Origin: a virus
Direction: 5' to 3' (one strand)
Virus record (IMG/VR): IMGVR_UViG_3300025087_000044
Span: 35,114 to 99,113 of that record
DNA length: 64,000 nucleotides
Shown here: one piece after another, positions 1 through 64,000 of the stretch
Layout: every line of letters begins with the position of its first letter
Numbering within the stretch: the stretch's first letter is position 1
Notes under the pieces: model-generated
Databases searched by the model: none
Told to the model about the DNA's origin: nothing
What the model saw: the letters and a program-made list of their open reading frames with translations, nothing else
Translations under genes and position numbers: made by a program

Positions 1-75
1 GAAACAAAAACGCCCGAACGCCTGAACTTTTTGAAAGCGTTGAAAGCTAAGTGCGAGGAACTATTAAACTTGTAA
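1..75 (+). CDS. 3' end of an unidentified gene
   Basis: The window opens inside a reading frame whose last 24 residues end in KAKCEELLNL before TAA at 73-75. The start lies outside the window and too little remains to name it. A DnaA-box-like 9-mer and a promoter follow at once, so this is probably the last gene of an upstream transcription unit. Confidence 0.45.
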   Translation, partial: ETKTPERLNFLKALKAKCEELLNL

Positions 76-94
76 CTTTAGTCTTAAAACAGAC

Positions 95-103
95 TTATCC
101 ACA
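95..103 (+). promoter_or_regulatory. DnaA-box-type 9-mer TTATCCACA
   Basis: Perfect match to the bacterial DnaA box consensus TTATNCACA, 8 bp upstream of the -35 element at 112. The same 9-mer sits upstream of promoters at 6848, 12578, 16164 and 23369, and in reverse orientation before 47335. Confidence 0.5.
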
Positions 104-111
104 AAAACCTC

Positions 112-139
112 TTGCAATATCCGTTGAACGTGCTATACT
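112..139 (+). promoter_or_regulatory. sigma70-type promoter (TTGCAA-16-TATACT)
   Basis: TTGCAA at 112-117 and TATACT at 134-139 are 16 bp apart, with TGC before the -10. It stands in the gap between a gene end and the small gene at 164, so it probably drives the 164-1852 cluster and the structured RNA at 333-483. Confidence 0.55.
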
Positions 140-163
140 GGTTGTAGGAGATAACCAATTTAT

Positions 164-325
164 ATGATGACGCAAAAAGACATGATACGGCTTGCCCAGA
201 AGTCAGTAACGGCAAGACGGCGCAAGAACCGAATATACGCAATCAGCTTGAAGACCGGGCGGAGCGTACAGGAGCTGGTGAAGCTGGAGAATAAGGACGT
301 GGACATGATGTGGTGCAACCTTTAA
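164..325 (+). CDS. small basic protein, unknown
   Basis: 53 residues starting MMTQKDMIRLAQ, with a basic stretch TARRRKNR near residue 15 and no recognised domain. It is the first gene after the promoter at 112-139, with a GGAG-containing leader. The second ATG at 167 is an alternative start. A structured segment with no ORF follows its stop. Confidence 0.5.
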   Translation: MMTQKDMIRLAQKSVTARRRKNRIYAISLKTGRSVQELVKLENKDVDMMWCNL

Positions 326-332
326 AAAAATC

Positions 333-483
333 ACTGCTCTACTCCTATCGCAACCGCCACACCGCAATGATAGCAGGCGGAAGACAGGAAAGAGCGGTAA
401 GCTTAATCTCTGAATGAGCCAGATATGTGGAATAACTCCTAGCAGGGTGCGCTCCACATGTCTGGCGGATTAAGAGATTAAGC
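333..483 (+). ncRNA. structured RNA or leader of unknown class
   Basis: Stems visible by eye are GCTCT 336-340 with AGAGC 391-395, CCGCC 354-358 with GGCGG 376-380, an 11-bp stem GCTTAATCTCT 401-411 with 473-483, and inside it a 13-bp stem 419-431 with 453-465 containing one G-U pair. No ORF fits here. It lies between the small gene at 164 and the gene at 572, so it may be a stand-alone RNA or a cis-acting leader. No known family is recognised. Confidence 0.55.
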
Positions 484-571
484 AATATCAATAATCAATC
501 CTTTGGGTGGCAGGGGAGTCGGCGGTTAGTTGATTAGCCTCCTCTCCCGTTGCCCTAAGGACAGTAACAAT

Positions 572-823
572 ATGACAAAGAAAGAGTACATCGCCTTAGT
601 TGGCGACAGTCCAAGCTCGTTGTTTGGCGGCGATTGGAAGAACGAGCTGGCGGAGCTTGAAGACCTGGCAATACGAGATGGCGTAGCGAGACGGTGCGGA
701 TTAGTTCCTTGCGGGAAGAATTCCGAGGGTGAGCAGGAGTACATCGGCACGAAGCAAGAGTGGGACAGGTACGATGACGATAACGCTTCCGATGTGCTTT
801 ACGAGGAAGGAGCGGATAAATAA
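572..823 (+). CDS. hypothetical acidic protein
   Basis: 83 residues, start MTKKEYIALV at an ATG preceded by CTAAGGA, a fair Shine-Dalgarno sequence. The C-terminal third is acidic (DRYDDDNASD). No domain is recognised. It is followed two bases after the stop by the zinc-ribbon gene at 825, suggesting translation from one message. Confidence 0.6.
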   Translation: MTKKEYIALVGDSPSSLFGGDWKNELAELEDLAIRDGVARRCGLVPCGKNSEGEQEYIGTKQEWDRYDDDNASDVLYEEGADK

Positions 824-824
824 T

Positions 825-977
825 ATGTCCACCCATAGCGATTGGCAACGGTCGCAGTCCAATAGCAATTACGCCGAGTGCGAGGTGTGCGGCCGCCACC
901 TGCCAGCAGGAACTGTCTGTTACGGGAACGACGAAGGAGAATTTGTTTGTGAGAATTGCATGCCTGATAACGAATAA
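825..977 (+). CDS. small zinc-ribbon protein
   Basis: 50 residues with two CxxC knuckles (CEVCG and CENC) about 25 residues apart, typical of a single treble-clef or ribbon zinc fold. The start ATG follows the previous stop in a TAATATG context. It is one of two adjacent zinc-ribbon genes. Function unknown; nucleic acid or protein binding is possible. Confidence 0.55.
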   Translation: MSTHSDWQRSQSNSNYAECEVCGRHLPAGTVCYGNDEGEFVCENCMPDNE

Positions 978-981
978 CCAT

Positions 982-1221
982 ATGGATGACCAAAAAATAC
1001 TATGCCAACATTGCGGAACGGAAAAGGTATTCCACAACGGAGGAGTGCTTAACGGCAAAGGCTATCGGGCGTTCTTCTACTGCCCTGCATGCGAGATAGT
1101 TCAAAAGTACATGCCGATAGCACTAGGTGACAAGTGTCCTGTGTGTGGCGAGCCTGCTATATTGGGCAAGTATGGAGCGTACTGCAAGAATTGTTACATC
1201 AAGAATAAAACCAATAATTAA
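982..1221 (+). CDS. double zinc-ribbon protein
   Basis: 79 residues with four CxxC pairs (CQHC, CPAC, CPVC, CKNC), enough for two zinc ions. The first pair follows MDDQKIL. Such tandem ribbons in phages often resemble transcription-factor or topoisomerase zinc domains, but no specific family can be assigned. It lies 4 bp after the preceding zinc-ribbon gene. Confidence 0.6.
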   Translation: MDDQKILCQHCGTEKVFHNGGVLNGKGYRAFFYCPACEIVQKYMPIALGDKCPVCGEPAILGKYGAYCKNCYIKNKTNN

Positions 1222-1261
1222 GCCAATAGTCGCCAATTAGGCGCACGGCACAAAAAATAAT

Positions 1262-1852
1262 ATGGAAAACACATTCCTCCCAAGTACTTATGAGCCACCC
1301 GCGACCGAGAGCAAGTATTTGAAGATTGAGCAGGGCAAGACTAAGTTCCGAATCCTGTCGAACTCTATTCAAGGCTGGGTGGACTGGCAGGAAAAAGACG
1401 GCAAGCGAAAGCCTATCCGTACTCGAGAATGGCAACCTGCAATTGACCCCGAGCGTCCGTCAAAACATTTCTGGGCGTTCGCAGTGTGGGATTATGCCGC
1501 GCAATCCGTCAAAGTCATGGAGATAACGCAGAAGACCATTCAGCAGGCCATTCTAGAACTCTACAAGAGCGAGGATTGGGGCGACCCGAAAGGTTATGAC
1601 ATCGAGATAACACGTGAGGGCGAGAAAATGGAAACAAAGTACCACGTCATTCCGAAACCCCCGAAACCGCTTGACACTGTAGTGGCGGAAGCGAGAGACA
1701 GCATGAACGTTGACTTGGAACAGCTGTTTGTGGGAGGCGACCCGTTTGGTGAAGCCAGCCACAATGCCCCTGTGAGCCCCTACAATGCCCCAGGACGAAC
1801 GGAAGAGCCGTTACCTGAGGAATCGGTCACGGTGGCAGGAATTCCCTTCTAA
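1262..1852 (+). CDS. putative single-stranded DNA-binding protein
   Basis: 196 residues. The first 130 contain FRILSNSIQGW, a WxFxVWDY-like strand and VKVMEITQKTIQQAI followed by DWGDPKGYDIEI, an arrangement seen in phage OB-fold ssDNA-binding proteins. The C-terminal 40 residues are Pro/Glu-rich and disordered-looking and end in GIPF, resembling the IPF tip by which SSB recruits partners. It starts in an AATAATATG context. Assignment rests on overall pattern, not on a search; another OB-fold protein is possible. Confidence 0.6.
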   Translation: MENTFLPSTYEPPATESKYLKIEQGKTKFRILSNSIQGWVDWQEKDGKRKPIRTREWQPAIDPERPSKHFWAFAVWDYAAQSVKVMEITQKTIQQAILELYKSEDWGDPKGYDIEITREGEKMETKYHVIPKPPKPLDTVVAEARDSMNVDLEQLFVGGDPFGEASHNAPVSPYNAPGRTEEPLPEESVTVAGIPF

Positions 1853-1948
1853 ACGAAGTTTTAACTGCCCCTTTCCCGTTTTCGCAACTTTTATGCGACT
1901 GCACAATCAGTCCACCGGTGCGGAGACGGGGTGGGGCGGTATAATAAT

Positions 1949-2140
1949 ATGACCAACGATTTAATTTCAGAAACAATCAAAATAACAAAAGAAGAAACCG
2001 CGCTTAGTCCGCAAGAAGAATACGTTCTGGAACACGCTTTAAGATTTTTCGCCCAGAGAATAAGATACGACTTACTGGTCATTGCAGGCAAGGGCGAATA
2101 CGAAGACATGAGGCGTGAGGTGGAGAATTATTTTCAATAA
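1949..2140 (+). CDS. hypothetical helical protein
   Basis: 63 residues (MTNDLISETIKIT...), predicted mostly alpha-helical with LSPQEEYVLEHALRFFAQRI in the middle. The ATG lies in TAATAATATG, the start context common in this window. The next gene begins one base after its stop. No family recognised. Confidence 0.55.
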   Translation: MTNDLISETIKITKEETALSPQEEYVLEHALRFFAQRIRYDLLVIAGKGEYEDMRREVENYFQ

Positions 2141-2141
2141 T

Positions 2142-2603
2142 ATGCCAAAACTAAATGAATTTAAAGTAGGCGACAAAGTGAGACTTAATATTCCCGGAGA
2201 TAGTGATAATGGCAAAGAGGGTGTGGCTGGGTGCATTCATGATGATTGTTTGTACCTTGAATCAAATGAGTGGAATTTCAATGGCCTTCAATGCAAAGAA
2301 CACGGGTCTAAAAAATGTTGGATATGTGAAATTAATTCTAGTGGTGAAGTTAGTGCAAGTAGCAAGAATGGTGTTTTAGAACTAATTAACTCTAATATCA
2401 ACTTTATGAATCTCAAAGAAAAGTTCGTGCAAGTGTTTTTAAAAGAGCCTGAAAAATCTTTCCGCAAAGCGGAGATAACCAATGGAGATGGGATACTAAC
2501 AACTGACGGTCAAAGCGTCTTTCTTGGCTGGTTACTGAAAAAGCACGGTGATGAGTTTAAGACGGAAGTGGTTGATGAACTCTTGAAAGAAAAGGAGGCG
2601 TAA
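2142..2603 (+). CDS. hypothetical protein with SH3-like N-terminus
   Basis: 153 residues. The N-terminal part (FKVGDKVRLNIPGDS) looks like a KOW/SH3-type beta barrel opening, followed by a Cys-containing loop (CKEHGSKKCWIC) that could bind zinc. The C-terminal 60 residues (EPEKSFRKAEITNGDG) are helical. It may be two fused modules. Function unknown. Confidence 0.55.
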   Translation: MPKLNEFKVGDKVRLNIPGDSDNGKEGVAGCIHDDCLYLESNEWNFNGLQCKEHGSKKCWICEINSSGEVSASSKNGVLELINSNINFMNLKEKFVQVFLKEPEKSFRKAEITNGDGILTTDGQSVFLGWLLKKHGDEFKTEVVDELLKEKEA

Positions 2604-2604
2604 C

Positions 2605-2712
2605 ATGGCTATCAAGTTATCGTGGCAGGCGTGGCTGTTGCTCACAATGCAAGCCCGACTGGACTTGCTCTATGGCGAGTGCGCCGGGTACTGGACGCTT
2701 GACGTTATTTAA
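2605..2712 (+). CDS. small protein with strong ribosome binding site
   Basis: 35 residues (MAIKLSWQAWLLLTMQ...), with a hydrophobic first half that could be a short membrane segment. The start is supported by AAAGGAGGCG immediately upstream, one of the few strong Shine-Dalgarno sequences here. It begins 1 bp after the previous stop. Confidence 0.5.
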   Translation: MAIKLSWQAWLLLTMQARLDLLYGECAGYWTLDVI

Positions 2713-2721
2713 TCCTCACAC

Positions 2722-2741
2722 GCCCCTGTCATATCAGGGGC
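2722..2741. other. 7-bp inverted repeat
   Basis: GCCCCTG and CAGGGGC are separated by 6 bp just after the gene ending at 2712. An A-run, not a T-run, follows on the plus strand, so it lacks the usual layout of an intrinsic terminator. Confidence 0.4.
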
Positions 2742-2768
2742 TAAAAAAACTTTAACTGTACTAAACAT

Positions 2769-2858
2769 ATGAAAATCACAATCAAAGCGGAGCCAACCTG
2801 TGCAGAGCCGACCTGTGCAGAGCCAAAATTAAAATTGCGCAAAAAGCGGAGTTGTTAA
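2769..2858 (+). CDS. possible short peptide with internal repeat
   Basis: 29 residues beginning MKITIKAEPTCAEP and ending in basic KLRKKRSC. The CAEPT unit is encoded by a 15-bp direct repeat. No Shine-Dalgarno sequence and no known family. It may be spurious. Confidence 0.25.
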   Translation: MKITIKAEPTCAEPTCAEPKLKLRKKRSC

Positions 2859-2914
2859 AAACCTTAGGTATTATTATTGAGGAGTAAGAACTTAACTAAC
2901 TAACATAAAACAGT

Positions 2915-3373
2915 ATGCAAACAAAACAAGCAATTCAAGCAAGTGCGAATGTAGTGCGAATAACATCTATCTCTGCTGGCGATCTGTATAAAAGATTTGA
3001 CGAATCTTATGATGATAGGGTTTATTACGGAATTGTCAAAAAAGTCCATAATGACGGAGAAAAAACGGTAATTGAGGCAGTAGAATACAGATATTCATGG
3101 AACTCCTTGGAAGTGGATTATAAAATTATTAGAGGAGAAAAAGACTTTACTATTTTCCCCGCCACACAAGAAGAATTTAATCTTGAATTGGGTAAGGCAA
3201 AAAAGAAAAAAATTCAAGAAATAAAAGAATCAGAAGAAAAGATAGAAGAAAACAAAAAAGTCTTAGAAGAAATCAGCAAAATGGAATCGGGAGAACTAAT
3301 GGCAGGCCTAAAAAGCGTTAGCTATGCAGAATTAACGCAAGAACAATATAACGAAAGAATGCTTTTGAAATAA
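2915..3373 (+). CDS. hypothetical protein with C-terminal coiled coil
   Basis: 152 residues. Residues 15-90 look like a mixed alpha/beta domain (VVRITSISAGDLYKRF...). Residues 95-130 are a Lys/Glu-rich heptad-like stretch (KKKKIQEIKESEEKIEENKK) expected to form a coiled coil. The leader carries repeats of CTAA. Function unknown. Confidence 0.6.
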   Translation: MQTKQAIQASANVVRITSISAGDLYKRFDESYDDRVYYGIVKKVHNDGEKTVIEAVEYRYSWNSLEVDYKIIRGEKDFTIFPATQEEFNLELGKAKKKKIQEIKESEEKIEENKKVLEEISKMESGELMAGLKSVSYAELTQEQYNERMLLK

Positions 3374-3392
3374 CTAAATAATATAAAAAAGT

Positions 3393-3746
3393 ATGAATGA
3401 AGAACTAACAGTCAATGGAATTGAGTATGTTCCCAAGAGTTCAGTTGCGGAGAAGTTTGAAGGTTTGAAATATGTAATAGCAAGAACTTATTCGGCAGGC
3501 GTTTTTGCTGGATATTTAAAGAGTAGGAACGGCCTAGAAGGAGTTTTACTGAAGGCTCGCAGATTGTGGTATTGGGCTGGAGCGGCCAGTCTGTCTCAAT
3601 TGGCAATGGAAGGAACTTCGAAACCGACAGAATGTAAATTTCCGTGCGAAGTGGACGCAATCGAATTGACGCAGATTATTGAAATTTTGGATGTAACAAA
3701 AAAAGCTCAAGACTCAATTAACGCCGTAAAAATATGGAAAGAATAA
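3393..3746 (+). CDS. DUF6948-like protein
   Basis: 117 residues. The stretch YVIARTYSAGVFAGYL, the RRLWYWAGAASLSQLA core and the CKFP motif match what I recall of the phage DUF6948 family, whose function is unknown. In phage genomes this family is often followed by a Gly/Tyr/Ser-rich repeat gene, as here. The next gene overlaps its 3' end by 13 bp. The name rests on recall of the motif. Confidence 0.7.
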   Translation: MNEELTVNGIEYVPKSSVAEKFEGLKYVIARTYSAGVFAGYLKSRNGLEGVLLKARRLWYWAGAASLSQLAMEGTSKPTECKFPCEVDAIELTQIIEILDVTKKAQDSINAVKIWKE

Positions 3747-4021
3747 ATGACGGTTCCGGTTCCGGTTCCGGTGACGGTTACGGTTACGGTGACGGTGACG
3801 GTGACGGTTCCGGTTACGGTTACGGTGCCGGAACCGGTTCCGGTTCCGGTTACGGTGACGGTTACGGTGACGGTTCCGGTGACGGTTACGGTTACGGGGA
3901 CGATGACGGTTACGGTGACGGTTACGGTGACGGTTCCGGTTACGGTTACGGTGACGGTGACGGTGACGGTTCCGGTGACGGTGACGGTTCCGGTGACGGT
4001 TACGATTCCGGTAACGGTTAA
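3734..4021 (+). CDS. Gly/Tyr/Asp/Ser repeat protein
   Basis: 95 residues. After MERIND nearly every second residue is Gly, alternating with Ser, Asp or Tyr (GSGDGYGYGDG pattern), so it is low complexity with no folded domain expected. It overlaps the DUF6948-like gene by 13 bp. Because the DNA is a hexamer-like repeat, all six frames are poor in stops, so only the frame and the gene pairing support it as coding. Confidence 0.55.
   Translation: MERINDGSGSGSGDGYGYGDGDGDGSGYGYGAGTGSGSGYGDGYGDGSGDGYGYGDDDGYGDGYGDGSGYGYGDGDGDGSGDGDGSGDGYDSGNG
3752..4018. repeat. tandem GGTNNC hexamer-type repeat
   Basis: About 265 bp built almost entirely from GGTTCC, GGTTAC and GGTGAC half-units, giving an internal array that could expand or contract by slippage. 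It encodes the Gly-rich protein at 3734. Confidence 0.85.
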
Positions 4022-4068
4022 AATCCAGACCTGTTGGCGGAGCAGGCCAAAACCGCCTGATTAAATTT

Positions 4069-4230
4069 ATGAAACTTAAAACACATATCCCCTCACTGGT
4101 TTGTGCCGCGTTCTCGGCAGTAACCACTGGCAGCATGCTTGCGTATAACGTACCGCTTTGGTTAATAATCCCGATCGCTCTAGTGGGTTCTTTGTCTGTT
4201 GGTGTCGTAATGCTCATTATACTTGACTAG
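4069..4230 (+). CDS. small membrane protein
   Basis: 53 residues with two hydrophobic stretches: about 10-25 (VCAAFSAVTTGSML) and 30-50 (PLWLIIPIALVGSLSVGVVMLIIL). Probably a two-segment inner-membrane protein. It ends in TAG, showing that amber is a normal stop in this genome. Function unknown. About 155 bp after it hold no convincing gene. Confidence 0.55.
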   Translation: MKLKTHIPSLVCAAFSAVTTGSMLAYNVPLWLIIPIALVGSLSVGVVMLIILD

Positions 4231-4385
4231 CCCACCTTCATGCCGCAAACTTGGAGGCCGGGGGAGAGGAAATTAACTCGATTCCTCAACAGCCTGCAAA
4301 ATAACTTTACTCTACAGAACTGGCTCCTACCAACAAACAACAATGTCCAAACAATTCCTTGCACCACCACATTGAATAAAAAAAT

Positions 4386-4667
4386 ATGATTAAATTGAAA
4401 ATTGAATTTTTTGATAGAGTTTCACAAAGTGGAGAAACTGGATTTAGAAGCGCGGAAATTCAAATTCCAGATGAGGCAATGTTACTTTCTAACAAGCCAA
4501 CCTTTAATGGAGAAATTTCAAACGAACGCCATCAATTTGTTATGGATGAACTCGAAAGAATAGTTAATGAAACAGAGGGTGTCAATTATGGAGAAATTAG
4601 TGAGATTGAAAGCGATATCCCAATTAGACAAAGATTTGTAATTATAACATGTCGAAAAATTCAATAA
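4386..4667 (+). CDS. hypothetical protein
   Basis: 93 residues (MIKLKIEFFDRVS...), alternating beta-type stretches and an acidic helix (VMDELERIVNE). No family recognised. The following gene begins inside its last codons. Confidence 0.5.
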   Translation: MIKLKIEFFDRVSQSGETGFRSAEIQIPDEAMLLSNKPTFNGEISNERHQFVMDELERIVNETEGVNYGEISEIESDIPIRQRFVIITCRKIQ

Positions 4668-4840
4668 TAAAAAATCCTATGACACTTTCAGAATTAAAAA
4701 AACACTTGGAGGTGATACGTCTAAGAAATGGCGTTGATTCAGACAGAGACCATCAGGAAGTTGATGATATGCTTATCGGTTATATAAACGATGGCGAGGT
4801 AACTGAGTTGTTTGATTCAATTGAAAAGTGGTATTCCTGA
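4649..4840 (+). CDS. hypothetical small protein
   Basis: 63 residues from the ATG at 4649, or 53 from the ATG at 4679 (MTLSELKKHLEVIR), which avoids the overlap and is equally likely. The protein is acidic and helical, with no recognised domain. Confidence 0.45.
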   Translation: MSKNSIIKNPMTLSELKKHLEVIRLRNGVDSDRDHQEVDDMLIGYINDGEVTELFDSIEKWYS

Positions 4841-4878
4841 CCTAATAATAATTGGAAAATAAATTAAAATAAAATCTT

Positions 4879-4953
4879 ATGAGTAAATTCAAAGCGGGAA
4901 TGATTATCGAGAACGCTGACGAGGGTTCGACTCCCTCAGTTGACTTGCACTAA
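4879..4953 (+). pseudogene. truncated duplicate of the gene at 5132
   Basis: The first 13 codons (MSKFKAGMIIENA) nearly repeat the start of the 5132 gene (MSKFKAGMIIKNA) at DNA level, then the reading frame runs into a tRNA T-arm sequence and stops at TAA 4951. It looks like a recombination scar rather than a working gene. Confidence 0.6.
4919..4945 (+). pseudogene. tRNA 3'-end remnant
   Basis: GAGGGTTCGACTCCCTC at 4921-4937 is a perfect T-arm (5-bp stem, TTCGA loop), and AGTTGAC follows as an acceptor 3' strand would. No matching GTCAACT or anticodon arm lies upstream, so only the 3' part of a tRNA is present. Confidence 0.55.
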
Positions 4954-4971
4954 ATTTAATAGGAGAATAGT

Positions 4972-5130
4972 ATGACCGAAGAGCAAGAGTTTTTAGACAA
5001 AGAAATCCAAGTCTGCAATGACGAGATGGATAAGGCCATCAAGACCAGTTCCGCGGCGCAAGACGTATTGAAGTTCTACGCCCGGCGCAAAGAGTTTTTA
5101 ACTAAGATACTAAATTTAATAGGAGAATAA
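4972..5130 (+). CDS. hypothetical small helical protein
   Basis: 52 residues (MTEEQEFLDKEIQVCN...), helical and charged. The leader CTAAATTTAATAGGAGAATA before its ATG is repeated almost exactly at its own 3' end, where it encodes KILNLIGE and serves as the ribosome binding region of the next gene. This supports a tandem duplication of the leader. Confidence 0.5.
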   Translation: MTEEQEFLDKEIQVCNDEMDKAIKTSSAAQDVLKFYARRKEFLTKILNLIGE

Positions 5131-5131
5131 T

Positions 5132-5506
5132 ATGTCAAAATTCAAAGCGGGAATGATAATCAAGAACGCTGCAGGTAAGCGCAAGATACTCGGCCAGTGC
5201 GGTGAAGTGTTCTTTATTAGCGAGGAAGATGATTTTGAAACAGCAGTATCCGAGATATACACAGAAGAAGAATTGCTGAAAGTTAATTTTAAACCCGTCG
5301 AAGAGCCGTGGAAACCTGAGAAGAACAGAGAATATATTTTTCTTGACCTCGCTGGAGAACACGCTTCTACGATTTGGATAAATGGCAAAAGCGACAATTA
5401 TCTCCTCTCCATCGGCAACGTCTTTCCACCCGAGAACAACGAAGAACTCATTGCCGAGTACAAGCGCAAGTTGCAGGAGATGTTTAAGCCAGAGTCTTAC
5501 AAGTAA
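5132..5506 (+). CDS. hypothetical protein (parent of the 4879 fragment)
   Basis: 124 residues, opening MSKFKAGMIIKNAAGKRKIL, a short KOW-like beta start, then an acidic region and a C-terminal helix (EELIAEYKRKLQEMF). AGGAG lies 8 bp before the ATG. Its 5' end is duplicated 250 bp upstream. Function unknown. Confidence 0.6.
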   Translation: MSKFKAGMIIKNAAGKRKILGQCGEVFFISEEDDFETAVSEIYTEEELLKVNFKPVEEPWKPEKNREYIFLDLAGEHASTIWINGKSDNYLLSIGNVFPPENNEELIAEYKRKLQEMFKPESYK

Positions 5507-5514
5507 AAAATAAT

Positions 5515-5703
5515 ATGGAAAAAACATTTTGCGATATTTGCGGGGTGGAGATGAAGAAGCTAAACTATTACATTTACCGGCTAATGCACGAAAAACCGGG
5601 ACTTGATATGTGCGATTTTGCCGTGTCAAGCCATCTGGATGTCTGCCAAGATTGCTGTGAAAAATTCATTACAAAAGAAAACCGCGTTAATCAAGGGAAA
5701 TAA
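5515..5703 (+). CDS. small zinc-binding protein
   Basis: 62 residues with CDICG at the N-terminus and CQDCC near the C-terminus, a likely single zinc site. The last ten residues TKENRVNQGK recur at the end of the next, otherwise different protein. The start lies in AAATAATATG. Confidence 0.55.
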   Translation: MEKTFCDICGVEMKKLNYYIYRLMHEKPGLDMCDFAVSSHLDVCQDCCEKFITKENRVNQGK

Positions 5704-5708
5704 AAAAT

Positions 5709-5891
5709 ATGAAAAAAGGCCAACAATTGGCGTGTATATTGCGAGAACTTGCAGAAAACATTGCCATAATCAGAGACAAGGGGACTGATTGGAGCGAATG
5801 TATGTTTGATGATATCGAAGAAGTTTGTCGTGAGTTTGACAAAAGCGATAAATTCACAACCAAAGAGAATCGAGTTAATCAAGGGAAATGA
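5709..5891 (+). CDS. hypothetical small helical protein
   Basis: 60 residues, helical (QQLACILRELAENIAIIRD). It ends in the same TKENRVNQGK tail as the preceding gene, encoded by near-identical DNA. Its stop overlaps the ATGA start of the next gene, implying translational coupling. Confidence 0.5.
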   Translation: MKKGQQLACILRELAENIAIIRDKGTDWSECMFDDIEEVCREFDKSDKFTTKENRVNQGK

Positions 5892-6118
5892 TTATGACAA
5901 TATCAGATAAAGAATTGGGGGAAAAGCTTCTCAAGTGGATTAGGCGGTATCATCAATATTGCCATAAAGTTATGGTTGAGTTGCCCGATGGAAACATTAC
6001 AACGCAATACAAAGAAGGCGACCTTATGATATGCAAAGCTTGTAAAGATGAGATAGCTTTACTAGAAGAAGAAATAAACAAAAGAAATAAAAAGATAATT
6101 AAAAATAGACTTGTATGA
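5888..6118 (+). CDS. hypothetical protein with CxxC
   Basis: 76 residues from 5888, or 74 from the ATG at 5894. The middle contains MICKACKDE, a CxxC knuckle, followed by a charged helix (EEEINKRNKK). No family recognised. It is coupled to the previous gene through an ATGA overlap. Confidence 0.5.
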   Translation: MIMTISDKELGEKLLKWIRRYHQYCHKVMVELPDGNITTQYKEGDLMICKACKDEIALLEEEINKRNKKIIKNRLV

Positions 6119-6309
6119 AAACTGTCAAGTGTAAAAACTGTTATGATAAAAGTTTCGCCAGCGTTTATTAAGCTGACAGTTATGCCATGCCTGATTTTTA
6201 CGGCGATAAAAAATACCGAGTCCAAAAAGTGGGAATAAGAATTAAATACTGCACTTGCCTAAAAGGCAAACGCATGAAAGCTTATGACAAACAAATTAAA
6301 AAAAGATAA
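6115..6309 (+). pseudogene. possible frameshifted zinc-ribbon gene
   Basis: An 18-residue frame at 6115-6171 (MKTVKCKNCYDKSF) and a 40-residue frame at 6187-6309 (MPDFYGDKKYRV...YCTC) each carry half of a CxxC...CxC zinc site. Together they look like one small zinc-ribbon protein broken by a frame change. They could instead be two independent short peptides. Confidence 0.3.
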
Positions 6310-6637
6310 ATTCCTAAAAGCATGGCGATATCTTGAAAGTCTTAAATACTTTAATCCGCCCGAGATAGCTGGACTTTTCGGATTCGGCAATTTCGATATA
6401 ATGGTCAGCAGTGAGACGACCCCAAAAGGAACCAATGTTTACGTTGAATTGAACACGGGCAGTTGGAACGAGAAGTATAGTTGCTTTTCTCACGATTACA
6501 GACTAGACGTTTCATGTCCTACATTCGAGGATGCCATAATCGAGCTTGCCAAGAAATGCAAAAAGTTAGGCCGCAAGCTTAATCATTCAGTAAGCGAGAC
6601 GATAAAGTTCAAGAAAATAAAACATCTCCTAAAATGA
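6284..6637 (+). CDS. hypothetical protein
   Basis: 117 residues (MTNKLKKDKFLKAWRYLESL...), with a beta-rich middle (VYVELNTGSW) and a basic C-terminal helix. No domain recognised. It overlaps the next start as ATGA. Confidence 0.55.
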   Translation: MTNKLKKDKFLKAWRYLESLKYFNPPEIAGLFGFGNFDIMVSSETTPKGTNVYVELNTGSWNEKYSCFSHDYRLDVSCPTFEDAIIELAKKCKKLGRKLNHSVSETIKFKKIKHLLK

Positions 6638-6834
6638 GTTACGAATATCAAATGGTTCTCCTCGACGTTAAAGTTGAGGCGATAAACCAGAGGCGCGATA
6701 AGTTACTGAGAGGTGGAATCAGTTACGATAAATTGTGGTTGGATTTTAATCTTGAAAAGCTATATATCGAGGCAGAGCAAATCATACTAAAATTAAAGCA
6801 AATTACCACTTATCCACACAATTTCCAAAAATGA
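6634..6834 (+). CDS. hypothetical helical protein
   Basis: 66 residues, helical and charged, coupled to the gene before it by a 4-bp overlap. Its last codons contain a perfect TTATCCACA box (6810-6818) just before the promoter at 6848. It is the last gene before a 600-bp segment with no long ORF. Confidence 0.5.
   Translation: MSYEYQMVLLDVKVEAINQRRDKLLRGGISYDKLWLDFNLEKLYIEAEQIILKLKQITTYPHNFQK
6810..6818 (+). promoter_or_regulatory. DnaA-box-type 9-mer TTATCCACA
   Basis: Perfect TTATNCACA match inside the end of the 6634 gene, 29 bp before the -35 element at 6848. Confidence 0.4.
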
Positions 6835-6847
6835 CTTAAACAACCCC

Positions 6848-6875
6848 TTTACAAATCTATTCAATCTGCTACAAT
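6848..6875 (+). promoter_or_regulatory. sigma70-type promoter of the 6880-7280 RNA
   Basis: TTTACA 6848-6853, 16-bp spacer, TACAAT 6870-6875, with TGC before the -10 as in the other promoters here. It has the CCCC flank shared with promoters at 12578 and 16164. Transcription would begin near 6880, exactly where the first stem of the structured RNA begins. Confidence 0.6.
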
Positions 6876-6879
6876 TTAA

Positions 6880-7280
6880 TTAGGCAAAAAATAAGCTAAC
6901 CTTACAGAAAATAACTTTCTAGTGCCTAAACAATATAAGCGATGTCAAATCGTTTCGTGTGTTAATCTCATTTAAGATGTGTCTTGCCTTTAAAACGGCA
7001 GTACCAACACGGGTACATTTGACACACATCTTAGCTGAGATTTTTTGTTATTTATATCCTGTTCGGAATAAAAGAGATATAACGGTCACACGCTAACGCT
7101 ACGACCCAAACTGTCCCTCCCGATTCCGAGCAGGATATAGGTAACTATAGTCTTCCCCCAGAGTTGCTAGCTACTCTATAAGCGGACTTAAAAAGGCTTA
7201 TGTCAAGCTAATCCTTGGGCGTGCAGGAACCGCTCTAAATAGCCTGCCTTTATACGAGTTTCACCACAAAAGTCCTTTTA
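6880..7280 (+). ncRNA. large structured non-coding RNA, unknown class
   Basis: About 400 nt with no ORF behind its own promoter. Stems: TTAGGCA 6880-6886 with 6923-6929; a 17-bp helix with one internal loop, 6964-6982 with 7024-7042, holding two apical hairpins (TGCC/GGCA and GTACC/GGTAC); a 17-bp helix 7053-7069 with 7123-7139 (one G-U) closing a branched 53-nt loop; AGAGT/ACTCT near 7160-7177; and GGACTT 7184-7189 with 7270-7275, enclosing AGGCT/AGCCT. A T-run follows the second helix at 7041-7046, so a shorter transcript is possible. It is not tmRNA, RNase P RNA or 6S RNA by eye. Confidence 0.65.
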
Positions 7281-7389
7281 AATCAAATCGCTAATTTCTC
7301 TTATATAAATTGATATAAATATCTATTTAAAAAGAGTAATTATAAATAAAATTTTAACTCGGTAATGGTTGTATGGGGAGTGGGGGTAA

Positions 7390-7430
7390 TATAGCTATAT
7401 ATAGCCATTCCATAAACAAACAATATATTG
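7390..7430. promoter_or_regulatory. palindromes, possible operator of the ribbon-helix-helix genes
   Basis: TATAGCTATA at 7390-7399 and CAATATATTG at 7421-7430 are perfect 10-bp palindromes directly before the two ribbon-helix-helix-like genes. Proteins of that fold often bind such sites in their own promoters. Confidence 0.35.
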
Positions 7431-7440
7431 TCTAATATGT

Positions 7441-7611
7441 ATGCAGTTACATTCCAAAGAAGAACGATTGATTTTAAAGAAAAAGGTGTATGTAACTGAT
7501 GAGGTTTTTGAAACATTGTTAGTCGAAAAGAAAAGGCAAAAAATATCAATGGCAAAAATAGTTTGTAATTTGATAATAGAAAAATATGTTAATAGAGAAA
7601 ACAAAACTTGA
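7441..7611 (+). CDS. ribbon-helix-helix-like regulator
   Basis: 56 residues. KKKVYVTDEVFETLLVEKKRQKISMAKIVCNLIIEKYV fits, in pieces, the beta strand, helix A, turn and helix B pattern of CopG/Arc-type DNA-binding proteins. It overlaps the next, similarly built gene by 26 bp. The pair may be paralogues acting as heterodimers. The assignment is by pattern only. Confidence 0.45.
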   Translation: MQLHSKEERLILKKKVYVTDEVFETLLVEKKRQKISMAKIVCNLIIEKYVNRENKT

Positions 7612-7765
7612 AAGTAATGCAACAAGTATATTTAAAAAAAGAGTAAGAGTTAGTTTGAAAGATTATGCTTTTCTAGTAAAGACCAAAGGAAAGAAAAGTA
7701 TAGCAGGGCGATTGGAAGAGATAGTTAAATTCCATATTGAGAAAATATATAAAGAAAAAAAATAA
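7586..7765 (+). CDS. second ribbon-helix-helix-like regulator
   Basis: 59 residues with RVRVSLKDYAFLVKTKGKK then SIAGRLEEIVKFHIEKIY, again a short strand followed by two helices. It has the same layout as the 7441 gene but little identity. The RNase H gene begins 3 bp after its stop. Confidence 0.45.
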   Translation: MLIEKTKLESNATSIFKKRVRVSLKDYAFLVKTKGKKSIAGRLEEIVKFHIEKIYKEKK

Positions 7766-7768
7766 ATT

Positions 7769-8158
7769 ATGCACTTATATGTTGACGGATATACTATAGG
7801 AGCTAATCCTAGCAAAGTAGGCGGAGGATATGTCGTAATGGACGAAAGAAAGAACGTCTTATGGGAAGGAAAGTGCTTAAAGCCTAATTTTACGAACAAT
7901 GAAGCAGAGTTGATAGCCATTATGAGAGCCACCGAGCTTGCTCATCAAAACGATACCATTTTTACGGACAGCCATTGCGCTTGGTGCTGGGTAATCGGAG
8001 GCCATTGCAAGGCCAGGAGAGATTTAAATAAATACGCAGCCCAGTCCCAATGCAATATGTATGACAAGAACCTTACAATAAAGCAGATACCCAGAGAGAT
8101 AAATTTAGCGGGTATTTACTTGGAAGATAAAAAATATGGAACGATTATTCCAAGATGA
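7769..8158 (+). CDS. ribonuclease HI-like protein
   Basis: 129 residues with the RNase H fold signature: YVDGYTIGANPSKVGGG (first catalytic Asp at about residue 6), NNEAELIAI (catalytic Glu) and FTDSHCAW (second Asp). The fourth acidic residue, normally in an N..AD pattern near the end, is Gly here (EINLAGIYLE), so activity may be reduced or use another residue. Expected to cleave RNA in RNA-DNA hybrids, for example at replication primers. The next gene overlaps its end. Confidence 0.8.
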   Translation: MHLYVDGYTIGANPSKVGGGYVVMDERKNVLWEGKCLKPNFTNNEAELIAIMRATELAHQNDTIFTDSHCAWCWVIGGHCKARRDLNKYAAQSQCNMYDKNLTIKQIPREINLAGIYLEDKKYGTIIPR

Positions 8159-8378
8159 CAAATTCAAAACCGCGGATATTGCAAAAATGAACTTGAAGAC
8201 ATTGCAAATGTTCGAAGGATTCTGGACTGCCGTTTACGAGAGTGCAGGCAGGAACAATAATGAGAAAAAGTTTATTGAGGCTGAGTCTAATCTTATAAAA
8301 ATAAGAGAAGCGATGATGGCTCTAAAATTAAAAGAAACAAAACCCTATGGACAGAGAGAAGTACATAACTCGATTTGA
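8136..8378 (+). CDS. hypothetical helical protein
   Basis: 80 residues, helical and charged (KMNLKTLQMFEGFWTAVYES). It overlaps both the RNase H gene and the following gene, consistent with a tightly coupled operon. No family recognised. Confidence 0.5.
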   Translation: MERLFQDDKFKTADIAKMNLKTLQMFEGFWTAVYESAGRNNNEKKFIEAESNLIKIREAMMALKLKETKPYGQREVHNSI

Positions 8379-8673
8379 TATCGTAACCAAGCCTATGATG
8401 CTGGAGTTCATGTTCAAGCATAAGATATTCAATGCTCAGGACGTGATAGCTCTAGGCGTTGAGAATAGAACCGATAAGCGTAAGACCCCCGAAGGTCGAG
8501 CGAGAAAGATTGTTAAGTTCTTGGCCTATCTAATCGGGATGGGCTTTTTGAGAGCCAAGCCAGACAGCAATGTTTTAGAAGTTGATGAGTCATTCATTCC
8601 CAGAGACCAGCGAGAACCTGTTAAGATTGTAGAGCCTAAAAAGACAAAAAAAGTTAAAAAAAGACGAACGTAA
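8347..8673 (+). CDS. putative winged-helix protein
   Basis: 108 residues. Residues 10-80 (MLEFMFKHKIFNAQDVIALGV...KIVKFLAYLIGMGFLRA) resemble a helix-turn-helix plus wing arrangement. The C-terminal tail is strongly basic (KKTKKVKKRRT), consistent with nucleic-acid binding. Identity not established. Confidence 0.45.
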   Translation: MDREKYITRFDIVTKPMMLEFMFKHKIFNAQDVIALGVENRTDKRKTPEGRARKIVKFLAYLIGMGFLRAKPDSNVLEVDESFIPRDQREPVKIVEPKKTKKVKKRRT

Positions 8674-8690
8674 TAAATAGAGAAAATCTT

Positions 8691-9041
8691 ATGAATAAAG
8701 AAAAACTGTATGTGCCAATCGCAATCTTGATTGTTGGTGTTGTTCTCGGTACGTCTATTGTGTCGGTTCAAGTATTAAAACAGAAGTCCATTGAAAGACA
8801 GCAGCAAAGAGAATTGTTGTCCAAGGAAGAGCTGGATAGTAGAAGAATAAAAGAGGACAGGCGGAATGCAGAGCTTTTGGATGATTGCCTTGCAGGTGCT
8901 GACAGTGCATATTGGAATTATGTTGAGAATAACATGGAAGAGAAAAAAGACGGAACGTATTTTGGTGAGAATTGGAGATGGGATGAGGCGCAAAGCCGCA
9001 AAGACGCAAAAGAGAAAAGTTGTTTTACGCAATATAAATAA
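8691..9041 (+). CDS. membrane-anchored coiled-coil protein
   Basis: 116 residues: one N-terminal membrane segment (about 7-27, VPIAILIVGVVLGTSIVSV), then a charged helical region (KSIERQQQRELLSKEELDSRR) and a C-terminal domain with two Cys. Probably anchored in the inner membrane with the rest on one side. Function unknown. Confidence 0.55.
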   Translation: MNKEKLYVPIAILIVGVVLGTSIVSVQVLKQKSIERQQQRELLSKEELDSRRIKEDRRNAELLDDCLAGADSAYWNYVENNMEEKKDGTYFGENWRWDEAQSRKDAKEKSCFTQYK

Positions 9042-9042
9042 T

Positions 9043-9192
9043 ATGAATGTAATAAATAAAGAAAATTATAAAATTCCAGTCTTTAGTTGGTGTCCTGAGA
9101 TTGAAGACAGTGCAATGGAGCAGATTGACCATTTGGCACAGCTTCCTTTTGCAGTTAAACACATCTCAATCATGCCGGATTGTCACGCATGA
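9043..9192 (+). pseudogene. N-terminal fragment of a second RtcB
   Basis: 49 residues (YKIPVFSWCPEIEDSAMEQI...LPFAVKHISIMPDCHA) match the start of RtcB RNA ligases up to the PDCHxG motif, then stop at TGA. The sequence is clearly diverged from the complete RtcB at 9731, so it is a remnant of a separate copy and not a recent duplication. The HNH gene immediately downstream may have caused or accompanied the loss. Confidence 0.65.
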
Positions 9193-9214
9193 GCATTGTG
9201 TGCGAATATAATGT

Positions 9215-9727
9215 ATGAAAAATTCCCTACAAGCATTAAAAAACAGAAAAGAGAAAAGAAAGTTTTTAAAGAAGACAATAGACCAAAGTTCGTTTTCTCA
9301 CCACGTAGAAAGAGTTTGTAAGGATTGTGGAGAAATAAAAAAGTGCGATTGGATGAGTGAGTTTAATGCAAATGGAACACCTCAATATAGAGCAAGATGT
9401 AAGGAATGCCATAATAAGTTGATTAGAAAAAGAAGGGTGAAGCGTTGGCCGTATATATTAAAAAAGAAAAGAGACAATCAAAGGATTGTGAAACAGAGAT
9501 GCGTTGATTATCTTGGCGGAAAATGTTGTATGTGTGGATATGATAAAAGCATAAGAGCTTTAACCTTCCACCACAAAAACAGGAAAGATAAAGAAAAGGC
9601 GATTTCAGTTATGATAGTTAATAATTCTTTTCGGAAAATAAAAAAAGAATTAAAGAAATGTGTTTTGGTGTGTTTTAACCGTCACATGGAAATAGAAGAA
9701 GAGTATGTAAAGAATAACAGTAAATAG
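9215..9727 (+). CDS. HNH endonuclease (possibly decaying)
   Basis: 170 residues. An N-terminal zinc site (CKDCGEIKKC...CKECH) precedes an HNH domain with CCMCGYDKS, LTFHHKNRKDK and KKCVLVCFNRHMEIEE. The last motif normally reads CxxCH; here the second Cys is Arg, so one zinc ligand is missing. Free-standing homing endonucleases of this type spread by cutting alleles that lack them. It sits between a truncated and an intact rtcB. Confidence 0.75.
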   Translation: MKNSLQALKNRKEKRKFLKKTIDQSSFSHHVERVCKDCGEIKKCDWMSEFNANGTPQYRARCKECHNKLIRKRRVKRWPYILKKKRDNQRIVKQRCVDYLGGKCCMCGYDKSIRALTFHHKNRKDKEKAISVMIVNNSFRKIKKELKKCVLVCFNRHMEIEEEYVKNNSK

Positions 9728-9730
9728 CTT

Positions 9731-11860
9731 ATGTTTACCTATAAAAAAGATGGATTCAATGTTCCAGTCAAAAGTTGGATACCAGAAAAAGATTATTATT
9801 CTGACGTTGCTATGGTTGAACAGTGCGAGAATTTGGCAAGGTTGCCTTTTTCTTTCGGACACGTTGTCTTGTGTCCTGACGGACATGTTGGTTTCGGTTG
9901 CCCAATCGGTTCAGTCGTTGCAACTAAAGCTGTAATAATTCCCAATGTTTGTGGGGTAGATATTGGAGCTGTAGATAGGGATACTGAGATTTTAACTAAA
10001 AGTGGATGGATTACTATAGATAAATATAACAACATTGATGATGTCTTAATTTATGATAATTACAAGCAAACTTCCTTTTTTAGCAAGCCATTGTTGTATA
10101 TTGTAAAACCTTGTGAAGATTTTACGGAATACAAAAGCAAATATGGATTAGACCAGGTTTTGAGTGACGAGCATAGAATGTTGGTTTATGAAGGGTATGG
10201 AAAAGATAGAACAAACAATACTTATTTTTGTAAGGACTTTAGGGAAAAATTATCAAAATTAAAAAAACAAGATTATTATTCAGTAAGAACGACGTTCGCA
10301 ACAAATGAAAAGGGAATAAAATTAACAGATGAGCAGATAGCTATTATGGTAATGGTTTCTGCTGATGGTCATATTAGAAAACAGTCTAGTGTATATACAA
10401 ATGTAGAGATGCATTTTAAAAAGAGTAGAAAAATAAATCGTTGTAAGGTTTTGTTGAATAAAGCAAAAGTTAGTTTTAAAGAATATGACCACAGTGATAA
10501 GACAAAGTCAATAATCTTTAAGTTAGATTGGGAGTGTAAGAAAGAATTAACTGCTTTATATCTATGTAATCAGCATCAGGCAAAAGTTGTTTTTGACGAG
10601 TATTTGTATTGGGATGGAACCATTGATAAAAAAAGAAATCATAAAATGTATTCCACAACAAAGAAAGTAAACGCCGATGTTGTTCAGTATATATGTGCCG
10701 TGAATGGAGTTAGGGCTGGCATACATCTTCAAAGTTATAAAAATGAAAATTGGAATGATTCATATAGCGTGTATCAAACGAGAAACGAATATGTTGGATT
10801 CAGTCGTCCCCAAAAAATAAAGATACCAAACGGTAACAAGTATTGTTTTGTTGTTGAAACTGGATATTTTGTTGCTAGAAGGAATAACAAGATATTTGTT
10901 ACTGGAAACTGTGGAATGATTGCGGTTAAAACATCTCTTACTGAATTGGACAGAGAAACATTAAAAAAGATTCTTGGTAATATAAGACAAACGATTCCTG
11001 TAGGATTCGAACACCACAAAACAGACCAAGACATTACCCTCATGCCGAATTATGGGTTAGGAGCAGGTGGCGAAATAACAGGAAGAGAGTACATGTCAGC
11101 CCTAAGGCAGATTGGAACACTTGGTGGAGGTAATCATTTTATCGAAATCCAAAAAGGAGATGATGGGCATATCTGGATAATGATTCATTCGGGTTCGAGA
11201 AACTTAGGAAAGCAAGTTGCTGATTATTATAACAAAGTCGCTATTGAGTTAAACGAAAAATATCACTCCTCAGTACCTAATGAATGGCAGTTAGCGTTTT
11301 TGCCTGTTGACAGTCAAGAAGGACAGAATTATATTTCCGAGATGAATTATTGCGTTGAGTTTGCGTTGGCTAATAGACAGTTAATGATGAGCAGGATAAT
11401 TGATATTTTCTGCAAGCATACAGAATTGGCTGCTAAGGGTTGGGAACCGCCAATCAATATAGCTCACAATTATGCCAAGCAAGAAAATCATTACGGACAA
11501 AATTTATGGGTTCACAGAAAAGGAGCAACGTTAGCGCAAGACGGAACAATAGGAATAATCCCTGGCTCACAAGGTTCAAGTTCGTTCATCGTTAAGGGCA
11601 AGGGAAGTAAAGAATCATTTAATTCATGTTCACATGGTGCAGGAAGGCTTATGAGCAGAACCAAAGCCATGGCCACTCTTAACCTTGAAGATGAGATAAA
11701 GAAACTTGACGACCAAGGTATTTTGCATGCAATCAGAGGCAAGAAAGACCTTGATGAGGCAAGCGGTTCTTATAAGAACGTAGAAGAAGTAATGAACAAT
11801 CAATCTGATTTAGTGGATATTTTAGTAAAATTAAGCCCAATGGGTGTCGTGAAAGGATAG
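9731..11860 (+). CDS. rtcB: RNA-splicing ligase RtcB with intein
   Basis: 709 residues as translated; about 395 after removal of a 314-residue intein (residues 80-393). The extein ligates RNA 2',3'-cyclic phosphate to 5'-OH ends using GTP and Mn2+. Visible motifs are GVDIG-CGMIAV (rejoined metal-binding Cys), GGGNHFIEI, HSGSRNLG, NIAHNYA and SCSHGAGRLMSR with the guanylated His. All catalytic motifs are present, so the spliced enzyme should be active. With the RNA ligase at 13812 and phage tRNAs, a role in repairing cleaved tRNAs is likely. Confidence 0.93.
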   Translation: MFTYKKDGFNVPVKSWIPEKDYYSDVAMVEQCENLARLPFSFGHVVLCPDGHVGFGCPIGSVVATKAVIIPNVCGVDIGAVDRDTEILTKSGWITIDKYNNIDDVLIYDNYKQTSFFSKPLLYIVKPCEDFTEYKSKYGLDQVLSDEHRMLVYEGYGKDRTNNTYFCKDFREKLSKLKKQDYYSVRTTFATNEKGIKLTDEQIAIMVMVSADGHIRKQSSVYTNVEMHFKKSRKINRCKVLLNKAKVSFKEYDHSDKTKSIIFKLDWECKKELTALYLCNQHQAKVVFDEYLYWDGTIDKKRNHKMYSTTKKVNADVVQYICAVNGVRAGIHLQSYKNENWNDSYSVYQTRNEYVGFSRPQKIKIPNGNKYCFVVETGYFVARRNNKIFVTGNCGMIAVKTSLTELDRETLKKILGNIRQTIPVGFEHHKTDQDITLMPNYGLGAGGEITGREYMSALRQIGTLGGGNHFIEIQKGDDGHIWIMIHSGSRNLGKQVADYYNKVAIELNEKYHSSVPNEWQLAFLPVDSQEGQNYISEMNYCVEFALANRQLMMSRIIDIFCKHTELAAKGWEPPINIAHNYAKQENHYGQNLWVHRKGATLAQDGTIGIIPGSQGSSSFIVKGKGSKESFNSCSHGAGRLMSRTKAMATLNLEDEIKKLDDQGILHAIRGKKDLDEASGSYKNVEEVMNNQSDLVDILVKLSPMGVVKG
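9968..10909 (+). mobile_element. intein with LAGLIDADG endonuclease in RtcB
   Basis: 314 residues inserted exactly between Gly79 and the metal-binding Cys of GVDIGCGM. It begins AVDRDTEILTKSGW (block A, with Ala instead of Cys or Ser as residue 1) and ends NKIFVTGN before +1 Cys, with Gly instead of the usual penultimate His. LAGLIDADG-like motifs are IMVMVSADGHI and FDEYLYWDGTI. The Ala1 start suggests an alternative splicing mechanism in which the +1 Cys attacks directly. Confidence 0.88.
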
Positions 11861-11864
11861 ATTT

Positions 11865-12170
11865 ATGAGTTTAGAAACATTACTGTACGATAGTCTTAAA
11901 AAATCCAAACAGTTAAGCATGGATGAGCTTTATAGTCTTGGGAGGCCCCACAAGCAAAGTGCCGTTGAAAGAAAATTGCGAGCATTGGCTCAAAAAGGAC
12001 TTCTAAAGGCTCTGATTGGTTCCCACAACTCAAATATCGCGTATAGGGTCACGGAACGCACACAGGCCAATTTTGAGGCTTCTAGGCCCATTCTAAAACA
12101 AGAACCATTCCCCCTAGGACAGGGCGGTAATACAACCAAAGTCGTAAATCCACCAGAGATTTATGACTGA
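11865..12170 (+). CDS. putative winged-helix regulator
   Basis: 101 residues. Residues 5-65 (LYDSLKKSKQLSMDELYSLG...AVERKLRALAQKGLLKALIG) look like a winged helix-turn-helix with a recognition helix followed by a wing (IAYRVTER). The C-terminus is Pro/Gly-rich. It follows rtcB by 4 bp and may be in the same operon. Confidence 0.5.
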   Translation: MSLETLLYDSLKKSKQLSMDELYSLGRPHKQSAVERKLRALAQKGLLKALIGSHNSNIAYRVTERTQANFEASRPILKQEPFPLGQGGNTTKVVNPPEIYD

Positions 12171-12198
12171 TTTATATATTTATAACTAATTTAAAATT

Positions 12199-12441
12199 AT
12201 GAACAATGAAACGTCTAAAGAGGTCAAGCCATGTACTGCTGGCTTAGTGTTGGGTATCTTATCGGTAGTGTTTTTCTGGATGTCATTTTTTTGTCTCCCA
12301 ATGACAATCCTTGCAATCGTATTCGGTGCTATCGGAATTAAGAAAGAGCAACCGTATTCACTTGCCGCTCTTACTCTTGGTATTCTGTCTGGTTTCTTAA
12401 TGGCGATTATGTTACTTGTCCTTTTTTCAGTGGCAGCTTAA
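12199..12441 (+). CDS. small membrane protein, DUF4190-like
   Basis: 80 residues with two long hydrophobic stretches (GLVLGILSVVFFWMSFFCLP and LAALTLGILSGFLMAIML). The GLVLGILS repeat and the IAIVFGAIGI-type centre resemble DUF4190 membrane proteins. Function unknown. A tRNA gene follows. Confidence 0.6.
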   Translation: MNNETSKEVKPCTAGLVLGILSVVFFWMSFFCLPMTILAIVFGAIGIKKEQPYSLAALTLGILSGFLMAIMLLVLFSVAA

Positions 12442-12450
12442 CCCACGTAT

Positions 12451-12468
12451 CTGCTCCACGAGGAGCAG
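12451..12468. other. 7-bp hairpin before tRNA-Cys
   Basis: CTGCTCC 12451-12457 pairs with GGAGCAG 12462-12468, ending 4 bp before the tRNA. It might aid 5' processing or limit read-through; no T-run follows. Confidence 0.35.
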
Positions 12469-12472
12469 GTAT

Positions 12473-12543
12473 CACTTGGTAGCCAAATGGTAAGGCTATG
12501 GGTTGCAAACCCATGATTGCAGGTTCGATTCCTGCCCAGGTGT
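12473..12543 (+). tRNA. tRNA-Cys (GCA)
   Basis: Complete cloverleaf by eye: acceptor CACTTGG with CCAGGTG, D-arm GCC/GGC, anticodon stem TGGGT/ACCCA with loop TTGCAAA (anticodon GCA), T-arm GCAGG-TTCGATT-CCTGC and discriminator T, usual for tRNA-Cys. CCA is not encoded, so the host must add it. Confidence 0.93.
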
Positions 12544-12549
12544 TTGAAC

Positions 12550-12558
12550 TTATCCACA
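12550..12558 (+). promoter_or_regulatory. DnaA-box-type 9-mer TTATCCACA
   Basis: Perfect copy, 19 bp before the -35 element at 12578 and just downstream of tRNA-Cys. Confidence 0.45.
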
Positions 12559-12577
12559 TCAAAACCCCCAAAACCCC

Positions 12578-12606
12578 TTTACAATATTAAAAAACCATGC
12601 TATAAT
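12578..12606 (+). promoter_or_regulatory. sigma70-type promoter (TTTACA-17-TATAAT)
   Basis: TTTACA 12578-12583 and TATAAT 12601-12606 with a 17-bp spacer and CATGC before the -10. The flanks AAAACCCC and AACCATGC are shared with the promoter at 16164. It should drive 12640 to about 16053. Confidence 0.75.
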
Positions 12607-12639
12607 ACAAACATTAAAACATTTAAAATAAAAAAGAGT

Positions 12640-12774
12640 ATGGACTTCATCAAACATCTCAAAGATGAATTAAAAGAAGAGCGTTACAAGTGCCTGTTAG
12701 ACGGTATTAACGTTGGTTCAAAAGACGGATATTCCGCAAATGAAGAAGAATATGATATTCCAAAACACGGATGA
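12640..12774 (+). CDS. hypothetical small protein
   Basis: 44 residues (MDFIKHLKDELKEERYK...), helical N-terminus, first gene after the promoter at 12578. The start ATG is preceded by AAAGAG. It overlaps the next gene. No family recognised. Confidence 0.45.
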   Translation: MDFIKHLKDELKEERYKCLLDGINVGSKDGYSANEEEYDIPKHG

Positions 12775-12937
12775 AGCTTTAGCAGCTTTAGGAAATACGT
12801 TTAGGCGATTAGTATTGCATAGCGATGGCTCTTGGACTGCTAATTGCAGAAAGAAAGGTATTGTCTACGGACGTTTGTTTAAGGGAAATACGTCCCTTGA
12901 GGTTCTTCAAAAAATGTACGATAAAATAAAACAATAA
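12740..12937 (+). CDS. hypothetical small protein
   Basis: 65 residues from 12740, or 61 from the ATG at 12752, whose upstream AAGAAG is a plausible ribosome binding site. The region LVLHSDGSWTANCRKKGIVYGRLF is beta-rich. It overlaps the preceding gene in another frame. Function unknown. Confidence 0.5.
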   Translation: MKKNMIFQNTDEALAALGNTFRRLVLHSDGSWTANCRKKGIVYGRLFKGNTSLEVLQKMYDKIKQ

Positions 12938-12938
12938 T

Positions 12939-13634
12939 ATGCCAAGTTATTATTACATTGATGACGGAACAAGTACTGCAGGTTTTAGCAGAGTTGGAGT
13001 TTCCGAGTATAATAGTAAATCTGTTGGGTTCAAGTCCACGGTTGAAAATGGAATTGAGCCTACTCTTGCTTTCAATTTTATAAAGAAGAAATTTGGCATT
13101 CTTGAAGGCACTGTTCTAAAAAGAAGACTTGATAAATTAGAGAAAGCCTTTAGCGTTGCGGTTAGTAACGGACAGGACACACTGGCTAAAAAGTTTCTTA
13201 ATGAAGTGGTATTGCAGACAAAAGAAAGCGTTATTTATGCCAAGGGTATAAAGCTTTATGTTGAACGTGATGACGTTATGAAAGTAAAGAATAAGTTGAA
13301 AGACGGAAAGATTGCCGATACCAAGCTTGAGGATTATACCAAGATAGTTCCCGATGATGTTATAAAGATTAAAAACAAACTCGTTGACGTGTTTGATGGT
13401 TTCGTTGTTTATCATTATTACAATGATGCTCTTGAAGATAAGGTTTCTAAGGCTCAGAAGATTACTCCAGAGGAGAAGGCTAAAATGAAAGACCCGATAT
13501 TATTCGGCTATATCAATGAGAGTGATAGATTGTATTTTATCGCTGACTGGGAAAGTGATGAGTGTGATTTTACGTTTGATGAGATTGTTGAATTGGTCGG
13601 AGAGACAAGATTAAATAAATATCCAACATTATGA
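12939..13634 (+). CDS. hypothetical protein
   Basis: 231 residues (MPSYYYIDDGTSTAGFSR...). It has a Gly/Ser-rich N-terminus, a helical middle (VLKRRLDKLEKAFSVAVSNG) and an acidic C-terminus. No motif allows a name. Start context ACAATAATATG; it overlaps the next start as ATGA. Confidence 0.6.
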   Translation: MPSYYYIDDGTSTAGFSRVGVSEYNSKSVGFKSTVENGIEPTLAFNFIKKKFGILEGTVLKRRLDKLEKAFSVAVSNGQDTLAKKFLNEVVLQTKESVIYAKGIKLYVERDDVMKVKNKLKDGKIADTKLEDYTKIVPDDVIKIKNKLVDVFDGFVVYHYYNDALEDKVSKAQKITPEEKAKMKDPILFGYINESDRLYFIADWESDECDFTFDEIVELVGETRLNKYPTL

Positions 13635-13810
13635 GTGATGAAAACAAAACCTACTCTGGAAGCTGTGGTGGATGTTGTGTAAGTGCGGTTGTCTTTATCT
13701 TTATTGTCTGGGCGTGGTTGCTTGGCGTGCCTACTTTTTGGGGATATTTCAATCTTGATTTGTTTCCTCCTGGAATAAGTCTTAATAATATAAAGTACAT
13801 AGGAAACTGA
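13631..13810 (+). CDS. small cysteine-rich membrane protein
   Basis: 59 residues with a CGGCC cluster at residues 12-16 followed by a membrane segment (VSAVVFIFIVWAWLLGV). A 4-bp overlap couples it to the gene before. Function unknown. Confidence 0.5.
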   Translation: MSDENKTYSGSCGGCCVSAVVFIFIVWAWLLGVPTFWGYFNLDLFPPGISLNNIKYIGN

Positions 13811-13811
13811 T

Positions 13812-14459
13812 ATGCACTATTACCATAAAATAAATTCAATGTTCAAAAGAGAGTCTGTTAATGGCGGAAAGATATTGATTGGAGAATGGGCTACTCCAGA
13901 GTTCGGATGGTTACAGGATAATAAATGGGTATGGACAGAAAAAATTGACGGCACTAGCATTTTAATCCATTTTGACGGAGAAAAGATTACGTTTGGCGGA
14001 CACACCGTAAACTCTCAAATTCCATTTGCTTTAGTTGAGAAGTTGCATGAATTGTTTGATTCAAAACTGCAATTATTCAAGGATACATTTTTGCCCAATG
14101 AAGAAGGGCTTACCGATGTTACTTTTTACGGCGAGGGATACGGCGCGGGGATTCAAGGTGGAGGTGGAAAGTACCGTAAAGATAAAAGTTTTATAGGTTT
14201 CGATATTAGGATAGGTAATATATGGTTATTGAGAAAAGACGTTGAGGAGATATTCACTAAATTCCTAATTGATGTGGTTCCCATTGTGGGGTATGGAAAT
14301 TTAAATTCAGCCATTGAATTTGTTAGAAACGGATTCAAGTCCACGTTTGGAGATTTCATTGCCGAGGGGTTGGTGGTTAGGCCAGAAGTTGAGTTAAGGA
14401 CTAGGCGTGGAGACAGAATAATCACTAAGATAAAATACAAAGATTTTAAAGACCTTTAA
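13812..14459 (+). CDS. RNA ligase, Rnl2-like
   Basis: 215 residues with the ordered nucleotidyltransferase motifs of ATP-dependent RNA ligases: motif I WTEKIDGTSI (Lys adenylated, about residue 43), motif III-like FIGFDIRIG, motif IV AEGLVVRP and motif V IITKIKYKDF. The length is short, close to the adenylyltransferase core of the Rnl2 group without a long C-terminal domain. It seals 3'-OH to 5'-phosphate RNA ends. With RtcB it gives the phage two chemically different RNA-joining activities. Confidence 0.82.
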   Translation: MHYYHKINSMFKRESVNGGKILIGEWATPEFGWLQDNKWVWTEKIDGTSILIHFDGEKITFGGHTVNSQIPFALVEKLHELFDSKLQLFKDTFLPNEEGLTDVTFYGEGYGAGIQGGGGKYRKDKSFIGFDIRIGNIWLLRKDVEEIFTKFLIDVVPIVGYGNLNSAIEFVRNGFKSTFGDFIAEGLVVRPEVELRTRRGDRIITKIKYKDFKDL

Positions 14460-14472
14460 AAGAACAAAATTT

Positions 14473-15348
14473 ATGTTCATGCTAATCGACAAGATTCAAG
14501 AGCATTTAAACCGTAAGGCGGAAGAAGAACGCAAGAGAGATGACGGAAGTGCCAGAGTAAAAGACAGTTTCTGGTGCAGCGAGTGTGAAGCACCATTATT
14601 TGACCTTTATCATAAATGGATTGGAACTCCGCCAACTAATCCTTCAAGTGCTGAAGGCATGATGATAATGTCAACTGGCAAGATGGTAGAGATGTCATTA
14701 GTTGATACGCTGAATGACTTGGACCTGATAGAATTCAATCCGAAAGAACCGCAGGTAAGGGTTGATATGAAACGATTAGGAGTAAAGATTACGGGATACA
14801 TGGATGCAGTATTAAAAGACGGAAGAACCCCAGTTGAGGTAAAAAGTTTTTATGGAGACTATCAGGCAAAAGAATTGAAAGAAGGAAAAGCCAGAACGTC
14901 ATATCTCAAACAGCTTGGTTGTTACATGGATTTTATAGGGTCGGATATTGGACGATTGGTTTATATCAATCGAGGTACTGGTGAGTTGCTAGAATTCATT
15001 CTTGAAAGAAACGGATTAAAATTCAAATGTTTGGACATAGAGTTTGATTTGGAAGATACTTATAAGAGATGGGCAGAGTTGTATTACAATAATATCTTGC
15101 CAAGGAAAGAGCCTATCAGCGAATTCCGCTATAAGATAAAAGTTGAAGATATTGACTGGAGTCTTATAAGTAATGCTGATATCTCAAAGGCTAGGACTAA
15201 TAAAAAAGTAATAGGAGATTCTTGGCAAGTTGCTTATTCTCCATATAAATCTCTTATCATTGAGCGAGAGGGAAGTACTTTGGGCTATACAGAGGAAGAG
15301 TTAGAATTCATTTTAAACGCCACGAAAGGCTATAGTAAAAGAAAATAA
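14473..15348 (+). CDS. PD-(D/E)XK nuclease, Cas4/RecB-like
   Basis: 291 residues. The nuclease core is visible as GYMDAVLKDGRTPVEVKSF (motif II Asp and EVK) followed by YLKQLGCYM (QxxxY motif). A CSEC pair near residue 35 could bind zinc or be part of a cluster. Proteins like this act as phage exonucleases in recombination or replication. The next gene starts 2 bp after the stop. Confidence 0.75.
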   Translation: MFMLIDKIQEHLNRKAEEERKRDDGSARVKDSFWCSECEAPLFDLYHKWIGTPPTNPSSAEGMMIMSTGKMVEMSLVDTLNDLDLIEFNPKEPQVRVDMKRLGVKITGYMDAVLKDGRTPVEVKSFYGDYQAKELKEGKARTSYLKQLGCYMDFIGSDIGRLVYINRGTGELLEFILERNGLKFKCLDIEFDLEDTYKRWAELYYNNILPRKEPISEFRYKIKVEDIDWSLISNADISKARTNKKVIGDSWQVAYSPYKSLIIEREGSTLGYTEEELEFILNATKGYSKRK

Positions 15349-15350
15349 AT

Positions 15351-15545
15351 ATGAGAAATTATCTAGTTTATTCAGTTATCGTTCTGTCATTCTGCGTCTT
15401 GCTGTTGGGAATTCTTGAGGCAATAAACTTTAGCGACAACAGACAGCAGGATGAGCTTATTTTTGGAACGGTTAATAATGTTGACGGTCTAATTACGAAT
15501 GTAAATTTTCTGACTGATTTCATGTCTAAAGAATGTATAAAGTAA
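15351..15545 (+). CDS. small single-pass membrane protein
   Basis: 64 residues with one N-terminal membrane segment (YLVYSVIVLSFCVLLLGIL) and a soluble polar tail. It lies tightly between the nuclease and the zinc-finger gene. Function unknown. Confidence 0.55.
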   Translation: MRNYLVYSVIVLSFCVLLLGILEAINFSDNRQQDELIFGTVNNVDGLITNVNFLTDFMSKECIK

Positions 15546-15546
15546 T

Positions 15547-16053
15547 ATGCCTTACGGAATCCCTGTGATAACCGAATATTCCATATTATGCGAAGAGTGT
15601 GGAGTTAAGTTCAAGAAGTTAGTCCACGCTCACTTGAAACTGCACGGATTGACGATAACTGAATATAAAGAAAAATGGGGTTTCTGCATTACGCAGCCAC
15701 TAGAGGCTCTATACATCAAAAAATTAAGAAGGCATTATAATAAGATTTATAATGCGTCTAAATATCTAGTATCTGATTTTGCTTTTAAGAAAGGAGATGA
15801 TGGAAGAAAGACAAGGATAGTTTCAGAGCAAGAGAGGATAAGACTTGCAAGTATAGCTGTAAATGTCCAGAGTACTGAGAAATTCAGAAAGACAATATCC
15901 AAAGCGGCCAAGAAAGTCTGGGACAGGCCAGGTTACAAGAAGAAGTATTCCAAGAAAATGAAGAAGAAGTATTCTAAAGACAAAGGATTTAGTAAAAGGA
16001 TGGGCGAACAATCAAGTAAGTTCTGGGACAGTCATAAAAAGGCAACTCATTAA
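15547..16053 (+). CDS. MucR/Ros-like zinc-finger protein
   Basis: 168 residues. Residues 12-45 (ILCEECGVKFKKLVHAHLKLHGLTITEYKEKWG, given here in overlapping parts) contain a C-x2-C-x9-H-x4-H-type finger followed by the LT..EY..KW motif of MucR/Ros-type regulators. The C-terminal half is basic with repeated KKYSKKMKKKYSK and RMGEQSSKFW, like the DNA-contact repeats seen in homing nucleases. It may be a DNA-binding regulator. A terminator follows. Confidence 0.6.
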   Translation: MPYGIPVITEYSILCEECGVKFKKLVHAHLKLHGLTITEYKEKWGFCITQPLEALYIKKLRRHYNKIYNASKYLVSDFAFKKGDDGRKTRIVSEQERIRLASIAVNVQSTEKFRKTISKAAKKVWDRPGYKKKYSKKMKKKYSKDKGFSKRMGEQSSKFWDSHKKATH

Positions 16054-16071
16054 CCATGGTTGTCTTTTTTT
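16036..16071 (+). terminator. intrinsic terminator
   Basis: AAAAAGGCAAC pairs with GTTGTCTTTTT (stem 16041-16046 with 16059-16064, extended by A-T pairs) and is followed by a T-run to 16071, ending the 12.6-16 kb operon. Confidence 0.7.
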
Positions 16072-16092
16072 AACCATAACCCCCAAACGAAC

Positions 16093-16101
16093 TTATCCAC
16101 A
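16093..16101 (+). promoter_or_regulatory. DnaA-box-type 9-mer TTATCCACA
   Basis: Perfect copy 62 bp before the -35 element at 16164, just after the terminator. Confidence 0.45.
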
Positions 16102-16163
16102 CCCCTTTGTTAAATTACTAAATTTACACAAAAACAGACAATAGTCAAAACCCCTAAAACCCC

Positions 16164-16192
16164 TTTACAACCTTTAAAAACCATGCTATAAT
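16164..16192 (+). promoter_or_regulatory. sigma70-type promoter (TTTACA-17-TATAAT)
   Basis: TTTACA 16164-16169, 17-bp spacer, TATAAT 16187-16192. Spacer and flanks closely repeat those at 12578 and 23369. It serves the gene cluster from 16242. Confidence 0.75.
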
Positions 16193-16241
16193 ACTAATAT
16201 ACATATAAACAACATTTACAAACTAACTAACCAACAAATCT

Positions 16242-16496
16242 ATGAAAGCAATCAAAAAGCTTGGAGACATCAAAGAGAGCTTAGGGGTTGATTCAATTAG
16301 TAGGAAAGATGGAGTAATCACTATCAGAGAGGGTTTCTTCTACACTCATGGAAAAACAGTTGAAGGTTTAATAAAAAAGGTTAAGGCACTTTTCCCAGAG
16401 GCAGTAATAGTCTCAAGTGGAGAAAAGTGGTCTCCCTTTCATGGTGGTCAATCAATCGCTAGCGGTTCTCATTGGTGGGTGTCTTTTACAAACTAA
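16242..16496 (+). CDS. hypothetical protein
   Basis: 84 residues (MKAIKKLGDIKESLGV...), compact alpha/beta with VITIREGFFYTHG and SGSHWWVSF near the end. First gene after the promoter at 16164. No family recognised. Confidence 0.55.
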   Translation: MKAIKKLGDIKESLGVDSISRKDGVITIREGFFYTHGKTVEGLIKKVKALFPEAVIVSSGEKWSPFHGGQSIASGSHWWVSFTN

Positions 16497-16515
16497 TCAA
16501 CTAACCTAAAAAACT

Positions 16516-16716
16516 ATGAAATCAACAATCATGAAAGTAATCATCTTGTTAATGGTCGGAGCATTTTTTCTCTACATCTTCTCTGTAGGGATAAGACTCA
16601 CAGAGATTAAGGAATGTGAGAGATGGCAAAAACAAATCAAGGAGTATTCATTATTCACTCCCAACAACTGGCAAATCAACCAGTGTTTGAACTACGAAAT
16701 CAAATTAGAAAAATAA
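16516..16716 (+). CDS. small membrane protein
   Basis: 66 residues with one N-terminal membrane segment (VIILLMVGAFFLYIFSVGI) and a soluble C-terminus with two Cys (CERWQKQ, NQCLNYE) that could form a disulfide outside the cytoplasm. Function unknown. Confidence 0.5.
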   Translation: MKSTIMKVIILLMVGAFFLYIFSVGIRLTEIKECERWQKQIKEYSLFTPNNWQINQCLNYEIKLEK

Positions 16717-16732
16717 CACTCCACCAAACACT

Positions 16733-16912
16733 ATGAAAAACTATCTAATCAGCCACGACAAAACGCATTACAAAAGCAGAAAAGAGAAGGGAGTAAGATA
16801 CTGCACAATCAGGGAAGTTTCAGGGAGTGAAGTTATAGCTACCTGTGATTGTTTGGGATTCTTTTTCCACGGCCACTGCTGGCACTCTGACAGGCTTTTA
16901 CAAACTAACTAA
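16733..16912 (+). CDS. small SWIM-like zinc-finger protein
   Basis: 59 residues. YCTIREV...TCDCLGFFFHGHCWHSDRL fits the SWIM zinc pattern CxC-x(n)-CxH. A second SWIM domain occurs in the protein at 23435. The start context is CTATG with no strong Shine-Dalgarno sequence. Function unknown. Confidence 0.5.
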   Translation: MKNYLISHDKTHYKSRKEKGVRYCTIREVSGSEVIATCDCLGFFFHGHCWHSDRLLQTN

Positions 16913-16928
16913 CTAATATAAAAAAAGT

Positions 16929-17063
16929 ATGCCAAAAATCGACAACATCGAGTTATCAGAGGATGAGGTGTTAATGGCTGAGGACATTGGACTGGGAGAT
17001 TATGTGGATTACGATGACATTCCTTCAGTAGAGGAATACGAGAAAGGAGAAAAATCTATATGA
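16929..17063 (+). CDS. small acidic protein
   Basis: 44 residues, strongly acidic (LSEDEVLMAEDIGLGDYVDYDD), with hardly any basic residues until the last ten. Such proteins may mimic DNA or regulate partners, but nothing here proves a role. It is coupled to the next gene by an ATGA overlap. Confidence 0.45.
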   Translation: MPKIDNIELSEDEVLMAEDIGLGDYVDYDDIPSVEEYEKGEKSI

Positions 17064-17251
17064 GAGCCATAACCAACAAACAGGAGAAGTACATTATCAA
17101 TCTCATCAAGAAAGACCGTTCCATAAAAACCGTGGACGATTTAAAAGAAGAAGACTGGGTAGCGATAGGAGAAATGAATTATTCAGAGGTGTTGTGGGCT
17201 AATGTTAACGGGTTTATTTCGGACATGAGATTTAAATTACTAAACAATTAA
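17060..17251 (+). CDS. hypothetical small protein
   Basis: 63 residues (MRAITNKQEKYIINLIKKDR...), helical, beginning with the TxKQ.KYI..L pattern found in many small phage proteins of unknown role. Coupled to the acidic gene upstream. Confidence 0.5.
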   Translation: MRAITNKQEKYIINLIKKDRSIKTVDDLKEEDWVAIGEMNYSEVLWANVNGFISDMRFKLLNN

Positions 17252-17257
17252 GTTTAA

Positions 17258-17496
17258 CAAGAACTGGGAAAAAAAATAATTCCAGATTCTAAATCATATC
17301 GGACGCAATTACTCTGGCGACATAAATGGAAAATTTTGGTTCGCAGTGCAGTCCAGCGATGATGCTTCATTTTTCGGGGGAACGGAATGCGAGCCAAACC
17401 ATTATCGGCTCTTGGGCTGGAGACCACATTTTGATAGACAGCAAAAAACCACAGGGCTATGAAGAGGTCATTTTCGACCTTCAAGAAGACCGCTAA
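17258..17496 (+). pseudogene. frameshifted remnant of a phage gene
   Basis: No intact frame or ATG exists, but three frames in succession give KNWEKK, then NHIGRNYSGDINGKFWFAV and QSSDDASFFGG, then DSKKPQGYEEVIFDLQEDR to TAA at 17494. The middle part resembles a phage protein family with a YSGDIEGKFWFxVQ motif. The first break lies at an A8 run. Real decay or a sequence error cannot be told apart here. Confidence 0.5.
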
Positions 17497-17527
17497 TACC
17501 CAACTATCAAAAACCACCCAAACACCC

Positions 17528-17553
17528 CTTAAAACGCAATTTTAGGCCTCACA
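17528..17553 (+). repeat. dispersed repeat, diverged copy
   Basis: CTTAAAACGCAA, four changed bases, then AGGCCTCACA: a diverged copy of the 27-bp element found identically at 21133 and 31318. Confidence 0.5.
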
Positions 17554-17599
17554 ATCACCCTTAAATAACCTTTTATAACGTAAAAATAAACATCAATCT

Positions 17600-17896
17600 A
17601 TGAAAACAGCCACAGTTGAGTTGTATTACACTCCACCGTCAATCGAGCAATTCAATGAAGTTAGAGATGCGGCCATAATTCTATGGTCTAGCATAGGTGA
17701 CTATAATTACAAAAAAGAGAAGATTGGAAGTATTAAAGAGTTGGAAAACATTGAAGATAATTTTATGTTTATAGTGGCCATGTTCGACCAATCCAATCAG
17801 GTGTTATTGGCTGACTTATTGAGTGAAGACACAAAGAAGTCTATTCGTGAAAGGTTAATTGACGGAGGCATGCCCAAAGAACATATAGTATTTTAA
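17600..17896 (+). CDS. hypothetical protein
   Basis: 98 residues (MKTATVELYYTPPSIEQFNEVRDAA...), helical with an acidic middle. It ends DGGMPKEHIVF. No domain recognised. It lies behind the remnant at 17258 and the diverged repeat. Confidence 0.55.
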   Translation: MKTATVELYYTPPSIEQFNEVRDAAIILWSSIGDYNYKKEKIGSIKELENIEDNFMFIVAMFDQSNQVLLADLLSEDTKKSIRERLIDGGMPKEHIVF

Positions 17897-17914
17897 TAAT
17901 TAAAACAAAAACGT

Positions 17915-18085
17915 ATGAGCATGAGAATGTCGTTAGCTAAAGCTGGAGGAAAGGGGATTTGTTAGCTTTGTAAAGGCAAATTAAAAGAAGGAGAAACTCA
18001 ATTGGTGGTAGTTACTCCAAGTTCAAGAGCCAGATGGCATATCGGTTGCGTTGAGAAACTAATAAGAGATAATATGCACGAATAA
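17915..18085 (+). pseudogene. zinc-finger gene with internal amber codon
   Basis: The frame reads MSMRMSLAKAGGKGIC, TAG at 17963-17965, then LCKGKLKEGETQLVVVTPSS and RARWHIGC, ending at TAA 18083. The stop falls inside what would be the CxxC of a zinc site (C-stop-L-C). TAG ends other genes here, so a nonsense mutation is likelier than recoding. An amber-suppressing host would make a 56-residue protein. Confidence 0.5.
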
Positions 18086-18089
18086 AAAT

Positions 18090-18470
18090 ATGAAACATCT
18101 TATTTTAGACCAATTTGATGAGGATATAGGTTACGAAAAGTCAATGAATGTTGATGAGTGCAATTGGAACTCGGGAATCCACGATACTGATGCTCTTTGT
18201 CAGAAAGCATATATCAAGGGGCTTGAAAGGGGTAGGGAAATATCAATTGATTTGTTCGATAGCATGGACCCAACGATAGCCGAGATAGAATATATGTGTA
18301 ATGAAGTTGAAAAGTTAGTTTGTTCTCTTATGGATATCATTGAGAGATTGTCGCCGGAGGAATACCACAAATCTGATGTTATCTTAAAGTGCGATAAGTG
18401 GTTGAAGTGGGCTAACGAAGAGTCTGATGCGGTAGAATTAAAAGAATTTTTCGGATATGAAGAAAAATAA
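18090..18470 (+). CDS. hypothetical protein
   Basis: 126 residues, acidic and helical (YEKSMNVDECNW..., PTIAEIEYMCNEVEKLVCSL). No known domain. It overlaps the start of the following zinc-ribbon gene by 14 bp. Confidence 0.55.
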   Translation: MKHLILDQFDEDIGYEKSMNVDECNWNSGIHDTDALCQKAYIKGLERGREISIDLFDSMDPTIAEIEYMCNEVEKLVCSLMDIIERLSPEEYHKSDVILKCDKWLKWANEESDAVELKEFFGYEEK

Positions 18471-18768
18471 AAAATGTTGTGTCTGTTTAGTGAAGCCTGC
18501 CAAGCAAGGTGTATATTGCTATGGATGTTACAGTTCAATGCGATGGATTCTTGGAGATGACGAATACAAGAGAAAAAGAACTGAGTCCACTAAAAAGTGG
18601 GCGCTTAAAAACCCAGAGAAAAATAGAGCCATAATTGACCGTGCCAGAAGGAAGTATCTTAAACGGCCAGATGTCATAGTTAAGACAAAGGCCAAGAGGC
18701 ATGAAACGTACATTAAGAATAGGGATATAATCAGGGAATATAAGGCCAAAAACTTATCCCCAAATTGA
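18457..18768 (+). CDS. basic zinc-ribbon protein
   Basis: 103 residues. N-terminal CCVCLVKPAKQGVYCYGCYSS gives two CxxC knuckles (described in two overlapping halves: CCVCLVKPAK and YCYGC). The rest is strongly basic (RKRTESTKKWALKNPEKNR), as in proteins that bind nucleic acid, resembling the N-terminal part of some HNH proteins but without the HNH core. Confidence 0.55.
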   Translation: MKKNKKCCVCLVKPAKQGVYCYGCYSSMRWILGDDEYKRKRTESTKKWALKNPEKNRAIIDRARRKYLKRPDVIVKTKAKRHETYIKNRDIIREYKAKNLSPN

Positions 18769-18781
18769 GGGTTCTGCTCTA

Positions 18782-18810
18782 TTTACAATAACTAACAAAT
18801 GAGCTATAAT
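18782..18810 (+). promoter_or_regulatory. sigma70-type promoter (TTTACA-17-TATAAT)
   Basis: TTTACA 18782-18787, 17-bp spacer, TATAAT 18805-18810, just before the gene at 18824. A near DnaA box (TTATCCCCA) lies at 18753-18761. Confidence 0.65.
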
Positions 18811-18823
18811 ACCTTTATAAACT

Positions 18824-19087
18824 ATGAAAAATAAAGATGTGGCAGTCTTGGTTTCAGCAGGTTCTCTAGTGTTTGGATTGATGGGACTTATAGGAGTTGT
18901 AGTAAGTCCAGACTTTACCAGATTCAGCATGGCGTGTTGGATGATGGTTTCAGGACATGTAGGACTTAATTTCTCGGTAAAGACCCTTGAAGTTTCCAAT
19001 GAAGATGTTGCTGAGATAAGTAAAGTTATAAAATCAGCTAACGAAACTATTGAAAAGATAGAGAATAAAATCAAAAAGGTCGAATAA
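18824..19087 (+). CDS. small membrane protein
   Basis: 87 residues with two membrane segments (VAVLVSAGSLVFGLMGLIGV and FSMACWMMVSGHVGLNF) and a charged helical tail (ANETIEKIENKIKKVE). Its ATG lies only 14 bp after the -10 element, so the message has almost no leader. Function unknown. Confidence 0.55.
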   Translation: MKNKDVAVLVSAGSLVFGLMGLIGVVVSPDFTRFSMACWMMVSGHVGLNFSVKTLEVSNEDVAEISKVIKSANETIEKIENKIKKVE

Positions 19088-19119
19088 CATTTCAGTCTAA
19101 CAATTAACTAAAAAAACTT

Positions 19120-19863
19120 ATGACAGATGAATCAAAAAGCGTAGCGTTAACGGTAGAACAAGAGAAGCAACTCATTGCCGAGGCCAGAAGCAACTCTGGA
19201 GAAGGGATGAGACTAAGTCTAAAGTATGTTTCATTCAACGGAAAAGAGGGGACATATTACTTGAGTACAGGAATGAAGAATGAATCCGGAAAGACAATCA
19301 AGGAGGATTTGGGGCCGAATTACAGTGGGATAGTATTAAAGAACAGAAACAGAGTAAACGTATTCAATCCCAAAAACGCACTGGCCTCATTCAAGAGTGA
19401 TGAGTTCGATAACACCCAGACGGAGCAGATTAGTGTTTTTAACGGAAACAATCAACTTGTTGGCAGAGGGACTTACAAGGAGTTAAAAGAAAAAATCCCA
19501 GGTTTAACCATGGAAAAAGTGCTTTACATCAAGGAAGTCGGAGGTGACGAAGGACTTGTAAAGATGTCAGTTGGAGGTTCTTCAATGAAGCCATGGTTCG
19601 ATTATCTGAAAGTATTCCCTGCTGATGACACTTCGATAAGATACGTTACTATTTTCGGAGAAGAGTCTAAGAGCAATGATTTCGGTGATTTCCATTGTAT
19701 GAAGTTTTCAAAGGGAGAGTCTATTGATATTATTAAAGCATTGGATTGGCAGAGGTCTCTTAATATCGCTCTAAATGCTTTTAGCAGAAATGTTAATATC
19801 CCCTCAATGGTTGATGACAAGGAGGATTTAGAGGTTATTTCAGTAGAGGAGTGTCCATTCTAA
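19120..19863 (+). CDS. hypothetical protein with SSB-like acidic tail
   Basis: 247 residues, beta-rich (YVSFNGKEGTYYLSTGM, IVLKNRNRVNVFNPK). The C-terminus is acidic and ends EECPF, resembling the acidic xPF tip of ssDNA-binding proteins, as does the protein at 1262. An OB-fold DNA-binding role is possible, but no clear family is seen. Start in CTTATG. Confidence 0.45.
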   Translation: MTDESKSVALTVEQEKQLIAEARSNSGEGMRLSLKYVSFNGKEGTYYLSTGMKNESGKTIKEDLGPNYSGIVLKNRNRVNVFNPKNALASFKSDEFDNTQTEQISVFNGNNQLVGRGTYKELKEKIPGLTMEKVLYIKEVGGDEGLVKMSVGGSSMKPWFDYLKVFPADDTSIRYVTIFGEESKSNDFGDFHCMKFSKGESIDIIKALDWQRSLNIALNAFSRNVNIPSMVDDKEDLEVISVEECPF

Positions 19864-19919
19864 CCATTTCAATGGTAATGATAGGTCTGGGGTAGTGTTA
19901 GCATGGCATTATCCCAGAC
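19863..19919 (+). promoter_or_regulatory. two hairpins in the 19863-19938 leader
   Basis: ACCATT/AATGGT at 19863-19876 and GTCTGGG 19885-19891 with CCCAGAC 19913-19919. They separate the SSB-like gene from the next and may attenuate or protect the message. No T-run follows. Confidence 0.35.
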
Positions 19920-19937
19920 TAATCATTTATATAAAAT

Positions 19938-20318
19938 ATGACAAAAAAAGAAACAAGTGATTTCGGTGACGGATTTATTTATAATCTCATACTGTTTGCA
20001 GAGCATTTTGGAAGGATTGAAGATGAGATAAGTCAGGCAAGAGCTCTTGGAGGCAGAGATGATATGGCTGTGATGTTGTGGTGCAATGTAGCAAGCGACC
20101 ATTTAAGGGATATTAAATTTCCAAGCAAGTTTTTAGGGACTGACATGGAAAAGAAATTTTGGGAATTAAGAGATTATGTTCTTGACAGACGTGGATTAGA
20201 AAAAATTAGATTGTGTAAAATTAAAGACTTTGAAGTTATAAAGCGGATGACTAAAAATCTGGGCTTGCTTATAGATAAAGAGTTTGGTATAAAAGTAGAG
20301 AAGGCAGAGTACGAGTAA
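19938..20318 (+). CDS. hypothetical protein
   Basis: 126 residues (MTKKETSDFGDGFIYNLILF...), helical. The segment LGGRDDMAVMLWCNVASDHL is distinctive but unassigned. It ends in a charged tail. An HNH gene follows 31 bp later. Confidence 0.55.
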   Translation: MTKKETSDFGDGFIYNLILFAEHFGRIEDEISQARALGGRDDMAVMLWCNVASDHLRDIKFPSKFLGTDMEKKFWELRDYVLDRRGLEKIRLCKIKDFEVIKRMTKNLGLLIDKEFGIKVEKAEYE

Positions 20319-20349
20319 GGTTCAGTTTGAATACAGACTAAGCAATTAC

Positions 20350-20826
20350 ATGAAAAAGAATATCAACAAAAAGGTTTCTATAAATAGATGGAAACGCTTT
20401 AGTCCGTTGCAACAAGCAATGATTGAACGCAATAATCCATGTTTTACAATCACAATTAAACCCAAAAAGCAGAAGACAAAGCATTTAAAGCAAGACCCTA
20501 ACCAGAATCAGTTTTCGCTTTTTACTGGAACTTATGATGAATATTTAAAGTCTGATATTTGGCTGAAAATTAGAAATGAGGCTGTTAGACTGCAGAAGTG
20601 TTGTTATGTTTGTAGGTCTTTTGACTTCTTAACGGTACATCACAAGTGTTACGCACAAAAAGGAAGAGAAAAACAGAAGCATTTAGTTGTACTTTGCTGG
20701 AAGTGTCATAAAGCTGTACACAATTTAATGATAGACAACAAGACTATAAGTTTAAAAAATGCTCATGAAGAATATGCTAAACTGTGGAGACTAGGAATAA
20801 GAAAATATGAAGCTTTAGATGGATAA
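20350..20826 (+). CDS. HNH endonuclease
   Basis: 158 residues. The basic N-terminus is followed by YLKSDIWLKIRNEAVRLQ, CCYVCRS, LTVHHKCYAQKGRE and HLVVLCWKCHKAVHNL. This gives a complete HNH core with both CxxC zinc pairs and the HH catalytic motif. The Y.xSxxWxxxR lead-in is typical of stand-alone HNH nucleases. Either a homing endonuclease or a phage DNA-processing nuclease. Confidence 0.8.
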   Translation: MKKNINKKVSINRWKRFSPLQQAMIERNNPCFTITIKPKKQKTKHLKQDPNQNQFSLFTGTYDEYLKSDIWLKIRNEAVRLQKCCYVCRSFDFLTVHHKCYAQKGREKQKHLVVLCWKCHKAVHNLMIDNKTISLKNAHEEYAKLWRLGIRKYEALDG

Positions 20827-20867
20827 GTTTTTGTTATATAGCGTTGTGAGCGTTGACTTAAGAACGT

Positions 20868-20993
20868 ATGGACGATTACGAAAAAGCAAAAAGACAGCAA
20901 AAAAAAGAAGAGAGCAGTCCTACTGTTATGTTTAAGGATTTATTAACCCAAGAAGAATTGGATATGTTGAGTAAGTTCTTTTCAGAAGAGTAG
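20868..20993 (+). CDS. small acidic helical protein overlapping a tRNA
   Basis: 41 residues (MDDYEKAKRQQKKEESSPTV...DMLSKFFSEE). Its last three codons and stop form the 5' acceptor strand of tRNA-Ile. It may be a real peptide or a by-product of the tRNA sequence. Confidence 0.4.
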   Translation: MDDYEKAKRQQKKEESSPTVMFKDLLTQEELDMLSKFFSEE

Positions 20994-21056
20994 CTCAGTT
21001 GGTAGAGTGTCCGCCTGATACGCGGAGTGTCGCTGGTTCGAGTCCCAGCTCTTCTA
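20984..21056 (+). tRNA. tRNA-Ile (GAT)
   Basis: Acceptor AGAAGAG with CTCTTCT, D-arm GCTC/GAGT region with AGTTGGTAGA loop, anticodon stem TCCGC/GCGGA with loop CTGATAC (anticodon GAT), T-arm CTGG-TTCGAGT-CCAG, discriminator A. No encoded CCA. It overlaps the end of the 20868 gene. Confidence 0.93.
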
Positions 21057-21069
21057 TAAACAAAAAACT

Positions 21070-21513
21070 ATGACAAAAACAAAGGCAGTAGACGTTTCAC
21101 ATAATAACTCTCAACTTCAAGAGTCAACCCCTCTTAAAACGCAAAATCAGGCCTCACAGGATGATTTCTACTATAGTCCATTACAGGGTAGGGAGATTTC
21201 AAAGATTATTGCCCTATTCCACAAGACAATCAATCCAGTAATAGAGTTCGGCAATAAGACCCAGAGAAATGCTTGTCAGTTCCTTATTGAAAAGTTCGGA
21301 TACGAAAAGACGGAAAAAATGAGTAAATACGCTATCTCCATACAAGGAGAGAAATATGCTCCAACAGTTACCTCGCCTTGGGATTTAAAGCAGAAGCTTG
21401 CCAAGGTTTTTGTGTTTTATAAGAAGAGTTTGAGTATTGAGAAACCGTCTAAACAAGGAAAAAACTATGATGTCATTGACAAAAAAGCAGATGGTAATCT
21501 GCTTGAGGAATAG
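21070..21513 (+). CDS. putative replication-organiser-like protein
   Basis: 147 residues. The core IIALFHKTINPVIEFGNKTQ, RNACQFLIEKFGYEKTEKM and KYAISIQGEKYAPTVTSP, then DLKQKLAKVFVFYKK, resembles the C-terminal domain of phage replisome-organiser or DnaD-related proteins (NKTQR, APTxTSPxxLxxK). Codons 19-28 are encoded by the dispersed repeat, so the N-terminus may be a later addition. Identity is by pattern only. Confidence 0.5.
   Translation: MTKTKAVDVSHNNSQLQESTPLKTQNQASQDDFYYSPLQGREISKIIALFHKTINPVIEFGNKTQRNACQFLIEKFGYEKTEKMSKYAISIQGEKYAPTVTSPWDLKQKLAKVFVFYKKSLSIEKPSKQGKNYDVIDKKADGNLLEE
21133..21159 (+). repeat. 27-bp dispersed repeat, copy inside a gene
   Basis: CTTAAAACGCAAAATC then AGGCCTCACAG, identical over 27 bp to 31318-31344. 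Here it encodes LKTQNQASQ within the 21070 gene. Confidence 0.75.
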
Positions 21514-21868
21514 TTTAGAGATATATATTGACGCTGAGATTGCAGAAACTTTAATGGACGATTTGCACAGTGGAAGGATAAAGGGATTTATCAAAATTGC
21601 AGGAAGAATGCTTAATGTTGTTGATATTTCTGCCGTAGTTCCACCAGAGGATATGATTGACTTGTCTAAGAGAAGGAATGGGCAATGGAGATGCGATAAA
21701 GGAGTCTGGCATGACAGGGGGACGAAATGCGATTGCATAGATAATGATTTGCTTGAAAGGAACAAACGGATAGCCCAAGCTATAAAAGATTGTGGTAAGT
21801 GTCATGATGGGTATGTTCAAGACAGTGAGTGTTTCGTAACTAAGTGCGATTGCATAAAAAATTTATAA
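21467..21868 (+). CDS. hypothetical cysteine-rich protein
   Basis: 133 residues from an ATG preceded by AAGGAA. The C-terminal half carries WRCDKGVWHDRGTKCDC, CGKCHDGYVQ and TKCDCIKNL, a likely two-zinc site with CxC and CxxC pairs. The N-terminal half (IYIDAEIAETLMDDLHSGR) is helical. It overlaps the preceding gene by 47 bp. Confidence 0.55.
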   Translation: MMSLTKKQMVICLRNSLEIYIDAEIAETLMDDLHSGRIKGFIKIAGRMLNVVDISAVVPPEDMIDLSKRRNGQWRCDKGVWHDRGTKCDCIDNDLLERNKRIAQAIKDCGKCHDGYVQDSECFVTKCDCIKNL

Positions 21869-21869
21869 T

Positions 21870-22172
21870 ATGTCTTGTGAGTTTTCTTCTAAGACTAGAG
21901 AGTTATGGTTTTGGCAAAGAGAGTGTCTTGTTTGCGGAAACAACAGGGTATTAGAACTTCATCACATTCTGGGACGGGTGTCCTCGAGGCCATTAAACAG
22001 TATTCTTATTTGTCATAACTGTCATTCTGATGGAAAGATAACAAACAGAGAGGTGAGGATTAAATATCTCATGATTACAAAAAGATTTTTGCTAACCACG
22101 GGTTATAATGTAAAGGCTATTGATAAAAAGTTTATAGAGTATGCTGAGAAAATGTTAAATTTTAGCTATTAA
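21870..22172 (+). CDS. HNH endonuclease, small
   Basis: 100 residues. CLVCGNNRVLELHHILGRVS, SRPLNSILICHNCHSDG shows a compact HNH core with the HH pair and two CxxC zinc pairs, similar to small phage recombination or NinG-like HNH proteins. It starts two bases after the preceding stop in ATAATATG. Confidence 0.75.
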   Translation: MSCEFSSKTRELWFWQRECLVCGNNRVLELHHILGRVSSRPLNSILICHNCHSDGKITNREVRIKYLMITKRFLLTTGYNVKAIDKKFIEYAEKMLNFSY

Positions 22173-22183
22173 AATCAAAAACT

Positions 22184-22528
22184 ATGAAGACAACAGAAAC
22201 GTTTCACACGCAATTGATTTCTGTCAATGTGAAAAAGAAAGGCGAGGCTAGGATTACGTTCGCCTGCGATAAAGAGGCTTTCATGAAACTTGAGGAGTTG
22301 AGGTCTGCTGAGTTACCACTTGATTTTTGGGTGGAAGGAGCTGAGCTTGAGAAGTTAAGTGGAGCTATTGTTTCCATAACCAGCACTTCAAGCGGCAGTT
22401 TTCCAAGAAAGTTTGTCATTGAAACTCCTGAAAGCGAGAAGATGAGGGTTGCCGAATTGACTTCATTGATGGGTGCTGAACTTAATATCATTATGGAGAT
22501 TATGCAAGAAGATAAACTAGCTTTATAA
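22184..22528 (+). CDS. hypothetical protein
   Basis: 114 residues, beta-rich (FHTQLISVNVKKKGEARITF, PLDFWVEGAELEKLSG). No family recognised. Part of the 21.0-23.3 kb early cluster. Confidence 0.55.
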   Translation: MKTTETFHTQLISVNVKKKGEARITFACDKEAFMKLEELRSAELPLDFWVEGAELEKLSGAIVSITSTSSGSFPRKFVIETPESEKMRVAELTSLMGAELNIIMEIMQEDKLAL

Positions 22529-22532
22529 AAAT

Positions 22533-22862
22533 ATGAATCAAATCAATGAAGTTGAACAAAAAGAGAAAGAGGTCGCTGAGTTTGTTAGGGGCAGGATAGA
22601 GAAGATGGGAGTAGAGATAAAGCAGTGCAGATTTTGCGGCGAGGATATATTTTTCATGAAGACCAACAGAGGTAAGATTGTTCCTGTTTCATTCAATCTT
22701 GTAATTCATTTTTACGATTGTCCTAAAGGTCAAGATTATTACAGCGAGGCTCCCCAGCCTCTTGAGCAACCCTCCTATTCCAGCATAAACAAGCGAAAGT
22801 CCGTTTACTCTTCTAGAGAGCAAGAACGATATGGTGGAAGAGGCTTTAGGGCTGGGTATTAA
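22533..22862 (+). CDS. zinc-ribbon protein
   Basis: 109 residues. Residues 25-65 (IKQCRFCGEDIFFMKTNRGK...PVSFNLVIHFYDCP) resemble a short zinc ribbon whose second half ends in H...C. The remainder is a polar, Gly/Arg-rich tail (REQERYGGRGFRAGY). Function unknown. Confidence 0.55.
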   Translation: MNQINEVEQKEKEVAEFVRGRIEKMGVEIKQCRFCGEDIFFMKTNRGKIVPVSFNLVIHFYDCPKGQDYYSEAPQPLEQPSYSSINKRKSVYSSREQERYGGRGFRAGY

Positions 22863-22865
22863 ATT

Positions 22866-23264
22866 ATGATTATTATAAGCAATGAAAACAAGTACGGCCA
22901 TTGCAAGAGAGGAAAGTATGATGTCAACGGAACAGAGATATTCTTTAGGAGCGAATGGGAGTATAAGTATGCAATGTATCTTGATTTCCTAAAAAGAAAG
23001 AAGCAGATAGTTTGTTGGGAATACGAACCCTGCACGTTTTTTTTTGAGGCTATCAAGCAAGGAACACGGAGTTATCTTCCAGATTTCAGGATAACCAATA
23101 ACGATAAGTCACAAGAGTATCACGAGATTAAGGGATATATGGATTCCAAGAGTAAGACTAAACTCAATAGGATGAAGAAGTATTATCCTTGCGAGAAGGT
23201 CATCTTGATTGATGGTCCAGCATATAAATCTATCATGAGGTACGAAAATGTCTACGGAATATAG
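22866..23264 (+). CDS. DUF1064-like PD-(D/E)XK endonuclease
   Basis: 132 residues. FRSEWEYKYAMYLDFLKR, WEYEPCTFFFE, TRSYLPDFRI and EYHEIKGYMDSKSKTK form the ordered motifs of phage DUF1064/endonuclease I-type nucleases: catalytic Glu, PDF with Asp, then E-x-K. Such enzymes resolve branched DNA. It is the last gene before the promoter at 23369. Confidence 0.75.
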   Translation: MIIISNENKYGHCKRGKYDVNGTEIFFRSEWEYKYAMYLDFLKRKKQIVCWEYEPCTFFFEAIKQGTRSYLPDFRITNNDKSQEYHEIKGYMDSKSKTKLNRMKKYYPCEKVILIDGPAYKSIMRYENVYGI

Positions 23265-23275
23265 AGATTGTGGAC

Positions 23276-23284
23276 TTATCCACA
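23276..23284 (+). promoter_or_regulatory. DnaA-box-type 9-mer inside a palindrome
   Basis: TTATCCACA, here forming the right half of TGTGGA-CTTA-TCCACA, a 6-bp inverted repeat, 84 bp before the -35 element at 23369. Confidence 0.45.
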
Positions 23285-23368
23285 GTATTTTAGTTTGACT
23301 AATTAAGGTTAAGTTGTACAATATAAATGACGTTTGGTTTATGCACACTCAAAACCCCCAAAAAGACC

Positions 23369-23397
23369 TTTACAACCTATAAAAACAATGCTATAAT
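23369..23397 (+). promoter_or_regulatory. sigma70-type promoter (TTTACA-17-TATAAT)
   Basis: TTTACA 23369-23374, 17-bp spacer, TATAAT 23392-23397, with the spacer AACCTATAAAAACAATGC close to that of the promoter at 16164. It drives the genes from 23435. Confidence 0.75.
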
Positions 23398-23434
23398 TAC
23401 AATATAAAACAATAAAACAACGAACAAAAACAGT

Positions 23435-24607
23435 ATGTCTTATGTAGAAAAAAATAGTCTTTTCGGTGATGTTGAAAGAAGGTCAGTCGATGATTTAACT
23501 GGAAAGATAAGTAAGATAATCCATAAGCCAGAGATTGTTAAAGTAGAGTCGTTTTCGCAAAGTGGGTTGTTTTATGAGGTTGATATAAAAAACTCAACCT
23601 GTTCCTGTCCAGCATTTCAAACAAACAAGAGAATCCCATGTAAACATCTTAATAAGGCATTCGGATTTAATTTTGAAAAGCAAGAAATTCCTTTGTCTCT
23701 CATAAAATCCTTGGTTCAAAAGGCTGTCAGAAGAAGAGAAGTTGAGGTCGCTATCAGGTCTTCTAAGTTAATGATGTCCATGGATTTAAATCAGTTTTTA
23801 AGAAGATGGTTAATAATTATAATAGAAGATGCTATTTTACACCCAGATATTGGTTTTATAGCTAAAATTCTCAATAGTGGAAAAGGTTTTCGTGATTTGT
23901 CTACTCAAGAAAAAGATGTAATAATAAATTGTGTTTTTCAGGTTGCAGAATCAGAAGAGAGAGACGTGTGGGTAACTAGAGATAGACCATATCTTGACAA
24001 TGATGGAAATGATATAGTTTTGCGAGGAAAAAATTCAGAGTATAAAGTTGTTTCGTTGCCAGATAATATAAAAGACATGCTGTTTGGTATAAAATACAGA
24101 TGTGGAATTGGTGGCATGAGAGGAGATATTGTATTCATGAATAATTATTATTATTTATGGGTTGATAGGTTTGTTAATCTTGGCTGGACATTCGACGATG
24201 TGTGTAAGTTTTTTAAAAAATCTAGTTTGAAGTTCGATGATGTTTGTATGTTGGAGAAAAAAGACATTATTCCAGAAGCTGCTGATTTTCATTGCACTCC
24301 TCTTTTAAGAATAATGCTTAAAAAAGAATACTTTGTGGATTTACTTCAAAAGTATTATCCAAACCAAATACTAGAAGATTTGAAAGGGATAGAAGGAGTT
24401 GCTGGTTCTTTTTTGTGGAGACAGATGAGTTGTATAAATTTAAAAAGAATTTATGATGGTTCACAAAACATGCAAGCTGTATGGTATTCTTGTGATGGAG
24501 GCGAAAAGTTTGATAGAAAAATAGATGAGTATATTTTTAGTGTTATTAAAAATGAGGTATATAGAATAATGAATTGGTACATAAATAAAGCAGTTACTCT
24601 AAAATAA
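23435..24607 (+). CDS. SWIM zinc-finger protein with RarA/MgsA-like helical region
   Basis: 390 residues. A SWIM finger at about 50-75 (TCSCPAFQTNKRIPCKHLNK). Residues 90-150 (SLVQKAVRRREVEVAIRSSK, then LNQFLRRWLIIIIEDAILHP) resemble the C-terminal helical region of clamp-loader-like RarA/MgsA proteins (KAIRRGD...LRRLLIIASEDxGLA). Both features suggest a role around replication forks or DNA binding. The remainder is unassigned. Confidence 0.55.
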   Translation: MSYVEKNSLFGDVERRSVDDLTGKISKIIHKPEIVKVESFSQSGLFYEVDIKNSTCSCPAFQTNKRIPCKHLNKAFGFNFEKQEIPLSLIKSLVQKAVRRREVEVAIRSSKLMMSMDLNQFLRRWLIIIIEDAILHPDIGFIAKILNSGKGFRDLSTQEKDVIINCVFQVAESEERDVWVTRDRPYLDNDGNDIVLRGKNSEYKVVSLPDNIKDMLFGIKYRCGIGGMRGDIVFMNNYYYLWVDRFVNLGWTFDDVCKFFKKSSLKFDDVCMLEKKDIIPEAADFHCTPLLRIMLKKEYFVDLLQKYYPNQILEDLKGIEGVAGSFLWRQMSCINLKRIYDGSQNMQAVWYSCDGGEKFDRKIDEYIFSVIKNEVYRIMNWYINKAVTLK

Positions 24608-24608
24608 C

Positions 24609-25190
24609 ATGGGAAGATATTGCATTCATTACGAGAACATTCACGGGAGTGCTATTTCTAATATAGGAGATAGACTTGTTGAGTATCTAAAACTTAAAGG
24701 ACACGATGTTGTTGTTGATTTTAAATTTAACAATCTTAATGATGTTAATATAATAAATCTTCTTCCTCATCATCATAATAAAATTAAAGACCTTGGAAGA
24801 TTCATTAAGATTAAAGACATGGTAACTGTTTTTACTCCAAATTTCGAAGAATATAGTCCTAATGAACGATGTTCTTTTTTAGTTAATGGTGTTTATAATA
24901 AGATAGTGTTTACTTCGTTGTTTTCTTATGAAGAGGCGATTAAGTTTTGTAAAAGTTATTTCTCTCCGTCTGTGTGTCTTGACATGTTTAAAAACTTCGT
25001 GTTGCTTTACAATGGAATAGATACTGAGCATATAAAAAGTTCAATGTCTAACAATAGAAATTCTTTCATAGTTCCCTTCAACAGAAAGAATAATCAACAA
25101 AAAAATTATAAGTTGCATTGTGAACTAAGTAGTTCTATTAAAACCTATCTGTCTGTGAAAGGATTTGACACAAAGCATACTTTTTTGTGA
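24609..25190 (+). CDS. glycosyltransferase, N-terminal half
   Basis: 193 residues. MGRYCIHYENIHGSAISNIG and DRLVEYLKLKGHDVVVDF look like the first Rossmann half of a GT-B enzyme, with VFTPNFEEYSPNER and VYNKIVFTSLFSYEEAIKF following. It stops at TGA 25188 directly after the heptamer T-TTT-TTG. The matching C-terminal half continues in the -1 frame at 25187. Confidence 0.6.
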   Translation: MGRYCIHYENIHGSAISNIGDRLVEYLKLKGHDVVVDFKFNNLNDVNIINLLPHHHNKIKDLGRFIKIKDMVTVFTPNFEEYSPNERCSFLVNGVYNKIVFTSLFSYEEAIKFCKSYFSPSVCLDMFKNFVLLYNGIDTEHIKSSMSNNRNSFIVPFNRKNNQQKNYKLHCELSSSIKTYLSVKGFDTKHTFL

Positions 25191-25579
25191 ATAATTTTTT
25201 TGTAAAATCTCTTGATTGCGTAGACGATGTTTATAATTGTATGTTCCAGTATTCATCAAGGGAAGATTATGTCAATTACATAAAGAATGTTGGGTTTTTT
25301 GTGTCAACTTCTAATTACGAAAGTTTTGGACTTTATTATTTAGAGTTATTGGCTAGTGGTGTTGTTGGTGTGTTTGTAGATAAGCCTTGGATTAGGAAAT
25401 TGCTTCCAGATTATAAATATATAGTAAACAAAAATCACGTTGTGTCTGTAGTAGGACAGCTTCATTCTGATTACGTAGCGGCTAATAAGTACATTCACGA
25501 TGATGTTATCCCTTTCATAAAATTAAAATATAACGACACTGTTTTTTATGAGTCACTGATAAGTCTTTTTAAATTATGA
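25187..25579 (+). CDS. glycosyltransferase, C-terminal half (GT4-like)
   Basis: 130 residues in the -1 frame relative to the gene before it. FFVSTSNYESFGLYYLELLA followed by SGVVGVF is the nucleotide-sugar-binding signature of GT4 family enzymes (ExFG...EALA.G.P). A GTG at 25187 could serve as its own start, overlapping the upstream stop. Otherwise it is expressed by -1 frameshifting or lost through an indel. Confidence 0.6.
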   Translation: MNNFFVKSLDCVDDVYNCMFQYSSREDYVNYIKNVGFFVSTSNYESFGLYYLELLASGVVGVFVDKPWIRKLLPDYKYIVNKNHVVSVVGQLHSDYVAANKYIHDDVIPFIKLKYNDTVFYESLISLFKL

Positions 25580-25647
25580 GAGTATTATACATTCCGTTCT
25601 TCTCCAACAGTAGCAATCATAATGGTTGTAGTATCTATAAACCATGA
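25576..25647 (+). pseudogene. detached N-terminus of the next glycosyltransferase
   Basis: 23 residues (MRVLYIPFFSNSSNHNGCSI, then YKP) that look like the first strand of a GT-B fold. The stop overlaps the next start as ATGA and the next frame is -1. It probably belonged to the enzyme at 25644 before an indel in or near the T8 run at 25649-25656. Confidence 0.4.
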
Positions 25648-27017
25648 AGATTTTTTTTAGGGCATGGGTTGATTCGGATGAAAGTGTATTTGTTTATTTC
25701 CTTGTCCCAGACAATGTTAAGTATTCTTATGACGATGACGCTCTTAATCACCCAAGAATAAAGAAGATTCCAGTGCCAATGATTGGAAGAGACCAGTATG
25801 ACGAGAAAGTTATTGTGCCAGAAAGTCTTTATGCTCTATTCAACACAGACGTTGGCAAGTATTACTATGATTTGGTGTTCTGTGATAAGGCTCAGATAGC
25901 AAATCTTGTTAAGATAATGTTAAGTAGAAAGTTTAAGGTAAATAGCTTTGACACTCTGCCCTATGTTACATTGACTCAGTTTTTAATAAAAAAAGAGGGT
26001 AGATTTCAAAACATACTAGATGAAATTGAGTTTAGTCATTGTCTTGGGTGGATGTCTGGATACAATCTTTTTGAGAATGAAAGAAATGCTAGTCAATGCC
26101 TTAGTGTTGCTAAGAAATACTTACTGCCAACTCATGTAATGAAGATTAAGGAAAAGTCTAAAATTCAAAACATTTATGGATTAAACACGAAGGTTTTGGA
26201 TAAGTATTATACTGGAAACACTTATAAGGCTGGAGAAGAGATTAGAATAAATTTTGCCAATAGAGCAGCAATTCATTACAAGTTAGAGGAAATTCTTGAT
26301 GTTGTTGATTACATTTTTAAAAGTGGAATAAACATAAGATTCATAATAACCACTCCAACCATTGCTCTTGGAATGTATGCTCACAAAAGAATAAGTGAAA
26401 TGAAGAGAAATGGAATGAAGATTGATGTTCATTGTGGCTTGAGTCAGCCTCAGTTTTATGAGATAGCAGCTACTTGTCATTTCTTTATTTCAGCAATAGA
26501 TGAGTTGCAGTCCCCTAATGCTTATATGGAACAGCTTTATCTTGGACAGGTTGGCTTGTTCCCTAAACATAATTGGGTTGATGGATTTTTCAAAGACTAT
26601 CCATATAGATGGAACAATTTAAAAGATGCGTTTGTCACCTTGAAAGAGTTTTCTCAAAATCCAGTGCCAATGATTGAAAGAAATTTGATTGAGAGAAACA
26701 AGTTAAAGGAAGAGTATGATATATCACAAAACTCAGTAAAAGTTCTTGACTGGCTAAAGAAAGATGTTTTGCCTCTTTACACTTCAACTAGCGACTCACA
26801 AACAGACTTAGTAAGAGAGTGTGTAGAAAAGGCTGGTTTTCCAAATAACATTACCATAACCGAGTTTGCTGAAATGCTAAAGAAATACTCAGCAACTAAA
26901 ATAGACTTGTATGAGCCAACCTTTAGGCGAGTAAACAAGTTTGACTATATAAAGTCACTTATGTCGCTTGGCTATAAAGATACCTGTGAAGAGGAATTAA
27001 CATTTATTAAAACTTAA
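25644..27017 (+). CDS. glycosyltransferase-like protein
   Basis: 457 residues. The central part (EEILDVVDYIFKSGINIRFI, CGLSQPQFYEIAATCHFFIS, NAYMEQLYLGQVGLFPKHNW) has the layout of a GT-B donor domain: a strand-helix with nucleotide binding and an EQL.LGQVG-type helix. The C-terminal 90 residues are helical. It begins 1 residue into an ATGA overlap with the fragment at 25576, which may be its original N-terminus. Acceptor and donor unknown. Confidence 0.6.
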   Translation: MKIFFRAWVDSDESVFVYFLVPDNVKYSYDDDALNHPRIKKIPVPMIGRDQYDEKVIVPESLYALFNTDVGKYYYDLVFCDKAQIANLVKIMLSRKFKVNSFDTLPYVTLTQFLIKKEGRFQNILDEIEFSHCLGWMSGYNLFENERNASQCLSVAKKYLLPTHVMKIKEKSKIQNIYGLNTKVLDKYYTGNTYKAGEEIRINFANRAAIHYKLEEILDVVDYIFKSGINIRFIITTPTIALGMYAHKRISEMKRNGMKIDVHCGLSQPQFYEIAATCHFFISAIDELQSPNAYMEQLYLGQVGLFPKHNWVDGFFKDYPYRWNNLKDAFVTLKEFSQNPVPMIERNLIERNKLKEEYDISQNSVKVLDWLKKDVLPLYTSTSDSQTDLVRECVEKAGFPNNITITEFAEMLKKYSATKIDLYEPTFRRVNKFDYIKSLMSLGYKDTCEEELTFIKT

Positions 27018-27026
27018 CTTTAAACT

Positions 27027-27731
27027 ATGTCCACTGAAATTAAACAGAATCAGCTTATAGACATTAACTTGTTAGAGCCAGCAGAGTTCAATCCTAACAA
27101 GATGCCTGACAAGAAATTTAATAAGTTGGTCGAGAGAATAGCAGAACAGGGATTCAAGGACCCAATTAGTGTTGTTCCTCTTGAGGATGGTAGATATAGG
27201 ATTATTGAAGGAGAACATAGATGGCGTGCTGGAAAGTATTTGGATATGTCTCAAGTGCCAGTTTTTATACACACAGACTGGGATGATGATAAGCAAAAGT
27301 TTGAGATAGTTAAGAGTAACATTCTCAAAGGAGAGATTGATGTAGAGAAATTCACTAAACTTGTCAATGGTCTAAACGACAAATATGAAAACGATATTTT
27401 GTCAGACATGATGGGGTTCACTGATGAGGCTGAGTTTGGGAAGTTCTACGAGAAAGTTCGTTCTGGCTTGCCAGATGAATTGAAAGACAAACTCGATGCT
27501 GTTAAAGATGAGATTAAAACAATAGACGACCTTAGCAATATCCTGAACCGCTTGTTTAGAGAGTATGGCTCAACTTTAGAGCAAGGTTTCATGATGTTTG
27601 ACTATGGCGGCAAGGACAATATCTGGATTAAGTGTAATGACCATTTATGGAAAAAAGTTGTTGAAATAAAAAACAAGTGTACTGCTGAAAGCAAGGACAT
27701 CAACGATACATTCATTGAGTACTTGAAATAA
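27027..27731 (+). CDS. ParB-like nuclease-domain protein
   Basis: 234 residues. Residues 8-75 (DINLLEPAEFNPNKMPDKKF, LVERIAEQGFKDPISVVPLE, YRIIEGEHRWRAGKYL) are a ParB N-terminal domain, with the GEHRWRA box that in ParB binds CTP. In phages, such proteins commonly sit just before the terminase. It lacks a clear helix-turn-helix DNA-binding domain. Confidence 0.8.
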   Translation: MSTEIKQNQLIDINLLEPAEFNPNKMPDKKFNKLVERIAEQGFKDPISVVPLEDGRYRIIEGEHRWRAGKYLDMSQVPVFIHTDWDDDKQKFEIVKSNILKGEIDVEKFTKLVNGLNDKYENDILSDMMGFTDEAEFGKFYEKVRSGLPDELKDKLDAVKDEIKTIDDLSNILNRLFREYGSTLEQGFMMFDYGGKDNIWIKCNDHLWKKVVEIKNKCTAESKDINDTFIEYLK

Positions 27732-27732
27732 T

Positions 27733-27894
27733 ATGAAAACAACAACAGAAGAACAATCTAAAGTAGTTGAAGATAAAATAACGGGACGCTCAACTGCAAC
27801 TGGTGAATTGTTTTTAGAAAGAAGTAAATTGGCTAAAATAATTGTTGAATTGTTTGACAGGATAGAAGAACTTGAGAATAAGTTGCGTCAATAA
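27733..27894 (+). CDS. small helical protein overlapping tRNA-Gly
   Basis: 53 residues (MKTTTEEQSKVVEDKITGRS...), ending in a coiled-coil-like IIVELFDRIEELENKLRQ. Its last codons encode the 5' acceptor strand of tRNA-Gly. Start in GAAATAATATG. Confidence 0.5.
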   Translation: MKTTTEEQSKVVEDKITGRSTATGELFLERSKLAKIIVELFDRIEELENKLRQ

Positions 27895-27956
27895 TTCATG
27901 GGTTAGAATCTGAGATTTCCAATCTCGGTAAAAGGGTTCAAGTCCCTTTTGACGCT
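27885..27956 (+). tRNA. tRNA-Gly (TCC)
   Basis: Acceptor GCGTCAA with TTGACGC (7 pairs), D-arm ATTC/GAAT, anticodon stem TGAGA/TCTCG with loop TTTCCAA (anticodon TCC), T-arm AAGGG-TTCAAGT-CCCTT, discriminator T, no encoded CCA. It begins inside the end of the 27733 gene and lies 39 bp before the hammerhead ribozyme. Confidence 0.9.
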
Positions 27957-27962
27957 TCGTGG

Positions 27963-27989
27963 GTATCCATGAGGTTGTACGCAGGATAC
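27963..27989 (+). other. hairpin between tRNA-Gly and hammerhead
   Basis: GTATCC 27963-27968 pairs with GGATAC 27984-27989. Its loop holds GAGGTTG 27971-27977, which is complementary to CAACCTC 28091-28097 beyond the ribozyme, so a pseudoknot enclosing the ribozyme is possible. Confidence 0.45.
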
Positions 27990-27995
27990 ATCTAG

Positions 27996-28073
27996 CACTC
28001 CAATTAAAAGCGACTGATGAGAGAGTAACCCTCTCGAAACTCATGAGAGTCTCGCGGAGTAGCCCTAGGAGTG
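27996..28073 (+). ncRNA. type I hammerhead self-cleaving ribozyme
   Basis: All core elements are present in order: outer stem I CACTCC 27996-28001 with GGAGTG 28068-28073; inner stem I GCGA 28010-28013 with TCGC 28052-28055; CTGATGA 28014-28020; stem II GAGAG/CTCTC with TAACC loop; GAA 28036-28038; stem III ACTC/GAGT with ATGA loop; cleavage-site C at 28051. The internal loop of stem I could make the usual tertiary contact with loop II. Cleavage would fall between 28051 and 28052 and separate tRNA-Gly from the message downstream. Confidence 0.93.
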
Positions 28074-28112
28074 GAATAACTGGCTACCAGCAACCTCTTT
28101 AGCAAATAGTAC

Positions 28113-28129
28113 CTTACACAACTTACTGG
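28113..28129 (+). repeat. left arm of 17-bp inverted repeat
   Basis: CTTACACAACTTACTGG, the exact reverse complement of 28563-28579. The two arms flank only the ORF at 28155. Confidence 0.85.
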
Positions 28130-28154
28130 CTAATACCACAAGGTCAAAACAAAT

Positions 28155-28547
28155 ATGCCCTTGCGTTATAATCGTATGGATAAGAATATAAGTGAAATGT
28201 TGAATTGCTTCATGGACAGCAATCTTAGAATAAAGGAAAGCTCAGAAATTGATGTTCCTAAAAGAACTGGAGATACGGGGTTTGACGGGGACGTGTGTTC
28301 TTATGCAGTAGGAGGCTTTCCGGTTCCTAGTGGTACAGTCCCTATGACTGGTTGGAATTGGTGGCAAGATTATTATTACCCCAATGTAATAAGAGAAGTC
28401 TATCCTGTATACGTCCAAGAAAGAACAATTGATTCCGGCAAGAAAGCCTATGAGATAATTAAAGCTCTCAATGACAAGAAGATTATCAAACTGGACAAGG
28501 TGTCAGACTTTGTTGAAGCTATGGACTTATTGATTAAAATGTTGTAG
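28155..28547 (+). CDS. hypothetical protein inside an inverted repeat
   Basis: 130 residues. The middle is aromatic and Gly/Pro-rich (YAVGGFPVPSGTVPMTGWNW, then WQDYYYPNVIREVYPVYV). The C-terminal helix (YEIIKALNDKKIIKLDKVSD) is conserved-looking. No family recognised. It lies between the hammerhead ribozyme and the terminase and is flanked by a perfect 17-bp inverted repeat. It ends in TAG. Confidence 0.55.
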   Translation: MPLRYNRMDKNISEMLNCFMDSNLRIKESSEIDVPKRTGDTGFDGDVCSYAVGGFPVPSGTVPMTGWNWWQDYYYPNVIREVYPVYVQERTIDSGKKAYEIIKALNDKKIIKLDKVSDFVEAMDLLIKML

Positions 28548-28562
28548 ACTAAACAGCTAACT

Positions 28563-28579
28563 CCAGTAAGTTGTGTAAG
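28563..28579 (-). repeat. right arm of 17-bp inverted repeat
   Basis: CCAGTAAGTTGTGTAAG, exact reverse complement of 28113-28129. In RNA the two arms would pair and loop out about 430 nt containing the ORF at 28155. Confidence 0.85.
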
Positions 28580-28617
28580 TTTAGATAAAATACGTTTAAG
28601 TGGTTTAAATATAATAT

Positions 28618-29517
28618 ATGGAAGAAGTTGTCAATCCCAAAATAAGTACCGAGGCAAGGATAGGGTATACCGTTAAGGCAAATCAATGGAGTGCTAAAGG
28701 TGGATTGATAAGTCATCTCATGAAGACTGAGCCTGGATTTAGAGAGTTCTTTCATGAAGAGATAATGAAGAAGAGTATTCCTGTTGGAGTGTTTATTGCT
28801 AGAATGAGAGAAAAGTTTCCCAAGCTTGATGAAGAGATGTATCCGTGTGAAGCTACGGTATATAACTATAAGAGGAAGTTAAAGAAAGATTTGAATGACG
28901 ACGCTAACATTGGCCTTGCCATGAAGAGCGAGATAAAGATATTGCAGACGATGGATGGGTTTAATTTCTTCGAAGAGGTGAAAGACATCTATGATAAGAT
29001 ATGTTTTTCAGTAGATATAGCAGAGAAAGCCATTGCTCACATAGTGGATTTGATGGAGAGGACTAAGTTGCCGCCACAACCATTGTGGGATGCCTTGCTT
29101 AACATGAAGGAGTTATTGAAAGCAAGGTCAGAGCATCTTAGTGAGTTGGATAAGTTGAGTGTGAGGTTCGGACTTATGCCAGCCAGAGAAGAACGCAATA
29201 TCATTTTTGCCCAGCAGAACAACATCATGACAATGAATGACGAGCAGGTTGATGTCATGGGTAAGATTGGATTGAAAGTAGAAGATTTTGAAGACGATAA
29301 TCTTGAGAAGACTATGAGTAAAGTAATGGGATATTATTCAAAAACGTATGGAATTGGAGAACAACAATCTGGAGCAATCCTTGTTGAAGGACAGTCAGTT
29401 CAGGATGATGGACCAGAAGAAACGCTCCAACCAGATGAAGATATTGGAAATGATAGTCCAAATGGAGAAGATAAAACTGGAAGGGAAGCGGAGCCTATGG
29501 AAGAAGAGTTACTTTGA
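28618..29517 (+). CDS. putative terminase small subunit
   Basis: 299 residues, directly before the large terminase. The N-terminal third (GLISHLMKTEPGFREFFHEE, ATVYNYKRKLKKDLND) looks like a DNA-binding helical domain. The centre is helical (IVDLMERTKLPPQPLWDALL) and the last 50 residues are acidic (DDGPEETLQPDEDIG). Gene position and architecture fit a small terminase, which would recognise packaging DNA. No direct motif proves it. Confidence 0.55.
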   Translation: MEEVVNPKISTEARIGYTVKANQWSAKGGLISHLMKTEPGFREFFHEEIMKKSIPVGVFIARMREKFPKLDEEMYPCEATVYNYKRKLKKDLNDDANIGLAMKSEIKILQTMDGFNFFEEVKDIYDKICFSVDIAEKAIAHIVDLMERTKLPPQPLWDALLNMKELLKARSEHLSELDKLSVRFGLMPAREERNIIFAQQNNIMTMNDEQVDVMGKIGLKVEDFEDDNLEKTMSKVMGYYSKTYGIGEQQSGAILVEGQSVQDDGPEETLQPDEDIGNDSPNGEDKTGREAEPMEEELL

Positions 29518-30985
29518 TTGGGTAAAGGACAACTGGTCAAGCAGGGGAAATAAGTTGGATTTCAATAATAGAAAATATCTTGAGCAGGTTTATAAAGACC
29601 AAAGCCAAGAGATTGTCTATAAGAAATCTGCTCAGGTGGGAATAACTGAAAGGATGGTGTCAGAGGCGGTATGGCTTCCGGACCAGATGCCAAACAATTC
29701 ACTTTATCTATTTCCGACTTCGACTACCATGTCAGACTTGGTTCAGGAGCGTGTGGATATGCCATTGAACAACTCTGATTTCTTGCGAGAGATTTCAGCA
29801 AGAGCCAAGAAGTTAATGGGCAAGCAGGCGGACAACGTGGGATTGAAGCGGATGTCCAAAGGCTATATCTATTTCAGAGGAAGCAATAGTCCTGCAATGA
29901 TTACCTCTGTTTCAGCTGATGCCATATTCGTTGATGAGCTGGACAGGATGACAATGGAGAACGTTCCTTATTTTGATAAACGGTTATTGAATTCCGATTT
30001 AAAATGGAAGCGTTGGGCAAGCACACCAACCGTTCCAGGTTACGGGATAGACAAGAAATGGATGGAAAGCGACCAGCATATTTATCTGGTTAAGTGCAGC
30101 CATTGCAATGAGATTCAAGAACTTACATTCTGGGATAATGTTGACGATGTTAATGAAACGGTTATCTGCAAGCGATGTCATAACATTATCATTCCATGGA
30201 CGTTGAGCGGTGAATGGGTCAAGACCAAGGAGTCAGAGGTTAGAGGATATTACATCAACCAACTTTATTCGCCTAAACTTGATTTGCATGACATGATTAA
30301 GGCTTCAATAAAGACTTCCGATTCAGATGTACAGCAATTTTACAATCAGAACTTAGGTCTTCCGTACGAGCCTAAAGGAGCAAAGTTGAACAATGCTGAT
30401 ATCCAGAGTTGTATCAGAGATTATGTTTATCCAGCCAACGAAGAAACTGAATTTATCGGGATTGATGTAGGTAAGGTGTTTCATGTTGTGGTGTTGGGAG
30501 TTAATCGGTTCTTGGATGCACAGTCGTTTAGGACAAAAGAAGAACTGATAAACTTCCTTTCGGGTAGGAATTTCAAAGGAATGGTAATTGACGCATTGCC
30601 CGAGACCAGAGTTTCACAAGAGGTTGTAAGTTCATTCTCAGGCCGAGCACATTATTGTTTCTATGCTTTTTCAAAACCAAGTACTGATGAATGGTGGAAG
30701 GTTGATGAGGACAAGGTGGGTACGGACAGGACTTTATCATTAGACGTTCTATTCAACCGTATTAAGACGCAAGACTTAGAGATGCCCAAGAACATCTTGG
30801 AGCATACTGAATTCATTGCTCACTTAAAGTCAACGTCAAGGATAGTTGATATGGAAGGTTCAAAACCCGTGGTTGAGTATAAAGAAACAAGTGCCGACCA
30901 TTATCTGCACGCCATGAATTATGCCAATTTGGCAAAAGACATATTCGAAAAGACTAATTCAGAACCTGTAATAATGTTCATATAG
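29462..30985 (+). CDS. terminase large subunit, GpA-like
   Basis: 507 residues from the ATG at 29462; longer starts back to 29348 would overlap the previous gene by 170 bp. DQSQEIVYKKSAQVGITERM is the adenine/Walker-A-like region, SVSADAIFVDELDRM is Walker B with the catalytic Glu, and IGIDVGKVFHVVVLGV begins the RNase H-like nuclease. A zinc knuckle (CSHCNEI...CKRCHN) lies between. These are features of GpA-type terminases, which package DNA into proheads and cut it. The protein is somewhat shorter than lambda gpA. Confidence 0.85.
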   Translation: MEKIKLEGKRSLWKKSYFDWVKDNWSSRGNKLDFNNRKYLEQVYKDQSQEIVYKKSAQVGITERMVSEAVWLPDQMPNNSLYLFPTSTTMSDLVQERVDMPLNNSDFLREISARAKKLMGKQADNVGLKRMSKGYIYFRGSNSPAMITSVSADAIFVDELDRMTMENVPYFDKRLLNSDLKWKRWASTPTVPGYGIDKKWMESDQHIYLVKCSHCNEIQELTFWDNVDDVNETVICKRCHNIIIPWTLSGEWVKTKESEVRGYYINQLYSPKLDLHDMIKASIKTSDSDVQQFYNQNLGLPYEPKGAKLNNADIQSCIRDYVYPANEETEFIGIDVGKVFHVVVLGVNRFLDAQSFRTKEELINFLSGRNFKGMVIDALPETRVSQEVVSSFSGRAHYCFYAFSKPSTDEWWKVDEDKVGTDRTLSLDVLFNRIKTQDLEMPKNILEHTEFIAHLKSTSRIVDMEGSKPVVEYKETSADHYLHAMNYANLAKDIFEKTNSEPVIMFI

Positions 30986-30986
30986 T

Positions 30987-31292
30987 ATGATTAGAGAAAA
31001 AGAGATAGTTTCATCAGTTTCAAAAGCATTGAATGTCCAAGAACGTCTCGTGAAGCGTGTCTTGTCCGAGGTTAAAGAAGAGATAATCAAAGGACTTGAG
31101 AGTGACGAGAAAGTAAGGATTGTAGGACTTGGAACATTCAGAGTTAGTGTAAGCAAGAAGAGGATGGTATTGGACTTGCGGTCAAAGCAACGTATTTCAG
31201 TCAATCCCAAGAATCTTGTTAAGTTTTATCCGTCTATAGTGCTTAAACGAAAATTCGGGCTTTTAAAGCCATTCAAGCGTCCAAACACATAA
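30987..31292 (+). CDS. HU/IHF-like DNA-binding protein
   Basis: 101 residues. VRIVGLGTFRVSVSKKRMVL then SKQRISVNPKNLVKFYPS matches the beta-arm region of HU/IHF proteins (VxLxGFGxFxV...P.T...I.I). The N-terminal half supplies the two helices. It is expected to bend DNA, perhaps in packaging or replication. It follows the large terminase by one base. Confidence 0.8.
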   Translation: MIREKEIVSSVSKALNVQERLVKRVLSEVKEEIIKGLESDEKVRIVGLGTFRVSVSKKRMVLDLRSKQRISVNPKNLVKFYPSIVLKRKFGLLKPFKRPNT

Positions 31293-31317
31293 ACCCTAAC
31301 ATTATCATTCAAGAGGC

Positions 31318-31344
31318 CTTAAAACGCAAAATCAGGCCTCACAG
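31318..31344 (+). repeat. 27-bp dispersed repeat, intergenic copy
   Basis: Identical to 21133-21159. Here GAGGCC 31313-31318 and GGCCTC 31335-31340 make it a hairpin, placed directly before the gene at 31359. Confidence 0.75.
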
Positions 31345-31358
31345 CACCATTTAAACCT

Positions 31359-31508
31359 ATGAAACCAACACCTAAAAAGATTAAACGGTTAAAAGGATTG
31401 AAGAAAGCCAAAAATGTTTGGCATAACAACATTCCAGTTGCAAAGAGTTTCGGGCTTCCTGCTCCTACTGTTTCGAGAAAGATTCAAACTAAAAAGAAGT
31501 CAGTTTAA
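31359..31508 (+). CDS. small basic protein
   Basis: 49 residues, strongly basic (MKPTPKKIKRLKGLKKAKNV...SRKIQTKKKSV) with a central SFGLPAPTVSRK that could be a helix-turn-helix fragment. May bind nucleic acid. No family recognised. Confidence 0.45.
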   Translation: MKPTPKKIKRLKGLKKAKNVWHNNIPVAKSFGLPAPTVSRKIQTKKKSV

Positions 31509-31510
31509 TT

Positions 31511-31641
31511 ATGTCTTTAAGAAAAGTGTTTATTCCGTGGAACAAGGGACTGAAAACTGGTGCTTAAGTTGTCATATAAAAACAAACAAGAATAGAGATT
31601 GTTGGAAGGATTATTTTAACAAAATGTTGTTATGCGTATAG
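31511..31641 (+). pseudogene. remnant of an HNH homing endonuclease
   Basis: An 18-residue frame MSLRKVFIPWNKGLKTGA resembles the NUMOD3-like start of the HNH protein at 53905 (AWNKGKK). In an overlapping frame, ENWCLSCHIKTNKNRDCWKD, then YFNKM matches the end of HNH nucleases (compare LCNVCHSKTNSNREYW at 53500). The HNH core between them is gone, so this looks like an internal deletion. Confidence 0.55.
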
Positions 31642-32249
31642 AAACATCTTGGGACGACGGGACTAAGACTGACATAAGATTGGCAGAACTTCTTTTGAAG
31701 TACGATATTCCTGCCATTTTCTTTATTCCGAGCAATCATGAGTTGACAATTGAGCAGATTAAATGGCTTGATAAGAGCGGATTTGAGATAGGGGGACACA
31801 CAGTACATCACTTTCATGACCTGAAGTTAAGGCCAACTGATGTGATTTTCCATGAGATTTACGATAATAAGTTAGACCTTGAGCAGATTCTTGGGAAAGA
31901 GTTGCGGTGGTTCTGTTATCCCCGAGGAAGACATAGCGACCAGACTGATTTATTGGTTGAGGGTTGTGGATACAAGTATGCAAGGACTACTGTCGTAGGA
32001 GTAACAGATGCAAGGTCTAGCTTTGTTAAGCATACTTCAGTCCATGTGTTTGATGGCAGGGAAGAGTATAAGCCAGAGAGTGATTGGTTGGAATATGCCA
32101 AACGAATATTTCTTGAAGCTAGGAACCGTGGTGCTGGCGTGTTTCATTTGTGGGGTCACTCACGAGAAGTTGAAAAATGGTCGCAATGGTCGCGACTTGA
32201 GGAGTTCTTTATTTGGATGAAAGCAAACTGTTTTAATGATGAGGCATAA
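31632..32249 (+). CDS. polysaccharide deacetylase, NodB-like
   Basis: 205 residues with all NodB-homology motifs: TSWDDGTKTD (DD pair), IGGHTVHH (metal-binding HxxxH), WFCYPRGRH and VFHLWGHS. It removes acetyl groups from N-acetylated sugars using a divalent metal. No signal peptide, so it acts in the cytoplasm on a precursor or is used after lysis. It opens the glycan island. Confidence 0.88.
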   Translation: MRIETSWDDGTKTDIRLAELLLKYDIPAIFFIPSNHELTIEQIKWLDKSGFEIGGHTVHHFHDLKLRPTDVIFHEIYDNKLDLEQILGKELRWFCYPRGRHSDQTDLLVEGCGYKYARTTVVGVTDARSSFVKHTSVHVFDGREEYKPESDWLEYAKRIFLEARNRGAGVFHLWGHSREVEKWSQWSRLEEFFIWMKANCFNDEA

Positions 32250-32284
32250 ACCTTTTCCTGAAATGCTTGTCATTCGGGAGAGAA

Positions 32285-32354
32285 CGAGGGGCTTTGCCTC
32301 TGCGTGCTGGCGTAACTGCCTTTGGGTAATGCCCAACAACAAATACGCCCCTCG
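32285..32354 (+). promoter_or_regulatory. structured RNA element before a glycosyltransferase
   Basis: CGAGGGGC 32285-32292 pairs with GCCCCTCG 32347-32354. Inside, TGGG 32323-32326 pairs with CCCA 32332-32335, and GGC/GCC 3-bp helices are possible. The element ends 28 bp before the ATG at 32383 and may be a leader, a processing site or a stem that separates genes. No known riboswitch is recognised. Confidence 0.5.
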
Positions 32355-32382
32355 TCATTAGAACGGTTAAATAAATTTATTT

Positions 32383-33249
32383 ATGAATATCTATTTACCA
32401 AACACGTCTAAGATGGACCTTGGCGGTGGCTGGACATTTCGACGCGGACTAATCAAAGCCTCTAAAGACGCAGGTTTTAATATCGTAAACACTTGGAAAG
32501 AGTGTGATGTGATTCTTATTACTGGAGCAACCATGACTGACAGGTCTGAGATGCAGGAGGCTAAGAAGAATGGTAAAAAGATTTTCTTTCGGATAGACAA
32601 CATGCCTAAAGATTCCAACAACAGAGGAACAGCATTTTCAAGAATGAGGGATTTCTCTCTGATTGCAGATGGATTTATTTTTCAGAGTGAGTGGGCAAAG
32701 GATTATGTGGGACATTGGATTAACTGGACTGTCAAGGCTCCCAATTTTTATAACAACAAAGTTATCTATAACGGAGTTGATTCCGATTATTTCTTTTGTA
32801 ATGACAATCCTGAAGAACGCAAGGGTAATAAGTATCTGTACGTCAGATATAACCGTGACGAGAACAAACGATTTCCCGAAGCGGCTATGGATTTCTATAA
32901 AGTTGCCAGAAAATATAAAGATGTAGAGTTTGTAATAGTTGGTAAGTTCAGTCAAGAGAACATGGATTACAACTTTGATTTTTTTAATGGAGAGGAGATA
33001 AGTTATATTCCGCCAGTAGAAGACCCAGCAGTAATGGGAACAATCATGCGTCAGTGCAAGTATCTGTATTTCCCCGCCTATGCAGATGCTTCACCAAATT
33101 CTTTGGCGGAGGGAATGGCCTGCGGATTGAAACCATTACTTATCAATCCTGAAGGAGGTTCAGTTGAAGTTGAGAAGTTGTGGAGTAATGGCAACAAATA
33201 CAGTATTCACGATATGGCTAAAGATTATTTTAATTTTATAAATAACTAA
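32383..33249 (+). CDS. glycosyltransferase, GT4-like
   Basis: 288 residues. GGGWTFRRGLIKASKDAGF at the start, KVIYNGVDSDYFF and KYLYFPAYADASPNSLAEGM, ACGLKPLLIN near the end (ExxACG signature) show a GT-B fold with a GT4-type donor-binding loop. It transfers a sugar from a nucleotide donor to an unknown acceptor. Cytoplasmic. Confidence 0.82.
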   Translation: MNIYLPNTSKMDLGGGWTFRRGLIKASKDAGFNIVNTWKECDVILITGATMTDRSEMQEAKKNGKKIFFRIDNMPKDSNNRGTAFSRMRDFSLIADGFIFQSEWAKDYVGHWINWTVKAPNFYNNKVIYNGVDSDYFFCNDNPEERKGNKYLYVRYNRDENKRFPEAAMDFYKVARKYKDVEFVIVGKFSQENMDYNFDFFNGEEISYIPPVEDPAVMGTIMRQCKYLYFPAYADASPNSLAEGMACGLKPLLINPEGGSVEVEKLWSNGNKYSIHDMAKDYFNFINN

Positions 33250-33257
33250 ACAAATCT

Positions 33258-33734
33258 ATGGGAACTGATTTCGTGTTGAAAGAGTATCTGTTGGAGCATT
33301 TTAACAAAGTGTATGGCGAGGTAATTGATGAGATTCTTTTAAGCCTCATTAAGTTTGAGTCAATTAAGGATTATTCTGCATCGGTCAATGCTGAGATTTT
33401 GGCTTATGACGAAGTTGCATTGAGGGCCGACTTGAAAGCGGTATCGGATGAGTTTGATGTAGTCAAGGCTGAGTACGATGAGAAGATTAAGAATGATTCA
33501 TTGACTGAGGAAGAGAAAGTTAAGTACATGGAATTGAATGGGAAAAAAGAGGAATTGAACAACAAGATTGATTCTCTTTTGAGGGCGCGTTCGATTGCAG
33601 ATAAAAACTTGCGGAACATCAGCGAGCAGATGTTTCATTTTAGGAGTGTCATTGGACTATATGACAAGATGTCTTTGTTGTTGGTTGAGGACAATAAAGA
33701 AGAGGCTGCCGAAGAAACTGCTAAAGTTGAATAA
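33258..33734 (+). CDS. hypothetical coiled-coil protein
   Basis: 158 residues, almost wholly helical and charged (LRADLKAVSDEFDVVKAEYD, MELNGKKEELNNKIDSLL), with an acidic tail. It could be a scaffold, structural or assembly protein. It stands within the glycan island 9 bp after a glycosyltransferase. Function unknown. Confidence 0.5.
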   Translation: MGTDFVLKEYLLEHFNKVYGEVIDEILLSLIKFESIKDYSASVNAEILAYDEVALRADLKAVSDEFDVVKAEYDEKIKNDSLTEEEKVKYMELNGKKEELNNKIDSLLRARSIADKNLRNISEQMFHFRSVIGLYDKMSLLLVEDNKEEAAEETAKVE

Positions 33735-33737
33735 AAT

Positions 33738-34592
33738 ATGCTCATGGTTACGGGAAATTTGGGATTTATCGGAATGCACCTCGCTTCTGAATTAAAGAAG
33801 CGAGGCATTCTGTTTGTCGGCTATGATTTAGCTGACGGGAACGATATAAGAGATTCTCAAAATCTTGATGCGTTCTTTGAAAGAAATCAAATCACTCACG
33901 TTATTCACATGGCGGCTCTGGCTGGAGTAAGGAGAGGTGAAGAGTATCCAGATGATTATATCTCCACTAATATCAAAGGAACGCTAAATGTAGTAAGGAT
34001 GTGCGAGAAGTATAAGATTAAACATCTTGTTTCGTTTTCCAGTTCATCTGTTTATGGAAACGGAAATCCGCCCATATCAGAAGACCACCCTAAAAATCCA
34101 GTAAGTATTTATGGAATGACTAAGTTGATGGGTGAGAAGTTAGTTGAAAACGCTAAGATTGCACAAAAGACAATAGTTATTCCATTTACTGTCTATGGAG
34201 AGAACGGCCGTAAAGATGAAGTAATCTATAAATGGTTGGAACAACACAAGAATGGGCTTCCCATTACTATTTATGGAGACGGTGAGTCCATTCGCGGATA
34301 TGTTAATGTCCATGACTTAGTGGAAACTGTAGTTAAGCTTGTTGAGGAATACGAAGGTAAGTGGAGTTGCGAGAGTTTTAATCTTGGCGGAAATGAGCAA
34401 GTGAGATTGGCTGAACTGTTTAGTGTATTCACGGATAACATAAAAGGTTTAAAGTGGGTAATGCTTGACATGCCGGCCAGCGATGTAGTGTGTAATTACG
34501 CAGATACGAGAAAAGCATATAATGTTCTTGGATTCAGGCCTAGATTGATGTTTTACGAGAATGTTAAAAAAATAATCAAAAGAGAATTATGA
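33738..34592 (+). CDS. NAD-dependent sugar-nucleotide epimerase/dehydratase
   Basis: 284 residues. An extended short-chain dehydrogenase: TGNLGFIGMHLA (NAD-binding, TGxxGxxG), HMAALAGVRRG, SFSSSSVYG (catalytic Ser), YGMTKLMGEK (Tyr-x3-Lys), and VNVHDLV. The pattern is closest to UDP-glucose or UDP-glucuronate 4-epimerases. Placed next to the UDP-glucose dehydrogenase, it could turn UDP-glucuronate into UDP-galacturonate. Confidence 0.85.
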   Translation: MLMVTGNLGFIGMHLASELKKRGILFVGYDLADGNDIRDSQNLDAFFERNQITHVIHMAALAGVRRGEEYPDDYISTNIKGTLNVVRMCEKYKIKHLVSFSSSSVYGNGNPPISEDHPKNPVSIYGMTKLMGEKLVENAKIAQKTIVIPFTVYGENGRKDEVIYKWLEQHKNGLPITIYGDGESIRGYVNVHDLVETVVKLVEEYEGKWSCESFNLGGNEQVRLAELFSVFTDNIKGLKWVMLDMPASDVVCNYADTRKAYNVLGFRPRLMFYENVKKIIKREL

Positions 34593-34792
34593 CAAAGTCA
34601 CAAATCAATAAAATAACAAAGGTTTTTAATCCGAGTTATAACGAAGTTACTGAGATGTATGAGTTCTGCTTGAATGTTGAATTCAAACTTACTAATGAAT
34701 TTTTCAAGAAAGCTGACTATGATAAAGTCATTGCACTAATTAAGAAGATAGTTGCTACCGGAATAAAAGAAGAATTTAATAAAATAAAATAA
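34589..34792 (+). CDS. small hypothetical protein
   Basis: 67 residues (MTKSQINKITKVFNPSYNEV...), amphipathic. It begins inside the stop of the epimerase (ATGA) and ends 4 bp before the dehydrogenase, so it belongs to that unit. Function unknown. Confidence 0.5.
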   Translation: MTKSQINKITKVFNPSYNEVTEMYEFCLNVEFKLTNEFFKKADYDKVIALIKKIVATGIKEEFNKIK

Positions 34793-34796
34793 TTTT

Positions 34797-36734
34797 ATGA
34801 AACCAACAATAGGATTCGTAGGGCAAGGGTTCATAGGTTCAGCTTACTCTGATGACTTTGAAAGGAGGGGGTATAAAGTCATCAGATATAGTTTAGATAA
34901 GTTTGTTGAAAACAAGGAAAAGATTGCTGAGTGCGATATTACGTTTATTGCAGTCCCTACGCCCTCAACTCCTGACGGGTTTGATTATTCCATAGTTGAG
35001 AACGTGTTGCAGCTTATCGGTAAAGAAAAGATTGCTGTCATAAAGTCAACTGTTCTGCCGGGAACTACTGAAAAACTGCAAGAAAAGTATCCTGATATTT
35101 ACTTGTTTCATTCGCCAGAGTTTTTGACTGAAAAGACTGCTATTTATGACGCAGCCAATCCTGCAAGAAACATAGTTGGATATACCGAGAAATCATTTTC
35201 CAAATCACAGAATGTAATGAATGTATTGCCTCCTGCTCCATTTGAATCAATCGTTCCTGTTAAAGAGGCTGAACTAGTAAAGTATGCAGGAAACTGCTGG
35301 TTCTATTTTAAGATTGTGTTTATGAATACTGTTTATGATTTGAGCCAAAAGTTAGGTATTGATTACGAGAGCGTTATCAACATGATGGCAGCTGACAAGC
35401 GAATAGGCAGAAGTCATCTTGACGTTGTCCATCAGGGTGGCAGAGGAGCAGGTGGCCGCTGTTTATTGCCGGACACTAAAATAATTACAGAAAAAGGAAT
35501 TAAAAACATTTGTGATATTGAAATTGGCGAGAGAGTGCTGACTCACACTGGAGTATTTAAAAAGGTAATCAATACTTCAAAAAGAGAAATCAATGAATTG
35601 ATAAATGTAATTAAGTGTCAGGGTACTCAGCCGTTTTATGTGACAAATGAGCACCCTGTATTTTCAGCTTTATCGAATAGAAAATATTGTGGTGTTAAAA
35701 AAAGAAAATTAACTAATGGAAACAAAGACAAGATAAAGTTAGATTTTAATTTATCAGAAAGTCTTAGTATTGGAGACTATATTTGTTTCCCAAAGTTTGT
35801 TCAAAAATCAGTTAGTTTTAAGATAGATGGATTAGAATTAAAATCAGAGCAAGATAAACTAGATTTTATGAGATTGGCTGGGTATTATATAGCTGAAGGT
35901 TGCAATGACAGAAAAAGAGTTAGTTTTGGGTTTAATATAAACGAGGTTGAGTATCACAAAGATGTTACTGGCATAATAAAGAGACTATTTGATTATGATG
36001 CGTGCATCAATAAAGATGTTAAACGTCACCAATATAATATAAGAATCAATTCTGTTAAAATGTCTAAAATGTTTCGAGATTTGTTCGATAGACTTTCTCA
36101 AAATATACACATACCAAACGAATGGCTATTGTTTGAAGATAAGTATCTTAAAGAATTGTTGAGAGGCTATTTTAGGGGAGATGGAAGTTTTAGTAAAAAC
36201 GTTTTTACTTCTGCCACTATATCATTTAAGCTTGACGAGCAACTAAGGTTCTTGCTTTATCGTTTTGGGATAGTTTACAATTCTCATCACAAGAATGAAA
36301 AGGTTGACAAGAATGGACTGTGTCATAAAAAATCTTATTATATTTGTGTTAGCAGTATAGATGAAACTCAGAAGATAGCAGATATTACTGGTTATGATTT
36401 TGTAAAAGATGTTAAACTGATTAGGCATACTGCTTTTGTTAAGGATAATTATTTGCTTAGGTCTATCAGAGAGATAGAAAAAATTAAATATACTGGTTTG
36501 GTTTATAATCTTGAAGTAGAAGGTGATAATTCCTACGTTGGACTAGATGGAGTTTGGCACAATTGCTTCGTCAAGGATATGGCAGCGTATGCAGAGATGT
36601 ATGAGGAGTATGTTGGCGAAGACATGATGGGCAATGATTTGCTTATTATAATCCAGCAAAAGAACATAGAATTGTTGCGTTCTTCTGGTAAGGATTTGGA
36701 TTTGGTTAATGGAGTTTACGGAGAAAAAATATGA
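34797..36734 (+). CDS. UDP-glucose/GDP-mannose dehydrogenase with intein
   Basis: 645 residues as translated, 277 after intein removal. N-extein IGFVGQGFIGSAYSDDF is the NAD-binding GxGxxG. IAVPTPSTPDG, TVLPGTTEKL, HSPEFLTE and KYAGNCW are typical of the family. The intein (residues 222-589) sits exactly at the catalytic Cys: GAGGR-[intein]-CFVKD rebuilds the GAGGRCFVKD active site. The product oxidises UDP-glucose to UDP-glucuronate or a related substrate. At 277 residues it lacks the usual third domain, so it is shorter than normal. Confidence 0.9.
   Translation: MKPTIGFVGQGFIGSAYSDDFERRGYKVIRYSLDKFVENKEKIAECDITFIAVPTPSTPDGFDYSIVENVLQLIGKEKIAVIKSTVLPGTTEKLQEKYPDIYLFHSPEFLTEKTAIYDAANPARNIVGYTEKSFSKSQNVMNVLPPAPFESIVPVKEAELVKYAGNCWFYFKIVFMNTVYDLSQKLGIDYESVINMMAADKRIGRSHLDVVHQGGRGAGGRCLLPDTKIITEKGIKNICDIEIGERVLTHTGVFKKVINTSKREINELINVIKCQGTQPFYVTNEHPVFSALSNRKYCGVKKRKLTNGNKDKIKLDFNLSESLSIGDYICFPKFVQKSVSFKIDGLELKSEQDKLDFMRLAGYYIAEGCNDRKRVSFGFNINEVEYHKDVTGIIKRLFDYDACINKDVKRHQYNIRINSVKMSKMFRDLFDRLSQNIHIPNEWLLFEDKYLKELLRGYFRGDGSFSKNVFTSATISFKLDEQLRFLLYRFGIVYNSHHKNEKVDKNGLCHKKSYYICVSSIDETQKIADITGYDFVKDVKLIRHTAFVKDNYLLRSIREIEKIKYTGLVYNLEVEGDNSYVGLDGVWHNCFVKDMAAYAEMYEEYVGEDMMGNDLLIIIQQKNIELLRSSGKDLDLVNGVYGEKI
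35460..36563 (+). mobile_element. intein with LAGLIDADG endonuclease in the sugar dehydrogenase
   Basis: 368 residues starting CLLPDTKIIT and ending GLDGVWHN, followed by +1 Cys, the standard class 1 splicing residues. NEHPVF is block B, LAGYYIAEGC and LRGYFRGDGSF are the two LAGLIDADG motifs. Insertion at the catalytic Cys codon makes splicing essential for activity. Confidence 0.92.
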
Positions 36735-37696
36735 GCAACGAATATAAGCCAAAGATTTCAGCTTTCTGCTTGACAACAAACTCATTGTCAAATGGTTATC
36801 CTGTTATGGAAAGCATAAGAAGTTGGCTCCCAGTATTGGATGAGCTTATTGTTATTGATGGCGGTTCAACCGATGATACAATCAAAGAGATAAACAAGAT
36901 AGGAGACAGTAAGATTAAAATCATCTGCGATTCTGAAACTTTATGGGAAGATGACTGGATTTATTCAAGAATGGGAAAGAACTTCAATCGAGGGTTGCAA
37001 GAATGTACTGGAGATATTGTAATCAAGTTCGATATTGATTATGTGCTTCACGAGAATGGCACACTCCCTAAGTATTTCAGGGGCAGTTGTTATAACTTTG
37101 CCAATAACAGTTCTCAGGTAGCACTTGCAGTTACTAGATTGAATTTTGTTCTTGCTGACAGGTACTTTGTTAAGTCTGAAAGAACGTTGGGGATAGACAG
37201 AAGAAAGTTGGAACACGCCTCTGGAGTGAAGGTTGTGTTCGGAATGGATACGGAAAGATGGGGATTCGGGTATGACTTCATAGTCCCTAAATTTGAAGAG
37301 AATGGGATATGGTTTGGAGATATGATAAGGAATAGTGGAAACCAGTGCGTTCCCAAGGGCGGGGCCGTGTATAATTATGACAATGTATTCTCAACGATTG
37401 AAGAGGTTAAACGTAAAAGATTAAAGCATTACAAGGCTGAGTTAAGACAACGTGATTTAAAGTATAATAATGCAAGCGTGTCTTCAGGCGTACATACTTA
37501 TCAGCAAGTATGCGATAACAATGATTTTGCATGGGAGCATTATGAGAATATGTGTCTAGCTAATTTAAGACGAGGACAGACTAGGATGGCTATAGCTGAA
37601 CACCCTAAAGTTATTCAAGATTCACTCATTAAGCTTTCTCACAAATGCCAAGGTTATGATTTCTTTGGAAGAGCAGAGAAAGCAAGTTATTACTAA
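36731..37696 (+). CDS. glycosyltransferase family 2-like
   Basis: 321 residues. LTTNSLSNGYPVMESIRSW, LDELIVIDGGSTDDTIKEI and VIKFDIDYVL show the GT-A layout: IDGGSTDDT and the metal-binding DxD-like DID. The C-terminal half is a large unassigned acceptor domain. It overlaps the dehydrogenase as ATGA. Confidence 0.8.
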   Translation: MSNEYKPKISAFCLTTNSLSNGYPVMESIRSWLPVLDELIVIDGGSTDDTIKEINKIGDSKIKIICDSETLWEDDWIYSRMGKNFNRGLQECTGDIVIKFDIDYVLHENGTLPKYFRGSCYNFANNSSQVALAVTRLNFVLADRYFVKSERTLGIDRRKLEHASGVKVVFGMDTERWGFGYDFIVPKFEENGIWFGDMIRNSGNQCVPKGGAVYNYDNVFSTIEEVKRKRLKHYKAELRQRDLKYNNASVSSGVHTYQQVCDNNDFAWEHYENMCLANLRRGQTRMAIAEHPKVIQDSLIKLSHKCQGYDFFGRAEKASYY

Positions 37697-37698
37697 AT

Positions 37699-38286
37699 AT
37701 GTCAAGCGTTTCGAGAGTTCAACTTGAATCATGGTTACGTACTATTGACGTAAAGTGCAATAGATTGCTTGATATTGGTGGAAGTCAGAATGAGATTAAG
37801 GGAAGAACTATGAGTTGGGATGTAGGTGATTATGTTATTCATGATTTGCAAATTCCTCACGAGAACAAGATTTCTCCAAGTTTAATGTTTGATTTGAATT
37901 ATGAAATTGAAAATTTAGAGTTGTTAGATTCTTGTGATTTTGATATTGCTTTTATGATAGAGGTATTGGAATATGTATGGAATCCGGTACAGGCATTCAA
38001 GACTATAAACAAGATGATGAGAATGAATGGCCTATTGTATCTATCTTCTCATTTTGTTTATAAGTGTCATCCACCCGAGGGATTAGATTGTTTAAGATAT
38101 ACTCCATTCGGAATAGAGAAGATTCTCTCAGAAACAGGATTTTCCATTATAGATAAGATTGACAGGATATCAGATACCGGCTTGCTTTCAGCTTTTTATC
38201 AAGGTGATAGGATGAGAGGGAAAACTGACGTTGATGACAATGTTACTGGTTCACTTATTAAATGCGTTAAGATAAGAAATTTATGA
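37699..38286 (+). CDS. SAM-dependent methyltransferase
   Basis: 195 residues. LLDIGGSQNEIKG is motif I (binding of the SAM Gly loop), CDFDIAFMIEVLEYVWNP motif II-III. The second half (LLYLSSHFVYKCHPPEGLDC) is typical of class I enzymes acting on small molecules or sugars. It overlaps the next methyltransferase by 4 bp. Confidence 0.75.
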   Translation: MSSVSRVQLESWLRTIDVKCNRLLDIGGSQNEIKGRTMSWDVGDYVIHDLQIPHENKISPSLMFDLNYEIENLELLDSCDFDIAFMIEVLEYVWNPVQAFKTINKMMRMNGLLYLSSHFVYKCHPPEGLDCLRYTPFGIEKILSETGFSIIDKIDRISDTGLLSAFYQGDRMRGKTDVDDNVTGSLIKCVKIRNL

Positions 38287-38915
38287 GTGATTTAATTCCA
38301 AAAGAAGTGTGGGCTTCACGAGATAAGGCAAGTGCATGGATTGATAGGGCTGAGAAGATAAAAAACAGTATTCCCGAAGACGTGAATACTGATATTCAGT
38401 CAATCCATTCTTTTATAGACGATGTAAGGAAATGTGATTTTAAATCTTTTCTTGAAGTTGGAGCAGGAAATGGAAGGTTGATTGGCTCTTTATCGAAAAA
38501 GTTAAGGAAACGAGAGTTTGCGTCCATTGATATAAATCCTTATTTGTCAGAGTATGTTTCCACTAAATATCAGAGAGTTGATTCTTATGTGGGAGACGTG
38601 ATTAAACTTCCTTTTGATAATGATACGTTTGATTTAGTTTATACTTATCAGGTGTTACAGCACGTTCCGCCTTCCGATGTTAATACTGCATTGCATGAAA
38701 TGATAAGAGTGTGCAAGAAGGAAGTATGGATAATGGAGGGACATGACCCTGAGTATAGCCATTGTATGAATGGATTCATGAGAAAAGGAACTGATGGAGG
38801 GACATTCGTTTATCGGTTCGATGAGATGGTTTCTTGCTACGAGACATCGATTCCTAGTTCAGAAAAATTAAAGGACATGGGCGTTAAGTTATATAAAATT
38901 AAAAAATATGCTTAA
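38283..38915 (+). CDS. SAM-dependent methyltransferase
   Basis: 210 residues, class I fold: FLEVGAGNGRLIGSLSKKL (motif I), VGDVIKLPFDNDTFDLVYTY (motif II-III), QVLQHVPPSDVNTALHEMIR. A Methyltransf_11-type protein. In this island it probably methylates a sugar or a nucleotide-linked sugar. Confidence 0.82.
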   Translation: MSDLIPKEVWASRDKASAWIDRAEKIKNSIPEDVNTDIQSIHSFIDDVRKCDFKSFLEVGAGNGRLIGSLSKKLRKREFASIDINPYLSEYVSTKYQRVDSYVGDVIKLPFDNDTFDLVYTYQVLQHVPPSDVNTALHEMIRVCKKEVWIMEGHDPEYSHCMNGFMRKGTDGGTFVYRFDEMVSCYETSIPSSEKLKDMGVKLYKIKKYA

Positions 38916-39594
38916 AAAATTATTTCTAGTTCCTTATTGCGGTGATTTGCCCAATTGGATGGATAAGTATAAAGACAACATTGAAAAGTTAAAGCAATAC
39001 GGATTCGAGTGGAAGATAATAACAGACATTGAAGATTTCAAACAGAGAGTACGGGACAAGTTAAGAGTTGAGCCTTGTATTCCACCTAATACCATTAAGA
39101 TGAGTGATTTTCACCCAGCCATGGGATTGCTTTATGAAGAAGAATTAAAAGGTTACGACTTTTGGGGATACACAGACCTTGATATCGTGTATGGGCGGCT
39201 GGACAAATACGTGACTGATGAACTGCTTAATGCCGTTGATGTATTCAGTAATGATGAGAATGAGATGTGCGGCCCATTTAGTTTGTTGCGTAATTGCAGT
39301 AAGGTTAATAATCTTTTTAAGGATAAGGCTAACTGGAAACAGATAATGGAGGATGGGTATATTTATATATTCAATGAGGACGGAAGAGATGGTGATTTCG
39401 GATTTACTAGTTTAGTTAACAATGAGGTTAGAGTGGGTCATCTAAGAAGACGGTCTGCTCATTGGATGAGTAATGAAAGAAGTTCATTTGAACTTGAAAT
39501 GAAGAAAGACGGCTCATTGTTTAATTGCGGTGATGAGACCATGATGTTCCACTTCAACGACAGCAAAAAATATCCAGAGATAATATATGAATAG
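38908..39594 (+). CDS. DUF6625-like glycosyltransferase
   Basis: 228 residues. LKGYDFWGYTDLDIVYGRLD contains the FWGYxDxDxxxG motif of DUF6625 and related GT-A enzymes, where the D-x-D binds the metal. LFLVPYCGDLPNWMDKY starts the fold. It overlaps both neighbours by 8 bp, so the run 38283-41209 is one translationally coupled unit. Confidence 0.75.
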   Translation: MLKKLFLVPYCGDLPNWMDKYKDNIEKLKQYGFEWKIITDIEDFKQRVRDKLRVEPCIPPNTIKMSDFHPAMGLLYEEELKGYDFWGYTDLDIVYGRLDKYVTDELLNAVDVFSNDENEMCGPFSLLRNCSKVNNLFKDKANWKQIMEDGYIYIFNEDGRDGDFGFTSLVNNEVRVGHLRRRSAHWMSNERSSFELEMKKDGSLFNCGDETMMFHFNDSKKYPEIIYE

Positions 39595-40105
39595 TATAAA
39601 TTTAGACATTAAAGGTTGGATGAGCGAAGAGGAACTGCTCTGGCTTCACGAAAGAGCTAAAGAGATGAGTTCTATTGTTGAGATTGGGAGTTGGATGGGC
39701 AGGAGTACTTATGCTTTGTTGACTGGTTGCAAGGGAAATGTTATTGCAGTTGACCATTTTCTTGGAAACAAGGAAGAGCAGTTTATGTTAGACTTGGCAA
39801 AAGATGATTATGTATATAAAGAATTCATCAAGAATGTGGGAATGTTTGATAATCTAATAGTTGAAAGGAATAGCAGTCTTGAAACTGCTGATAAGTATAA
39901 AGACAAAGCATTCGATATGGTGTTCATTGACGGTTCTCATCTTTATAGGGCAGTGATAAATGACATAAGAGCGTGGAGTCCAAAAACATTAAAGTTAATC
40001 TGCGGCCACGATTATGACTTTCCAGACGTGAAGATGGCCGTTGGCGAGTGCATGAAAATCGATGGTTGTATTGGGTCAATCTGGTATAAATATCTAAACG
40101 TATGA
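39587..40105 (+). CDS. SAM-dependent methyltransferase (Methyltransf_24-like)
   Basis: 172 residues. IVEIGSWMGRSTYALLTGCK (motif I), VIAVDHFLGNKEEQF and FDMVFIDGSHLYRAVINDIR match class I methyltransferases of the Methyltransf_24 type, which often act on sugars or phenols. ATGA-coupled to the next gene. Confidence 0.8.
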   Translation: MNSINLDIKGWMSEEELLWLHERAKEMSSIVEIGSWMGRSTYALLTGCKGNVIAVDHFLGNKEEQFMLDLAKDDYVYKEFIKNVGMFDNLIVERNSSLETADKYKDKAFDMVFIDGSHLYRAVINDIRAWSPKTLKLICGHDYDFPDVKMAVGECMKIDGCIGSIWYKYLNV

Positions 40106-40764
40106 TAGAGGTCTGCATGTGCATATATAAAAGGGTTGGAAGATTGAAAGAAATAGTAGAAATGTTCAAGCGTCAAACAAGACAAGACTTTAATCTTAAC
40201 ATTTGGAATAACAGTGGACAGAAGTTATCCATTGACTTCCCCAAGGAAAGACTGATGATAGTTGATTCTCCTAAAAACATAGGAGCCATAGGTAGATTCA
40301 ATCTTGTGAAGCTAGTTAAGGGCAATGTCATTGTTTTCATAGACGACGATGAGCTTATTGATGATGATTTCATTGATTACAATTATAATAAGTATTGTGA
40401 ATTTGGAGATGATTGCGTTTTGGGTTGGTATAACAAGATATTTAAGTCGAATGATTACAGAGACGAGGAAATATTCCTTCCGGAAGGTACGTTAGTTGAT
40501 TACATAGGCACAGGAGGAATGATTCTTAATCGTAAATTGTTCGATGATAATTGTTCATTGTATGACATAAAATGTAAGTGCGAACTGGCAGAGGACTTGT
40601 ATCTGTGTTTCATTGCCAAGTCAAATGGTTACAAGTTAATAGCCATAGATAAAAAATGTGAACAGATAAATGACGGACAAAATTTCACCAGCAAGTTGCC
40701 GCACAATTATAAGACTGATGCTTTGAATGAGTTAATAAGCAAAGGATTTAAGATAGGAGGATAA
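40102..40764 (+). CDS. glycosyltransferase family 2
   Basis: 220 residues. VCMCIYKRVGRLKEIVEMFK, then KGNVIVFIDDDELIDDDF (DDD metal-binding) and YIGTGGMILNRKLFDD, the GT-A fold with the ED..LC motif (ELAEDLYLCF). Short, single-domain enzyme. Donor unknown. Confidence 0.82.
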   Translation: MIEVCMCIYKRVGRLKEIVEMFKRQTRQDFNLNIWNNSGQKLSIDFPKERLMIVDSPKNIGAIGRFNLVKLVKGNVIVFIDDDELIDDDFIDYNYNKYCEFGDDCVLGWYNKIFKSNDYRDEEIFLPEGTLVDYIGTGGMILNRKLFDDNCSLYDIKCKCELAEDLYLCFIAKSNGYKLIAIDKKCEQINDGQNFTSKLPHNYKTDALNELISKGFKIGG

Positions 40765-40765
40765 T

Positions 40766-41209
40766 ATGAAAAAGAAACTGCTTATAGTTGCCCATTTTGA
40801 CGATGAGATACTGTGGTTCAATCCTTATAAGTTTGACAAGATAGTTGTTTGTTTCCTTGGCAGAGATGATAAGCCTGGGTTCGATGTGAAAAGACTTGCC
40901 GTATTCGCTGAGCATCCGTTAAAGGAAAAGATGGAATGTCTTAATATAAACGAACAAGATGATTGTGCTGAAAAAGCTATAAATGATTATCTCATTGGCA
41001 ATGGTAGGAAATTTGACTTTATCCACACTCATAATTCAAAAGGAGAATACGGCCACAAGCACCATTTAATGGTTCATTCCATAGTTAAGAGGCTATTCCC
41101 TGATGAGATTGTTGAAAGTTGTCTTGACAACACCAACAGCAAAGACAGATGGTTCGTAAGCATTAAAAATATATATCTAAAATATGGATGCTGGACTTGG
41201 AAAAAGTAA
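40766..41209 (+). CDS. PIG-L/LmbE family deacetylase
   Basis: 147 residues. IVAHFDDEILWF (AHxDDE zinc motif) and FIHTHNSKGEYGHKHHLMVH (H-x-x-H-H) give the catalytic zinc site of N-acetylglucosaminyl deacetylases of the PIG-L/LmbE type. It is shorter than most family members. With the NodB enzyme at 31632 it gives two unrelated deacetylases in the island. GGAGG precedes the start. Confidence 0.85.
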   Translation: MKKKLLIVAHFDDEILWFNPYKFDKIVVCFLGRDDKPGFDVKRLAVFAEHPLKEKMECLNINEQDDCAEKAINDYLIGNGRKFDFIHTHNSKGEYGHKHHLMVHSIVKRLFPDEIVESCLDNTNSKDRWFVSIKNIYLKYGCWTWKK

Positions 41210-42248
41210 ATGTTTTTACGAAAGAGATATTGATAAGTTGATTAAGTATGATGACTTCGGCAGGAAGTCAAGGCTCTTAGTGTCCAAGGAAAACATTGAG
41301 AGCGTTGGACTTGAATACCATGAAGGAAGATGTATAAAAATAAAAGTAAGCCCTGATTTTATTGGTAATTTAGATAAAGTTAGAAAGCTATCATTAGTTG
41401 GCCAGTATTTGTGTTACAGGGGGCTGAGTCCAAAGATTTATGACTGCGGAGTTGTAACTGTCGGTGGCATTGAGTATCCTTATTTTGACGTTGAGTATAT
41501 AGCTAACAAGAAAAATTCAAATGACACAAACAAAATCAAGGATGAGGTGCGTAAAGAACTTAACAAGCTTGATTGGATTACTAAGGTTTATGAAGTTGAT
41601 TTAATTAACCAAGATAATTACATCGGAAATAAGTATATAGACTTCCATGGATTTGAAATTGACGATGACAAATTTTACAGATGGATTGTTGGATTGATAA
41701 ACAACAACACGCATTGGGGACATAAGAATGAAGCTGGAAACAAATTCGCTTATCAGGATTTTGATGGAGTAATCGGCAAGAGAAGGATTGAAGATAGGAT
41801 TGTTTCACTTGGCGCGGATAAGATTGATTATCGTGGAAAGACCGTGCTTGACATAGGATGCAATCTTGGGTTGATTGCAAATTACGCCATGGAATCAGGA
41901 GCAAGTCGGTCTGTTGGTGTGGACTTAAAGCCAGTTATAGAGGCCGCTGACATGTACAAATTGCACAAAGGATACAAGACTGAACTATATTATTCAGAAC
42001 TAACGGATAAGAACATCACGCAGTACGGAAAATTTGATATAGTGTTTTTCTTAGCCATGAGTTACTCGCTTGGAATCCCCAAGGAGTTGGCTGAAATTAC
42101 TGAAGAGTTGCTTGTTTATGAAGGGCATGACAGAGAAGATAAAGAAAAAACATCAACAAAGCTTAACGCCATATTTAAGAGGGTTGTTTTTGCGGGATTC
42201 ACTAATGACAGAGGAAAGCGGCCTACATTTATTTGTTACAAAAAATAG
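41184..42248 (+). CDS. two-domain protein with methyltransferase C-terminus
   Basis: 354 residues. The N-terminal 170 residues (LDWITKVYEVDLINQDNYIG, NKYIDFHGFEI) resemble a kinase-like or sugar-binding domain. Residues 215-354 have VLDIGCNLGLIANYAMESGA (motif I) and KFDIVFFLAMSYSLGI, a class I methyltransferase. A fusion of a modifying module to a methyltransferase. It overlaps the deacetylase by 26 bp. Confidence 0.7.
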   Translation: MDAGLGKSKCFYERDIDKLIKYDDFGRKSRLLVSKENIESVGLEYHEGRCIKIKVSPDFIGNLDKVRKLSLVGQYLCYRGLSPKIYDCGVVTVGGIEYPYFDVEYIANKKNSNDTNKIKDEVRKELNKLDWITKVYEVDLINQDNYIGNKYIDFHGFEIDDDKFYRWIVGLINNNTHWGHKNEAGNKFAYQDFDGVIGKRRIEDRIVSLGADKIDYRGKTVLDIGCNLGLIANYAMESGASRSVGVDLKPVIEAADMYKLHKGYKTELYYSELTDKNITQYGKFDIVFFLAMSYSLGIPKELAEITEELLVYEGHDREDKEKTSTKLNAIFKRVVFAGFTNDRGKRPTFICYKK

Positions 42249-42249
42249 T

Positions 42250-42816
42250 ATGACTAAGTACAATTTTGGATGTGGAAATAAATACGAGAAAGGATATGTC
42301 AATGTTGATGCTTTGAATTGGTCAGTTCCTCCGGATGTGTTGTGGGATTTGTCTAAAGTCCCTTATGAATTCGCTGATGATAATTCAGCAGACGAGATAT
42401 TGGCTATAGAGGTTCTTGAGCATTTATCATTCAGGGATACTGTAAAGGTTCTTGGTGAGTGGAAGCGAATCCTAAAGGTTAACGGAAAGCTTACAATCCA
42501 AGTCCCTGATTGCGGAAAGATGATGGAGTATTATGTTGATGGAAAGATATGCTCATGTGTTGAGCATAAGCCTAAAGATGAGTTTGAGGGGTACGGTAAG
42601 GAGTCTTGCTTTGAGTGTGGTGGAAGAGGAAGGATAAATCCAACTCGATGGCTATATGCTTTTACAGGTGCACAAAAGACCGGAACTGCGGATATTCACA
42701 AGAACATCTTTACCAAGCAGATATTGTCCAACGTGTTTGATGTTTGTAAATTTCGTTCTTATGAAATAAAAAGTGATAAAAGGGGTTGGAAACTAATTGC
42801 TGAGGCAACTAAATAA
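42250..42816 (+). CDS. SAM-dependent methyltransferase with zinc knuckles
   Basis: 188 residues. YNFGCGNKYEKGYVNVDA (motif I-like), ADEILAIEVLEHLSFRDTVK (motif III) and a CSCVEHKPKD...ESCFECGGRG zinc-binding insert. The start at 42250 follows the previous stop by one base. Belongs to the methyltransferases that pair with glycosyltransferases in phage and capsule clusters. Confidence 0.75.
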   Translation: MTKYNFGCGNKYEKGYVNVDALNWSVPPDVLWDLSKVPYEFADDNSADEILAIEVLEHLSFRDTVKVLGEWKRILKVNGKLTIQVPDCGKMMEYYVDGKICSCVEHKPKDEFEGYGKESCFECGGRGRINPTRWLYAFTGAQKTGTADIHKNIFTKQILSNVFDVCKFRSYEIKSDKRGWKLIAEATK

Positions 42817-42817
42817 T

Positions 42818-43294
42818 ATGACAATCAGAGATATTGCTAAAGTTACAAACTGGGAAGACGTTAAACGTTCAATCAAATATCATTATCCAGATGACCACAA
42901 TGATTACGAGAAACTGTTTTTATCCTTTCCTAACAGAAAGAAGAAGAAAGTTAAGATTGGAGAGTCACTCGTTGTACATGGAGGGATTGATGTTAATTCA
43001 GAGTGGTTCAAGGTTCACGGAAGGCATTACTTGGAGAGTTTAGAGACTGGAGATGAGAAGCAGTATTACGGCATTAACATAAAGAATGAAGGAGATGAGC
43101 AGTCTTGGTCATTGATGTTTGTGGATTATGATTGTCTTGTTAATGTACCTATAAATGAAGTTACTCTGAAATGTTTCATGTTTGCGGATATACTTGCTCA
43201 TTTCATTTGGGAGATAACGTATTTAGGAGGAGAGAAGGAAATGAAGAAGAAGCGTACTGAATTTGATAAGACAATTAAATCAATTAAAAAATAA
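42818..43294 (+). CDS. hypothetical protein
   Basis: 158 residues (MTIRDIAKVTNWEDVKRSIK...), alpha/beta with VKIGESLVVHGGIDVNSEW and MFVDYDCLVNVPINEVTLKC, then a basic tail. No known domain. It lies in the glycan island between a methyltransferase and a double glycosyltransferase. Confidence 0.55.
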   Translation: MTIRDIAKVTNWEDVKRSIKYHYPDDHNDYEKLFLSFPNRKKKKVKIGESLVVHGGIDVNSEWFKVHGRHYLESLETGDEKQYYGINIKNEGDEQSWSLMFVDYDCLVNVPINEVTLKCFMFADILAHFIWEITYLGGEKEMKKKRTEFDKTIKSIKK

Positions 43295-43298
43295 CTCT

Positions 43299-44963
43299 AT
43301 GAAGATTTGCATAGTCGTAGATTCCCCTTCTTGGGCCATAGGAAAACTTGCCATTGCCAAGGTTAAGCATAACTCTCATCACCAGTTCGAGTATCTTGTT
43401 GTCCACCCCAGGGATGCAGGAGAAAAGCCGATTCAAGATGCTTTTATTGAGAAGATTAGAGCATTTGACCCGCAGATAATCCATTTCGAGTATTTCAGAA
43501 CGGCTTCACAACTTCTAGTAGCGTTTCCCGAATTGAAGAAGTACAAGATAATGCTTACTCATCATAACCAGAGGGACAAGAAAGCTTTACTGTCTGCTGA
43601 CTGGGAGGTTCTTGGCGTTAATCAAAACATCACGCATACAGAGAAATGCAAAAAGATATTGGTTGAAAGAGGCAATCAGAAACACGTTGATGTAATCAAG
43701 CATGGAGTGGATAGCGATTTGTTCATTTTTTCAGACAAAGAACCAGAAGAGTTCACTGTTGGATATGTTGGACGTATAGTGCCATGGAAGAGGTTGAAAG
43801 ATGTGGCAGAGATATGTCATGAGTTGAAAGTCCCTTTAATGTTTATGGGAATGAGAGACAAGGAAGATTACTGGCAGACTATTTCTGACGAGGCAAAGAA
43901 TTCAATAAACTTTTCATTCATGGATTGCAAGGACGAAGAGAGAATTGATTTCTACAGAAACATAACGTGTTGCGTTAGTTTCTCTGATGATGGATACGAA
44001 GAGGGGCCATTATCCTTTTTTGAGGCCATGTTCAGTGGAGTGCCTGTGATTACCACGCCTAACGGGACAGCGGCTGAGTTTGGTAAGGATAACGAGAATT
44101 GCCTCATGGTTGGATTCGGAGACAGGGAAGCATTAAAGACTTCCATTATAAAGTTAAGAGATGACTTTGAGTTAAGGAAAAAGTTAAGAAACAATGCCTG
44201 GGATTTTATCAAAAATTACAACGAGAAACGAATGGCCTATGATTATTCAAGAGCTTATAATAAATTGATGTTTGGCGACAATGACTTAGTTTCTGTAATT
44301 CTGCCCACTTACAACAGAAAGGAACAAGTTATATCAATTCTCAACAGGATAAAGGAACAGACATATAAAGCCATTGAAGTTATCATTGCCGATGACGGGT
44401 CGGATGAAGAAGGTTTTATGGATGATATAAACAGATGGAAGTATTCCAATAATGATTTGACTGTCAAGATTGTGCATACAGGCAATGATATAATCAGAAA
44501 AACAGGAAAGAAGGCATACGGATTAGCCATGGCTAGGAATATGGCAGTGTGCGAATCAGAAGGAAGATTCCTTATGTTCTTAGACAGTAGAATCCTTCCT
44601 GACATAAACGCCGTAGAAGATTTTGTTGTATTTGCCAAGGGACAGCTTGCCATTGACGGCAAGAAGAAGATGTGGTATTTCGGAAACAAGGGCAATGGAA
44701 AGTCAACTTTCGTAGAGAACTTTTCTTTCGTTGAGCGAGATGCGTTTATTAAATTCGGAATGTTTAATGAACGGATAACAGCTTATGGCGGTATGAGTCA
44801 AGACATAAGAATGAGATGGCCAAAGACCAATGATAATGAATTTATGTTCTTGAGCGATATAAACGCTACTGAGATGATAAGCGCACACAAGCGTGGCGAT
44901 GAGCGTAGAAAAGACATTATAGACATGAAGTTCTTATTATATCGTTTGAACTTATTAACATAG
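43299..44963 (+). CDS. bifunctional glycosyltransferase (GT4-GT2 fusion)
   Basis: 554 residues. Residues 1-320 are GT-B: VGYVGRIVPWKRLKDVAEI, SDDGYEEGPLSFFEAMFSGV and PVITTPNGTAAEFG form the GT4 donor-binding half. Residues 325-554 are GT-A: VSVILPTYNRKEQVISIL, VIIADDGSDEEG and GRFLMFLDSRI. Two transferase domains on one chain imply two sequential sugar additions by the same protein. Confidence 0.85.
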   Translation: MKICIVVDSPSWAIGKLAIAKVKHNSHHQFEYLVVHPRDAGEKPIQDAFIEKIRAFDPQIIHFEYFRTASQLLVAFPELKKYKIMLTHHNQRDKKALLSADWEVLGVNQNITHTEKCKKILVERGNQKHVDVIKHGVDSDLFIFSDKEPEEFTVGYVGRIVPWKRLKDVAEICHELKVPLMFMGMRDKEDYWQTISDEAKNSINFSFMDCKDEERIDFYRNITCCVSFSDDGYEEGPLSFFEAMFSGVPVITTPNGTAAEFGKDNENCLMVGFGDREALKTSIIKLRDDFELRKKLRNNAWDFIKNYNEKRMAYDYSRAYNKLMFGDNDLVSVILPTYNRKEQVISILNRIKEQTYKAIEVIIADDGSDEEGFMDDINRWKYSNNDLTVKIVHTGNDIIRKTGKKAYGLAMARNMAVCESEGRFLMFLDSRILPDINAVEDFVVFAKGQLAIDGKKKMWYFGNKGNGKSTFVENFSFVERDAFIKFGMFNERITAYGGMSQDIRMRWPKTNDNEFMFLSDINATEMISAHKRGDERRKDIIDMKFLLYRLNLLT

Positions 44964-44968
44964 TAAAT

Positions 44969-46018
44969 ATGGATACAATAAAAATTTTAAATTATTCCTG
45001 GCATTTATCACATCAGAATTCTCTTTTTTCCATTCCAGCAACTGAATGGTCGTGGCTCACTCAGTATAAACGTCAGTATGGTACTGGAGTAAGAGGTGAT
45101 ATTCTTAAAAAGTATAATGTAAAGTCGGTTCCTTTTTTCGAGAAAGGAAAATATGACGCAGTACTGCTTCATCTTGACCAGCAATGTTTCGAGGATAGTC
45201 TTTGGGAGAGAGGAAAGGGAAGTTTGTTTCGAGAGGTTAACAGTTCTGTTTATGGAGTGCCTAAGATTGTAATCATGCACGGAACGCCTTTTTATCCCGA
45301 GATGTTTCCTTCTGATATTCAAGATTTCAATTATAAAGAGTTGGGCTTTGAAGAGTCGCAGATAAACATGAGCAGCGAACTTATCAATCGATTTAAAGAT
45401 GCGGTTAAAGACTTTGATAAGATAGTGTTCAATTCAAGACGAGCCAAGAGCCAATGGGGATTTGACAATGACGCTAGAGCTATTGCAATCTGGCATGGAC
45501 TTGAAGCTACTGATTGGCTTGACCTTCCCAAGGAGCCTCGTGTAGTTACTATGATTAGTCCTGGAGGGTTAGATAGTTATTACGATAGGACATTTTTAAA
45601 AGCCGTTAAGGACAAATTGTCAGAAAAAGACATAATGCACTGTCATATTACGGTTGATGTGCAGTTCAAGTCATTCGATGAGTACCGAGATTTCCTCGGA
45701 AGAAGTCTTATTTATTTCAATCCCACAAAAGAGAGTCCGATGCCAAGGTCGAGAACAGAGGCTATGCTTTCAGGTTGTTGCGTTGTTACTACGTTCAATC
45801 AAGATTCTGAATTATTTATGAAAGACGGAGTTAATGGATTCAAGGCTATCCGCAATCCTGATTATGTAGTAACTCTCATAGAGGGTCTTATAAAAAATTA
45901 TCAAAAGGCCATAGAAGTTGGACAGGAGGGCAAGAAGACTGCACTTGAGTTGTTTTCCAAGGACAGGTTCGAGTCCCAGTGGAGAGGCCTCCTTGAGGAG
46001 GTTACACATAAGCCCTAA
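44969..46018 (+). CDS. glycosyltransferase, GT4-like
   Basis: 349 residues. IVIMHGTPFYPEMFPSDIQD, FDKIVFNSRRAKSQWGF, FNPTKESPMPRSRTEAMLSG and CCVVTTFNQDSELF form a GT-B fold with the EA.L.G signature. The 3' end runs into the CTAACCCCTCTC repeats, whose first unit overlaps its stop. Confidence 0.8.
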   Translation: MDTIKILNYSWHLSHQNSLFSIPATEWSWLTQYKRQYGTGVRGDILKKYNVKSVPFFEKGKYDAVLLHLDQQCFEDSLWERGKGSLFREVNSSVYGVPKIVIMHGTPFYPEMFPSDIQDFNYKELGFEESQINMSSELINRFKDAVKDFDKIVFNSRRAKSQWGFDNDARAIAIWHGLEATDWLDLPKEPRVVTMISPGGLDSYYDRTFLKAVKDKLSEKDIMHCHITVDVQFKSFDEYRDFLGRSLIYFNPTKESPMPRSRTEAMLSGCCVVTTFNQDSELFMKDGVNGFKAIRNPDYVVTLIEGLIKNYQKAIEVGQEGKKTALELFSKDRFESQWRGLLEEVTHKP

Positions 46019-46050
46019 CCCCTCTCCTAACCCCTCTCTTAACCCCTCTA
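46015..46050. repeat. three 12-bp tandem repeats
   Basis: CTAACCCCTCTC, CTAACCCCTCTC and TTAACCCCTCTA in tandem at 46015-46050, the first overlapping the TAA of the glycosyltransferase. Confidence 0.7.
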
Positions 46051-46099
46051 TTTTGCTCTACAACGAATGATAATCATAAAAACATAATCCTATATCAAT

Positions 46100-46999
46100 A
46101 TGGAAGATTTAACTTCTAAAATCAATTGTGGAATCCTTACTTTCGACCAATTCCACGGGCGCAAGAAAAACACGGGAAGTTCCAGGATAAGGGGCGAGTG
46201 GTTGTTAAAATACTGGCCTGAGGCTGAGTATTTTATTCAAGGCAAGAGTTATAAGTCTGTTATTTACCAGAAGGCGTATTTCACGGACCATGCCAAGGCG
46301 TTCAATTATTGTCTTGATAGTGATGGTAGTTACAAGAAACCTGTAAAGATTCTTGACATTACAGACCCTGATTATTTGTGGTGGCAGGGGCGTGTTATTG
46401 AGATGGCCAATGAATGTGACGCAATAACCACATCAACTGAAGCGTTGGTAGATGATTTTAGAAATTTTTTCCCCAACAAGCGAGTTAAATGGATTAAGGA
46501 TAGAATGGACTTAGAGTTCCACAACGAGAAGAAAGTCCACGTTGGAGATGCAAGGAGAGTTGTTTGGTTTGGGTATTCCTCTAATTTCGAGATGTTGCTC
46601 CCTGTTCTTACGTTCCTAGAAAAGCTTGGATTAACCTTGATTGTGATTTCCGATAGGCCATTTACGGCTCCGTCCCATTACGATATAAACATAGAAAATT
46701 ATCAGTGGGATATTGAAACAGTTAATCGAGATATTATCAAAGGAGATATTGCAATAAATCCTCAAAGCAAATCGGGAAAGTGGAGATATAAGAGTGAGAA
46801 CAAGACAATTACAGCCAATCTTCTGGGAGTTCCGGTAGCTAAGGATTTAGCTGATTTGAAACGTCTTATAGATTGTGATGAACGTATAAAAGATGCCGAA
46901 GAATCACGTAAAATAGCGATAGAACAATATGACGTTCGCCAAAGTGTATCAGAGTATAAGGCTCTCATTGATGAGATTTATCTCGAGAAGAATAGTTAA
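46100..46999 (+). CDS. glycosyltransferase-like protein
   Basis: 299 residues. ILTFDQFHGRKKNTGSSRIR, then RVVWFGYSSNFEMLLPVLTF and LLGVPVAKDLADLKRLIDCD, with a GT-B-like Rossmann arrangement (WFGY nucleotide-binding strand, DITDPDYLWW). It is the last large gene of the glycan island. Donor and acceptor unknown. Confidence 0.65.
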   Translation: MEDLTSKINCGILTFDQFHGRKKNTGSSRIRGEWLLKYWPEAEYFIQGKSYKSVIYQKAYFTDHAKAFNYCLDSDGSYKKPVKILDITDPDYLWWQGRVIEMANECDAITTSTEALVDDFRNFFPNKRVKWIKDRMDLEFHNEKKVHVGDARRVVWFGYSSNFEMLLPVLTFLEKLGLTLIVISDRPFTAPSHYDINIENYQWDIETVNRDIIKGDIAINPQSKSGKWRYKSENKTITANLLGVPVAKDLADLKRLIDCDERIKDAEESRKIAIEQYDVRQSVSEYKALIDEIYLEKNS

Positions 47000-47054
47000 G
47001 TTAAGCGAGTCTGAAATAAGCAGTTTATTTTTAGAGCGTATTTTAATAAAGATT

Positions 47055-47306
47055 ATGAAATCAACACGATTAGAATATATCTGGTATTGCGTTAGAGTCT
47101 CTTGCGGCTCAATCGTGTTAAAGAGTAATGAGTTAGTATTGCCTAAAAACAAAAAGTACGAGTGCAAGAGATGTCTTGCCCAGTACACAGGTCTTGAACT
47201 TATGCGGAATAATAAACGCAATATAAAGAAATTTGCTGATAGTTTAGCCAAACAGACTGTGGATAACTCTACTTGTTGTCAATCCAATAATAATGTTGTA
47301 CAGTAA
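47055..47306 (+). CDS. small zinc-binding protein
   Basis: 83 residues from the ATG at 47055 (MKSTRLEYIWYCVRVSCGSI...). YCVRVSC and YECKRCLAQYTG suggest a zinc ribbon. The C-terminus is polar (NNVVQ). Its 3' part contains a reverse DnaA-type box (47258-47266). It precedes the late promoter. Confidence 0.45.
   Translation: MKSTRLEYIWYCVRVSCGSIVLKSNELVLPKNKKYECKRCLAQYTGLELMRNNKRNIKKFADSLAKQTVDNSTCCQSNNNVVQ
47258..47266 (-). promoter_or_regulatory. DnaA-box-type 9-mer, reverse orientation
   Basis: TGTGGATAA, the reverse complement of TTATCCACA, 68 bp before the -35 element of the promoter at 47335. Confidence 0.4.
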
Positions 47307-47334
47307 AGATACAATATATAACCTAGGTAACGTA

Positions 47335-47364
47335 TTGCATTTGTTTTCGAGCAAATGCTATAAC
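47335..47364 (+). promoter_or_regulatory. late-gene promoter with internal palindrome
   Basis: TTGCAT 47335-47340, 18-bp spacer, TATAAC 47359-47364 with TGC before the -10. Within it GCATTTG 47337-47343 and CAAATGC 47352-47358 form a perfect inverted repeat covering the -35 and spacer, the layout of a repressor operator. It drives the head operon (portal, protease, capsid). Confidence 0.6.
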
Positions 47365-47417
47365 AAGCACCTAACTCAAGAGTGAAAGCTTAGTTTTCAT
47401 TTTTAAGTGGGGTGCTT
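47365..47417 (+). promoter_or_regulatory. leader hairpin that pairs with the portal ribosome binding region
   Basis: AAGCACC 47365-47371 at the expected transcript start pairs with GGTGCTT 47411-47417, which covers the GGGGTG region before the portal ATG at 47428. An inner stem TGAAA/TTTCA also forms. It may control translation of the first late gene. Confidence 0.5.
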
Positions 47418-47427
47418 TTGCGTATAT

Positions 47428-49614
47428 ATGAATATATTTCAATCCATAAGACAAGGATTATCTAATTTTAGGAGCAAAGATGCTCCCAAGATTAACAATG
47501 TAGATAATTCTTTTGTTAAAAGTGTTGGATATTCAGAAGAAGTTGCTGGAAGTAGTCAGGAAGAGTTATTGAGTTCCATTAAAGGTTGGTCGTATACTTG
47601 TATCTCGGCCATAGCAGACCAGATAGCTTCCATTGATTTGAAGTTGTATAGATTAAAGCCTGACGGCTCGGCTGATGAAGTTGTGGACAGCCCGATTTTA
47701 GATGTTTTGTATAAGGTCAATGATTTCACTACAAGATTTGACCATTTTTGGATAACGCAAGCGTTCCTTGAGGCTGTTGGAGAGGCGTATTGGTATTTGG
47801 ATATTAACAATGGAATTGTTGATAACATTTATTTTTTACAACCAGATAAAGTTGAGCCTATCATTGACAAGACTAGAATAATCGCAGGATATAATTATAG
47901 TGTCAATGGAAGTAAGATTGCCTTGCCGTTGGAACGGGTTGTGTTTTTCAAGCTACCCAACCCAGCTAATCCGTTTAGAGGCTTTGGAACAATGGAGGCT
48001 GCTGCAAAAACCATTGACCTTGACAACTATTCAGAAACGTGGAACAGAAACTTTTTCAAAAACTCTGCCAGACCACATAGTATCTTAAAAGTAAAGAATC
48101 AGAATTTGTCAAAAGAGCAGATGGAAAAGTTAAAATCTTCTATCGCATTATCATATCAAGGGCTTGAGAAGGCGCATGGAACTATGATTCTTTTTGGTGA
48201 TATGGAAGTAACTCCATTTGGAACCGCTCCCAAGGACATGGATTACGTAAGACAGCAAGAATTCGCAAGAGATAAGATTCTCGGTATATTCAGAGTGCCA
48301 AAGGAAGTAGTTGCTCAAACTTCAACGTCTAGTTTTGCGGCTGCAAAGACGGCTCAATATGCTTTTGCCAAATGGACAATCCAGCCTAAAATGGAACGGC
48401 TTATTCAGCAAATGAATGAGTTTTTTATCCCGATGTTTGCTGATTCTGAAGGATTGTATCTTGATTACACTAATCCCATTCCGGAAGATGATAATTACAA
48501 ATTGAGTCTTTACAATTCAGGAATAGTAAACGGGTGGATGACAGTAAACGAAGTTAGGAGTATGGAGAATCTTCCTTCTGTTGATGGTGGAGATGAGTTG
48601 AGAGCTAACGCGCCTGTGTTGCCGTTGGGATACGGATACACCCCTAATAAATCAATTAAAATCAACCAAGAACGATGCAAGGAGATAAAGTCAAGAAACA
48701 AGGAATACTATCAAGTAGAGGGTGAGAAGTTGAAATTGTTAAACAAGATAAAGAACCAGTTGCGGAAAGACATTTCCAATAAGATGAAGAAAAAAGATGC
48801 TGAGATTAGCGTTAAAAAAAAGTCATGGGAAATCGAGACGAAGATGGCTTTTTATCAGATAAAGAGCGTTATTTACGACAAGAATGTTATCAAGGCATAC
48901 AAGCTTCAATCAAAAGTGTTTAAAGAGCAGAAAGTTGAGGTTCTGAGTAAGTTTAAAGAAAATTACCCGCAAGAAAAAGCTCTTGATATAAACAAATTGA
49001 TTGCTTTGTTATTGCTGGACAAAAAGAAAGAGGCTAAGCGGTATAAAGATGCCATGTCTGCCTTGTTCTCAGATATATTCAATTCAAGCGCAACTGCTAC
49101 GTCAGACTTCATGAGAGAGAATCACGATGCAGACGTTGACACGTCAGAAATTACTCCTGAAAAATATATCAAGAAAGCCACGTCTAAAGTTGCCGGCAAG
49201 ATAACTGACACTACTAATAGTTTGATAAGGGGCAGATTGTCTGAAGGAATCGCTAATGGAGAGAGTAACGAAAAACTTGCCAAGAGAATTTCCGATTTAT
49301 TTGACGAAGCAGAGCAGGGCAGGGCTATGTCTATAGCAAGAACCGAGACAGCCAGATACAGCGAGCAAGCCACTCTCGATGTTTATAAAGAATCAGGAGT
49401 TGTTGACGGAAAGGAATGGGTTGTCAACCCTGACGCTTGTGAGTTTTGTCAAGAAATGGATGGAAAAACAGTATCGTTAGAGGAAGGCTTCGCAGGTAAG
49501 GGTGACGACCTTGAAGGTGTTGATGGAGGCGAGATAACAAATAGCTGGGACACGTTAGACACTCCACCGCTTCACCCGCAATGCAGATGCTTAATAGCTC
49601 CAATTTTTAAATAG
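47428..49614 (+). CDS. portal protein fused to MuF-type head morphogenesis domain
   Basis: 728 residues. Residues 1-400 are an HK97-like portal (SYTCISAIADQIASIDLKLY, NPFRGFGTMEAAAKTIDLDN, FGTAPKDMDYVRQQEFARDK, ILGIFRVPKEVVA), forming the dodecameric DNA entry ring. Residues about 600-728 are MuF/SPP1 gp7-like (SIARTETARYSEQATLDVYK, ACEFCQEMDGKTV, DTPPLHPQCRCLIAP). The two are separate genes in most phages, so this is a fusion. The middle (430-580) is helical. Confidence 0.88.
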   Translation: MNIFQSIRQGLSNFRSKDAPKINNVDNSFVKSVGYSEEVAGSSQEELLSSIKGWSYTCISAIADQIASIDLKLYRLKPDGSADEVVDSPILDVLYKVNDFTTRFDHFWITQAFLEAVGEAYWYLDINNGIVDNIYFLQPDKVEPIIDKTRIIAGYNYSVNGSKIALPLERVVFFKLPNPANPFRGFGTMEAAAKTIDLDNYSETWNRNFFKNSARPHSILKVKNQNLSKEQMEKLKSSIALSYQGLEKAHGTMILFGDMEVTPFGTAPKDMDYVRQQEFARDKILGIFRVPKEVVAQTSTSSFAAAKTAQYAFAKWTIQPKMERLIQQMNEFFIPMFADSEGLYLDYTNPIPEDDNYKLSLYNSGIVNGWMTVNEVRSMENLPSVDGGDELRANAPVLPLGYGYTPNKSIKINQERCKEIKSRNKEYYQVEGEKLKLLNKIKNQLRKDISNKMKKKDAEISVKKKSWEIETKMAFYQIKSVIYDKNVIKAYKLQSKVFKEQKVEVLSKFKENYPQEKALDINKLIALLLLDKKKEAKRYKDAMSALFSDIFNSSATATSDFMRENHDADVDTSEITPEKYIKKATSKVAGKITDTTNSLIRGRLSEGIANGESNEKLAKRISDLFDEAEQGRAMSIARTETARYSEQATLDVYKESGVVDGKEWVVNPDACEFCQEMDGKTVSLEEGFAGKGDDLEGVDGGEITNSWDTLDTPPLHPQCRCLIAPIFK

Positions 49615-49633
49615 ATAATAATTGTATAACAGT

Positions 49634-52327
49634 ATGGACAAGAAATACTTAAAAGCGATAACCAAAAGACAGAAGAATGGTTCACTGCTTGCGATTGCGT
49701 CAACTGAGAATAAGGATAGAGTCGGAGATTCTTTGAAAGCTGAAGATTGGGATTTTAAGCATTTTCAAAATAATCCAGTCCTTCAGGCAGGCCATGATTA
49801 CAGGCCTCAGTATACGATTGGAATTGCAGAGAATCTTAAGGTTGAGAACGGACAAGTTACGTTCACGCCAAAGTTTCATAACATCACAAAACTTGCCCAA
49901 GAGATAAGCAAGATGTATGAAGAGGGTTTTTTGACTGCTTGGAGTGTTGGCTTTATTCCCAAGGAATCTAACGTAGAAATCAAGAAGAATCAACTGCTTG
50001 AGGTTTCAGCAGTTGCCGTTCCTGCCAACCCTTATGCTTTGACTTCTTTAAAGAGTTGCAAGAAAGAATTGGAGAGTGTTGATAATGATGTTATAGAAAA
50101 TATAAAAGAGTGGGTAACTAAAGAATATGACGAGTTAACTGAACAGCCAGTCGAAGAGCCAGTTGTTGAAGCACCCGAAGAAGGTGTTGATGAAAAGATT
50201 TGGGATGATTCTGAAACAGAGGTAAGGTATAGAGTCAAAAACCCTGAATTATTCGAGCAAGATTCTTTTAGAACCATTGCCATAAAAGAAGACAAGCCAT
50301 CAATCAATGCTGTTATTGGAAAGCTCATCGGAGAAGAGTCAACAACTATCCAATCGCTTGTTTTCTCTAAAGATGAGGGCCGGACGTTAGAAGATGCGAA
50401 AACTTGGGTTGAAGAACATCCTGACATTAAAGCTATAGGAGAAGAGGACGTTCCATTGCCTGACGAAACGGTCCCTGAAGACATGCCAATGGATAAGCCT
50501 GCCGAAGACGCAGAAGAGTCTGAAAGCGATAAGCCTGAAATGATGAAGATGCAAACGGGAGAAACCAATGGACACACGCACGAGGCTGAGTTCGGTAAAG
50601 AATCTGGAAACGGAAAAACCAATGAAGTTGAAATGCACTATCATGACATTGAAAATTTTATTGTAAAAGAAGCTGGAGAAGTTGCTCACACTCATTCATT
50701 AGATGTTCAGCCTGAAGAGGGGAATGAAGATGAGGAGGTTGTGATAGAAGAGACTGGCTTGAGGGAGTTTAAGTATAAGGAGAGATGGAACAAGTCGTTA
50801 TCAAAATCGTTCGACATTGAAAATGCTCCGTCGATAACAAATAGCCCGATGTTTAAGATTTACACAAAGTATCTTGAGTGCAGCGTGAAGGACGTATTTG
50901 TTAATAGTACATTCGTTCCGTCTCCGATGATTGGAAATTACTTAAATGCTGTAAAGAATATATTGTCTGGATATAACTTGAAAGGCACTAGGGGATATGA
51001 TTTGTGGAGTGGAAATGAAATTCCACCATTATCTGAAGTCATTAAATTGAACTCATCTAGTTCAGACGACTTCCTTGTTCAAGGAACTCAGTATTACGAA
51101 AACGAAGGAAAGGGTTTTGTTGTACAGTATCAGCCAGTCTGGGGAGGAATGAGTGTCGACATATTGACTTCCAGAAATGACAAGGATTTCAATAAGAACA
51201 TAAAGAAGTTAATTGAAGATTACGCAGAGAAGAACAATAAACTAAAAGGAGAAATGTTTGCTCTAAGCGGTGAGTTCTTGGTTAAGACTGATGAACGGTT
51301 TGATGATATTGTGCTAGATGCAGTAGTTAAGAAATCAATCGTGAACACATCTAGTCAGATGGTTAAGAAGGGCATTGAGTTCGCCAGTCGAGGAATGATA
51401 TTCATGGGACCGCCAGGAACAGGGAAGACTAAAACGTGCAGAGCCATAATGAATAGTTCTGATTCTACGTTCATCTGGGTATCAAGCAAGGATTTAAGGG
51501 CTTACGGAGCGGTTGAATGTATAAGTTTGGCTTATTCTTTAGCTAGGAAGATTGCTCCTGCAATCATCTTGTTTGAAGATATTGATACATGGATTAAGGA
51601 TTATGTTATTGATGCGTTGAAGACTGAACTTGACGGGCTTAATTCCACCAAAGCTATCCTTACAATCCTTACGTCAAACAATCCTGAGAACCTGCCTGAT
51701 TCATTGATTGACAGACCAGGAAGATTCCATGAAGTGCTTGAATTCGGACTTCCTAATAAGGCATTGAGGTCAGAGATGATTGTAAAATTCATAGGAGATT
51801 CCATTGATTCAGTTGACACGGATAATCTTAACAAGGTTATTGATGACACAGAAGGAATGTCAGGTGCACATATTAAAGAGTTGGTTGAATACGCCAAAGT
51901 GATATCGGAAGAAGAAGCGGTCAGTCTTGATGTGGCTTTAGTAAAGAGTCTTGACAAGATAAAGAAACAGAGAGAGTTGATAAGCACTATACAGTCAAAG
52001 GCATTTAATCTGAAATTAAAGGAAGGAAGAGTATTGTCAACTAAAAACATTGAAGTAATTAACCAAGCGATAACTGCTCAAAAGAACTCAGTTCAGGTAC
52101 TTGAGAAACTTTTAGAAGAGTCATCAGCAATGAATGACGCTTCCAAAGCTCAAAAACCCTTTAACAAGAACGAGAGTTTAGCTAAAGGTCGGACAGAACC
52201 CCAAAAACGGATGGAGCAGAAAACCATAGGTCAGATGGAGACATCAGACCAAATAGTTTTACGGGTTCTACAAAAAATAGCGGGGCAATCTTGCTACGCT
52301 TTAAACAAGTTGAATAGAAAAATATGA
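49634..52327 (+). CDS. HK97-type prohead protease fused to an AAA+ ATPase
   Basis: 897 residues. Residues 10-135 are the prohead protease: TENKDRVGDSLKAEDWDF, QAGHDYRP (catalytic His about 54), FLTAWSVGFIP (catalytic Ser about 104) and SAVAVPANPYA. Residues 140-360 are acidic and disordered-looking with HTHEAE, MH-YHD and AHTHSL clusters. Residues about 385-560 are an unassigned domain. Then a AAA+ module: GPPGTGKTKT Walker A (about 592), IILFEDID Walker B and LTSNNPENLPDSLIDRPGRF with the arginine finger. The ORF is continuous through all parts, which is unusual for a capsid protease. Confidence 0.88.
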   Translation: MDKKYLKAITKRQKNGSLLAIASTENKDRVGDSLKAEDWDFKHFQNNPVLQAGHDYRPQYTIGIAENLKVENGQVTFTPKFHNITKLAQEISKMYEEGFLTAWSVGFIPKESNVEIKKNQLLEVSAVAVPANPYALTSLKSCKKELESVDNDVIENIKEWVTKEYDELTEQPVEEPVVEAPEEGVDEKIWDDSETEVRYRVKNPELFEQDSFRTIAIKEDKPSINAVIGKLIGEESTTIQSLVFSKDEGRTLEDAKTWVEEHPDIKAIGEEDVPLPDETVPEDMPMDKPAEDAEESESDKPEMMKMQTGETNGHTHEAEFGKESGNGKTNEVEMHYHDIENFIVKEAGEVAHTHSLDVQPEEGNEDEEVVIEETGLREFKYKERWNKSLSKSFDIENAPSITNSPMFKIYTKYLECSVKDVFVNSTFVPSPMIGNYLNAVKNILSGYNLKGTRGYDLWSGNEIPPLSEVIKLNSSSSDDFLVQGTQYYENEGKGFVVQYQPVWGGMSVDILTSRNDKDFNKNIKKLIEDYAEKNNKLKGEMFALSGEFLVKTDERFDDIVLDAVVKKSIVNTSSQMVKKGIEFASRGMIFMGPPGTGKTKTCRAIMNSSDSTFIWVSSKDLRAYGAVECISLAYSLARKIAPAIILFEDIDTWIKDYVIDALKTELDGLNSTKAILTILTSNNPENLPDSLIDRPGRFHEVLEFGLPNKALRSEMIVKFIGDSIDSVDTDNLNKVIDDTEGMSGAHIKELVEYAKVISEEEAVSLDVALVKSLDKIKKQRELISTIQSKAFNLKLKEGRVLSTKNIEVINQAITAQKNSVQVLEKLLEESSAMNDASKAQKPFNKNESLAKGRTEPQKRMEQKTIGQMETSDQIVLRVLQKIAGQSCYALNKLNRKI

Positions 52328-55300
52328 GTAAGAAAATTACAATCAACGGTAAAACCTACATCGAAGATGAGGGAGCCGCTCCTGAAACAACGGAGGAAGA
52401 AGTGAAGGAAGAAGGTGTAAGCGAGGAAGTGATTGACGAAACAGCACAGAAGATTCTCAAATCCTTGGGTATTGATGAGTTGAGAAAGTCAATTGCTGAG
52501 CTCAAACAGGCCACAAGCAAAGATAACGGGATTGACGCTAAGACCGCCTCTCTAATTGACCTTGCAGGCTTGATGAAGAAAGATGTCAATCAGTTGACAG
52601 TACAAGAGAAAATCATCGGATTCTTTCAGGCCATGGTTCAGAACAACCAGACCGTCATGAAAGCTTTGTCCGAGGGTTAGATAGCAGAAGCCCTCATTAA
52701 AATCGGTGAATTGCTGGGAACTCCTTTTTCAAAGGACAATCAGCAGCCAAGCTTTCGCTTAAATGGCGACTGAAGGTTCAACGACTAGGTCTTGAAACTG
52801 CGTATAGCAGAATATAACAGACCCAAGAGTGCCGATTACTAGCTCGTTAACAATTAAACTTGACTAATTCTCATAATTACTTTAAAATTATTGTATAATA
52901 ATTAAATTGTATTTATGAGAAAGATTCTCCAAAAGATAAAAACTGCCAGAGGAATTGGCTATGTAATGGAATGCGTTAATTGTCATAAGCCTTTCAGAAT
53001 AAAAAAATGGGATTATGACAATTTAAGAAAGGGAACTTATTGTTCTAACAGCTGTCGAGGTGAGTATCAACGTGTTTCTCTTGTTGGAAAACTTAATCCT
53101 AATTGGAAGGGTGGAAAGGTTCAGATAAAATGTATGGTTTGCGGAACAAGGGTTATGATTAAAGTTAAAGATGCAAAAAGGGGTGGTAAGTATTGTAGCA
53201 AACGGTGTAAAGACTATGACAACAGTAGAGTTGTTAAAATGAATTACGCAAACAATCCTGGACTAAGAGACAAGACAAAGCACGTTGGCGATAAAAACGG
53301 AAGATGGCTGTGTGGAAAGTCGTTTGAACCTTATACAACCTCTTTTAACGAACATACTAAGAACATTGTTAAAGACAGAGACAATAGAGTCTGTATGATT
53401 TGTGGAGTTAACGAAAAAGACCTAAGAGAGTCTTTAAACGTTCATCACATTGATTATGATAAAAAGAATAGCAACATTAACAATCTCATTTCATTGTGTA
53501 ATGTGTGTCATTCTAAAACAAATTCAAACAGAGAGTATTGGAGAAATTATTTGTCAAGTTTAATTGTTAACTAGCAGTAATGATATAGTCTGAACTGCAT
53601 AGTAATATGCAGATGCAACAAAATTAAAAAAGTTGCGATAACATAATGACTGCTGCCGATGGAGGATATCTTTTCCCTAAACGATTCATTGGGGCATACT
53701 AAATAAGTATGAAAATTGGGTGAACTGCTGGAACGTCCACTAAGTGGATAATCAGCAACCAAGCTAAAGGTTAAAATCTTTAGAAGGCTCAACGACTAGA
53801 GGGTGAAACTTGTTAAAAGAATATAATCCCTCCACGAGTGCCCAACTTCTTGAATTTGTAGCTGATATGTTGTATAATGTAATTATAATAAATAATTAAA
53901 TTATATGCGTAAAGGCTCTAAGATGACATTAGAACAGAGAAAAAGAGTTAGTCTTGCTCATTTTGGACATCCTGCATGGAATAAGGGTAAAAAGATGCCA
54001 GAATGGTGGGGAAGATTGTCTTCAGAAAGAGTATTAGCTGGAATAGGAGGAATGAAGGGAAGACATCACTCAGACAAGACCAAAGAAAAACAGAGAAAAT
54101 CCAATAAGACAAAACTACTTTGGCAAAATCCTGATTATAGAAAGATGATGTCCGAAAAGCACAAATGGCTTACTGGAAAAAATAATCCTGCTTATATTGA
54201 CGGAAGAAAGCCTCTAGTAATGAGAGTAAGAAATTCAGAAAAATATGAGAAATGGATTAAGTCTGTTTTCGAGAGAGATGATTACACTTGTCAAGACTGC
54301 AACGTTAGAGGTGGTAAATTAGAAGCACATCACATCAAAGGTTTTTCTAAGATATTTTCAGAAAATAACTTTAAAACCTTTGAGCAAGTAATGGACTGTG
54401 AAGAAATGTGGAATATGGACAATGGATTAACTCTCTGTAAAAAATGTCATAGCAAGATAAGTACAAGAAGATGATATAGTCTGACCACTAGATATACATA
54501 AAACTAGTGAAGCAAAAGATAAAGAACTTTTGCGATAACATAAATGGATGAGTTTGTTTCCGAGGTAGTTCGCGATTTGTCCAACGAGATGTATATGCGT
54601 AAACAACATTGCGCCCTTGCGTAAGCAAGGATAATCGGGTTAAACGGGGAAACTCCCTAACAAGGACAATCCCGTAGCAAGCATGAGGTTAAAATCTTAT
54701 GACGCTCTAACGACTAGATAGTGAACCTCTTAATTGAGAACATAACCTATCCACGAGTGCCCGACATTAGCTCTTTACAACTTAGATAGTTGAGACTCAA
54801 GAAATTTGATATGTTCTTGAAGACATTTAATAAATGTTTTCTCACCATTTCCCTTTTTGTCTGTTATCACAAGGTTTTCTGGGCGATTGTCATTTCTAAT
54901 GCCGTTTAGATGGTGAACAACATCTTGTTTAGTTAATTGCTTGTTATATTTAATAGAAGCTATTAAACGATGTTCGGGAACGTATCCATTAGAATCTGAT
55001 AAATAATGATTACGCATTTTTACTTTAACATATCCGTCTGCTGTATTAAACTTGCCCCCACGCCACATTGGATTACCTGATAACATCTGTCTTTTAGAGA
55101 TTGTTGCTCCACGTTCAGGAAGTTTATAGTTACAAGATGCGCATCTAAGATTTTTCTTGGGAATTTGTTTATTGCAATCAATGCAAAAATTAACAATCTT
55201 TTTTCTCAACATATTATCTAAGTTTAATTATTATATATATATTGTATATGTATAATCATTATAAGTAAAGTTCAAGTGAAGATATAGTCTGAACGCTACA

Positions 55301-57518
55301 GTAATGTAGTGACATAGAAGATAAAGAACTTCTATTATAACAAAATTGAATGAAGTTACGGTGGTTCCGATGAAGAGGGACATCATGAAGATTCCGACAT
55401 TGACATCTGGCCCGAAAGTAGCTTGGACGGCTGAGAATGCCGCGAAAAGCACAACGACAGCTACGTTCGATGAGGCGACTTTGACCGTCAAAAAGATGGC
55501 CGCCATAAAAATACATTGTGGCACTATACTGAAAAGTATAGTTAAAAATTCGGTAAATTGCTGGAAAACCCTGTTTCAAAACAGGACAATCAGCAGCCAA
55601 GCTTTGGCTTAAATGGCCAATGAAGGTTCAGAGACTAGGTGGTGAAACTATATATATAGAATATATCCACTCACGAAAACCGAATATCTATTTTGAACTT
55701 TGACAATTGACAATTACACTCTCATTATATATAATACAATTATTTATAAACTAATTGTGATATTGTATGAGAGAAAGAATAATCCTTGATAAAAAGACAA
55801 ACAGACTTGGAACGCTAAGTTATTTTGTGAAATGTGTTATGTGCGGAAAAGAGTTCTGGATAACAGAAAGTCAATTCAAAGACGGAAGAGGCCTTTACTG
55901 TTCACAGAAATGTTATCACTCTGACCCATTAGTAATTGATAATTTCAACAAAAGTTTTGCTTCGTTTAAAAAGGGAAAAGCTTCATGGAGTAAAGGGTTG
56001 ACTAAAGAAACTAGTATAATTATAAAACGAATGGCAGAAAAAAGAATTGGTGATAAGCATCCGTTATGGAAAGGAGGAAGAGCCAAAATGACTGGCGGAT
56101 ATATCGGTGTATTGATTCCAGAGCATCCAGATGCCAATGTTAACGGACGAGTTTTAGAACATAGATTGGTAATGGAAAAGAAACTTGGAAGAAGACTTGT
56201 TCATTACGAAGAGGTCCATCATAGAAACGGAATTAAAACTGATAACAGACCAGAAAACTTAGAGCTTGTATTGAAGTACAAACATCAAGGAGAAATTCAA
56301 TGTCCATATTGTCAATGTATGTTTAAAATAAAATAGATAATGATATAGTCCGACCTTACAGGAAACTGTAAGAAGCAGAAGATAAAGAGCTTTTGCGATA
56401 ACAAATTGAATGTACATCTCGGACGAATTGGTAGAAGATTCTGATAGCATCGACATCGTTAAGTTCATTGTTACTTTGTTCTCTGAAGCGATTGGAACCG
56501 AAGAAGACCGTGTTATCACAGCGGGTAACGGAACTACTGAGCCTACCGGCTACAATACTTCCGCCAATCCTGGAACGATAGCATGTTCTGGCAACTTGAG
56601 TTATGCCAACATGGTAGACCTCGAGTACACTTTGCCTGCGAAATATCATCGCAATGCAAAGTTCTTCGCGCACAGGAACAACATTCGAGAACTCCGCAAG
56701 ATGGTGGATTCCAATTCACGTCCTTTGTGGAGCGACCCGATTGCTCCTGGCCAGCCCCCGACATGGCACGGATTAAGTGGTAGTCCCTGTTATGCGTAAT
56801 CATAACAGAAAAGACGGTGAATTGCTGGAAAACCCTGTTTCAAAACAGGGCAATCAGCAGCCAAGCTTTACCAGTAATGGTTTAGAAGGTCCAACGACTA
56901 GGGGATGAGTCCACGTAGTGGATGATAATTTCCCCCAAGAGTGCCGTCCACCTTGAAAAAGGTGATGATATAGTCTGAACACTGACTATAAATAAAATCA
57001 GTGAAGCAAGAAATAAAGAGTTCTTGCGATAACATAATTGACCAAGTCGTTGAAGACAACAATCTGCCTGAGTCAGTTATCGCCTTTGGCGATTTGAAGC
57101 AGGCTTATTGGTTGGGCGACCGCAAGTCTATGACAGTGAAGGTAACTCAGGACACTGAGACTGCATTAACTGGTACATCGTACAAGTGCAGTATAAAGAG
57201 GATGAATTGCTGGGAAGCCCTGAAATGGGTTATCAGCAGCCTAGCTTTGCCAGTAATGGCTTAGAAGGTTCAGAGCATAGAGTCCGAGTCCCTCCGGGAC
57301 GATAATGACTCCACGAGCGTCCTCAATCCATTAGTTTAATGGATTATGATATATGCCGACCACCAGATATGAATAAAACTGGTGAAAAGTCAGATAAAAA
57401 ACTGGCTTGTTAAAAATATTTAGTTGTCCATGACCAAACAGCTGTCCGTGTTGTTTCTCGCATTGCAGGTAATGTAGTTAATCCGTACGCTATCAAGAAA
57501 CTTACAAACATTCCGTAG
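52324..57518 (+). CDS. HK97-fold major capsid protein gene in seven exons
   Basis: Exons: 52324-52677, 53649-53678, 54547-54600, 55349-55506, 56409-56773, 57041-57166, 57427-57518, total 1179 nt = 392 residues plus TAG. Joined, the product has an N-terminal scaffold/delta-like helical domain (1-115), then ALSEG-TAADGGYLFP-DEFVSEVV, the E-loop region, NNLPESVIAFGDLKQAYWLG, DTETA-FHDQTAVRVVSR and IAGNVVNPYAIKKLTNIP, all hallmarks of HK97-type capsids. The start overlaps the protease stop as ATGA. About 77% of the gene is intron. Confidence 0.93.
52678..53648 (+). mobile_element. group I intron 1 (with HNH ORF)
   Basis: P1 pairs exon GAGGGT with GCCCTC at 52690-52695 (U-G at the splice site). 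The core has AATTGCTGG, AATCAGCAGCCAAGC and GAAGGTTCAACGACTA (P3, P4, P7 regions). It ends GATAACATAATG with the terminal G at 53648. An HNH ORF fills the distal part. Confidence 0.9.
52915..53574 (+). CDS. HNH homing endonuclease in intron 1
   Basis: 219 residues. Two zinc-ribbon repeats (ECVNCHKPF...CSNSCRG; CMVCGTRV...CSKRCKD), then an HNH core: RVCMICGVNEKDLRESLNVH, HIDYDKKNSNINNLISLCNV, CHSKTNSNREYW. It is expected to cut intronless capsid alleles near the intron site and so spread the intron. A TATAAT at 52894 precedes the ATG but its -35 is weak. Confidence 0.88.
   Translation: MRKILQKIKTARGIGYVMECVNCHKPFRIKKWDYDNLRKGTYCSNSCRGEYQRVSLVGKLNPNWKGGKVQIKCMVCGTRVMIKVKDAKRGGKYCSKRCKDYDNSRVVKMNYANNPGLRDKTKHVGDKNGRWLCGKSFEPYTTSFNEHTKNIVKDRDNRVCMICGVNEKDLRESLNVHHIDYDKKNSNINNLISLCNVCHSKTNSNREYWRNYLSSLIVN
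53850..53878 (+). promoter_or_regulatory. promoter of the intron 2 HNH gene
   Basis: TTGAAT 53850-53855, 17-bp spacer, TATAAT 53873-53878, 27 bp before the ATG at 53905 and inside the intron. Confidence 0.6.
53905..54474 (+). CDS. HNH homing endonuclease in intron 2
   Basis: 189 residues. A basic NUMOD3-like N-terminus (SLAHFGHPAWNKGKKMPEWW, MKGRHHSDKTKEKQRKSNKT), then an HNH core: DYTCQDCNVRGGKLEAHHIK and MDNGLTLCKKCHSKIS, with two CxxC pairs. Part of intron 2; a related remnant lies at 31511. Confidence 0.88.
   Translation: MRKGSKMTLEQRKRVSLAHFGHPAWNKGKKMPEWWGRLSSERVLAGIGGMKGRHHSDKTKEKQRKSNKTKLLWQNPDYRKMMSEKHKWLTGKNNPAYIDGRKPLVMRVRNSEKYEKWIKSVFERDDYTCQDCNVRGGKLEAHHIKGFSKIFSENNFKTFEQVMDCEEMWNMDNGLTLCKKCHSKISTRR
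54775..55212 (-). CDS. HNH homing endonuclease, antisense in intron 3
   Basis: 145 residues and the only convincing minus-strand gene of the window. FCIDCNKQIPKKNLRCASCN is an N-terminal zinc ribbon. GYVPEHRLIASIKYNKQLTK, DVVHHLNGIRNDNRPENLVI is the HNH core with HH and N. Its end overlaps intron core sequence, so its own mRNA would be antisense to the spliced message. Confidence 0.85.
   Translation of the reverse strand: MLRKKIVNFCIDCNKQIPKKNLRCASCNYKLPERGATISKRQMLSGNPMWRGGKFNTADGYVKVKMRNHYLSDSNGYVPEHRLIASIKYNKQLTKQDVVHHLNGIRNDNRPENLVITDKKGNGEKTFIKCLQEHIKFLESQLSKL
55241..55269 (-). promoter_or_regulatory. minus-strand promoter of the intron 3 HNH gene
   Basis: Read on the minus strand: TTTACT (55269-55264), 17-bp spacer, TACAAT (55246-55241), about 29 bp before its ATG at 55212. 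Confidence 0.5.
55707..55735 (+). promoter_or_regulatory. perfect consensus sigma70 promoter of the intron 4 HNH gene
   Basis: TTGACA 55707-55712, 17-bp spacer, TATAAT 55730-55735, an exact match to the consensus in both elements and spacing, 31 bp before the ATG at 55767 and inside the intron. Confidence 0.75.
55767..56336 (+). CDS. HNH homing endonuclease in intron 4
   Basis: 189 residues. A CVMCGKEFW...YCSQKCYH zinc ribbon at the N-terminus, a basic linker (FKKGKASWSKGLTKETSIII), then LEHRLVMEKKLGRRLVHYEE, VHHRNGIKTDNRPENLELVL (HNH core) and a final CPYCQCMFK zinc knuckle. Confidence 0.88.
   Translation: MRERIILDKKTNRLGTLSYFVKCVMCGKEFWITESQFKDGRGLYCSQKCYHSDPLVIDNFNKSFASFKKGKASWSKGLTKETSIIIKRMAEKRIGDKHPLWKGGRAKMTGGYIGVLIPEHPDANVNGRVLEHRLVMEKKLGRRLVHYEEVHHRNGIKTDNRPENLELVLKYKHQGEIQCPYCQCMFKIK
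56774..57040 (+). mobile_element. group I intron 5 (no ORF)
   Basis: 267 nt. P1 pairs exon GGAT with GTCC at 56783-56786. P2 is the hairpin CTGTTATG/CATAACAG. Core AATTGCTGGAAAACCCTG to CAGCAGCCAAGC is near identical to intron 4. Ends CGATAACATAATTG with G at 57040. Confidence 0.85.
57167..57426 (+). mobile_element. group I intron 6 (no ORF)
   Basis: 260 nt. P1 pairs exon ACTGCAT with GTGCAGT at 57186-57192, seven pairs with U-G at the splice site. Core GAATTGCTGGGAAGCCC, ATCAGCAGCCTAGC, GAAGGTTCAGAGCATA. Ends TATTTAGTTG with G at 57426. Its P7 region departs from the others. Confidence 0.83.
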
Positions 57519-57617
57519 TCCTAAGTTTGTTGATGGTTTTTGGGGCTGGGTAGAAATACCTAGCCCTCTAACCCCCAATAAACACCTCTCTTAAGGCTCA
57601 AAATTGACCTCTAACGT

Positions 57618-57773
57618 ATGAAAGACACAATACATATAATAATCTACTCAGAGACTAACAATGACCTTATAAACGTCATTCCCAAAAAGAAGAAACGCAA
57701 TAGTAATCTGTTTAAGGCTGGAACATTTAAGAACGCTAAAACTAGAGCTTTTAATAAAAAACCTAACTTATAA
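57618..57773 (+). CDS. small basic protein
   Basis: 51 residues (MKDTIHIIIYSETNNDLINV...), a short hydrophobic start then a basic KKKKRNSN tail. It lies between the capsid gene and the structural genes. Function unknown. Confidence 0.4.
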   Translation: MKDTIHIIIYSETNNDLINVIPKKKKRNSNLFKAGTFKNAKTRAFNKKPNL

Positions 57774-57777
57774 CAAT

Positions 57778-59100
57778 ATGGGAGAGTATTCTCAAGAACT
57801 ACCAAACATGCACCCTGCTACAGGCAGGGTCATTAAGGAAGATGGAACCACTAAGAACATAGCGGATGCCATTATTACGGACATTAACGGGAACGAAGCG
57901 GTGAGGACCACAGCTACCATGTCTGGAGATGTCAATGTTGACCAGACTTCAATCAATGTTAACGCCTACGTTGGAAAACCGCTTGGAACCAATGGGGATT
58001 TTGTTACTGCCAGGACCGGTGACACTACGTTTACTTGCGCAACTTTGCCTGTTGGAGTTGCCGCTATAAAGAGCGAGGACATTGAGTTAATCAGGCAGAT
58101 AAGTGCAGCTGGAGTAGTGGTTGCTTCTTACAGTAGGGATGATGTAACCATAACGGTTGCAGGCACAGACCCGACTACGGTTACCGTTGCAGGTGCTGTT
58201 TTTGGAGCGACTGATACGATTATTGTTTATACCAACATCAGTAAGACTAATTTTATAGCGTCATCGTCAAAGCCTGCTGCCGTCGCGACTGGTGCTATTG
58301 TACGTCCTTATTTTGACATATACGGCAGGCAGCGAGTGTATGACGAGGGTGGTGGAGGAGTTGGTGGAGGCGGTTTCATGACTTACGTGTTTGATTCATT
58401 GAATTCTTTTAGGCTTGGAACTACGCTCTATGTCGCAGCTACTCAGTTTTCCGTGAGCGGACATAATTTCACTCCCAATCCAGCTGCTTTGATTAAGATT
58501 GACAGATTCAGTTCTGCCGGTGCTTATCAGGAGACTATAACTCCATATTCTCATGTCATTGCTGTTTCAACGACAAGCGGAGTGTCTACATATACGGTAA
58601 CTGGAATGGCTGCTTCTGCCGGTGATACATTTGTCGTGTACCAGCAAGGTCCTGAAAGAACCATAACAAATTCAAGTGATTCGCAGAGAATTGACAACAT
58701 CAACCCGCTATCGTATCAGACTATTCCTGACAGCTGGGTAGATACAACCAATGTAGCCGCGGCTACGGTATATTATCCGTCTGCTTTAGGTTATTCCAAT
58801 GACGGTACAAAAGACGAATCGACATCGTATAAATTCATTGACGCGGACGGCACTATTACCTTAACGCATGAATCCACTAATGATGAAGACCAGACCAACG
58901 CGGATTGGGTTGATGATACCAAGGCGTTGTACGATAGGAACGCGGACGCTACGGGAGCTTCTTCGTTCACGGTGACTAACGGTACGATGACGGGAATCTT
59001 AGATTCGGATAATAACAGCGCAAGGTTTAGTCGTTGGAAAGTGGTGTATTCAGGCTCGACCAATACCGCTATCCTTAAATCCAAGAGAAAGGCTTTGTAA
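57778..59100 (+). CDS. virion structural protein, beta-rich
   Basis: 440 residues, rich in Thr, Ser, Val and Gly with many beta strands (VVASYSRDDVTITVAGTDPT, TVAGAVFGATDTIIVYTNIS). A Gly run (EGGGGVGGGGF) sits near residue 195. Composition, length and its place after the capsid suggest a decoration, tail or fibre protein. No family recognised. The DNA is higher in GC than the glycan island. Confidence 0.55.
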   Translation: MGEYSQELPNMHPATGRVIKEDGTTKNIADAIITDINGNEAVRTTATMSGDVNVDQTSINVNAYVGKPLGTNGDFVTARTGDTTFTCATLPVGVAAIKSEDIELIRQISAAGVVVASYSRDDVTITVAGTDPTTVTVAGAVFGATDTIIVYTNISKTNFIASSSKPAAVATGAIVRPYFDIYGRQRVYDEGGGGVGGGGFMTYVFDSLNSFRLGTTLYVAATQFSVSGHNFTPNPAALIKIDRFSSAGAYQETITPYSHVIAVSTTSGVSTYTVTGMAASAGDTFVVYQQGPERTITNSSDSQRIDNINPLSYQTIPDSWVDTTNVAAATVYYPSALGYSNDGTKDESTSYKFIDADGTITLTHESTNDEDQTNADWVDDTKALYDRNADATGASSFTVTNGTMTGILDSDNNSARFSRWKVVYSGSTNTAILKSKRKAL

Positions 59101-59116
59101 TTAACAATATAATTAT

Positions 59117-59659
59117 ATGAAAGGCATAGGACTAAATTCACCGATTCCAGCATTGCCGGTAACGAACTCCATCAATTCGATTACGCGGCGGACAGGTGGT
59201 CTATTGGTGACAAAAACTATCACGTGCAATGGTGACGGAGCGCAAGCTGATAATGTTTTTTCCCTAACCGGCACTGTTGATGTTGTTGGTATTTACGGAG
59301 TTTGCACAGAAGCGACGAATGCCACGGACTTGGCAGCTTGTTCACTCGCTCTATATGACGGAACTGCCACTTTAGAATTGACGGACAGCGGCACGCCGCT
59401 TGATTGTTCAGGCATCAACGTAGGAGACGTTGTGTTTAAAAACGGAGCGTCTGCGACAGTGGCTTTGGCGCGAAACAATAATGACGCAGGAGCTTTAACG
59501 GATTTAGCATCTAATGTTATTGTCAGGCTTACTAAGAAACTGGCAGTTGCGACTTATATTCAGTTCTTATTCAATGGAGATGCTGACACGGATGTTGATA
59601 TGAAATGGTATGTTATTTATATTCCGAGAACTGATGATGGCGCGCTAGCTGCTGTCTAA
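59117..59659 (+). CDS. hypothetical virion-associated protein
   Basis: 180 residues, beta-rich and low in charge (GGLLVTKTITCNGDGAQADN, VFSLTGTVDVVGIYG). Contains Cys in a C..C..C spacing. Probably a small structural or head-tail connector protein. The next gene begins 21 bp later. Confidence 0.5.
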   Translation: MKGIGLNSPIPALPVTNSINSITRRTGGLLVTKTITCNGDGAQADNVFSLTGTVDVVGIYGVCTEATNATDLAACSLALYDGTATLELTDSGTPLDCSGINVGDVVFKNGASATVALARNNNDAGALTDLASNVIVRLTKKLAVATYIQFLFNGDADTDVDMKWYVIYIPRTDDGALAAV

Positions 59660-59680
59660 CTTATTTAACATTACAATTTT

Positions 59681-59914
59681 ATGAACGATGTAAACGCAGT
59701 GGCTTCCGAGCCGTTGGAGAAGACAGAAGATAAGCGGGCTGAAATTAAAGCCAACTTATTGAAAGAGTGGGACGAGGCGACTGACCGCCGTGCTTTGGCA
59801 AATTCCGTAATGGAGGGTTACATCTTCGGCAAGTACGCCAATAACGAGCATTACCCCATTGACTACTTTGTGGAGATTATCGCTGAGATAGACGCGGAAA
59901 ACGCTAACAAATAA
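59681..59914 (+). CDS. hypothetical small acidic protein
   Basis: 77 residues (MNDVNAVASEPLEKTEDKRA...), helical and acidic (ANLLKEWDEATDRRALANSV). No family recognised. Start in TTATG. It lies between two beta-rich proteins. Confidence 0.5.
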   Translation: MNDVNAVASEPLEKTEDKRAEIKANLLKEWDEATDRRALANSVMEGYIFGKYANNEHYPIDYFVEIIAEIDAENANK

Positions 59915-59917
59915 ATT

Positions 59918-60466
59918 ATGCTGTTGAATAAATACTCAACACCGGCCGAACGCGCCCGAGGCTGTACGTTCTCAGAACGATTCAGCAATGCTATTGATAT
60001 TGCCAAAAACGGAGGTACGATTACGGGAGTGCTTACTTATAATGACGGCGGAGCATTGTTTTCAGGCAGTCAAAAGGTTGTTTATAACACCAAGCTGGGA
60101 ATCAAGACAATCTCATTCTGGATAACGCTCACAACCACCACGCAGGAGATTATCAAGTTGACCTCTTCGCACAGCATTTCCGTTTCAGCGGGTACGTTAG
60201 CCGCTACGGGGTTTGCTTCTCCGACAATCAGAGTGAATGGCGTGGCAACGACTACTATAACCACGGCTAAGAGCTTTGTTGAGATAGACACGGCGACCGC
60301 GATTGACTGTAATGATATTCAGGTTGGATATATTACAGGTTATGGCAACTTCATAATGGACGACTTGAAATTCTGGACGGCGCAGCTCACAACGCAAGAG
60401 GCGTTGGATTACTTCGCTAACGCGACTTACACGTACGTTATAAATTGCAGGTGCATTACCCGATGA
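59918..60466 (+). CDS. LamG-like protein, N-terminal part
   Basis: 182 residues. FSNAIDIAKNGGTITGVLTY, IKTISFWITLTTTTQEIIKL, FIMDDLKFWTAQLTTQEALD and YFANATYTYV follow the concanavalin/LamG layout (DDxxxW.xxL...EA..Y). The frame then breaks at about 60430-60441. The next gene continues in the -1 frame with the following part of a LamG domain, so this is probably one protein split by an indel. Confidence 0.6.
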   Translation: MLLNKYSTPAERARGCTFSERFSNAIDIAKNGGTITGVLTYNDGGALFSGSQKVVYNTKLGIKTISFWITLTTTTQEIIKLTSSHSISVSAGTLAATGFASPTIRVNGVATTTITTAKSFVEIDTATAIDCNDIQVGYITGYGNFIMDDLKFWTAQLTTQEALDYFANATYTYVINCRCITR

Positions 60467-61077
60467 CAATGGAGTACCACGACCCGACCAACTTGAAAGT
60501 GCTGGACGCTTCAGGTCGTGGCAATCACGCCACGTATGTTAGCGGGCTAGTGAAGAAACAGTGCAGAGGGTATCAGTTCTCAACGGCGGTGAGCAAGTAC
60601 TTGACCGTTCCAACAACGGTTAATATCACGTCATCGGCAACGGGTTTCACGTTGAGTTTCTTTTTGTTGCTGAATACCACAGCGGTATTAAATCAGCGTG
60701 TTATCTGGCAGAAGAGCGCGACTGATGGAATGAAGATTTTAAAGGCTGGCGCGACCACATCGCTTCAAGCGGAAATGATTAGTGGAGGAAGTCTTACCTC
60801 TCAATTAGCAACTGGCGCAGTTGGTGACGGCAGGCCTGTGAACTTCACACTGGTGCATGACGGTACTATCCAGACGTGGTATGTCAATGGCGTACAAGTA
60901 TCGCAAGACACAGCCGCCGCATACGGCTCTACAACCAATGCTATGACAATCGGTGCAGGTGACGGCGTAATGGTGGACGGCGAGATGTACGATTTCAAGT
61001 GTTCATACGAGAACTGGACACCGCTCCAGATACTGGATAATTATCTGACTACGAGAAAGCAGTTAAACATGATTTAA
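60445..61077 (+). CDS. LamG-like protein, C-terminal part
   Basis: 210 residues from a TTG at 60445 in the -1 frame of the gene before. VHYPMTMEYHDPTNLKVLDA, SGRGNHATYVSGLV, GFTLSFFLLLNTTAVLNQRV, FTLVHDGTIQTWYVNGVQVS are a typical LamG/laminin-G-like beta-sandwich. Probably a receptor-binding or fibre protein. No good start codon or ribosome binding site is visible, supporting a frameshifted origin. Confidence 0.6.
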   Translation: MQVHYPMTMEYHDPTNLKVLDASGRGNHATYVSGLVKKQCRGYQFSTAVSKYLTVPTTVNITSSATGFTLSFFLLLNTTAVLNQRVIWQKSATDGMKILKAGATTSLQAEMISGGSLTSQLATGAVGDGRPVNFTLVHDGTIQTWYVNGVQVSQDTAAAYGSTTNAMTIGAGDGVMVDGEMYDFKCSYENWTPLQILDNYLTTRKQLNMI

Positions 61078-61078
61078 T

Positions 61079-61720
61079 ATGCAGAGTATAAATTGGGAAG
61101 ATAAAACAGTTGGAAGGTTGAGGGTAGTAAAACGAGTAGAGTCTGATAAGCGAGGTCAATCTCGTTGGTTGTGTCGTTGTTTATGTGGAAATAAAAAGAT
61201 AATTTATGGATATAATTTACACAATGAACACACTAAAAGCTGTGGTTGTATAACCAAGGAAAAGGCAATAATGTGGGCAAAAGAAAGATTTGTAACTCAC
61301 GGAAGCACAGGAACTAATCTGTATAAAGTATGGTTGGGGATGAGATGCAGATGTTATCAAAAAACAGCTTCAGGATATGAAAGATATGGCGGACGAGGAA
61401 TAGAAATAAGTGATAGTTGGCAGATTTTTGATAATTTTAAAAAAGATATGGAAGCTGGATTTTTTAAGGGATTAACTTTGGATAGGATAAATAATGATGG
61501 CAATTATTGTAAAGAAAATTGTCGATGGGCTACTCCTAAAGAACAAGCAAATAATAGAAGTAATAATCGTAGATTGATTTACGATGGTAAAAGTTTAACG
61601 ATTAGCCAATGGGCGAAAGAATTAGACATGGCGGTTACTACCCTATGGAAAAGATTTAAAAAAGGATTACCGGTTAGTCTTGTTTTGAGTAAGGAAAAGC
61701 ATTTGAATCAATACGCTTAA
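61079..61720 (+). CDS. AP2/HNH-type homing endonuclease, free-standing
   Basis: 213 residues. SRWLCRCLCGNKKIIYGYNL then HTKSCGC is the N-terminal zinc module, LTLDRINNDGNYCKENCRWA and TPKEQANNRSNN the HNH-like core, and YDGKSLTISQWAKELDMAVT, TLWKRFKKGLP an AP2-like DNA-binding end. It sits between two LamG-like genes and begins one base after the previous stop. Confidence 0.8.
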   Translation: MQSINWEDKTVGRLRVVKRVESDKRGQSRWLCRCLCGNKKIIYGYNLHNEHTKSCGCITKEKAIMWAKERFVTHGSTGTNLYKVWLGMRCRCYQKTASGYERYGGRGIEISDSWQIFDNFKKDMEAGFFKGLTLDRINNDGNYCKENCRWATPKEQANNRSNNRRLIYDGKSLTISQWAKELDMAVTTLWKRFKKGLPVSLVLSKEKHLNQYA

Positions 61721-61731
61721 TTATTACTTAT

Positions 61732-63459
61732 ATGGCACAATCAGTATTAGCAAAATTAAAAGCTGAGGGGGTGCTAAAACTCTGGCGCGCATACCGTGCC
61801 GGTCATTTTCAGGATTTGGGTGACAGCAATCACGGCACACCGACATCGGTGGTATTGGGATACAGAGGCGCTTCATTCCCATTGATTACCTCGCTCGAAA
61901 CGATTGCGGATAGCTCCAATTTAAGGCTGACTACGGGAACGGTTATAGTTTTTGGTAATTTCAATTCGCAGACGGCGACTGAAACGCTGGTCTCCAAAAA
62001 AGACGCAGGCGGAACGATGTATGATTTATATCTTAACGCCACGCAATTGGTGTTTTCTGATGGGACTAATAACAGAACGATTACCACAAGCTTGAATAAC
62101 AAGCGGTGTATCGGCGTTACCTTTGCTACAGGCGGAACGCCTATCGGGTATGTTGATGGGCTGTCAATTGGTAATTTTTCGGGTGCTGTAACAATAGCGG
62201 CCGATGACGCGCCATTGATTCTGGGTAATATCTATTCCGGGTCGCAGAACTCACAGAATACCATTGCTGATGTATTGCTATGCAGTCGCGTATTGACCGC
62301 TTCCGAGATGGCGGCAGTTTGCGCCGAGTTGAATAATACCACGTGGCCGACAATGCCATTCTCCAGATTCAATCGCGACAAGGACAATCAGTTCTACGAT
62401 TATGATATGGAGGGTTCTGGGATTTCGGGGTTCTGGGAGGCCGGTAATAACGCTACGGTAACGAAAGAAACCACAACTCCGCACAGTGGATTGCAGTGTT
62501 TGAGGGTGGCCCGGTCTGACACCAACGCTGCGTATGCCAAGAACAGTGTCAGCTCCCTAAGATACCCTGTAGGTGAGTACGTTAAGGTGTGGGGCTGGTT
62601 CAGAGGTGATGGTACGAACTACGCTTACGTTAATTTCAATGGTGTAACGGTAGCGACCTCGACTACGGCGAATACGTGGCAGTATTTCGAGTTTGTCGGT
62701 ACGGCTAAGCTGGCCTCAAGCTTCAATCCGATACGGTTCTTATGCAGTGCGACTGTTTCAGGCGGTTACGCAGAGTTCGATGATGTCGGCTTAATGACGT
62801 TTTCCAAGAAGAATTTCAAAACTGACTGGGGTGTTAAGGCGAGTATCGCAGCGGAAGGCGGCGTAGTTTCACAATATCTCGACCGGAGTAATTTCATGTT
62901 TGGGGATGCTACAGCGCGCTACAAGGTATCAACGGACACTATCCAAGGCAAGCTGGTCAAGGTAATAGAATGTACCACGGCCGGGCTATTGTCGCTTCCG
63001 ACCTCGATATTCGGTGAAAGCAGTACATCAGAGGCGGCGTATGGTACGTGGGAGGGCTGGGCGTACAAGGGGAGTGACGCTGGAACTATGAATATAGCGT
63101 TCATCTGCGATTCGCCAACGAGCATAGCTGGCAGCGGCTACAAGCTGGCGTTCACAGCAACGGAGACGGTGCAGATAGCGCGGTTGACCGGTACGGTGCA
63201 TTTGGAGACCGCGGCTGCGTATATCACTATCAACACGTGGTACAAATGGAAGATAACCAGAACCATTTTGGGCGTAACTTGTCTCTGGCTGAATGACGTA
63301 TTGGTGAGCGTTACCGGCGGCAGCGGCACTAATCCGTACACAAGCACGGCTTATACTTCCAGCACGCACGTGGTTTTGGACTTTAACGCAGGTGATAAGC
63401 TGGCCATTGCCGATGTCGGCGGTAATTATTCATTCAGGAAATATCTTAATGTAATTTAA
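61732..63459 (+). CDS. LamG/carbohydrate-binding-type virion protein
   Basis: 575 residues. Two beta-sandwich-like parts: 1-230 (LRLTTGTVIVFGNFNSQTAT, NNKRCIGVTFATGGTPIGYV, IADVLLCSRVLTASEMAAVC, LamG-like) and 240-575 (CLRVARSDTNAAYAKNSVSS, NTWYKWKITRTILGVTCLWL). Length and place suggest a tail fibre or receptor-binding protein that contacts glycans. No transmembrane segment. Confidence 0.65.
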   Translation: MAQSVLAKLKAEGVLKLWRAYRAGHFQDLGDSNHGTPTSVVLGYRGASFPLITSLETIADSSNLRLTTGTVIVFGNFNSQTATETLVSKKDAGGTMYDLYLNATQLVFSDGTNNRTITTSLNNKRCIGVTFATGGTPIGYVDGLSIGNFSGAVTIAADDAPLILGNIYSGSQNSQNTIADVLLCSRVLTASEMAAVCAELNNTTWPTMPFSRFNRDKDNQFYDYDMEGSGISGFWEAGNNATVTKETTTPHSGLQCLRVARSDTNAAYAKNSVSSLRYPVGEYVKVWGWFRGDGTNYAYVNFNGVTVATSTTANTWQYFEFVGTAKLASSFNPIRFLCSATVSGGYAEFDDVGLMTFSKKNFKTDWGVKASIAAEGGVVSQYLDRSNFMFGDATARYKVSTDTIQGKLVKVIECTTAGLLSLPTSIFGESSTSEAAYGTWEGWAYKGSDAGTMNIAFICDSPTSIAGSGYKLAFTATETVQIARLTGTVHLETAAAYITINTWYKWKITRTILGVTCLWLNDVLVSVTGGSGTNPYTSTAYTSSTHVVLDFNAGDKLAIADVGGNYSFRKYLNVI

Positions 63460-63472
63460 CCATAAAGGGGAT

Positions 63473-63781
63473 ATGGAACAAGAAAGCACACATAGCAAAG
63501 TCAATACAGACATCATCTTGGAACGGTTGACCAATCTAATCACGGTCAATTCCAAGGAGCATGAAGTGATTGAGAAGACGCGCGATGATTATCGTGTCGA
63601 ATTGCTCGGCGCGGTGAGTGATGTTAAGGCGGCCGTGATAGGGCTGGACGCAAGAGTACTGAAGCTGGAGAAGTGGCAGATAGGGTTCGTTGCCAAGTTC
63701 TCTACGTATTCCGCACTGGCGTTATTTCTGGGCAGTGTTCTGGCTAATCTGGCGATTTCGTTCGTTTCACGATATTTATAA
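63473..63781 (+). CDS. holin-like or XhlA-like protein
   Basis: 102 residues. The first 70 are a coiled-coil-like helix (LERLTNLITVNSKEHEVIEK, AVIGLDARVLKLEKWQIG), then one hydrophobic segment (YSALALFLGSVLANLAISFV). This matches the layout of XhlA-type proteins that work with holins and lysins. It lies at the end of the structural genes, where lysis genes are expected. Confidence 0.6.
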   Translation: MEQESTHSKVNTDIILERLTNLITVNSKEHEVIEKTRDDYRVELLGAVSDVKAAVIGLDARVLKLEKWQIGFVAKFSTYSALALFLGSVLANLAISFVSRYL

Positions 63782-63795
63782 AAGGAGGAATGTAA

Positions 63796-63996
63796 ATGAG
63801 TTTGGACGATGTTCTGCAACCGATTACTAAAACCATTCGGTACACGAGCATGCGCAAGAAGAGGTGCGCTAACTGCAATCGCGAGGTACTTCATGAACTG
63901 GCTGAAACTGATACTTATAGTGCTTCCTATTGCCTTGCTTGCAAGTTTGAAACACTGGTTTGGAAGAAAGCGAGGAAAGGAGATGTGCGACCGTGA
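63796..63996 (+). CDS. small zinc-ribbon protein
   Basis: 66 residues with CANCNREV and CLACKFET, two CxxC pairs about 24 residues apart. AAAGGAGG lies 8 bp before the ATG, a good Shine-Dalgarno sequence. It shares its last third with an overlapping membrane ORF in another frame. Confidence 0.55.
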   Translation: MSLDDVLQPITKTIRYTSMRKKRCANCNREVLHELAETDTYSASYCLACKFETLVWKKARKGDVRP

Positions 63997-64000
63997 CCAA
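63893..64000 (+). CDS. overlapping membrane ORF running off the window
   Basis: From the ATG at 63893, in another frame inside the zinc-ribbon gene: MNWLKLILIVLPIALLASLK, then HWFGRKRGKE, open to the end of the window. A signal-anchor followed by basic residues, the look of a small lysis or spanin-type protein. It may simply be a chance frame. Confidence 0.35.
   Translation, partial: MNWLKLILIVLPIALLASLKHWFGRKRGKEMCDRDQ

Follow-up and report, generated by a model that had tools for sequence, protein, structure and literature searches.

Why would a tailed phage carry some 15 kb of glycan-building genes beside its head genes, and what would the enzymes modify? The question is raised by the record IMGVR_UViG_3300025087_000044. 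In the window (the whole stretch analysed, 64,000 nucleotides, positions 35,114 to 99,113 of the record), a cassette of about 15 kb, running from NodB to GT4c and entirely on the + strand, lies between TerL and portal. A preliminary description had placed an enzyme set there, and the position was confirmed (TerL ends at 30985; the portal start codon is at 47428 or 47407). We propose, with a probability of about 60%, that this is a glycan-synthesis cassette resident in a lineage of uncultured tailed phages, whose soluble enzymes would glycosylate virion proteins, as putative acceptors, in the cytosol.

Gene content of the cassette

The genes of the cassette and of its borders are listed below, with the matches on which each name is based.

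29348..30985, +, TerL of the gpA type, upstream border (PF05876 8e-26, PF20454 5e-6)
30987..31292, +, HU/IHF-like DNA-binding protein between TerL and the cassette, named by eye (phrog_379, DNA binding protein, 4e-13)
31632..32249, +, NodB-type polysaccharide deacetylase (PF01522 8e-17; WDD and HTVHH motifs)
32383..33249, +, GT4a glycosyltransferase, GT-B (PF00534 5e-6)
33258..33734, +, 158-aa protein with no assigned function (weak phrog_2677 match, 0.008; no Pfam match)
33738..34592, +, NAD-dependent sugar-nucleotide epimerase (PF01370 9e-50)
34797..36734, +, UDP-sugar 6-dehydrogenase, NAD and central domains only, intein-interrupted (PF03721 6e-20, PF00984 2e-17, LAGLIDADG_3 2e-11)
36731..37696, +, GT2a glycosyltransferase, GT-A (PF00535 4.5e-7)
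37699..38286, +, MT1 methyltransferase (PF08241 1e-4, above cut-off)
38283..38915, +, MT2 methyltransferase (PF08241 2e-16)
38908..39594, +, DUF6625 protein, probable GT-A glycosyltransferase (PF20330 5e-30; D-L-D as D-x-D motif)
39587..40105, +, MT24 methyltransferase (PF13578 1e-14)
40102..40764, +, GT2b glycosyltransferase, GT-A (PF00535 7.5e-7)
40766..41209, +, PIG-L-like deacetylase, weak (PF02585 1.3e-4, 22.9 against a cut-off of 28.2 bits)
41184..42248, +, MT3, C-terminal methyltransferase, N-terminal part kinase-like by eye only (PF13649 1e-3, TIGR04290 1e-7, both below cut-off)
42250..42816, +, MT4 methyltransferase, ORF opening at TTG 42070 (PF08241 2e-5, above cut-off)
42797..43294, +, DUF6557 protein with no assigned function (PF20194 3e-11)
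43263..44963, +, GT4-GT2 double glycosyltransferase, ATG at 43299 (PF00534 3e-19, PF00535 1e-12)
44969..46018, +, GT4b, lineage-specific GT-B glycosyltransferase (Pfam 1.5e-4, below cut-off; AlphaFold fold)
46100..46999, +, GT4c, GT-B glycosyltransferase (predicted fold only)
46929..47306, +, small zinc-ribbon-like protein, by eye (a homologue precedes the portal in L007 and others)
47407..49614, +, portal (PF04860, 3e-66) fused to a MuF domain (7e-15), downstream border
49622..52327, +, head maturation protease with inserted AAA+ ATPase (phrog_80 1e-12; PF00004 7e-19; PF04586 0.0024, below cut-off)

The HU/IHF-like gene is followed by a 339-bp gap. From NodB to GT4c, 14 of the 17 junctions overlap or measure at most 10 bp (the three longer ones measure 133, 204 and 81 bp), and in the relatives described below all 609 cassette gene calls, duplicate loci counted, share the strand of GT4b; the genes may be co-expressed. 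That they share a strand with the head genes and are closely spaced with them was counted in favour of virion glycosylation.

Six glycosyltransferase (GT) proteins with seven domains were recognised by Pfam and two fold predictions, so that GTs of both folds, including one double enzyme, are present as had been described. The DUF6625 protein, with its D-x-D motif, is by our inference a probable seventh. The GT-B fold was predicted by AlphaFold for GT4b (pLDDT 90.8; best E-value against GT4 enzymes of the PDB 5e-14) and for GT4c (pLDDT 91.8; best PDB match 2.9e-8). GT4c had no match in Pfam or PHROGs, and a viral fold search returned other viral GT4-like proteins at 8-20% identity. The fold searches place both predicted structures among GT4 enzymes; such matches are generic and do not fix donor or acceptor. 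The fold neighbours of both include small-molecule enzymes (tetrahydrobiopterin glucosyltransferase, SenB, BshA), which is compatible with modification of a soluble host target or a small molecule (for instance a defence signal or a host protein) instead of the virion. This reading is quite improbable, given that the fold matches are generic, that at least seven GT domains and several methyltransferases suit a multi-sugar chain, and that the genes lie beside head genes.

The epimerase is as previously named, its best PDB matches being 5u4q, 6kv9 (MoeE5) and 6zl6. The UDP-sugar dehydrogenase is also present, with two corrections to its description: it is interrupted by an intein of 368 residues (222-589) sited at the catalytic Cys, and it ends without PF03720, which was found in 0/29 records and matched in 14/14 controls (13 over cut-off). 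Of the features of the UDP-glucose dehydrogenase family, the protein has the NAD and central domains and the catalytic Cys, Lys, Asn and Asp; these four residues and the first Glu are invariant in 29/29 aligned sequences, window included. The PF03720 domain binds UDP, and in its absence the substrate may therefore differ.

The NodB-type deacetylase was borne out, and its H[ST]xxH motif was present in 33 of 37 NodB ORFs of relatives (duplicates included). For the proposed PIG-L-type deacetylase the Pfam score fell short of the cut-off; the AHFDDE and HxxH motifs are visible, and an island protein of one relative gave a strong PIG-L match (2e-23). Where five or six methyltransferases had been counted, five were identified (four above the Pfam cut-off, MT3 below it) and a sixth was not found.

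Gene order in relatives and portal phylogeny

Relatives were 88 contigs recruited with GT4b (83 from IMG/VR, 5 MAG), near-copies among them (e.g. L060/L061; in the portal domain on which the tree is built, L052 and L065 do not differ). Single-sequence TerL and GT4-GT2 queries against IMG/VR, and a two-sequence GT4b alignment against genome contigs, gave no relatives; a 23-sequence GT4b alignment succeeded, and 80 of the 94 matches of the GT4b profile search were taken into the analysis. Homologues were called with phmmer/hmmsearch at E <= 1e-5, a threshold at which diverged genes are undercounted, and TerL at 1e-8 with seven queries. For gene order each gene was represented by its first copy, and GT4c was counted only if downstream of GT4b (L123 and L126 have an additional GT4c-like gene upstream). 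Contigs were recruited by GT4b or portal, and GT4b itself is therefore no evidence, only its neighbours; a portal-recruited locus set served as an independent check. The 5 MAG contigs carry five different bacterial names (Magasanikbacteria, Granulicella, Cloacimonadota, Saccharibacteria, Tannerella); as binning is not reliable for viral contigs, these labels were not used to name a host.

Every tested gene order was kept in 86/88 contigs. GT4c was downstream of GT4b in 88/88 (87/87 of those with at least 1.5 kb of room). Of the contigs with at least 5 kb of room, all 45 had GT4-GT2 and 41 had a methyltransferase upstream of GT4b. With at least 9 kb of room, portal followed GT4b in 42/44, the exceptions (L117 and L126) having TerL and protease instead; NodB was found in 23/34 and GT4a in 27/34. 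In the gene-order comparison, NodB preceded GT4a in all 30 contigs having both. UGD was not detected in 16, and the epimerase in 23, of 34 contigs with room, so that the precursor step is not universal. MT1 homologues occurred in 42/88 contigs. The GT4-GT2/GT4b/GT4c core does not change from relative to relative, unlike the decorating enzymes. The relatives' islands also hold genes unrelated to glycans: an HNH endonuclease accounts for the largest cluster without matches (20 ORFs), and DNA methylases are found among the accessories.

Among the portal-recruited loci the cassette was present in 25/28, the remaining three having at most 2.1 kb upstream. In a midpoint-rooted tree of 107 rows, 13 of them with too little upstream sequence to judge the cassette, the cassette portals formed one clade of 84 (support 98/95). 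TerL was less constant: the window type (49% identical) lay upstream of the cassette in 4/30 records searched (G001, G004, G008, G011), another type did so in G012, and in 35/77 contigs TerL lay between GT4b and portal. The preliminary description had taken the genes for an island inserted between terminase and portal. The conserved synteny and the single portal clade speak against insertion, which was rejected; an ordered cassette characterises one portal clade, and the gene that shifts its position is TerL.

The record as a whole (99 kb) gives a composite impression: a second TerL-portal-capsid set lies on the opposite strand in the leftmost 35 kb, and both ends are near-copies of internal sequence, as might be seen if misassembly had joined the cassette to phage head genes. 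Diverged contigs of many IMG datasets nevertheless show the same cassette-portal junction, as does a relative with a 121-bp overlap between its ends. An artefact at this join is extremely improbable and was rejected because the junction recurs; doubt is confined to the left part of the record.

The proposed glycan and its putative acceptor

Judged by their families, the enzymes could build and decorate a glycan, as had been suggested. The dehydrogenase and epimerase would supply a uronic-acid sugar nucleotide; one conserved GT-B enzyme, GT4b or GT4c, would start the glycan on a virion protein, and GT4-GT2, GT4a, GT2a, GT2b and perhaps DUF6625 would lengthen the chain. NodB and PIG-L would remove N-acetyl groups, and the five methyltransferases would cap or diversify the product. 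Neither a lipid carrier nor export would be needed for this assembly, which would take place in the cytoplasm, and a constant core with varying decorating enzymes may give relatives chemically different coats.

The membrane machinery of seroconversion or surface-polysaccharide export was not detected, as judged by TM-like (marginal hydrophobic) segments and PF02397. Such segments were found in 11/659 island ORFs of relatives, eight in recognised GTs or methyltransferases and three in short unassigned ORFs (a 109-aa unassigned ORF of L117 has two); the count took in ORFs of 90 aa or more on the + strand, starting at the first cassette gene recognised and ending at GT4c, in non-duplicate loci (L061 kept). 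The initiating lipid-carrier transferase PF02397 matched in 0/29 records and in 9/14 control genomes. These results, and the position beside head genes, argue against a cassette that remodels the host surface (O-antigen, capsule or cell-wall glycan) and blocks superinfection. The enzyme types do resemble those of polysaccharide gene clusters (GT4-GT2 matched the NCBIfam models EpsD, TuaG and HpsO, each below cut-off), and a GtrB-like match to phrog_22739 was obtained (4.6e-5); remodelling is nonetheless rather unlikely.

Soluble GTs would also be compatible with DNA hypermodification, in which sugars are attached to modified bases in phage DNA, as by T4-type glucosyltransferases, to escape restriction. 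SP-15, a phage with hypermodified DNA, has an annotated UDP-glucose dehydrogenase, and a C5-cytosine methylase is among the accessory representatives (1/67). The complete-looking relative G001 carries the 7-deazaguanine genes QueC, PTPS (QueD-like), QueF and GTP cyclohydrolase; DNA modification is therefore part of the biology of this lineage, which was counted against virion glycosylation. Yet PF00303 (thymidylate synthase/hydroxymethylase) matched in 0/29 records, most of them fragments, against 9/14 controls, and the cassette adjoins portal and head genes rather than replication genes; we regard hypermodification as unlikely. Tet/JBP matched in 0/29 records and in none of the control genomes.

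Comparison with known systems

The view that so large a glycan set in the head module is unusual was upheld among named phages: GT4b had no match at E <= 1e-5 in 50,697 phage records, and GT4-GT2 had partial matches in 11, none covering 80%. A literature search, mostly of openly accessible papers and hence not establishing absence from print, found no such cassette beyond the precedents cited here. Virion glycosylation by phages and viruses is already known in kind (mycobacteriophages, chloroviruses); what is new is scale, order and lineage-wide conservation.

The gtr seroconversion cassettes, which use a membrane flippase and a lipid-carrier enzyme, share phage-borne GTs with the present cassette, in which no membrane protein of the gtr kind was detected (TM-like segments, PF02397). 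In the cyanophage S-SCSM2R the stretch examined has five annotated GTs and, in their midst, a UDP-glucose dehydrogenase, and in cyanophage C48C1 a short dehydrogenase (319 aa) is paired with an epimerase among replication genes; both phages differ from the cassette in that GT4b matched none of the phage records. In the available text of PMC12363180, mycobacteriophages (Che8, Corndog, Myrna) glycosylate capsid and tail-tube proteins with their own GTs, one GT being named per phage; glycosylation of their virions by own GTs is also described in the parts consulted of PMC12619734. Tailed-phage-encoded GTs are common to both systems; those of the cassette are without evident membrane segments, would act on virion proteins as putative acceptors, and belong to a 15-kb ordered cluster beside the portal with deacetylases, methyltransferases and sugar-nucleotide enzymes. 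Moraphages, large aquatic jumbo phages (>200 kb), have four core orthologue groups of putative GTs according to the same portion of PMC12619734, the likeness described here being one of GT presence. The chlorovirus PBCV-1, as far as the available text of PMC7019647 describes it, carries out capsid glycosylation in the cytoplasm and encodes at least eight putative GTs, one protein being GT-GT-methyltransferase. Within that text, it and the cassette are alike in several virus-encoded GTs plus methyltransferases, including a double-GT protein, with no export machinery detected here. PBCV-1 differs as an unrelated virus of a eukaryotic host, whereas here the genes form one ordered cluster; the likeness described here is one of gene content. 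A bolder version of our reading, which we offer tentatively and with the odds somewhat against it, is a lineage-defining, constant assembly line beside the portal, each virion bearing a methylated coat of uronic and amino sugars that is put together in the cytoplasm of the bacterium. Such a system, invariant at its core and with decorations open to exchange, would be the prokaryotic equivalent of capsid glycosylation in chloroviruses.

In the sources as available, phage sugar coats are known from few cultured cases, with one or a few enzymes named in each. Enzymes of possible use in glycan synthesis are the soluble GTs, the dehydrogenase with its reduced domain set and the methyltransferases, which vary between relatives. 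If a glycan cassette of about 10-15 kb is as constant as the portal, virion glycosylation can be core tailed-phage biology, and this would raise the questions of the threat that the coat guards against, of the protein that bears it and of a possible exchange of decorating enzymes under selection.

Content and borders of the putative glycan cassette

Coding was dense in the island (31632-46999) and confined to the + strand. The set of glycan enzymes read from the sequence in the preliminary description was largely borne out by Pfam, which named a NodB deacetylase, GT4a, an epimerase, a UDP-sugar dehydrogenase, GT2a, a DUF6625 protein, GT2b, a DUF6557 protein, a GT4-GT2 double enzyme and four methyltransferases, with a fifth methyltransferase below the cut-off; PIG-L and GT4b (to GT4) gave sub-threshold matches. 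GT4c, the last enzyme of the island, was without a match in Pfam or PHROGs. AlphaFold models of GT4c (26-sequence alignment, pLDDT 91.8) and GT4b (23 sequences, pLDDT 90.8) both adopted a GT-B fold and matched GT4 enzymes in the PDB (best E 5e-14 for GT4b).

The island was bordered on the left by a gpA-type large terminase gene (TerL) and an HU/IHF-like gene and on the right by a portal-MuF protein, and 14 of the 17 junctions from NodB to GT4c overlapped or were separated by 10 bp or less. Its G+C content was 37.5% and its mean third-position G+C 0.38, close to the portal (0.39) and protease (0.38) genes (TerL, 0.48), so that composition does not indicate recent import. In 24609-27017, beside a ParB gene and upstream of TerL, two ORFs resembled halves of a split GT4 enzyme, with a Pfam match in the second only, and a 457-aa protein matched glycosyltransferase family phrog_30253. 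Homologues of the 457-aa and SWIM proteins likewise lay upstream of the cassette in one relative (G005, L147).

The best PDB matches of the epimerase were 5u4q, MoeE5 and 6zl6. The last two are UDP-glucuronate 4-epimerases, which would fit a dehydrogenase-epimerase pair that makes UDP-galacturonate. All 29 aligned sequences of the dehydrogenase kept Cys, Lys, Asn, Asp and the first Glu; 28 had the second Glu and 21 the Thr. Its C-terminal, UDP-binding domain PF03720 was found in none of 29 records and in all 14 control genomes run alongside; the predicted dehydrogenase may need a partner or use a different substrate. An intein occupied residues 222-589 of the dehydrogenase (34797-36734), exactly at the catalytic Cys, and a 55% identical intein was found at the same site in a relative (L079).

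Conserved gene order and variable terminase position

The portal of one relative (L007) was 44% identical to that of the window by tblastn (47% by alignment) and preceded by homologues of GT4b and GT4c. A portal search with an alignment returned 28 loci, 25 of them with GT4b and/or GT4c; in the other three, the sequence preceding the portal was just 0.66 kb (L056), 0.05 kb (L063) and 2.07 kb (L064) long. Among 23 further loci with more distant portals, many with little upstream sequence, no GT4b or GT4c was seen. The 23-protein GT4b alignment, used as query, gave 94 IMG/VR matches, of which 80 were used together with five MAG contigs.

Gene order was counted in 88 contigs having GT4b, the window excluded. 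GT4c lay 3' of GT4b in 87/87 contigs with room for it (1.5 kb or more), and the portal lay downstream in 42/44 with at least 9 kb (the exceptions, L117 and L126, had TerL and protease there). With at least 5 kb upstream, GT4-GT2 preceded GT4b in 45/45 contigs and at least one methyltransferase did so in 41/45; of the 34 contigs with at least 9 kb there, 23 had NodB, 27 GT4a, 18 the dehydrogenase and 11 the epimerase. All tested pairs in the order NodB, GT4a, methyltransferase MT1, GT4-GT2, GT4b, GT4c, portal were kept in 86/88 contigs, both exceptions concerning MT1 and GT4-GT2 (39/41 keep that pair). In a midpoint-rooted portal tree, cassette portals formed one group (84 of 107 rows, support 98/95), whose sole member without a visible cassette, L056, had too little room upstream. 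The GT4b match was in two pieces in G020, G021, G022 and G029, some with stops; introns or inteins within cassette genes are possible.

The position of TerL was variable. The type present in the window preceded the cassette in G001, G004, G008 and G011, four of the 30 records searched. A second type, detected in 6 of 28 records, followed GT4b in five (G017, G020, G022, G026 and G028) and preceded it by about 18 kb in the sixth (G012). TerL of any type lay between GT4b and the portal in 35 of 77 contigs showing a portal; of five of these ORFs that were compared with both databases, each matched a terminase family in PHROGs and none one in Pfam. The earlier proposal of an island inserted between terminase and portal thus holds as a layout of the window but was rejected as history, since TerL changes place among relatives while the cassette keeps its order by the portal. 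Most simply, the cassette would be ancestral to the lineage and anchored to the portal.

GT4b had no match among 50,697 named phage records. TerL and portal had many distant matches to named phages, at 22-31% identity among the 30 and 20 matches listed and below 60% throughout these.

Putative capsid introns, record integrity and possible hosts

The major capsid gene was in seven pieces, which aligned with the unsplit 403-aa capsid protein of G001.

Pieces of the major capsid gene (52432-57515)
52432-52677, first piece
53649-53687, second piece
54547-54600, third piece
55325-55507, fourth piece
56410-56775, fifth piece
57046-57168, sixth piece
57426-57515, seventh piece

The two shortest pieces overlapped and scored weakly (E 0.003 and 0.014). 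All six gaps gave group I intron matches, two exceeding the Rfam gathering score, and four HNH-like ORFs were seen by eye within the region. One capsid intron is reported in a mycobacteriophage (PMC3706429). In the head maturation protease (49622-52327), a long insert bore an AAA+ ATPase domain; this insert was absent from the protease of G001, which aligned to both ends of the window protein. RtcB ligase pieces were present at 8866-11860: one ORF had an insert that looked intein-like by eye and started at Ala, and a further RtcB-like start and an HNH-like gene lay upstream of it.

The record begins with 35 kb that precede the window (L004, L005); genes named there by eye make up a second set of TerL, portal, capsid and tail on the - strand, whose TerL matched that of some relatives. 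An inverted copy of the record's last 544 bases (window 63457-64000) was present internally at 96% identity, and window 5746-6109 matched the record's first 358 bases at 92%. The record is possibly composite, two phages having been joined during assembly; the island-portal junction is independently supported despite this. A 78.6-kb contig from a Candidatus Magasanikbacteria MAG (L065) and IMG 2626541986 (L052) had identical portal domains and the same cassette order, and a Saccharibacteria MAG contig also carried the cassette. These MAG contigs are a hint, not proof, of ultra-small bacterial hosts.

Predicted acceptor and putative decorations

A marginal hydrophobic segment was found in 11 of 659 island ORFs of relatives, 8 of them recognised glycosyltransferases or methyltransferases; in the window island GT4c alone, a protein modelled as a soluble GT-B fold, passed the test (1.99). 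Of the lipid-carrier machinery, the initiating carrier transferase was searched for and found in none of 29 records. As far as the families searched go, both results argue against a lipid-linked, exported glycan as the predicted product. The PF00303 enzyme, also found in 0/29 records, argues by its absence against glycosylated DNA of the hydroxymethyl-based kind; a Tet/JBP search gave no match in 29 records and none in the control genomes. The complete-looking 81-kb relative G001 (L152-L154; 46 ORFs, best 25 of their 42 families listed) had QueC, QueF, PTPS (QueD-like) and GTP cyclohydrolase I genes, which suggest a further DNA modification, of 7-deazaguanine type, within the lineage. The ends of G001 overlap by 121 bp, pointing to a circular genome that is complete at about 81.3 kb. 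Given the surrounding head genes and the disfavoured lipid and DNA routes, a virion protein would be the best remaining acceptor of the putative glycan.

The cassette can be likened to virion glycosylation in mycobacteriophages, where capsid and tail are reported to be glycosylated (PMC12363180, PMC12619734), and in chloroviruses, whose capsid is reported to be glycosylated in the cytoplasm (PMC7019647). The present cassette is a candidate member of this class and would work in the same way.

The survey of accessory genes drew on the islands of all 88 contigs except L061, a copy of L060, and so on 87. Of 691 ORFs, 466 matched window proteins; unmatched ORFs of at least 130 aa numbered 174, in 67 clusters, and one representative per cluster was run against Pfam (best 25 of 58 families). 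The largest cluster, which is not glycan-related, comprised HNH nucleases (20 ORFs), and the families listed also included DNA methylases, an exonuclease and a Clp protease. Listed as well were further methyltransferases (FkbM among them), glycosyltransferases, nucleotidyltransferases, PIG-L and radical SAM enzymes, a GDP-mannose dehydratase and a DegT aminotransferase. For its glycan-related part only, this variation fits a predicted constant core with exchangeable decoration.

Follow-up and report, generated by a model that had tools for sequence, protein, structure and literature searches.

Introduction

In that part of the literature accessible to us, group I introns of phages occur mostly at one to three per gene. 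The polymerase and terminase genes of the Bastillevirinae (Herelleviridae) contain up to three introns (PMC11878797), and a gene of phage Twort is reported to have three as well. Like those described below, the Herelleviridae introns are IA-like, mostly carry nuclease open reading frames (ORFs), leave small exons and stand several to a gene, and their splicing has been demonstrated; they differ in numbering, as far as described, no more than three per gene and in occupying genes other than the capsid gene (PMC11878797). Mycobacteriophage LittleE does have an intron in its capsid gene, most likely of group I, whose splicing was demonstrated by RT-PCR and protein sequencing (PMC3706429). It lies inside the stretch encoding DLDRNNGTGGYAVP, and therefore near sites 118-128 of the gene considered here, but it is a single intron, and its endonuclease is termed HNH in one place and LAGLIDADG-like in another (PMC3706429).

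The crAss-like Zeta-group phage OLRF01000054 has a major capsid protein gene in five fragments (PMC7886860), so that the multi-fragment phage capsid gene is a known kind. As in the present case, this is a metagenomic capsid gene split by group I intron-like inserts, with three of its four intervening segments recognised as intron-like, and Zeta-group genomes are said to carry as many as 14 introns and 3 inteins (PMC7886860). Outside phages, the mitochondrial cox1 of the fungus Agaricus bisporus contains 18 group I introns and one group II intron in a 29.9-kb gene (PMC2987802). There too an essential gene has become the reservoir in which mobile group I introns collect in large numbers, patchily distributed by lateral transfer and with eroded endonuclease genes (PMC2987802).

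Here we analyse a window of 64,000 nt, positions 35,114 to 99,113 of IMG/VR record IMGVR_UViG_3300025087_000044, in which one capsid gene contains six inserts mapped to the base between seven exons, and in which, unlike in the Zeta-group genomes, the intron family is seen in that gene alone. The first-pass annotation knew of few genes with so many group I introns close together. This holds insofar as no phage gene with six was found in our searches of the open-access literature; it must be qualified by the five-fragment crAss-like capsid gene and the 18-intron cox1. No precedent was found in the same searches for confinement to one gene in the sequence examined or for the spare exon described below. 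As regards kinship with crAss-like phages, judged on names only, no crAss-like name was present among the 30 of 379 records listed.

Materials and Methods

Exon joins were tested against a profile from 22 uninterrupted homologues, none taken from the window; alternatives were in frame, had T before the intron and G at its end, and lay no more than 60 nt away. Leave-out models were built from 23 introns of relatives, window sequence being excluded; for the rest of the record the search was confined to Rfam. Related loci are designated by L and a number. L025, L051, L053, L054, L055, L091, L093, L097 and L098 were dropped because they lie on the same contigs as counted loci, and two others as near-identical (L044, 99.9% like L042; L046, 100% like L036). 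Junctions were set by eye from sequence, protein alignment and pairing in L009, L039 and L042 (one each) and L103 (two), and likewise for introns 2-4 of L041, intron 2 of L042/L044, the third intron of L043, and L045, L047 and L052. Mapped genes were checked for an open frame, with the exception of L045, L047, L052, L103 and L104. The script counted 16 sites; intron 2 of L039 and of L041 (180+2 and 181+2, in a run of T) were merged, giving 15. The 29-intron tree and pair counts omit one intron each from L035 (the second) and L043 (the third), as well as every intron of L045, L047, L052, L103 and L104.

Results

In this uncultivated tailed phage, sequence analysis confirms the predicted anatomy of the major capsid gene, seven exons and six group I introns, apart from a shift of one splice site (Table 1). 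The gene spans window positions 52324-57518 (5195 nt), and its introns total 4013 nt, or 77.2%, in agreement with the share of about 77% first given. The joined exons comprise 1182 nt and encode a full-length protein of 393 aa plus stop without internal stops; the length of 393 codons (1179 nt) put forward at first had included the stop. That the product is an HK97-type capsid protein is upheld by matches to PF05065 (E = 4e-57, the Phage_capsid domain, unbroken across the joins over aa 123-389 in the C-terminal part of the protein) and phrog_10 (E = 4e-72); it also matches PDB 6tba/6tb9 (E = 2.5e-23).

Table 1. Exons, introns and intron-encoded ORFs of the capsid gene, in window coordinates.
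Feature	Position	Strand	Length	Insertion site	P1	P10	RF00028 (bits)	Remarks
Exon 1	52324..52677	+	354 nt					capsid aa 1-118
Intron 1	52678..53648	+	971 nt	aa 118	GAGGGU/GCCCUC	CUGCUG/UAGCAG	48.0	site also occupied in L047
HNH endonuclease ORF, intron 1	52915..53574	+	219 aa					PF01844, phrog_1271
Exon 2	53649..53678	+	30 nt					TAADGGYLFP; profile loss 48 bits if omitted
Intron 2	53679..54546	+	868 nt	aa 128	CCCU/GGGG	8 bp	47.8	site also occupied in 8 relatives
HNH endonuclease ORF, intron 2	53905..54474	+	189 aa					PF13391
Exon 3	54547..54600	+	54 nt					profile loss 54 bits if omitted
Intron 3	54601..55348	+	748 nt	aa 146	GCGU/GCGC	AAUG/CAUU	23.5	site seen in this phage only
HNH endonuclease ORF, intron 3	54775..55212	-	145 aa					antisense to gene; PF13392, phrog_20891
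Exon 4	55349..55506	+	158 nt					
Intron 4	55507..56408	+	902 nt	codon 199 after base 2	GCCAU/GUGGC	6 bp	59.4	site also occupied in L037, L038, L041, L103, L043
HNH endonuclease ORF, intron 4	55767..56336	+	189 aa					PF13392, phrog_20891
Exon 5	56409..56773	+	365 nt					
Intron 5	56774..57040	+	267 nt	codon 321 after base 1	GGAU/GUCC	ACCA/UGGU	78.9	no ORF; site also occupied in L041
Exon 6	57041..57166	+	126 nt					
Intron 6	57167..57423	+	257 nt	codon 363 after base 1	ACUGCAU/GUGCAGU	UUGU/ACAA	30.3	no ORF; P7 altered to GCAUA/UAUGC; site also occupied in L009, L036, L035, L052
Exon 7	57424..57518	+	95 nt					with stop; 3 nt longer than in first-pass annotation

At introns 1-6 we scored 52, 65, 132, 98, 166 and 134 candidate joins respectively, and the accepted join ranks first at each, the joined protein reaching 586.5 bits against the 22-homologue profile. 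For introns 1-5 this is the join originally proposed, which outscores every in-frame alternative tested. The original 3' end of intron 6 (57426) is replaced by 57423, the more likely position by 5.7 bits (586.5 vs 580.8); the latter aligns with relatives without a gap, where 57426 leaves a gap of one residue, and it permits a P10 of 4 bp instead of 1. The last exon, first measured at 92 nt, is extended accordingly, while the other six lengths stand. A later in-frame end of intron 5, displaced by 6 nt, would have a P10 of 5 bp rather than 4, but its protein score is more than 8 bits worse. Uninterrupted capsids align over every join, the comparison with intronless homologues that had been suggested as a check; the failure to align that had been named as refuting is not seen.

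All six introns possess the features first described for them, a terminal G and a P1 helix whose U-G pair marks the 5' splice site, and each also forms a P10 of 4-8 bp with its 3' exon (for intron 6, using the end at 57423). In intron 3 the P1 adjoining the splice site has 4 bp plus 2; the script favoured another P1 of 5 bp, eight bases on, with which P10 would have only 2 bp. RF00028 matches all six, although its gathering score of 50 is exceeded by introns 5 and 4 only; the remainder (introns 1, 2, 6 and 3, in order of score) have E-values between 3e-10 and 0.007 for a search space of 5.3 kb. The group I interpretation is supported by the homologues that align over the joins and by these matches, the four scores under the gathering value counting on the other side. 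Rfam recovers introns of relatives incompletely: 12 of 18 from six loci matched at E <= 1, and no match at that threshold was obtained for those of L009, L022 and L036 or for the third of L037.

Within the 64 kb, the leave-out models recognise six 5' intron halves (E from 1e-15 to 1e-37) and as many 3' halves (E from 3e-6 to 8e-16), every one inside the capsid gene, and nothing else at E <= 1. Since exactly these six are found, a chance origin is excluded. The six introns belong to one family, a point absent from the first-pass annotation, as is the antisense orientation of the ORF in intron 3. Outside the gene, an Rfam search of the whole record gave a single weak match, at window 49597-49745 (14.1 bits, E 0.02), which the leave-out model does not detect; the same search also gives matches in 8 of 14 control genomes.

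Covariation accords with a common ribozyme core. P7 is paired at all five positions in 29 of 29 aligned introns, with a double compensatory change in four, and in the same alignment P3 is 97% paired (69% when shuffled) and P4 95% (80%). P9.2 and P9, counted in the 15-17 introns that have no gap in these columns, are both 100% paired, against 69% and 66% when shuffled. P5 (51% vs 43%) and P8 (50% vs 45%) are scarcely above chance and are unsupported in the alignment. A stem between P7 and P3' is paired in 99% of cells across the 29 introns, compared with 56% after shuffling. Extra stems in this position (P7.1/P7.2) are the mark of subgroup IA; judged on the alignment, the introns have this feature, with IA1, IA2 and IA3 unresolved.

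Across the clade there are 39 introns of this family at 15 sites in 16 intron-bearing capsid genes, and the window phage is the extreme in intron number. No intron match was obtained in 24 of 38 related contigs, some of which hold only part of the capsid gene, and the family was not found outside capsid genes in the loci examined. Intron sites fall in conserved residues (3.56 vs 3.24 bits, with none of 5000 random sets as high), a test in which closely spaced sites are not independent. Two genome matches, to a Ca. Magasanikbacteria MAG and a Pacearchaeota MAG, may be binned phage contigs and do not establish the host.

Relationships among the introns follow sites. On the ribozyme tree, where intron 3 is divergent with a long branch and only 6 of 26 inner branches are well supported, site labels cluster (17 changes, minimum 14, shuffled mean 21.8, 0 of 300 shuffles as low), whereas gene labels do not (21 changes vs 20.4 shuffled, 247 of 300 as low). 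The ORFs behave similarly. Four of the six window introns encode an HNH domain, and 22 of 24 intron ORFs across the clade match endonuclease families. Where a same-site partner exists, the best match of an ORF is at the same site in another phage in 15 of 17 cases, and in none of the 24 does it lie within the same gene; the ORF of intron 2, for example, is 57-66% identical to same-site ORFs of L009, L037 and L043. Related ORFs also occur at neighbouring sites (128/129/172; 177/181/202; 362/366). Without any ORF, introns 5 and 6 would need help for mobility of their own, or have lost it.

In three relatives (L009, L035 and L052) the intron that shares its site with intron 6 contains a spare copy of the last exon, which it severs; the copy is in frame and lies within the P1 loop. 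Unspliced RNA would therefore give one capsid C terminus and spliced RNA another, and in L009 and L052 splicing would exchange the two. The dS values are near or past saturation. Comparable elements are known in fungal mitochondria, where C-terminal duplications with mobile endonuclease ORFs occur in atp6 of Glomus and Allomyces and elsewhere, likewise joining an endonuclease element to a divergent duplicate of the gene's 3' end (PMC3630166). In Glomus atp6 and cox2 the native end is unexpressed (PMC3630166). The phage copy differs in its position, a P1 loop inside a group I intron that retains its splice pairings, and hence both ends are usable.

Discussion

We consider it very probable that the capsid gene is interrupted by self-splicing introns of one family that are maintained by homing. 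The anatomy of the gene, the continuity of the protein across the joins, a common family with compensatory changes and kinship by site are demonstrated here; with neither RNA reads nor in-vitro splicing, splicing in the cell, endonuclease activity and homing are inferred. Six ribozymes would fold in the primary late transcript, and each, with free guanosine, would cut 3' of the U in its U-G pair and ligate the exons, yielding an mRNA for the 393-aa capsid protein, while on unspliced RNA translation would end at in-frame stops starting 1 to 104 nt into each intron. Endonucleases encoded by most of the introns would cut intron-free capsid alleles of related, co-infecting phages, and repair would copy the intron into the cut site; new sites in the gene would be founded occasionally, and the endonuclease ORF could be swapped, inverted or lost independently of its ribozyme. 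Kinship between same-site ORFs is as homing predicts, and from it site-specific cutting of an intron-free allele is inferred with indirect support only. For a late gene with high expression, passing through six successive splicing reactions seems costly, which counts against the proposal.

It might instead be supposed that the introns gate capsid synthesis, six splicings being needed, or that alternative splicing yields variant capsids. Exons 2 and 3 lie between phase-0 introns and have lengths that are multiples of three, so that skipping preserves the frame; group I exon skipping is reported in the terminase gene of phage SIOphi (PMC11878797) and, by a title cited in that paper, in Twort, and in L009 and L052 splicing would exchange the C terminus. 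Against this, the profile score of 586.5 bits would fall to 538.6 without exon 2, to 532.9 without exon 3 and to 501.9 without either, a drop that disfavours skipping as the normal product, and exon 2 holds a motif, DGGYL, that does not vary among the three sequences compared. With so many relatives lacking an intron match, no clade-wide regulation relies on the introns, and we regard a regulatory role as improbable.

An alternative to endonuclease homing from other phages, in which one intron multiplied inside the gene by reverse splicing into the capsid mRNA at further positions, we rate slightly lower still. In its favour, all six belong to one family, which among the loci examined turned up in no genes other than those for the capsid, and adjacent sites hold kindred ORFs. 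Yet introns that share a gene are not the closest relatives of one another, by ribozyme or by ORF, and the P1 target sequences differ among the six. Same-site kinship across phages, so far as sequence comparison can tell, speaks against reverse splicing as the main route, and rare founding events remain possible.

We think it very unlikely that the split gene has decayed, or is a product of faulty assembly, in a phage that uses another capsid gene. The record is metagenomic, of 99,113 bases and without a completeness estimate, and a second capsid gene outside the window is not excluded; but the spliced protein is complete and free of stops, the intron sites recur in other contigs, and the order of portal, protease and capsid genes is, by eye, conserved in L009. 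Inteins or group II introns, for which nothing was found in favour, are ruled out for practical purposes by in-frame stops early in every insert, which leave no read-through translation, and by group I cores with covarying P3 and P7, a preceding U and a final G, group II models among the Rfam families scanned giving no match.

Returning to homing of self-splicing introns, a wider reading can be offered tentatively, at somewhat less than even confidence: that the capsid gene of this clade is a reservoir of one intron family that founds new sites, 15 being known, and that in part of the clade the intron at the intron 6 site is a two-way switch, with the spare last exon in its P1 loop under selection and splicing either dispensable or choosing the form of the capsid. 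The spare exon in three relatives suggests one means by which a host gene may tolerate a poorly splicing intron.

Gene callers split capsid genes of this kind, and we infer that surveys of viruses based on capsid genes may therefore miss these phages. A single essential gene of 393 codons shows both occupied and empty states of 15 sites, among 16 intron-bearing genes and their intron-free relatives, and this set displays endonuclease genes that are intact, inverted, shortened or absent, with signs of exchange between ribozyme and endonuclease. The founding of new sites, the loss of introns and the joint travel of ribozyme and endonuclease are all testable here from sequence, and the capsid gene thus provides a natural laboratory for the spread of self-splicing elements.

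Structure of the capsid gene

The window, whose source is a metagenomic virus contig of 99,113 bases, holds a capsid gene in seven exons; the first-pass annotation had proposed this structure with six group I introns, and it is borne out at the sequence level by profile scoring, group I models and capsid matches. When the exons are joined, their predicted product matches Phage_capsid (PF05065; E = 4e-57, aa 123-389), phrog_10 and the solved capsids 6tba/6tb9 (E = 2.5e-23); taken alone, the open frame of exon 1 has no PHROG match and that of exon 5 matches the middle part of phrog_10.

Joins were scored against a capsid profile of 22 uninterrupted homologues, using every in-frame choice at up to 60 nt with T preceding the intron and G as its last base (52, 65, 132, 98, 166 and 134 candidates for introns 1-6). 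Exons 1-6 were confirmed as annotated and the joins for introns 1-5 were the top-scoring choices, while the annotated end of intron 6, 57426, gives way to 57423, which scores 5.7 bits higher, allows a UUGU/ACAA P10 rather than 1 bp, and removes the sole junction gap seen in alignment with the related loci L009 and L010 (there is none against the 22-homologue set). Since 57423 is preferred, the predicted capsid protein most likely has 393 aa, its coding sequence being 1182 nt with the stop; introns account for 4013 of the 5195 nt of the gene. The full join scores 586.5 bits, against 538.6 with exon 2 skipped, 532.9 with exon 3 skipped and 501.9 with both skipped.

Among other genes of the window is one for a protein that combines a head-maturation-protease-like domain with an AAA+ ATPase domain. 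By eye, L009 has the same combination in 729 aa, and L010 has a 316-aa protein at the corresponding place, with the AAA+ part absent. A weak RF00028 match inside the window's protease-AAA+ gene was undetected by our intron-family models and is probably due to chance.

Coordinates of features in the window and in related loci
Feature	Location	Site	Remarks
Capsid gene	window 52324-57518		
Portal and head-morphogenesis matches	window 47407-49614		735-aa protein
Protease-AAA+ protein	window 49622-52327		901 aa; phrog_80, PF00004
RF00028 match	window 49597-49745		14.1 bits
HNH endonuclease ORF	window 61079-61720		phrog_374; outside all intron-family model matches
tRNA genes (Rfam)	window 12473-12543, 20984-21056, 27885-27956		three
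C-for-U 5' site	L042 intron 2, 5085-5996	172+2	
C-for-U 5' site	L103 second intron	172+2	
C-for-U 5' site	L041 intron 2, 4476-5176	180+2	
C-for-U 5' site	L039 intron 1, 4075-4974	180+2	
Protein-fitting join ending in A, not G	L041 intron 4, 6374-7343		8-bp P10; endonuclease VII-like ORF
Antisense HNH ORF	L041:5231-5999	199 (198+2)	related sense ORFs in three other genes
Spare-exon intron	L009:8701-9748	that of window intron 6	
Spare-exon intron	L035 from 5994	that of window intron 6	
Spare-exon intron	L052 from 1575	that of window intron 6	

Evidence for group I ribozymes

The Rfam group I covariance search, which the first-pass annotation had named as a check, matches all six introns (intron 5 at 78.9 bits, intron 4 at 59.4, intron 1 at 48.0, intron 2 at 47.8, intron 6 at 30.3 and intron 3 at 23.5), two of them above the gathering score. 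Intron-family models built from 23 introns of relatives, with the window sequence excluded, recognise a 5' half six times and a 3' half six times across the 64 kb, in order and always within the capsid gene. When Rfam was applied to 18 introns from six related loci, 12 were matched at E <= 1; those without a match at this limit were two in L009, two in L036, one in L022 and the third of L037. Models lacking L009, L022, L035 and L036 recover the introns of these four loci.

P7 is paired at five of five positions in all 29 aligned introns, as GACUA/UAGUC in 25 and as GCAUA/UAUGC in four (window intron 6 included), which on this alignment is a double compensatory change. Pairing exceeds that of shuffled controls in P3 (97% vs 69%), in P4 (95% vs 80%), in the stem following P7 (99% vs 56%) and, for the 15-17 introns ungapped there, in P9 (100% vs 66%) and P9.2 (100% vs 69%); P5 (51% vs 43%) and P8 (50% vs 45%) are without support. 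The stem after P7 groups these introns with phage IA introns, the subgroup remaining unresolved. Because in-frame stops lie inside every window intron, beginning at positions 1, 22, 22, 104, 24 and 96 of introns 1-6, unspliced message would yield only truncated capsid.

Intron sites across the clade

To collect relatives, viral contigs were searched with the capsid and, separately, with the endonuclease of intron 2, and genomes were scanned once; the capsid genes obtained form a clade. One capsid scan returned 38 contigs, 14 with at least one intron match and 24 without, some of the latter (e.g. L040, L048) holding only a partial gene. With repeats removed and the window counted, 16 intron-bearing capsid genes contain 39 introns at 15 sites, which in window residues plus bases are 118, 124+1, 128, 129, 146, 172+2, 177+2, 180+2, 198+2, 202+1, 263, 320+1, 362+1, 366 and 369+2. 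Site 128 is occupied in nine genes, 198+2 in six and 362+1 in five; site 146 is occupied in the window alone. The window has the most introns (six), followed by L041 and L042 with five each, and L043 has at least three before its contig ends. No intron-family match fell outside the capsid genes in the flanks of relatives, at limits of E 0.5 in one scan and 0.01 in the others. Residues at intron sites are more conserved (3.56 vs 3.24 bits; none of 5000 random sets as high), with the caveat that neighbouring sites are not independent.

Unusual splice sites and a spare last exon

Replacement of U-G by C-A at 5' splice sites has been described. In L042, L103, L041 and L039 an intact protein needs C, not U, preceding the intron; the guide then has A opposite this C, in pairings made by eye, each site occurring in two phages. 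An automated P1 search requiring a guide G found none at these four introns. Both the C-A sites and the A-ending intron of L041 are inferred from sequence.

In L009, L035 and L052 the guide lies about 100 nt 3' of the splice site, with ACUGCGU/GCGUAGU in all three, and the stretch between, in the P1 loop, repeats in frame the final 30-31 codons of the capsid together with the stop. In L009 and L052 another copy stands after the intron; the L035 contig stops at that point. The copies share 26/31 (L009) and 27/31 (L052) residues, but their base identity is only 71-72%, with dN of 0.14 and 0.16 and a dS that is not computable in the former and 2.0 in the latter; since residues are mostly shared and bases much less so, both copies seem to be under protein-level selection, though the comparison rests on just 31 codons. 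A whole capsid would be encoded whether or not the RNA is spliced, with differing C-terminal ends. Similar duplication through endonuclease elements occurs in fungal mitochondrial genes, with no comparable splicing choice found in the accessible part of that source (PMC3630166).

Intron endonucleases

HNH ORFs of 219, 189 and 189 aa lie on the sense strand of introns 1, 2 and 4, and intron 3 has one of 145 aa antisense to the gene; introns 5 and 6 have no endonuclease ORF. Endonuclease families are matched by 18 of 20 ORFs from relatives' introns, that of L041 intron 4 best matching an endonuclease VII family; no such match was obtained for two shortened ORFs, one of 115 aa in L035 intron 1 and one of 85 aa in L041 intron 2. 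The site 199 ORFs of the window, L037 and L038 (sense) and L041 (antisense) are 63-74% identical among themselves, and because the L041 ORF is antisense and its three relatives sense, we infer that an HNH ORF has been turned round within this intron site. An antisense frame, as in window intron 3 and L041, is known from mycobacteriophage LittleE, where, as far as the available text goes, a capsid intron has a bottom-strand endonuclease frame (PMC3706429).

Comparison with known systems

Multi-intron phage genes of this kind are already known. According to the accessible parts of the sources, a crAss-like Zeta-group phage has its MCP gene in five fragments, against seven exons here (PMC7886860), Jug phages have split terminase genes and a mean of 18.5 introns in each genome (PMC12363816), genes of Bastillevirinae contain as many as three introns, with exon skipping in one (PMC11878797), and fungal cox1 has as many as 18 group I introns (PMC2987802). 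Mirusvirus capsid genes, with variable spliceosomal introns, a class in which endonucleases occur, offer a eukaryotic-virus parallel (PMC12768974). Searches limited to open-access papers turned up no phage gene with six group I introns.

Spread, probably by homing

On a ribozyme-core tree built without the guide columns, site labels require 17 changes (minimum 14, shuffled mean 21.8, 0/300 as low) and gene labels 21 (shuffled 20.4, 247/300 as low); the tree is weakly supported, with 6 of 26 inner branches starred. Of the 17 intron ORFs for which a same-site best match was possible, 15 have one, and among all 24 ORFs none is best matched within its own gene (one has no match at all); the two exceptions point to near sites, from 181 to 177 and from 362 to 366. 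At site 199 the L037 and L038 ribozymes form a fully supported pair separate from the ribozymes of the window and L041, and the ORFs of all four form one group; with two kinds of ribozyme and one kind of ORF, an exchange between ribozyme and endonuclease seems to have taken place there. The same-site kinship of ORFs and ribozymes, with exceptions that fall at neighbouring sites, is, as far as sequences can tell, what would be expected if the introns home between phages at fixed sites and near sites are rarely founded.
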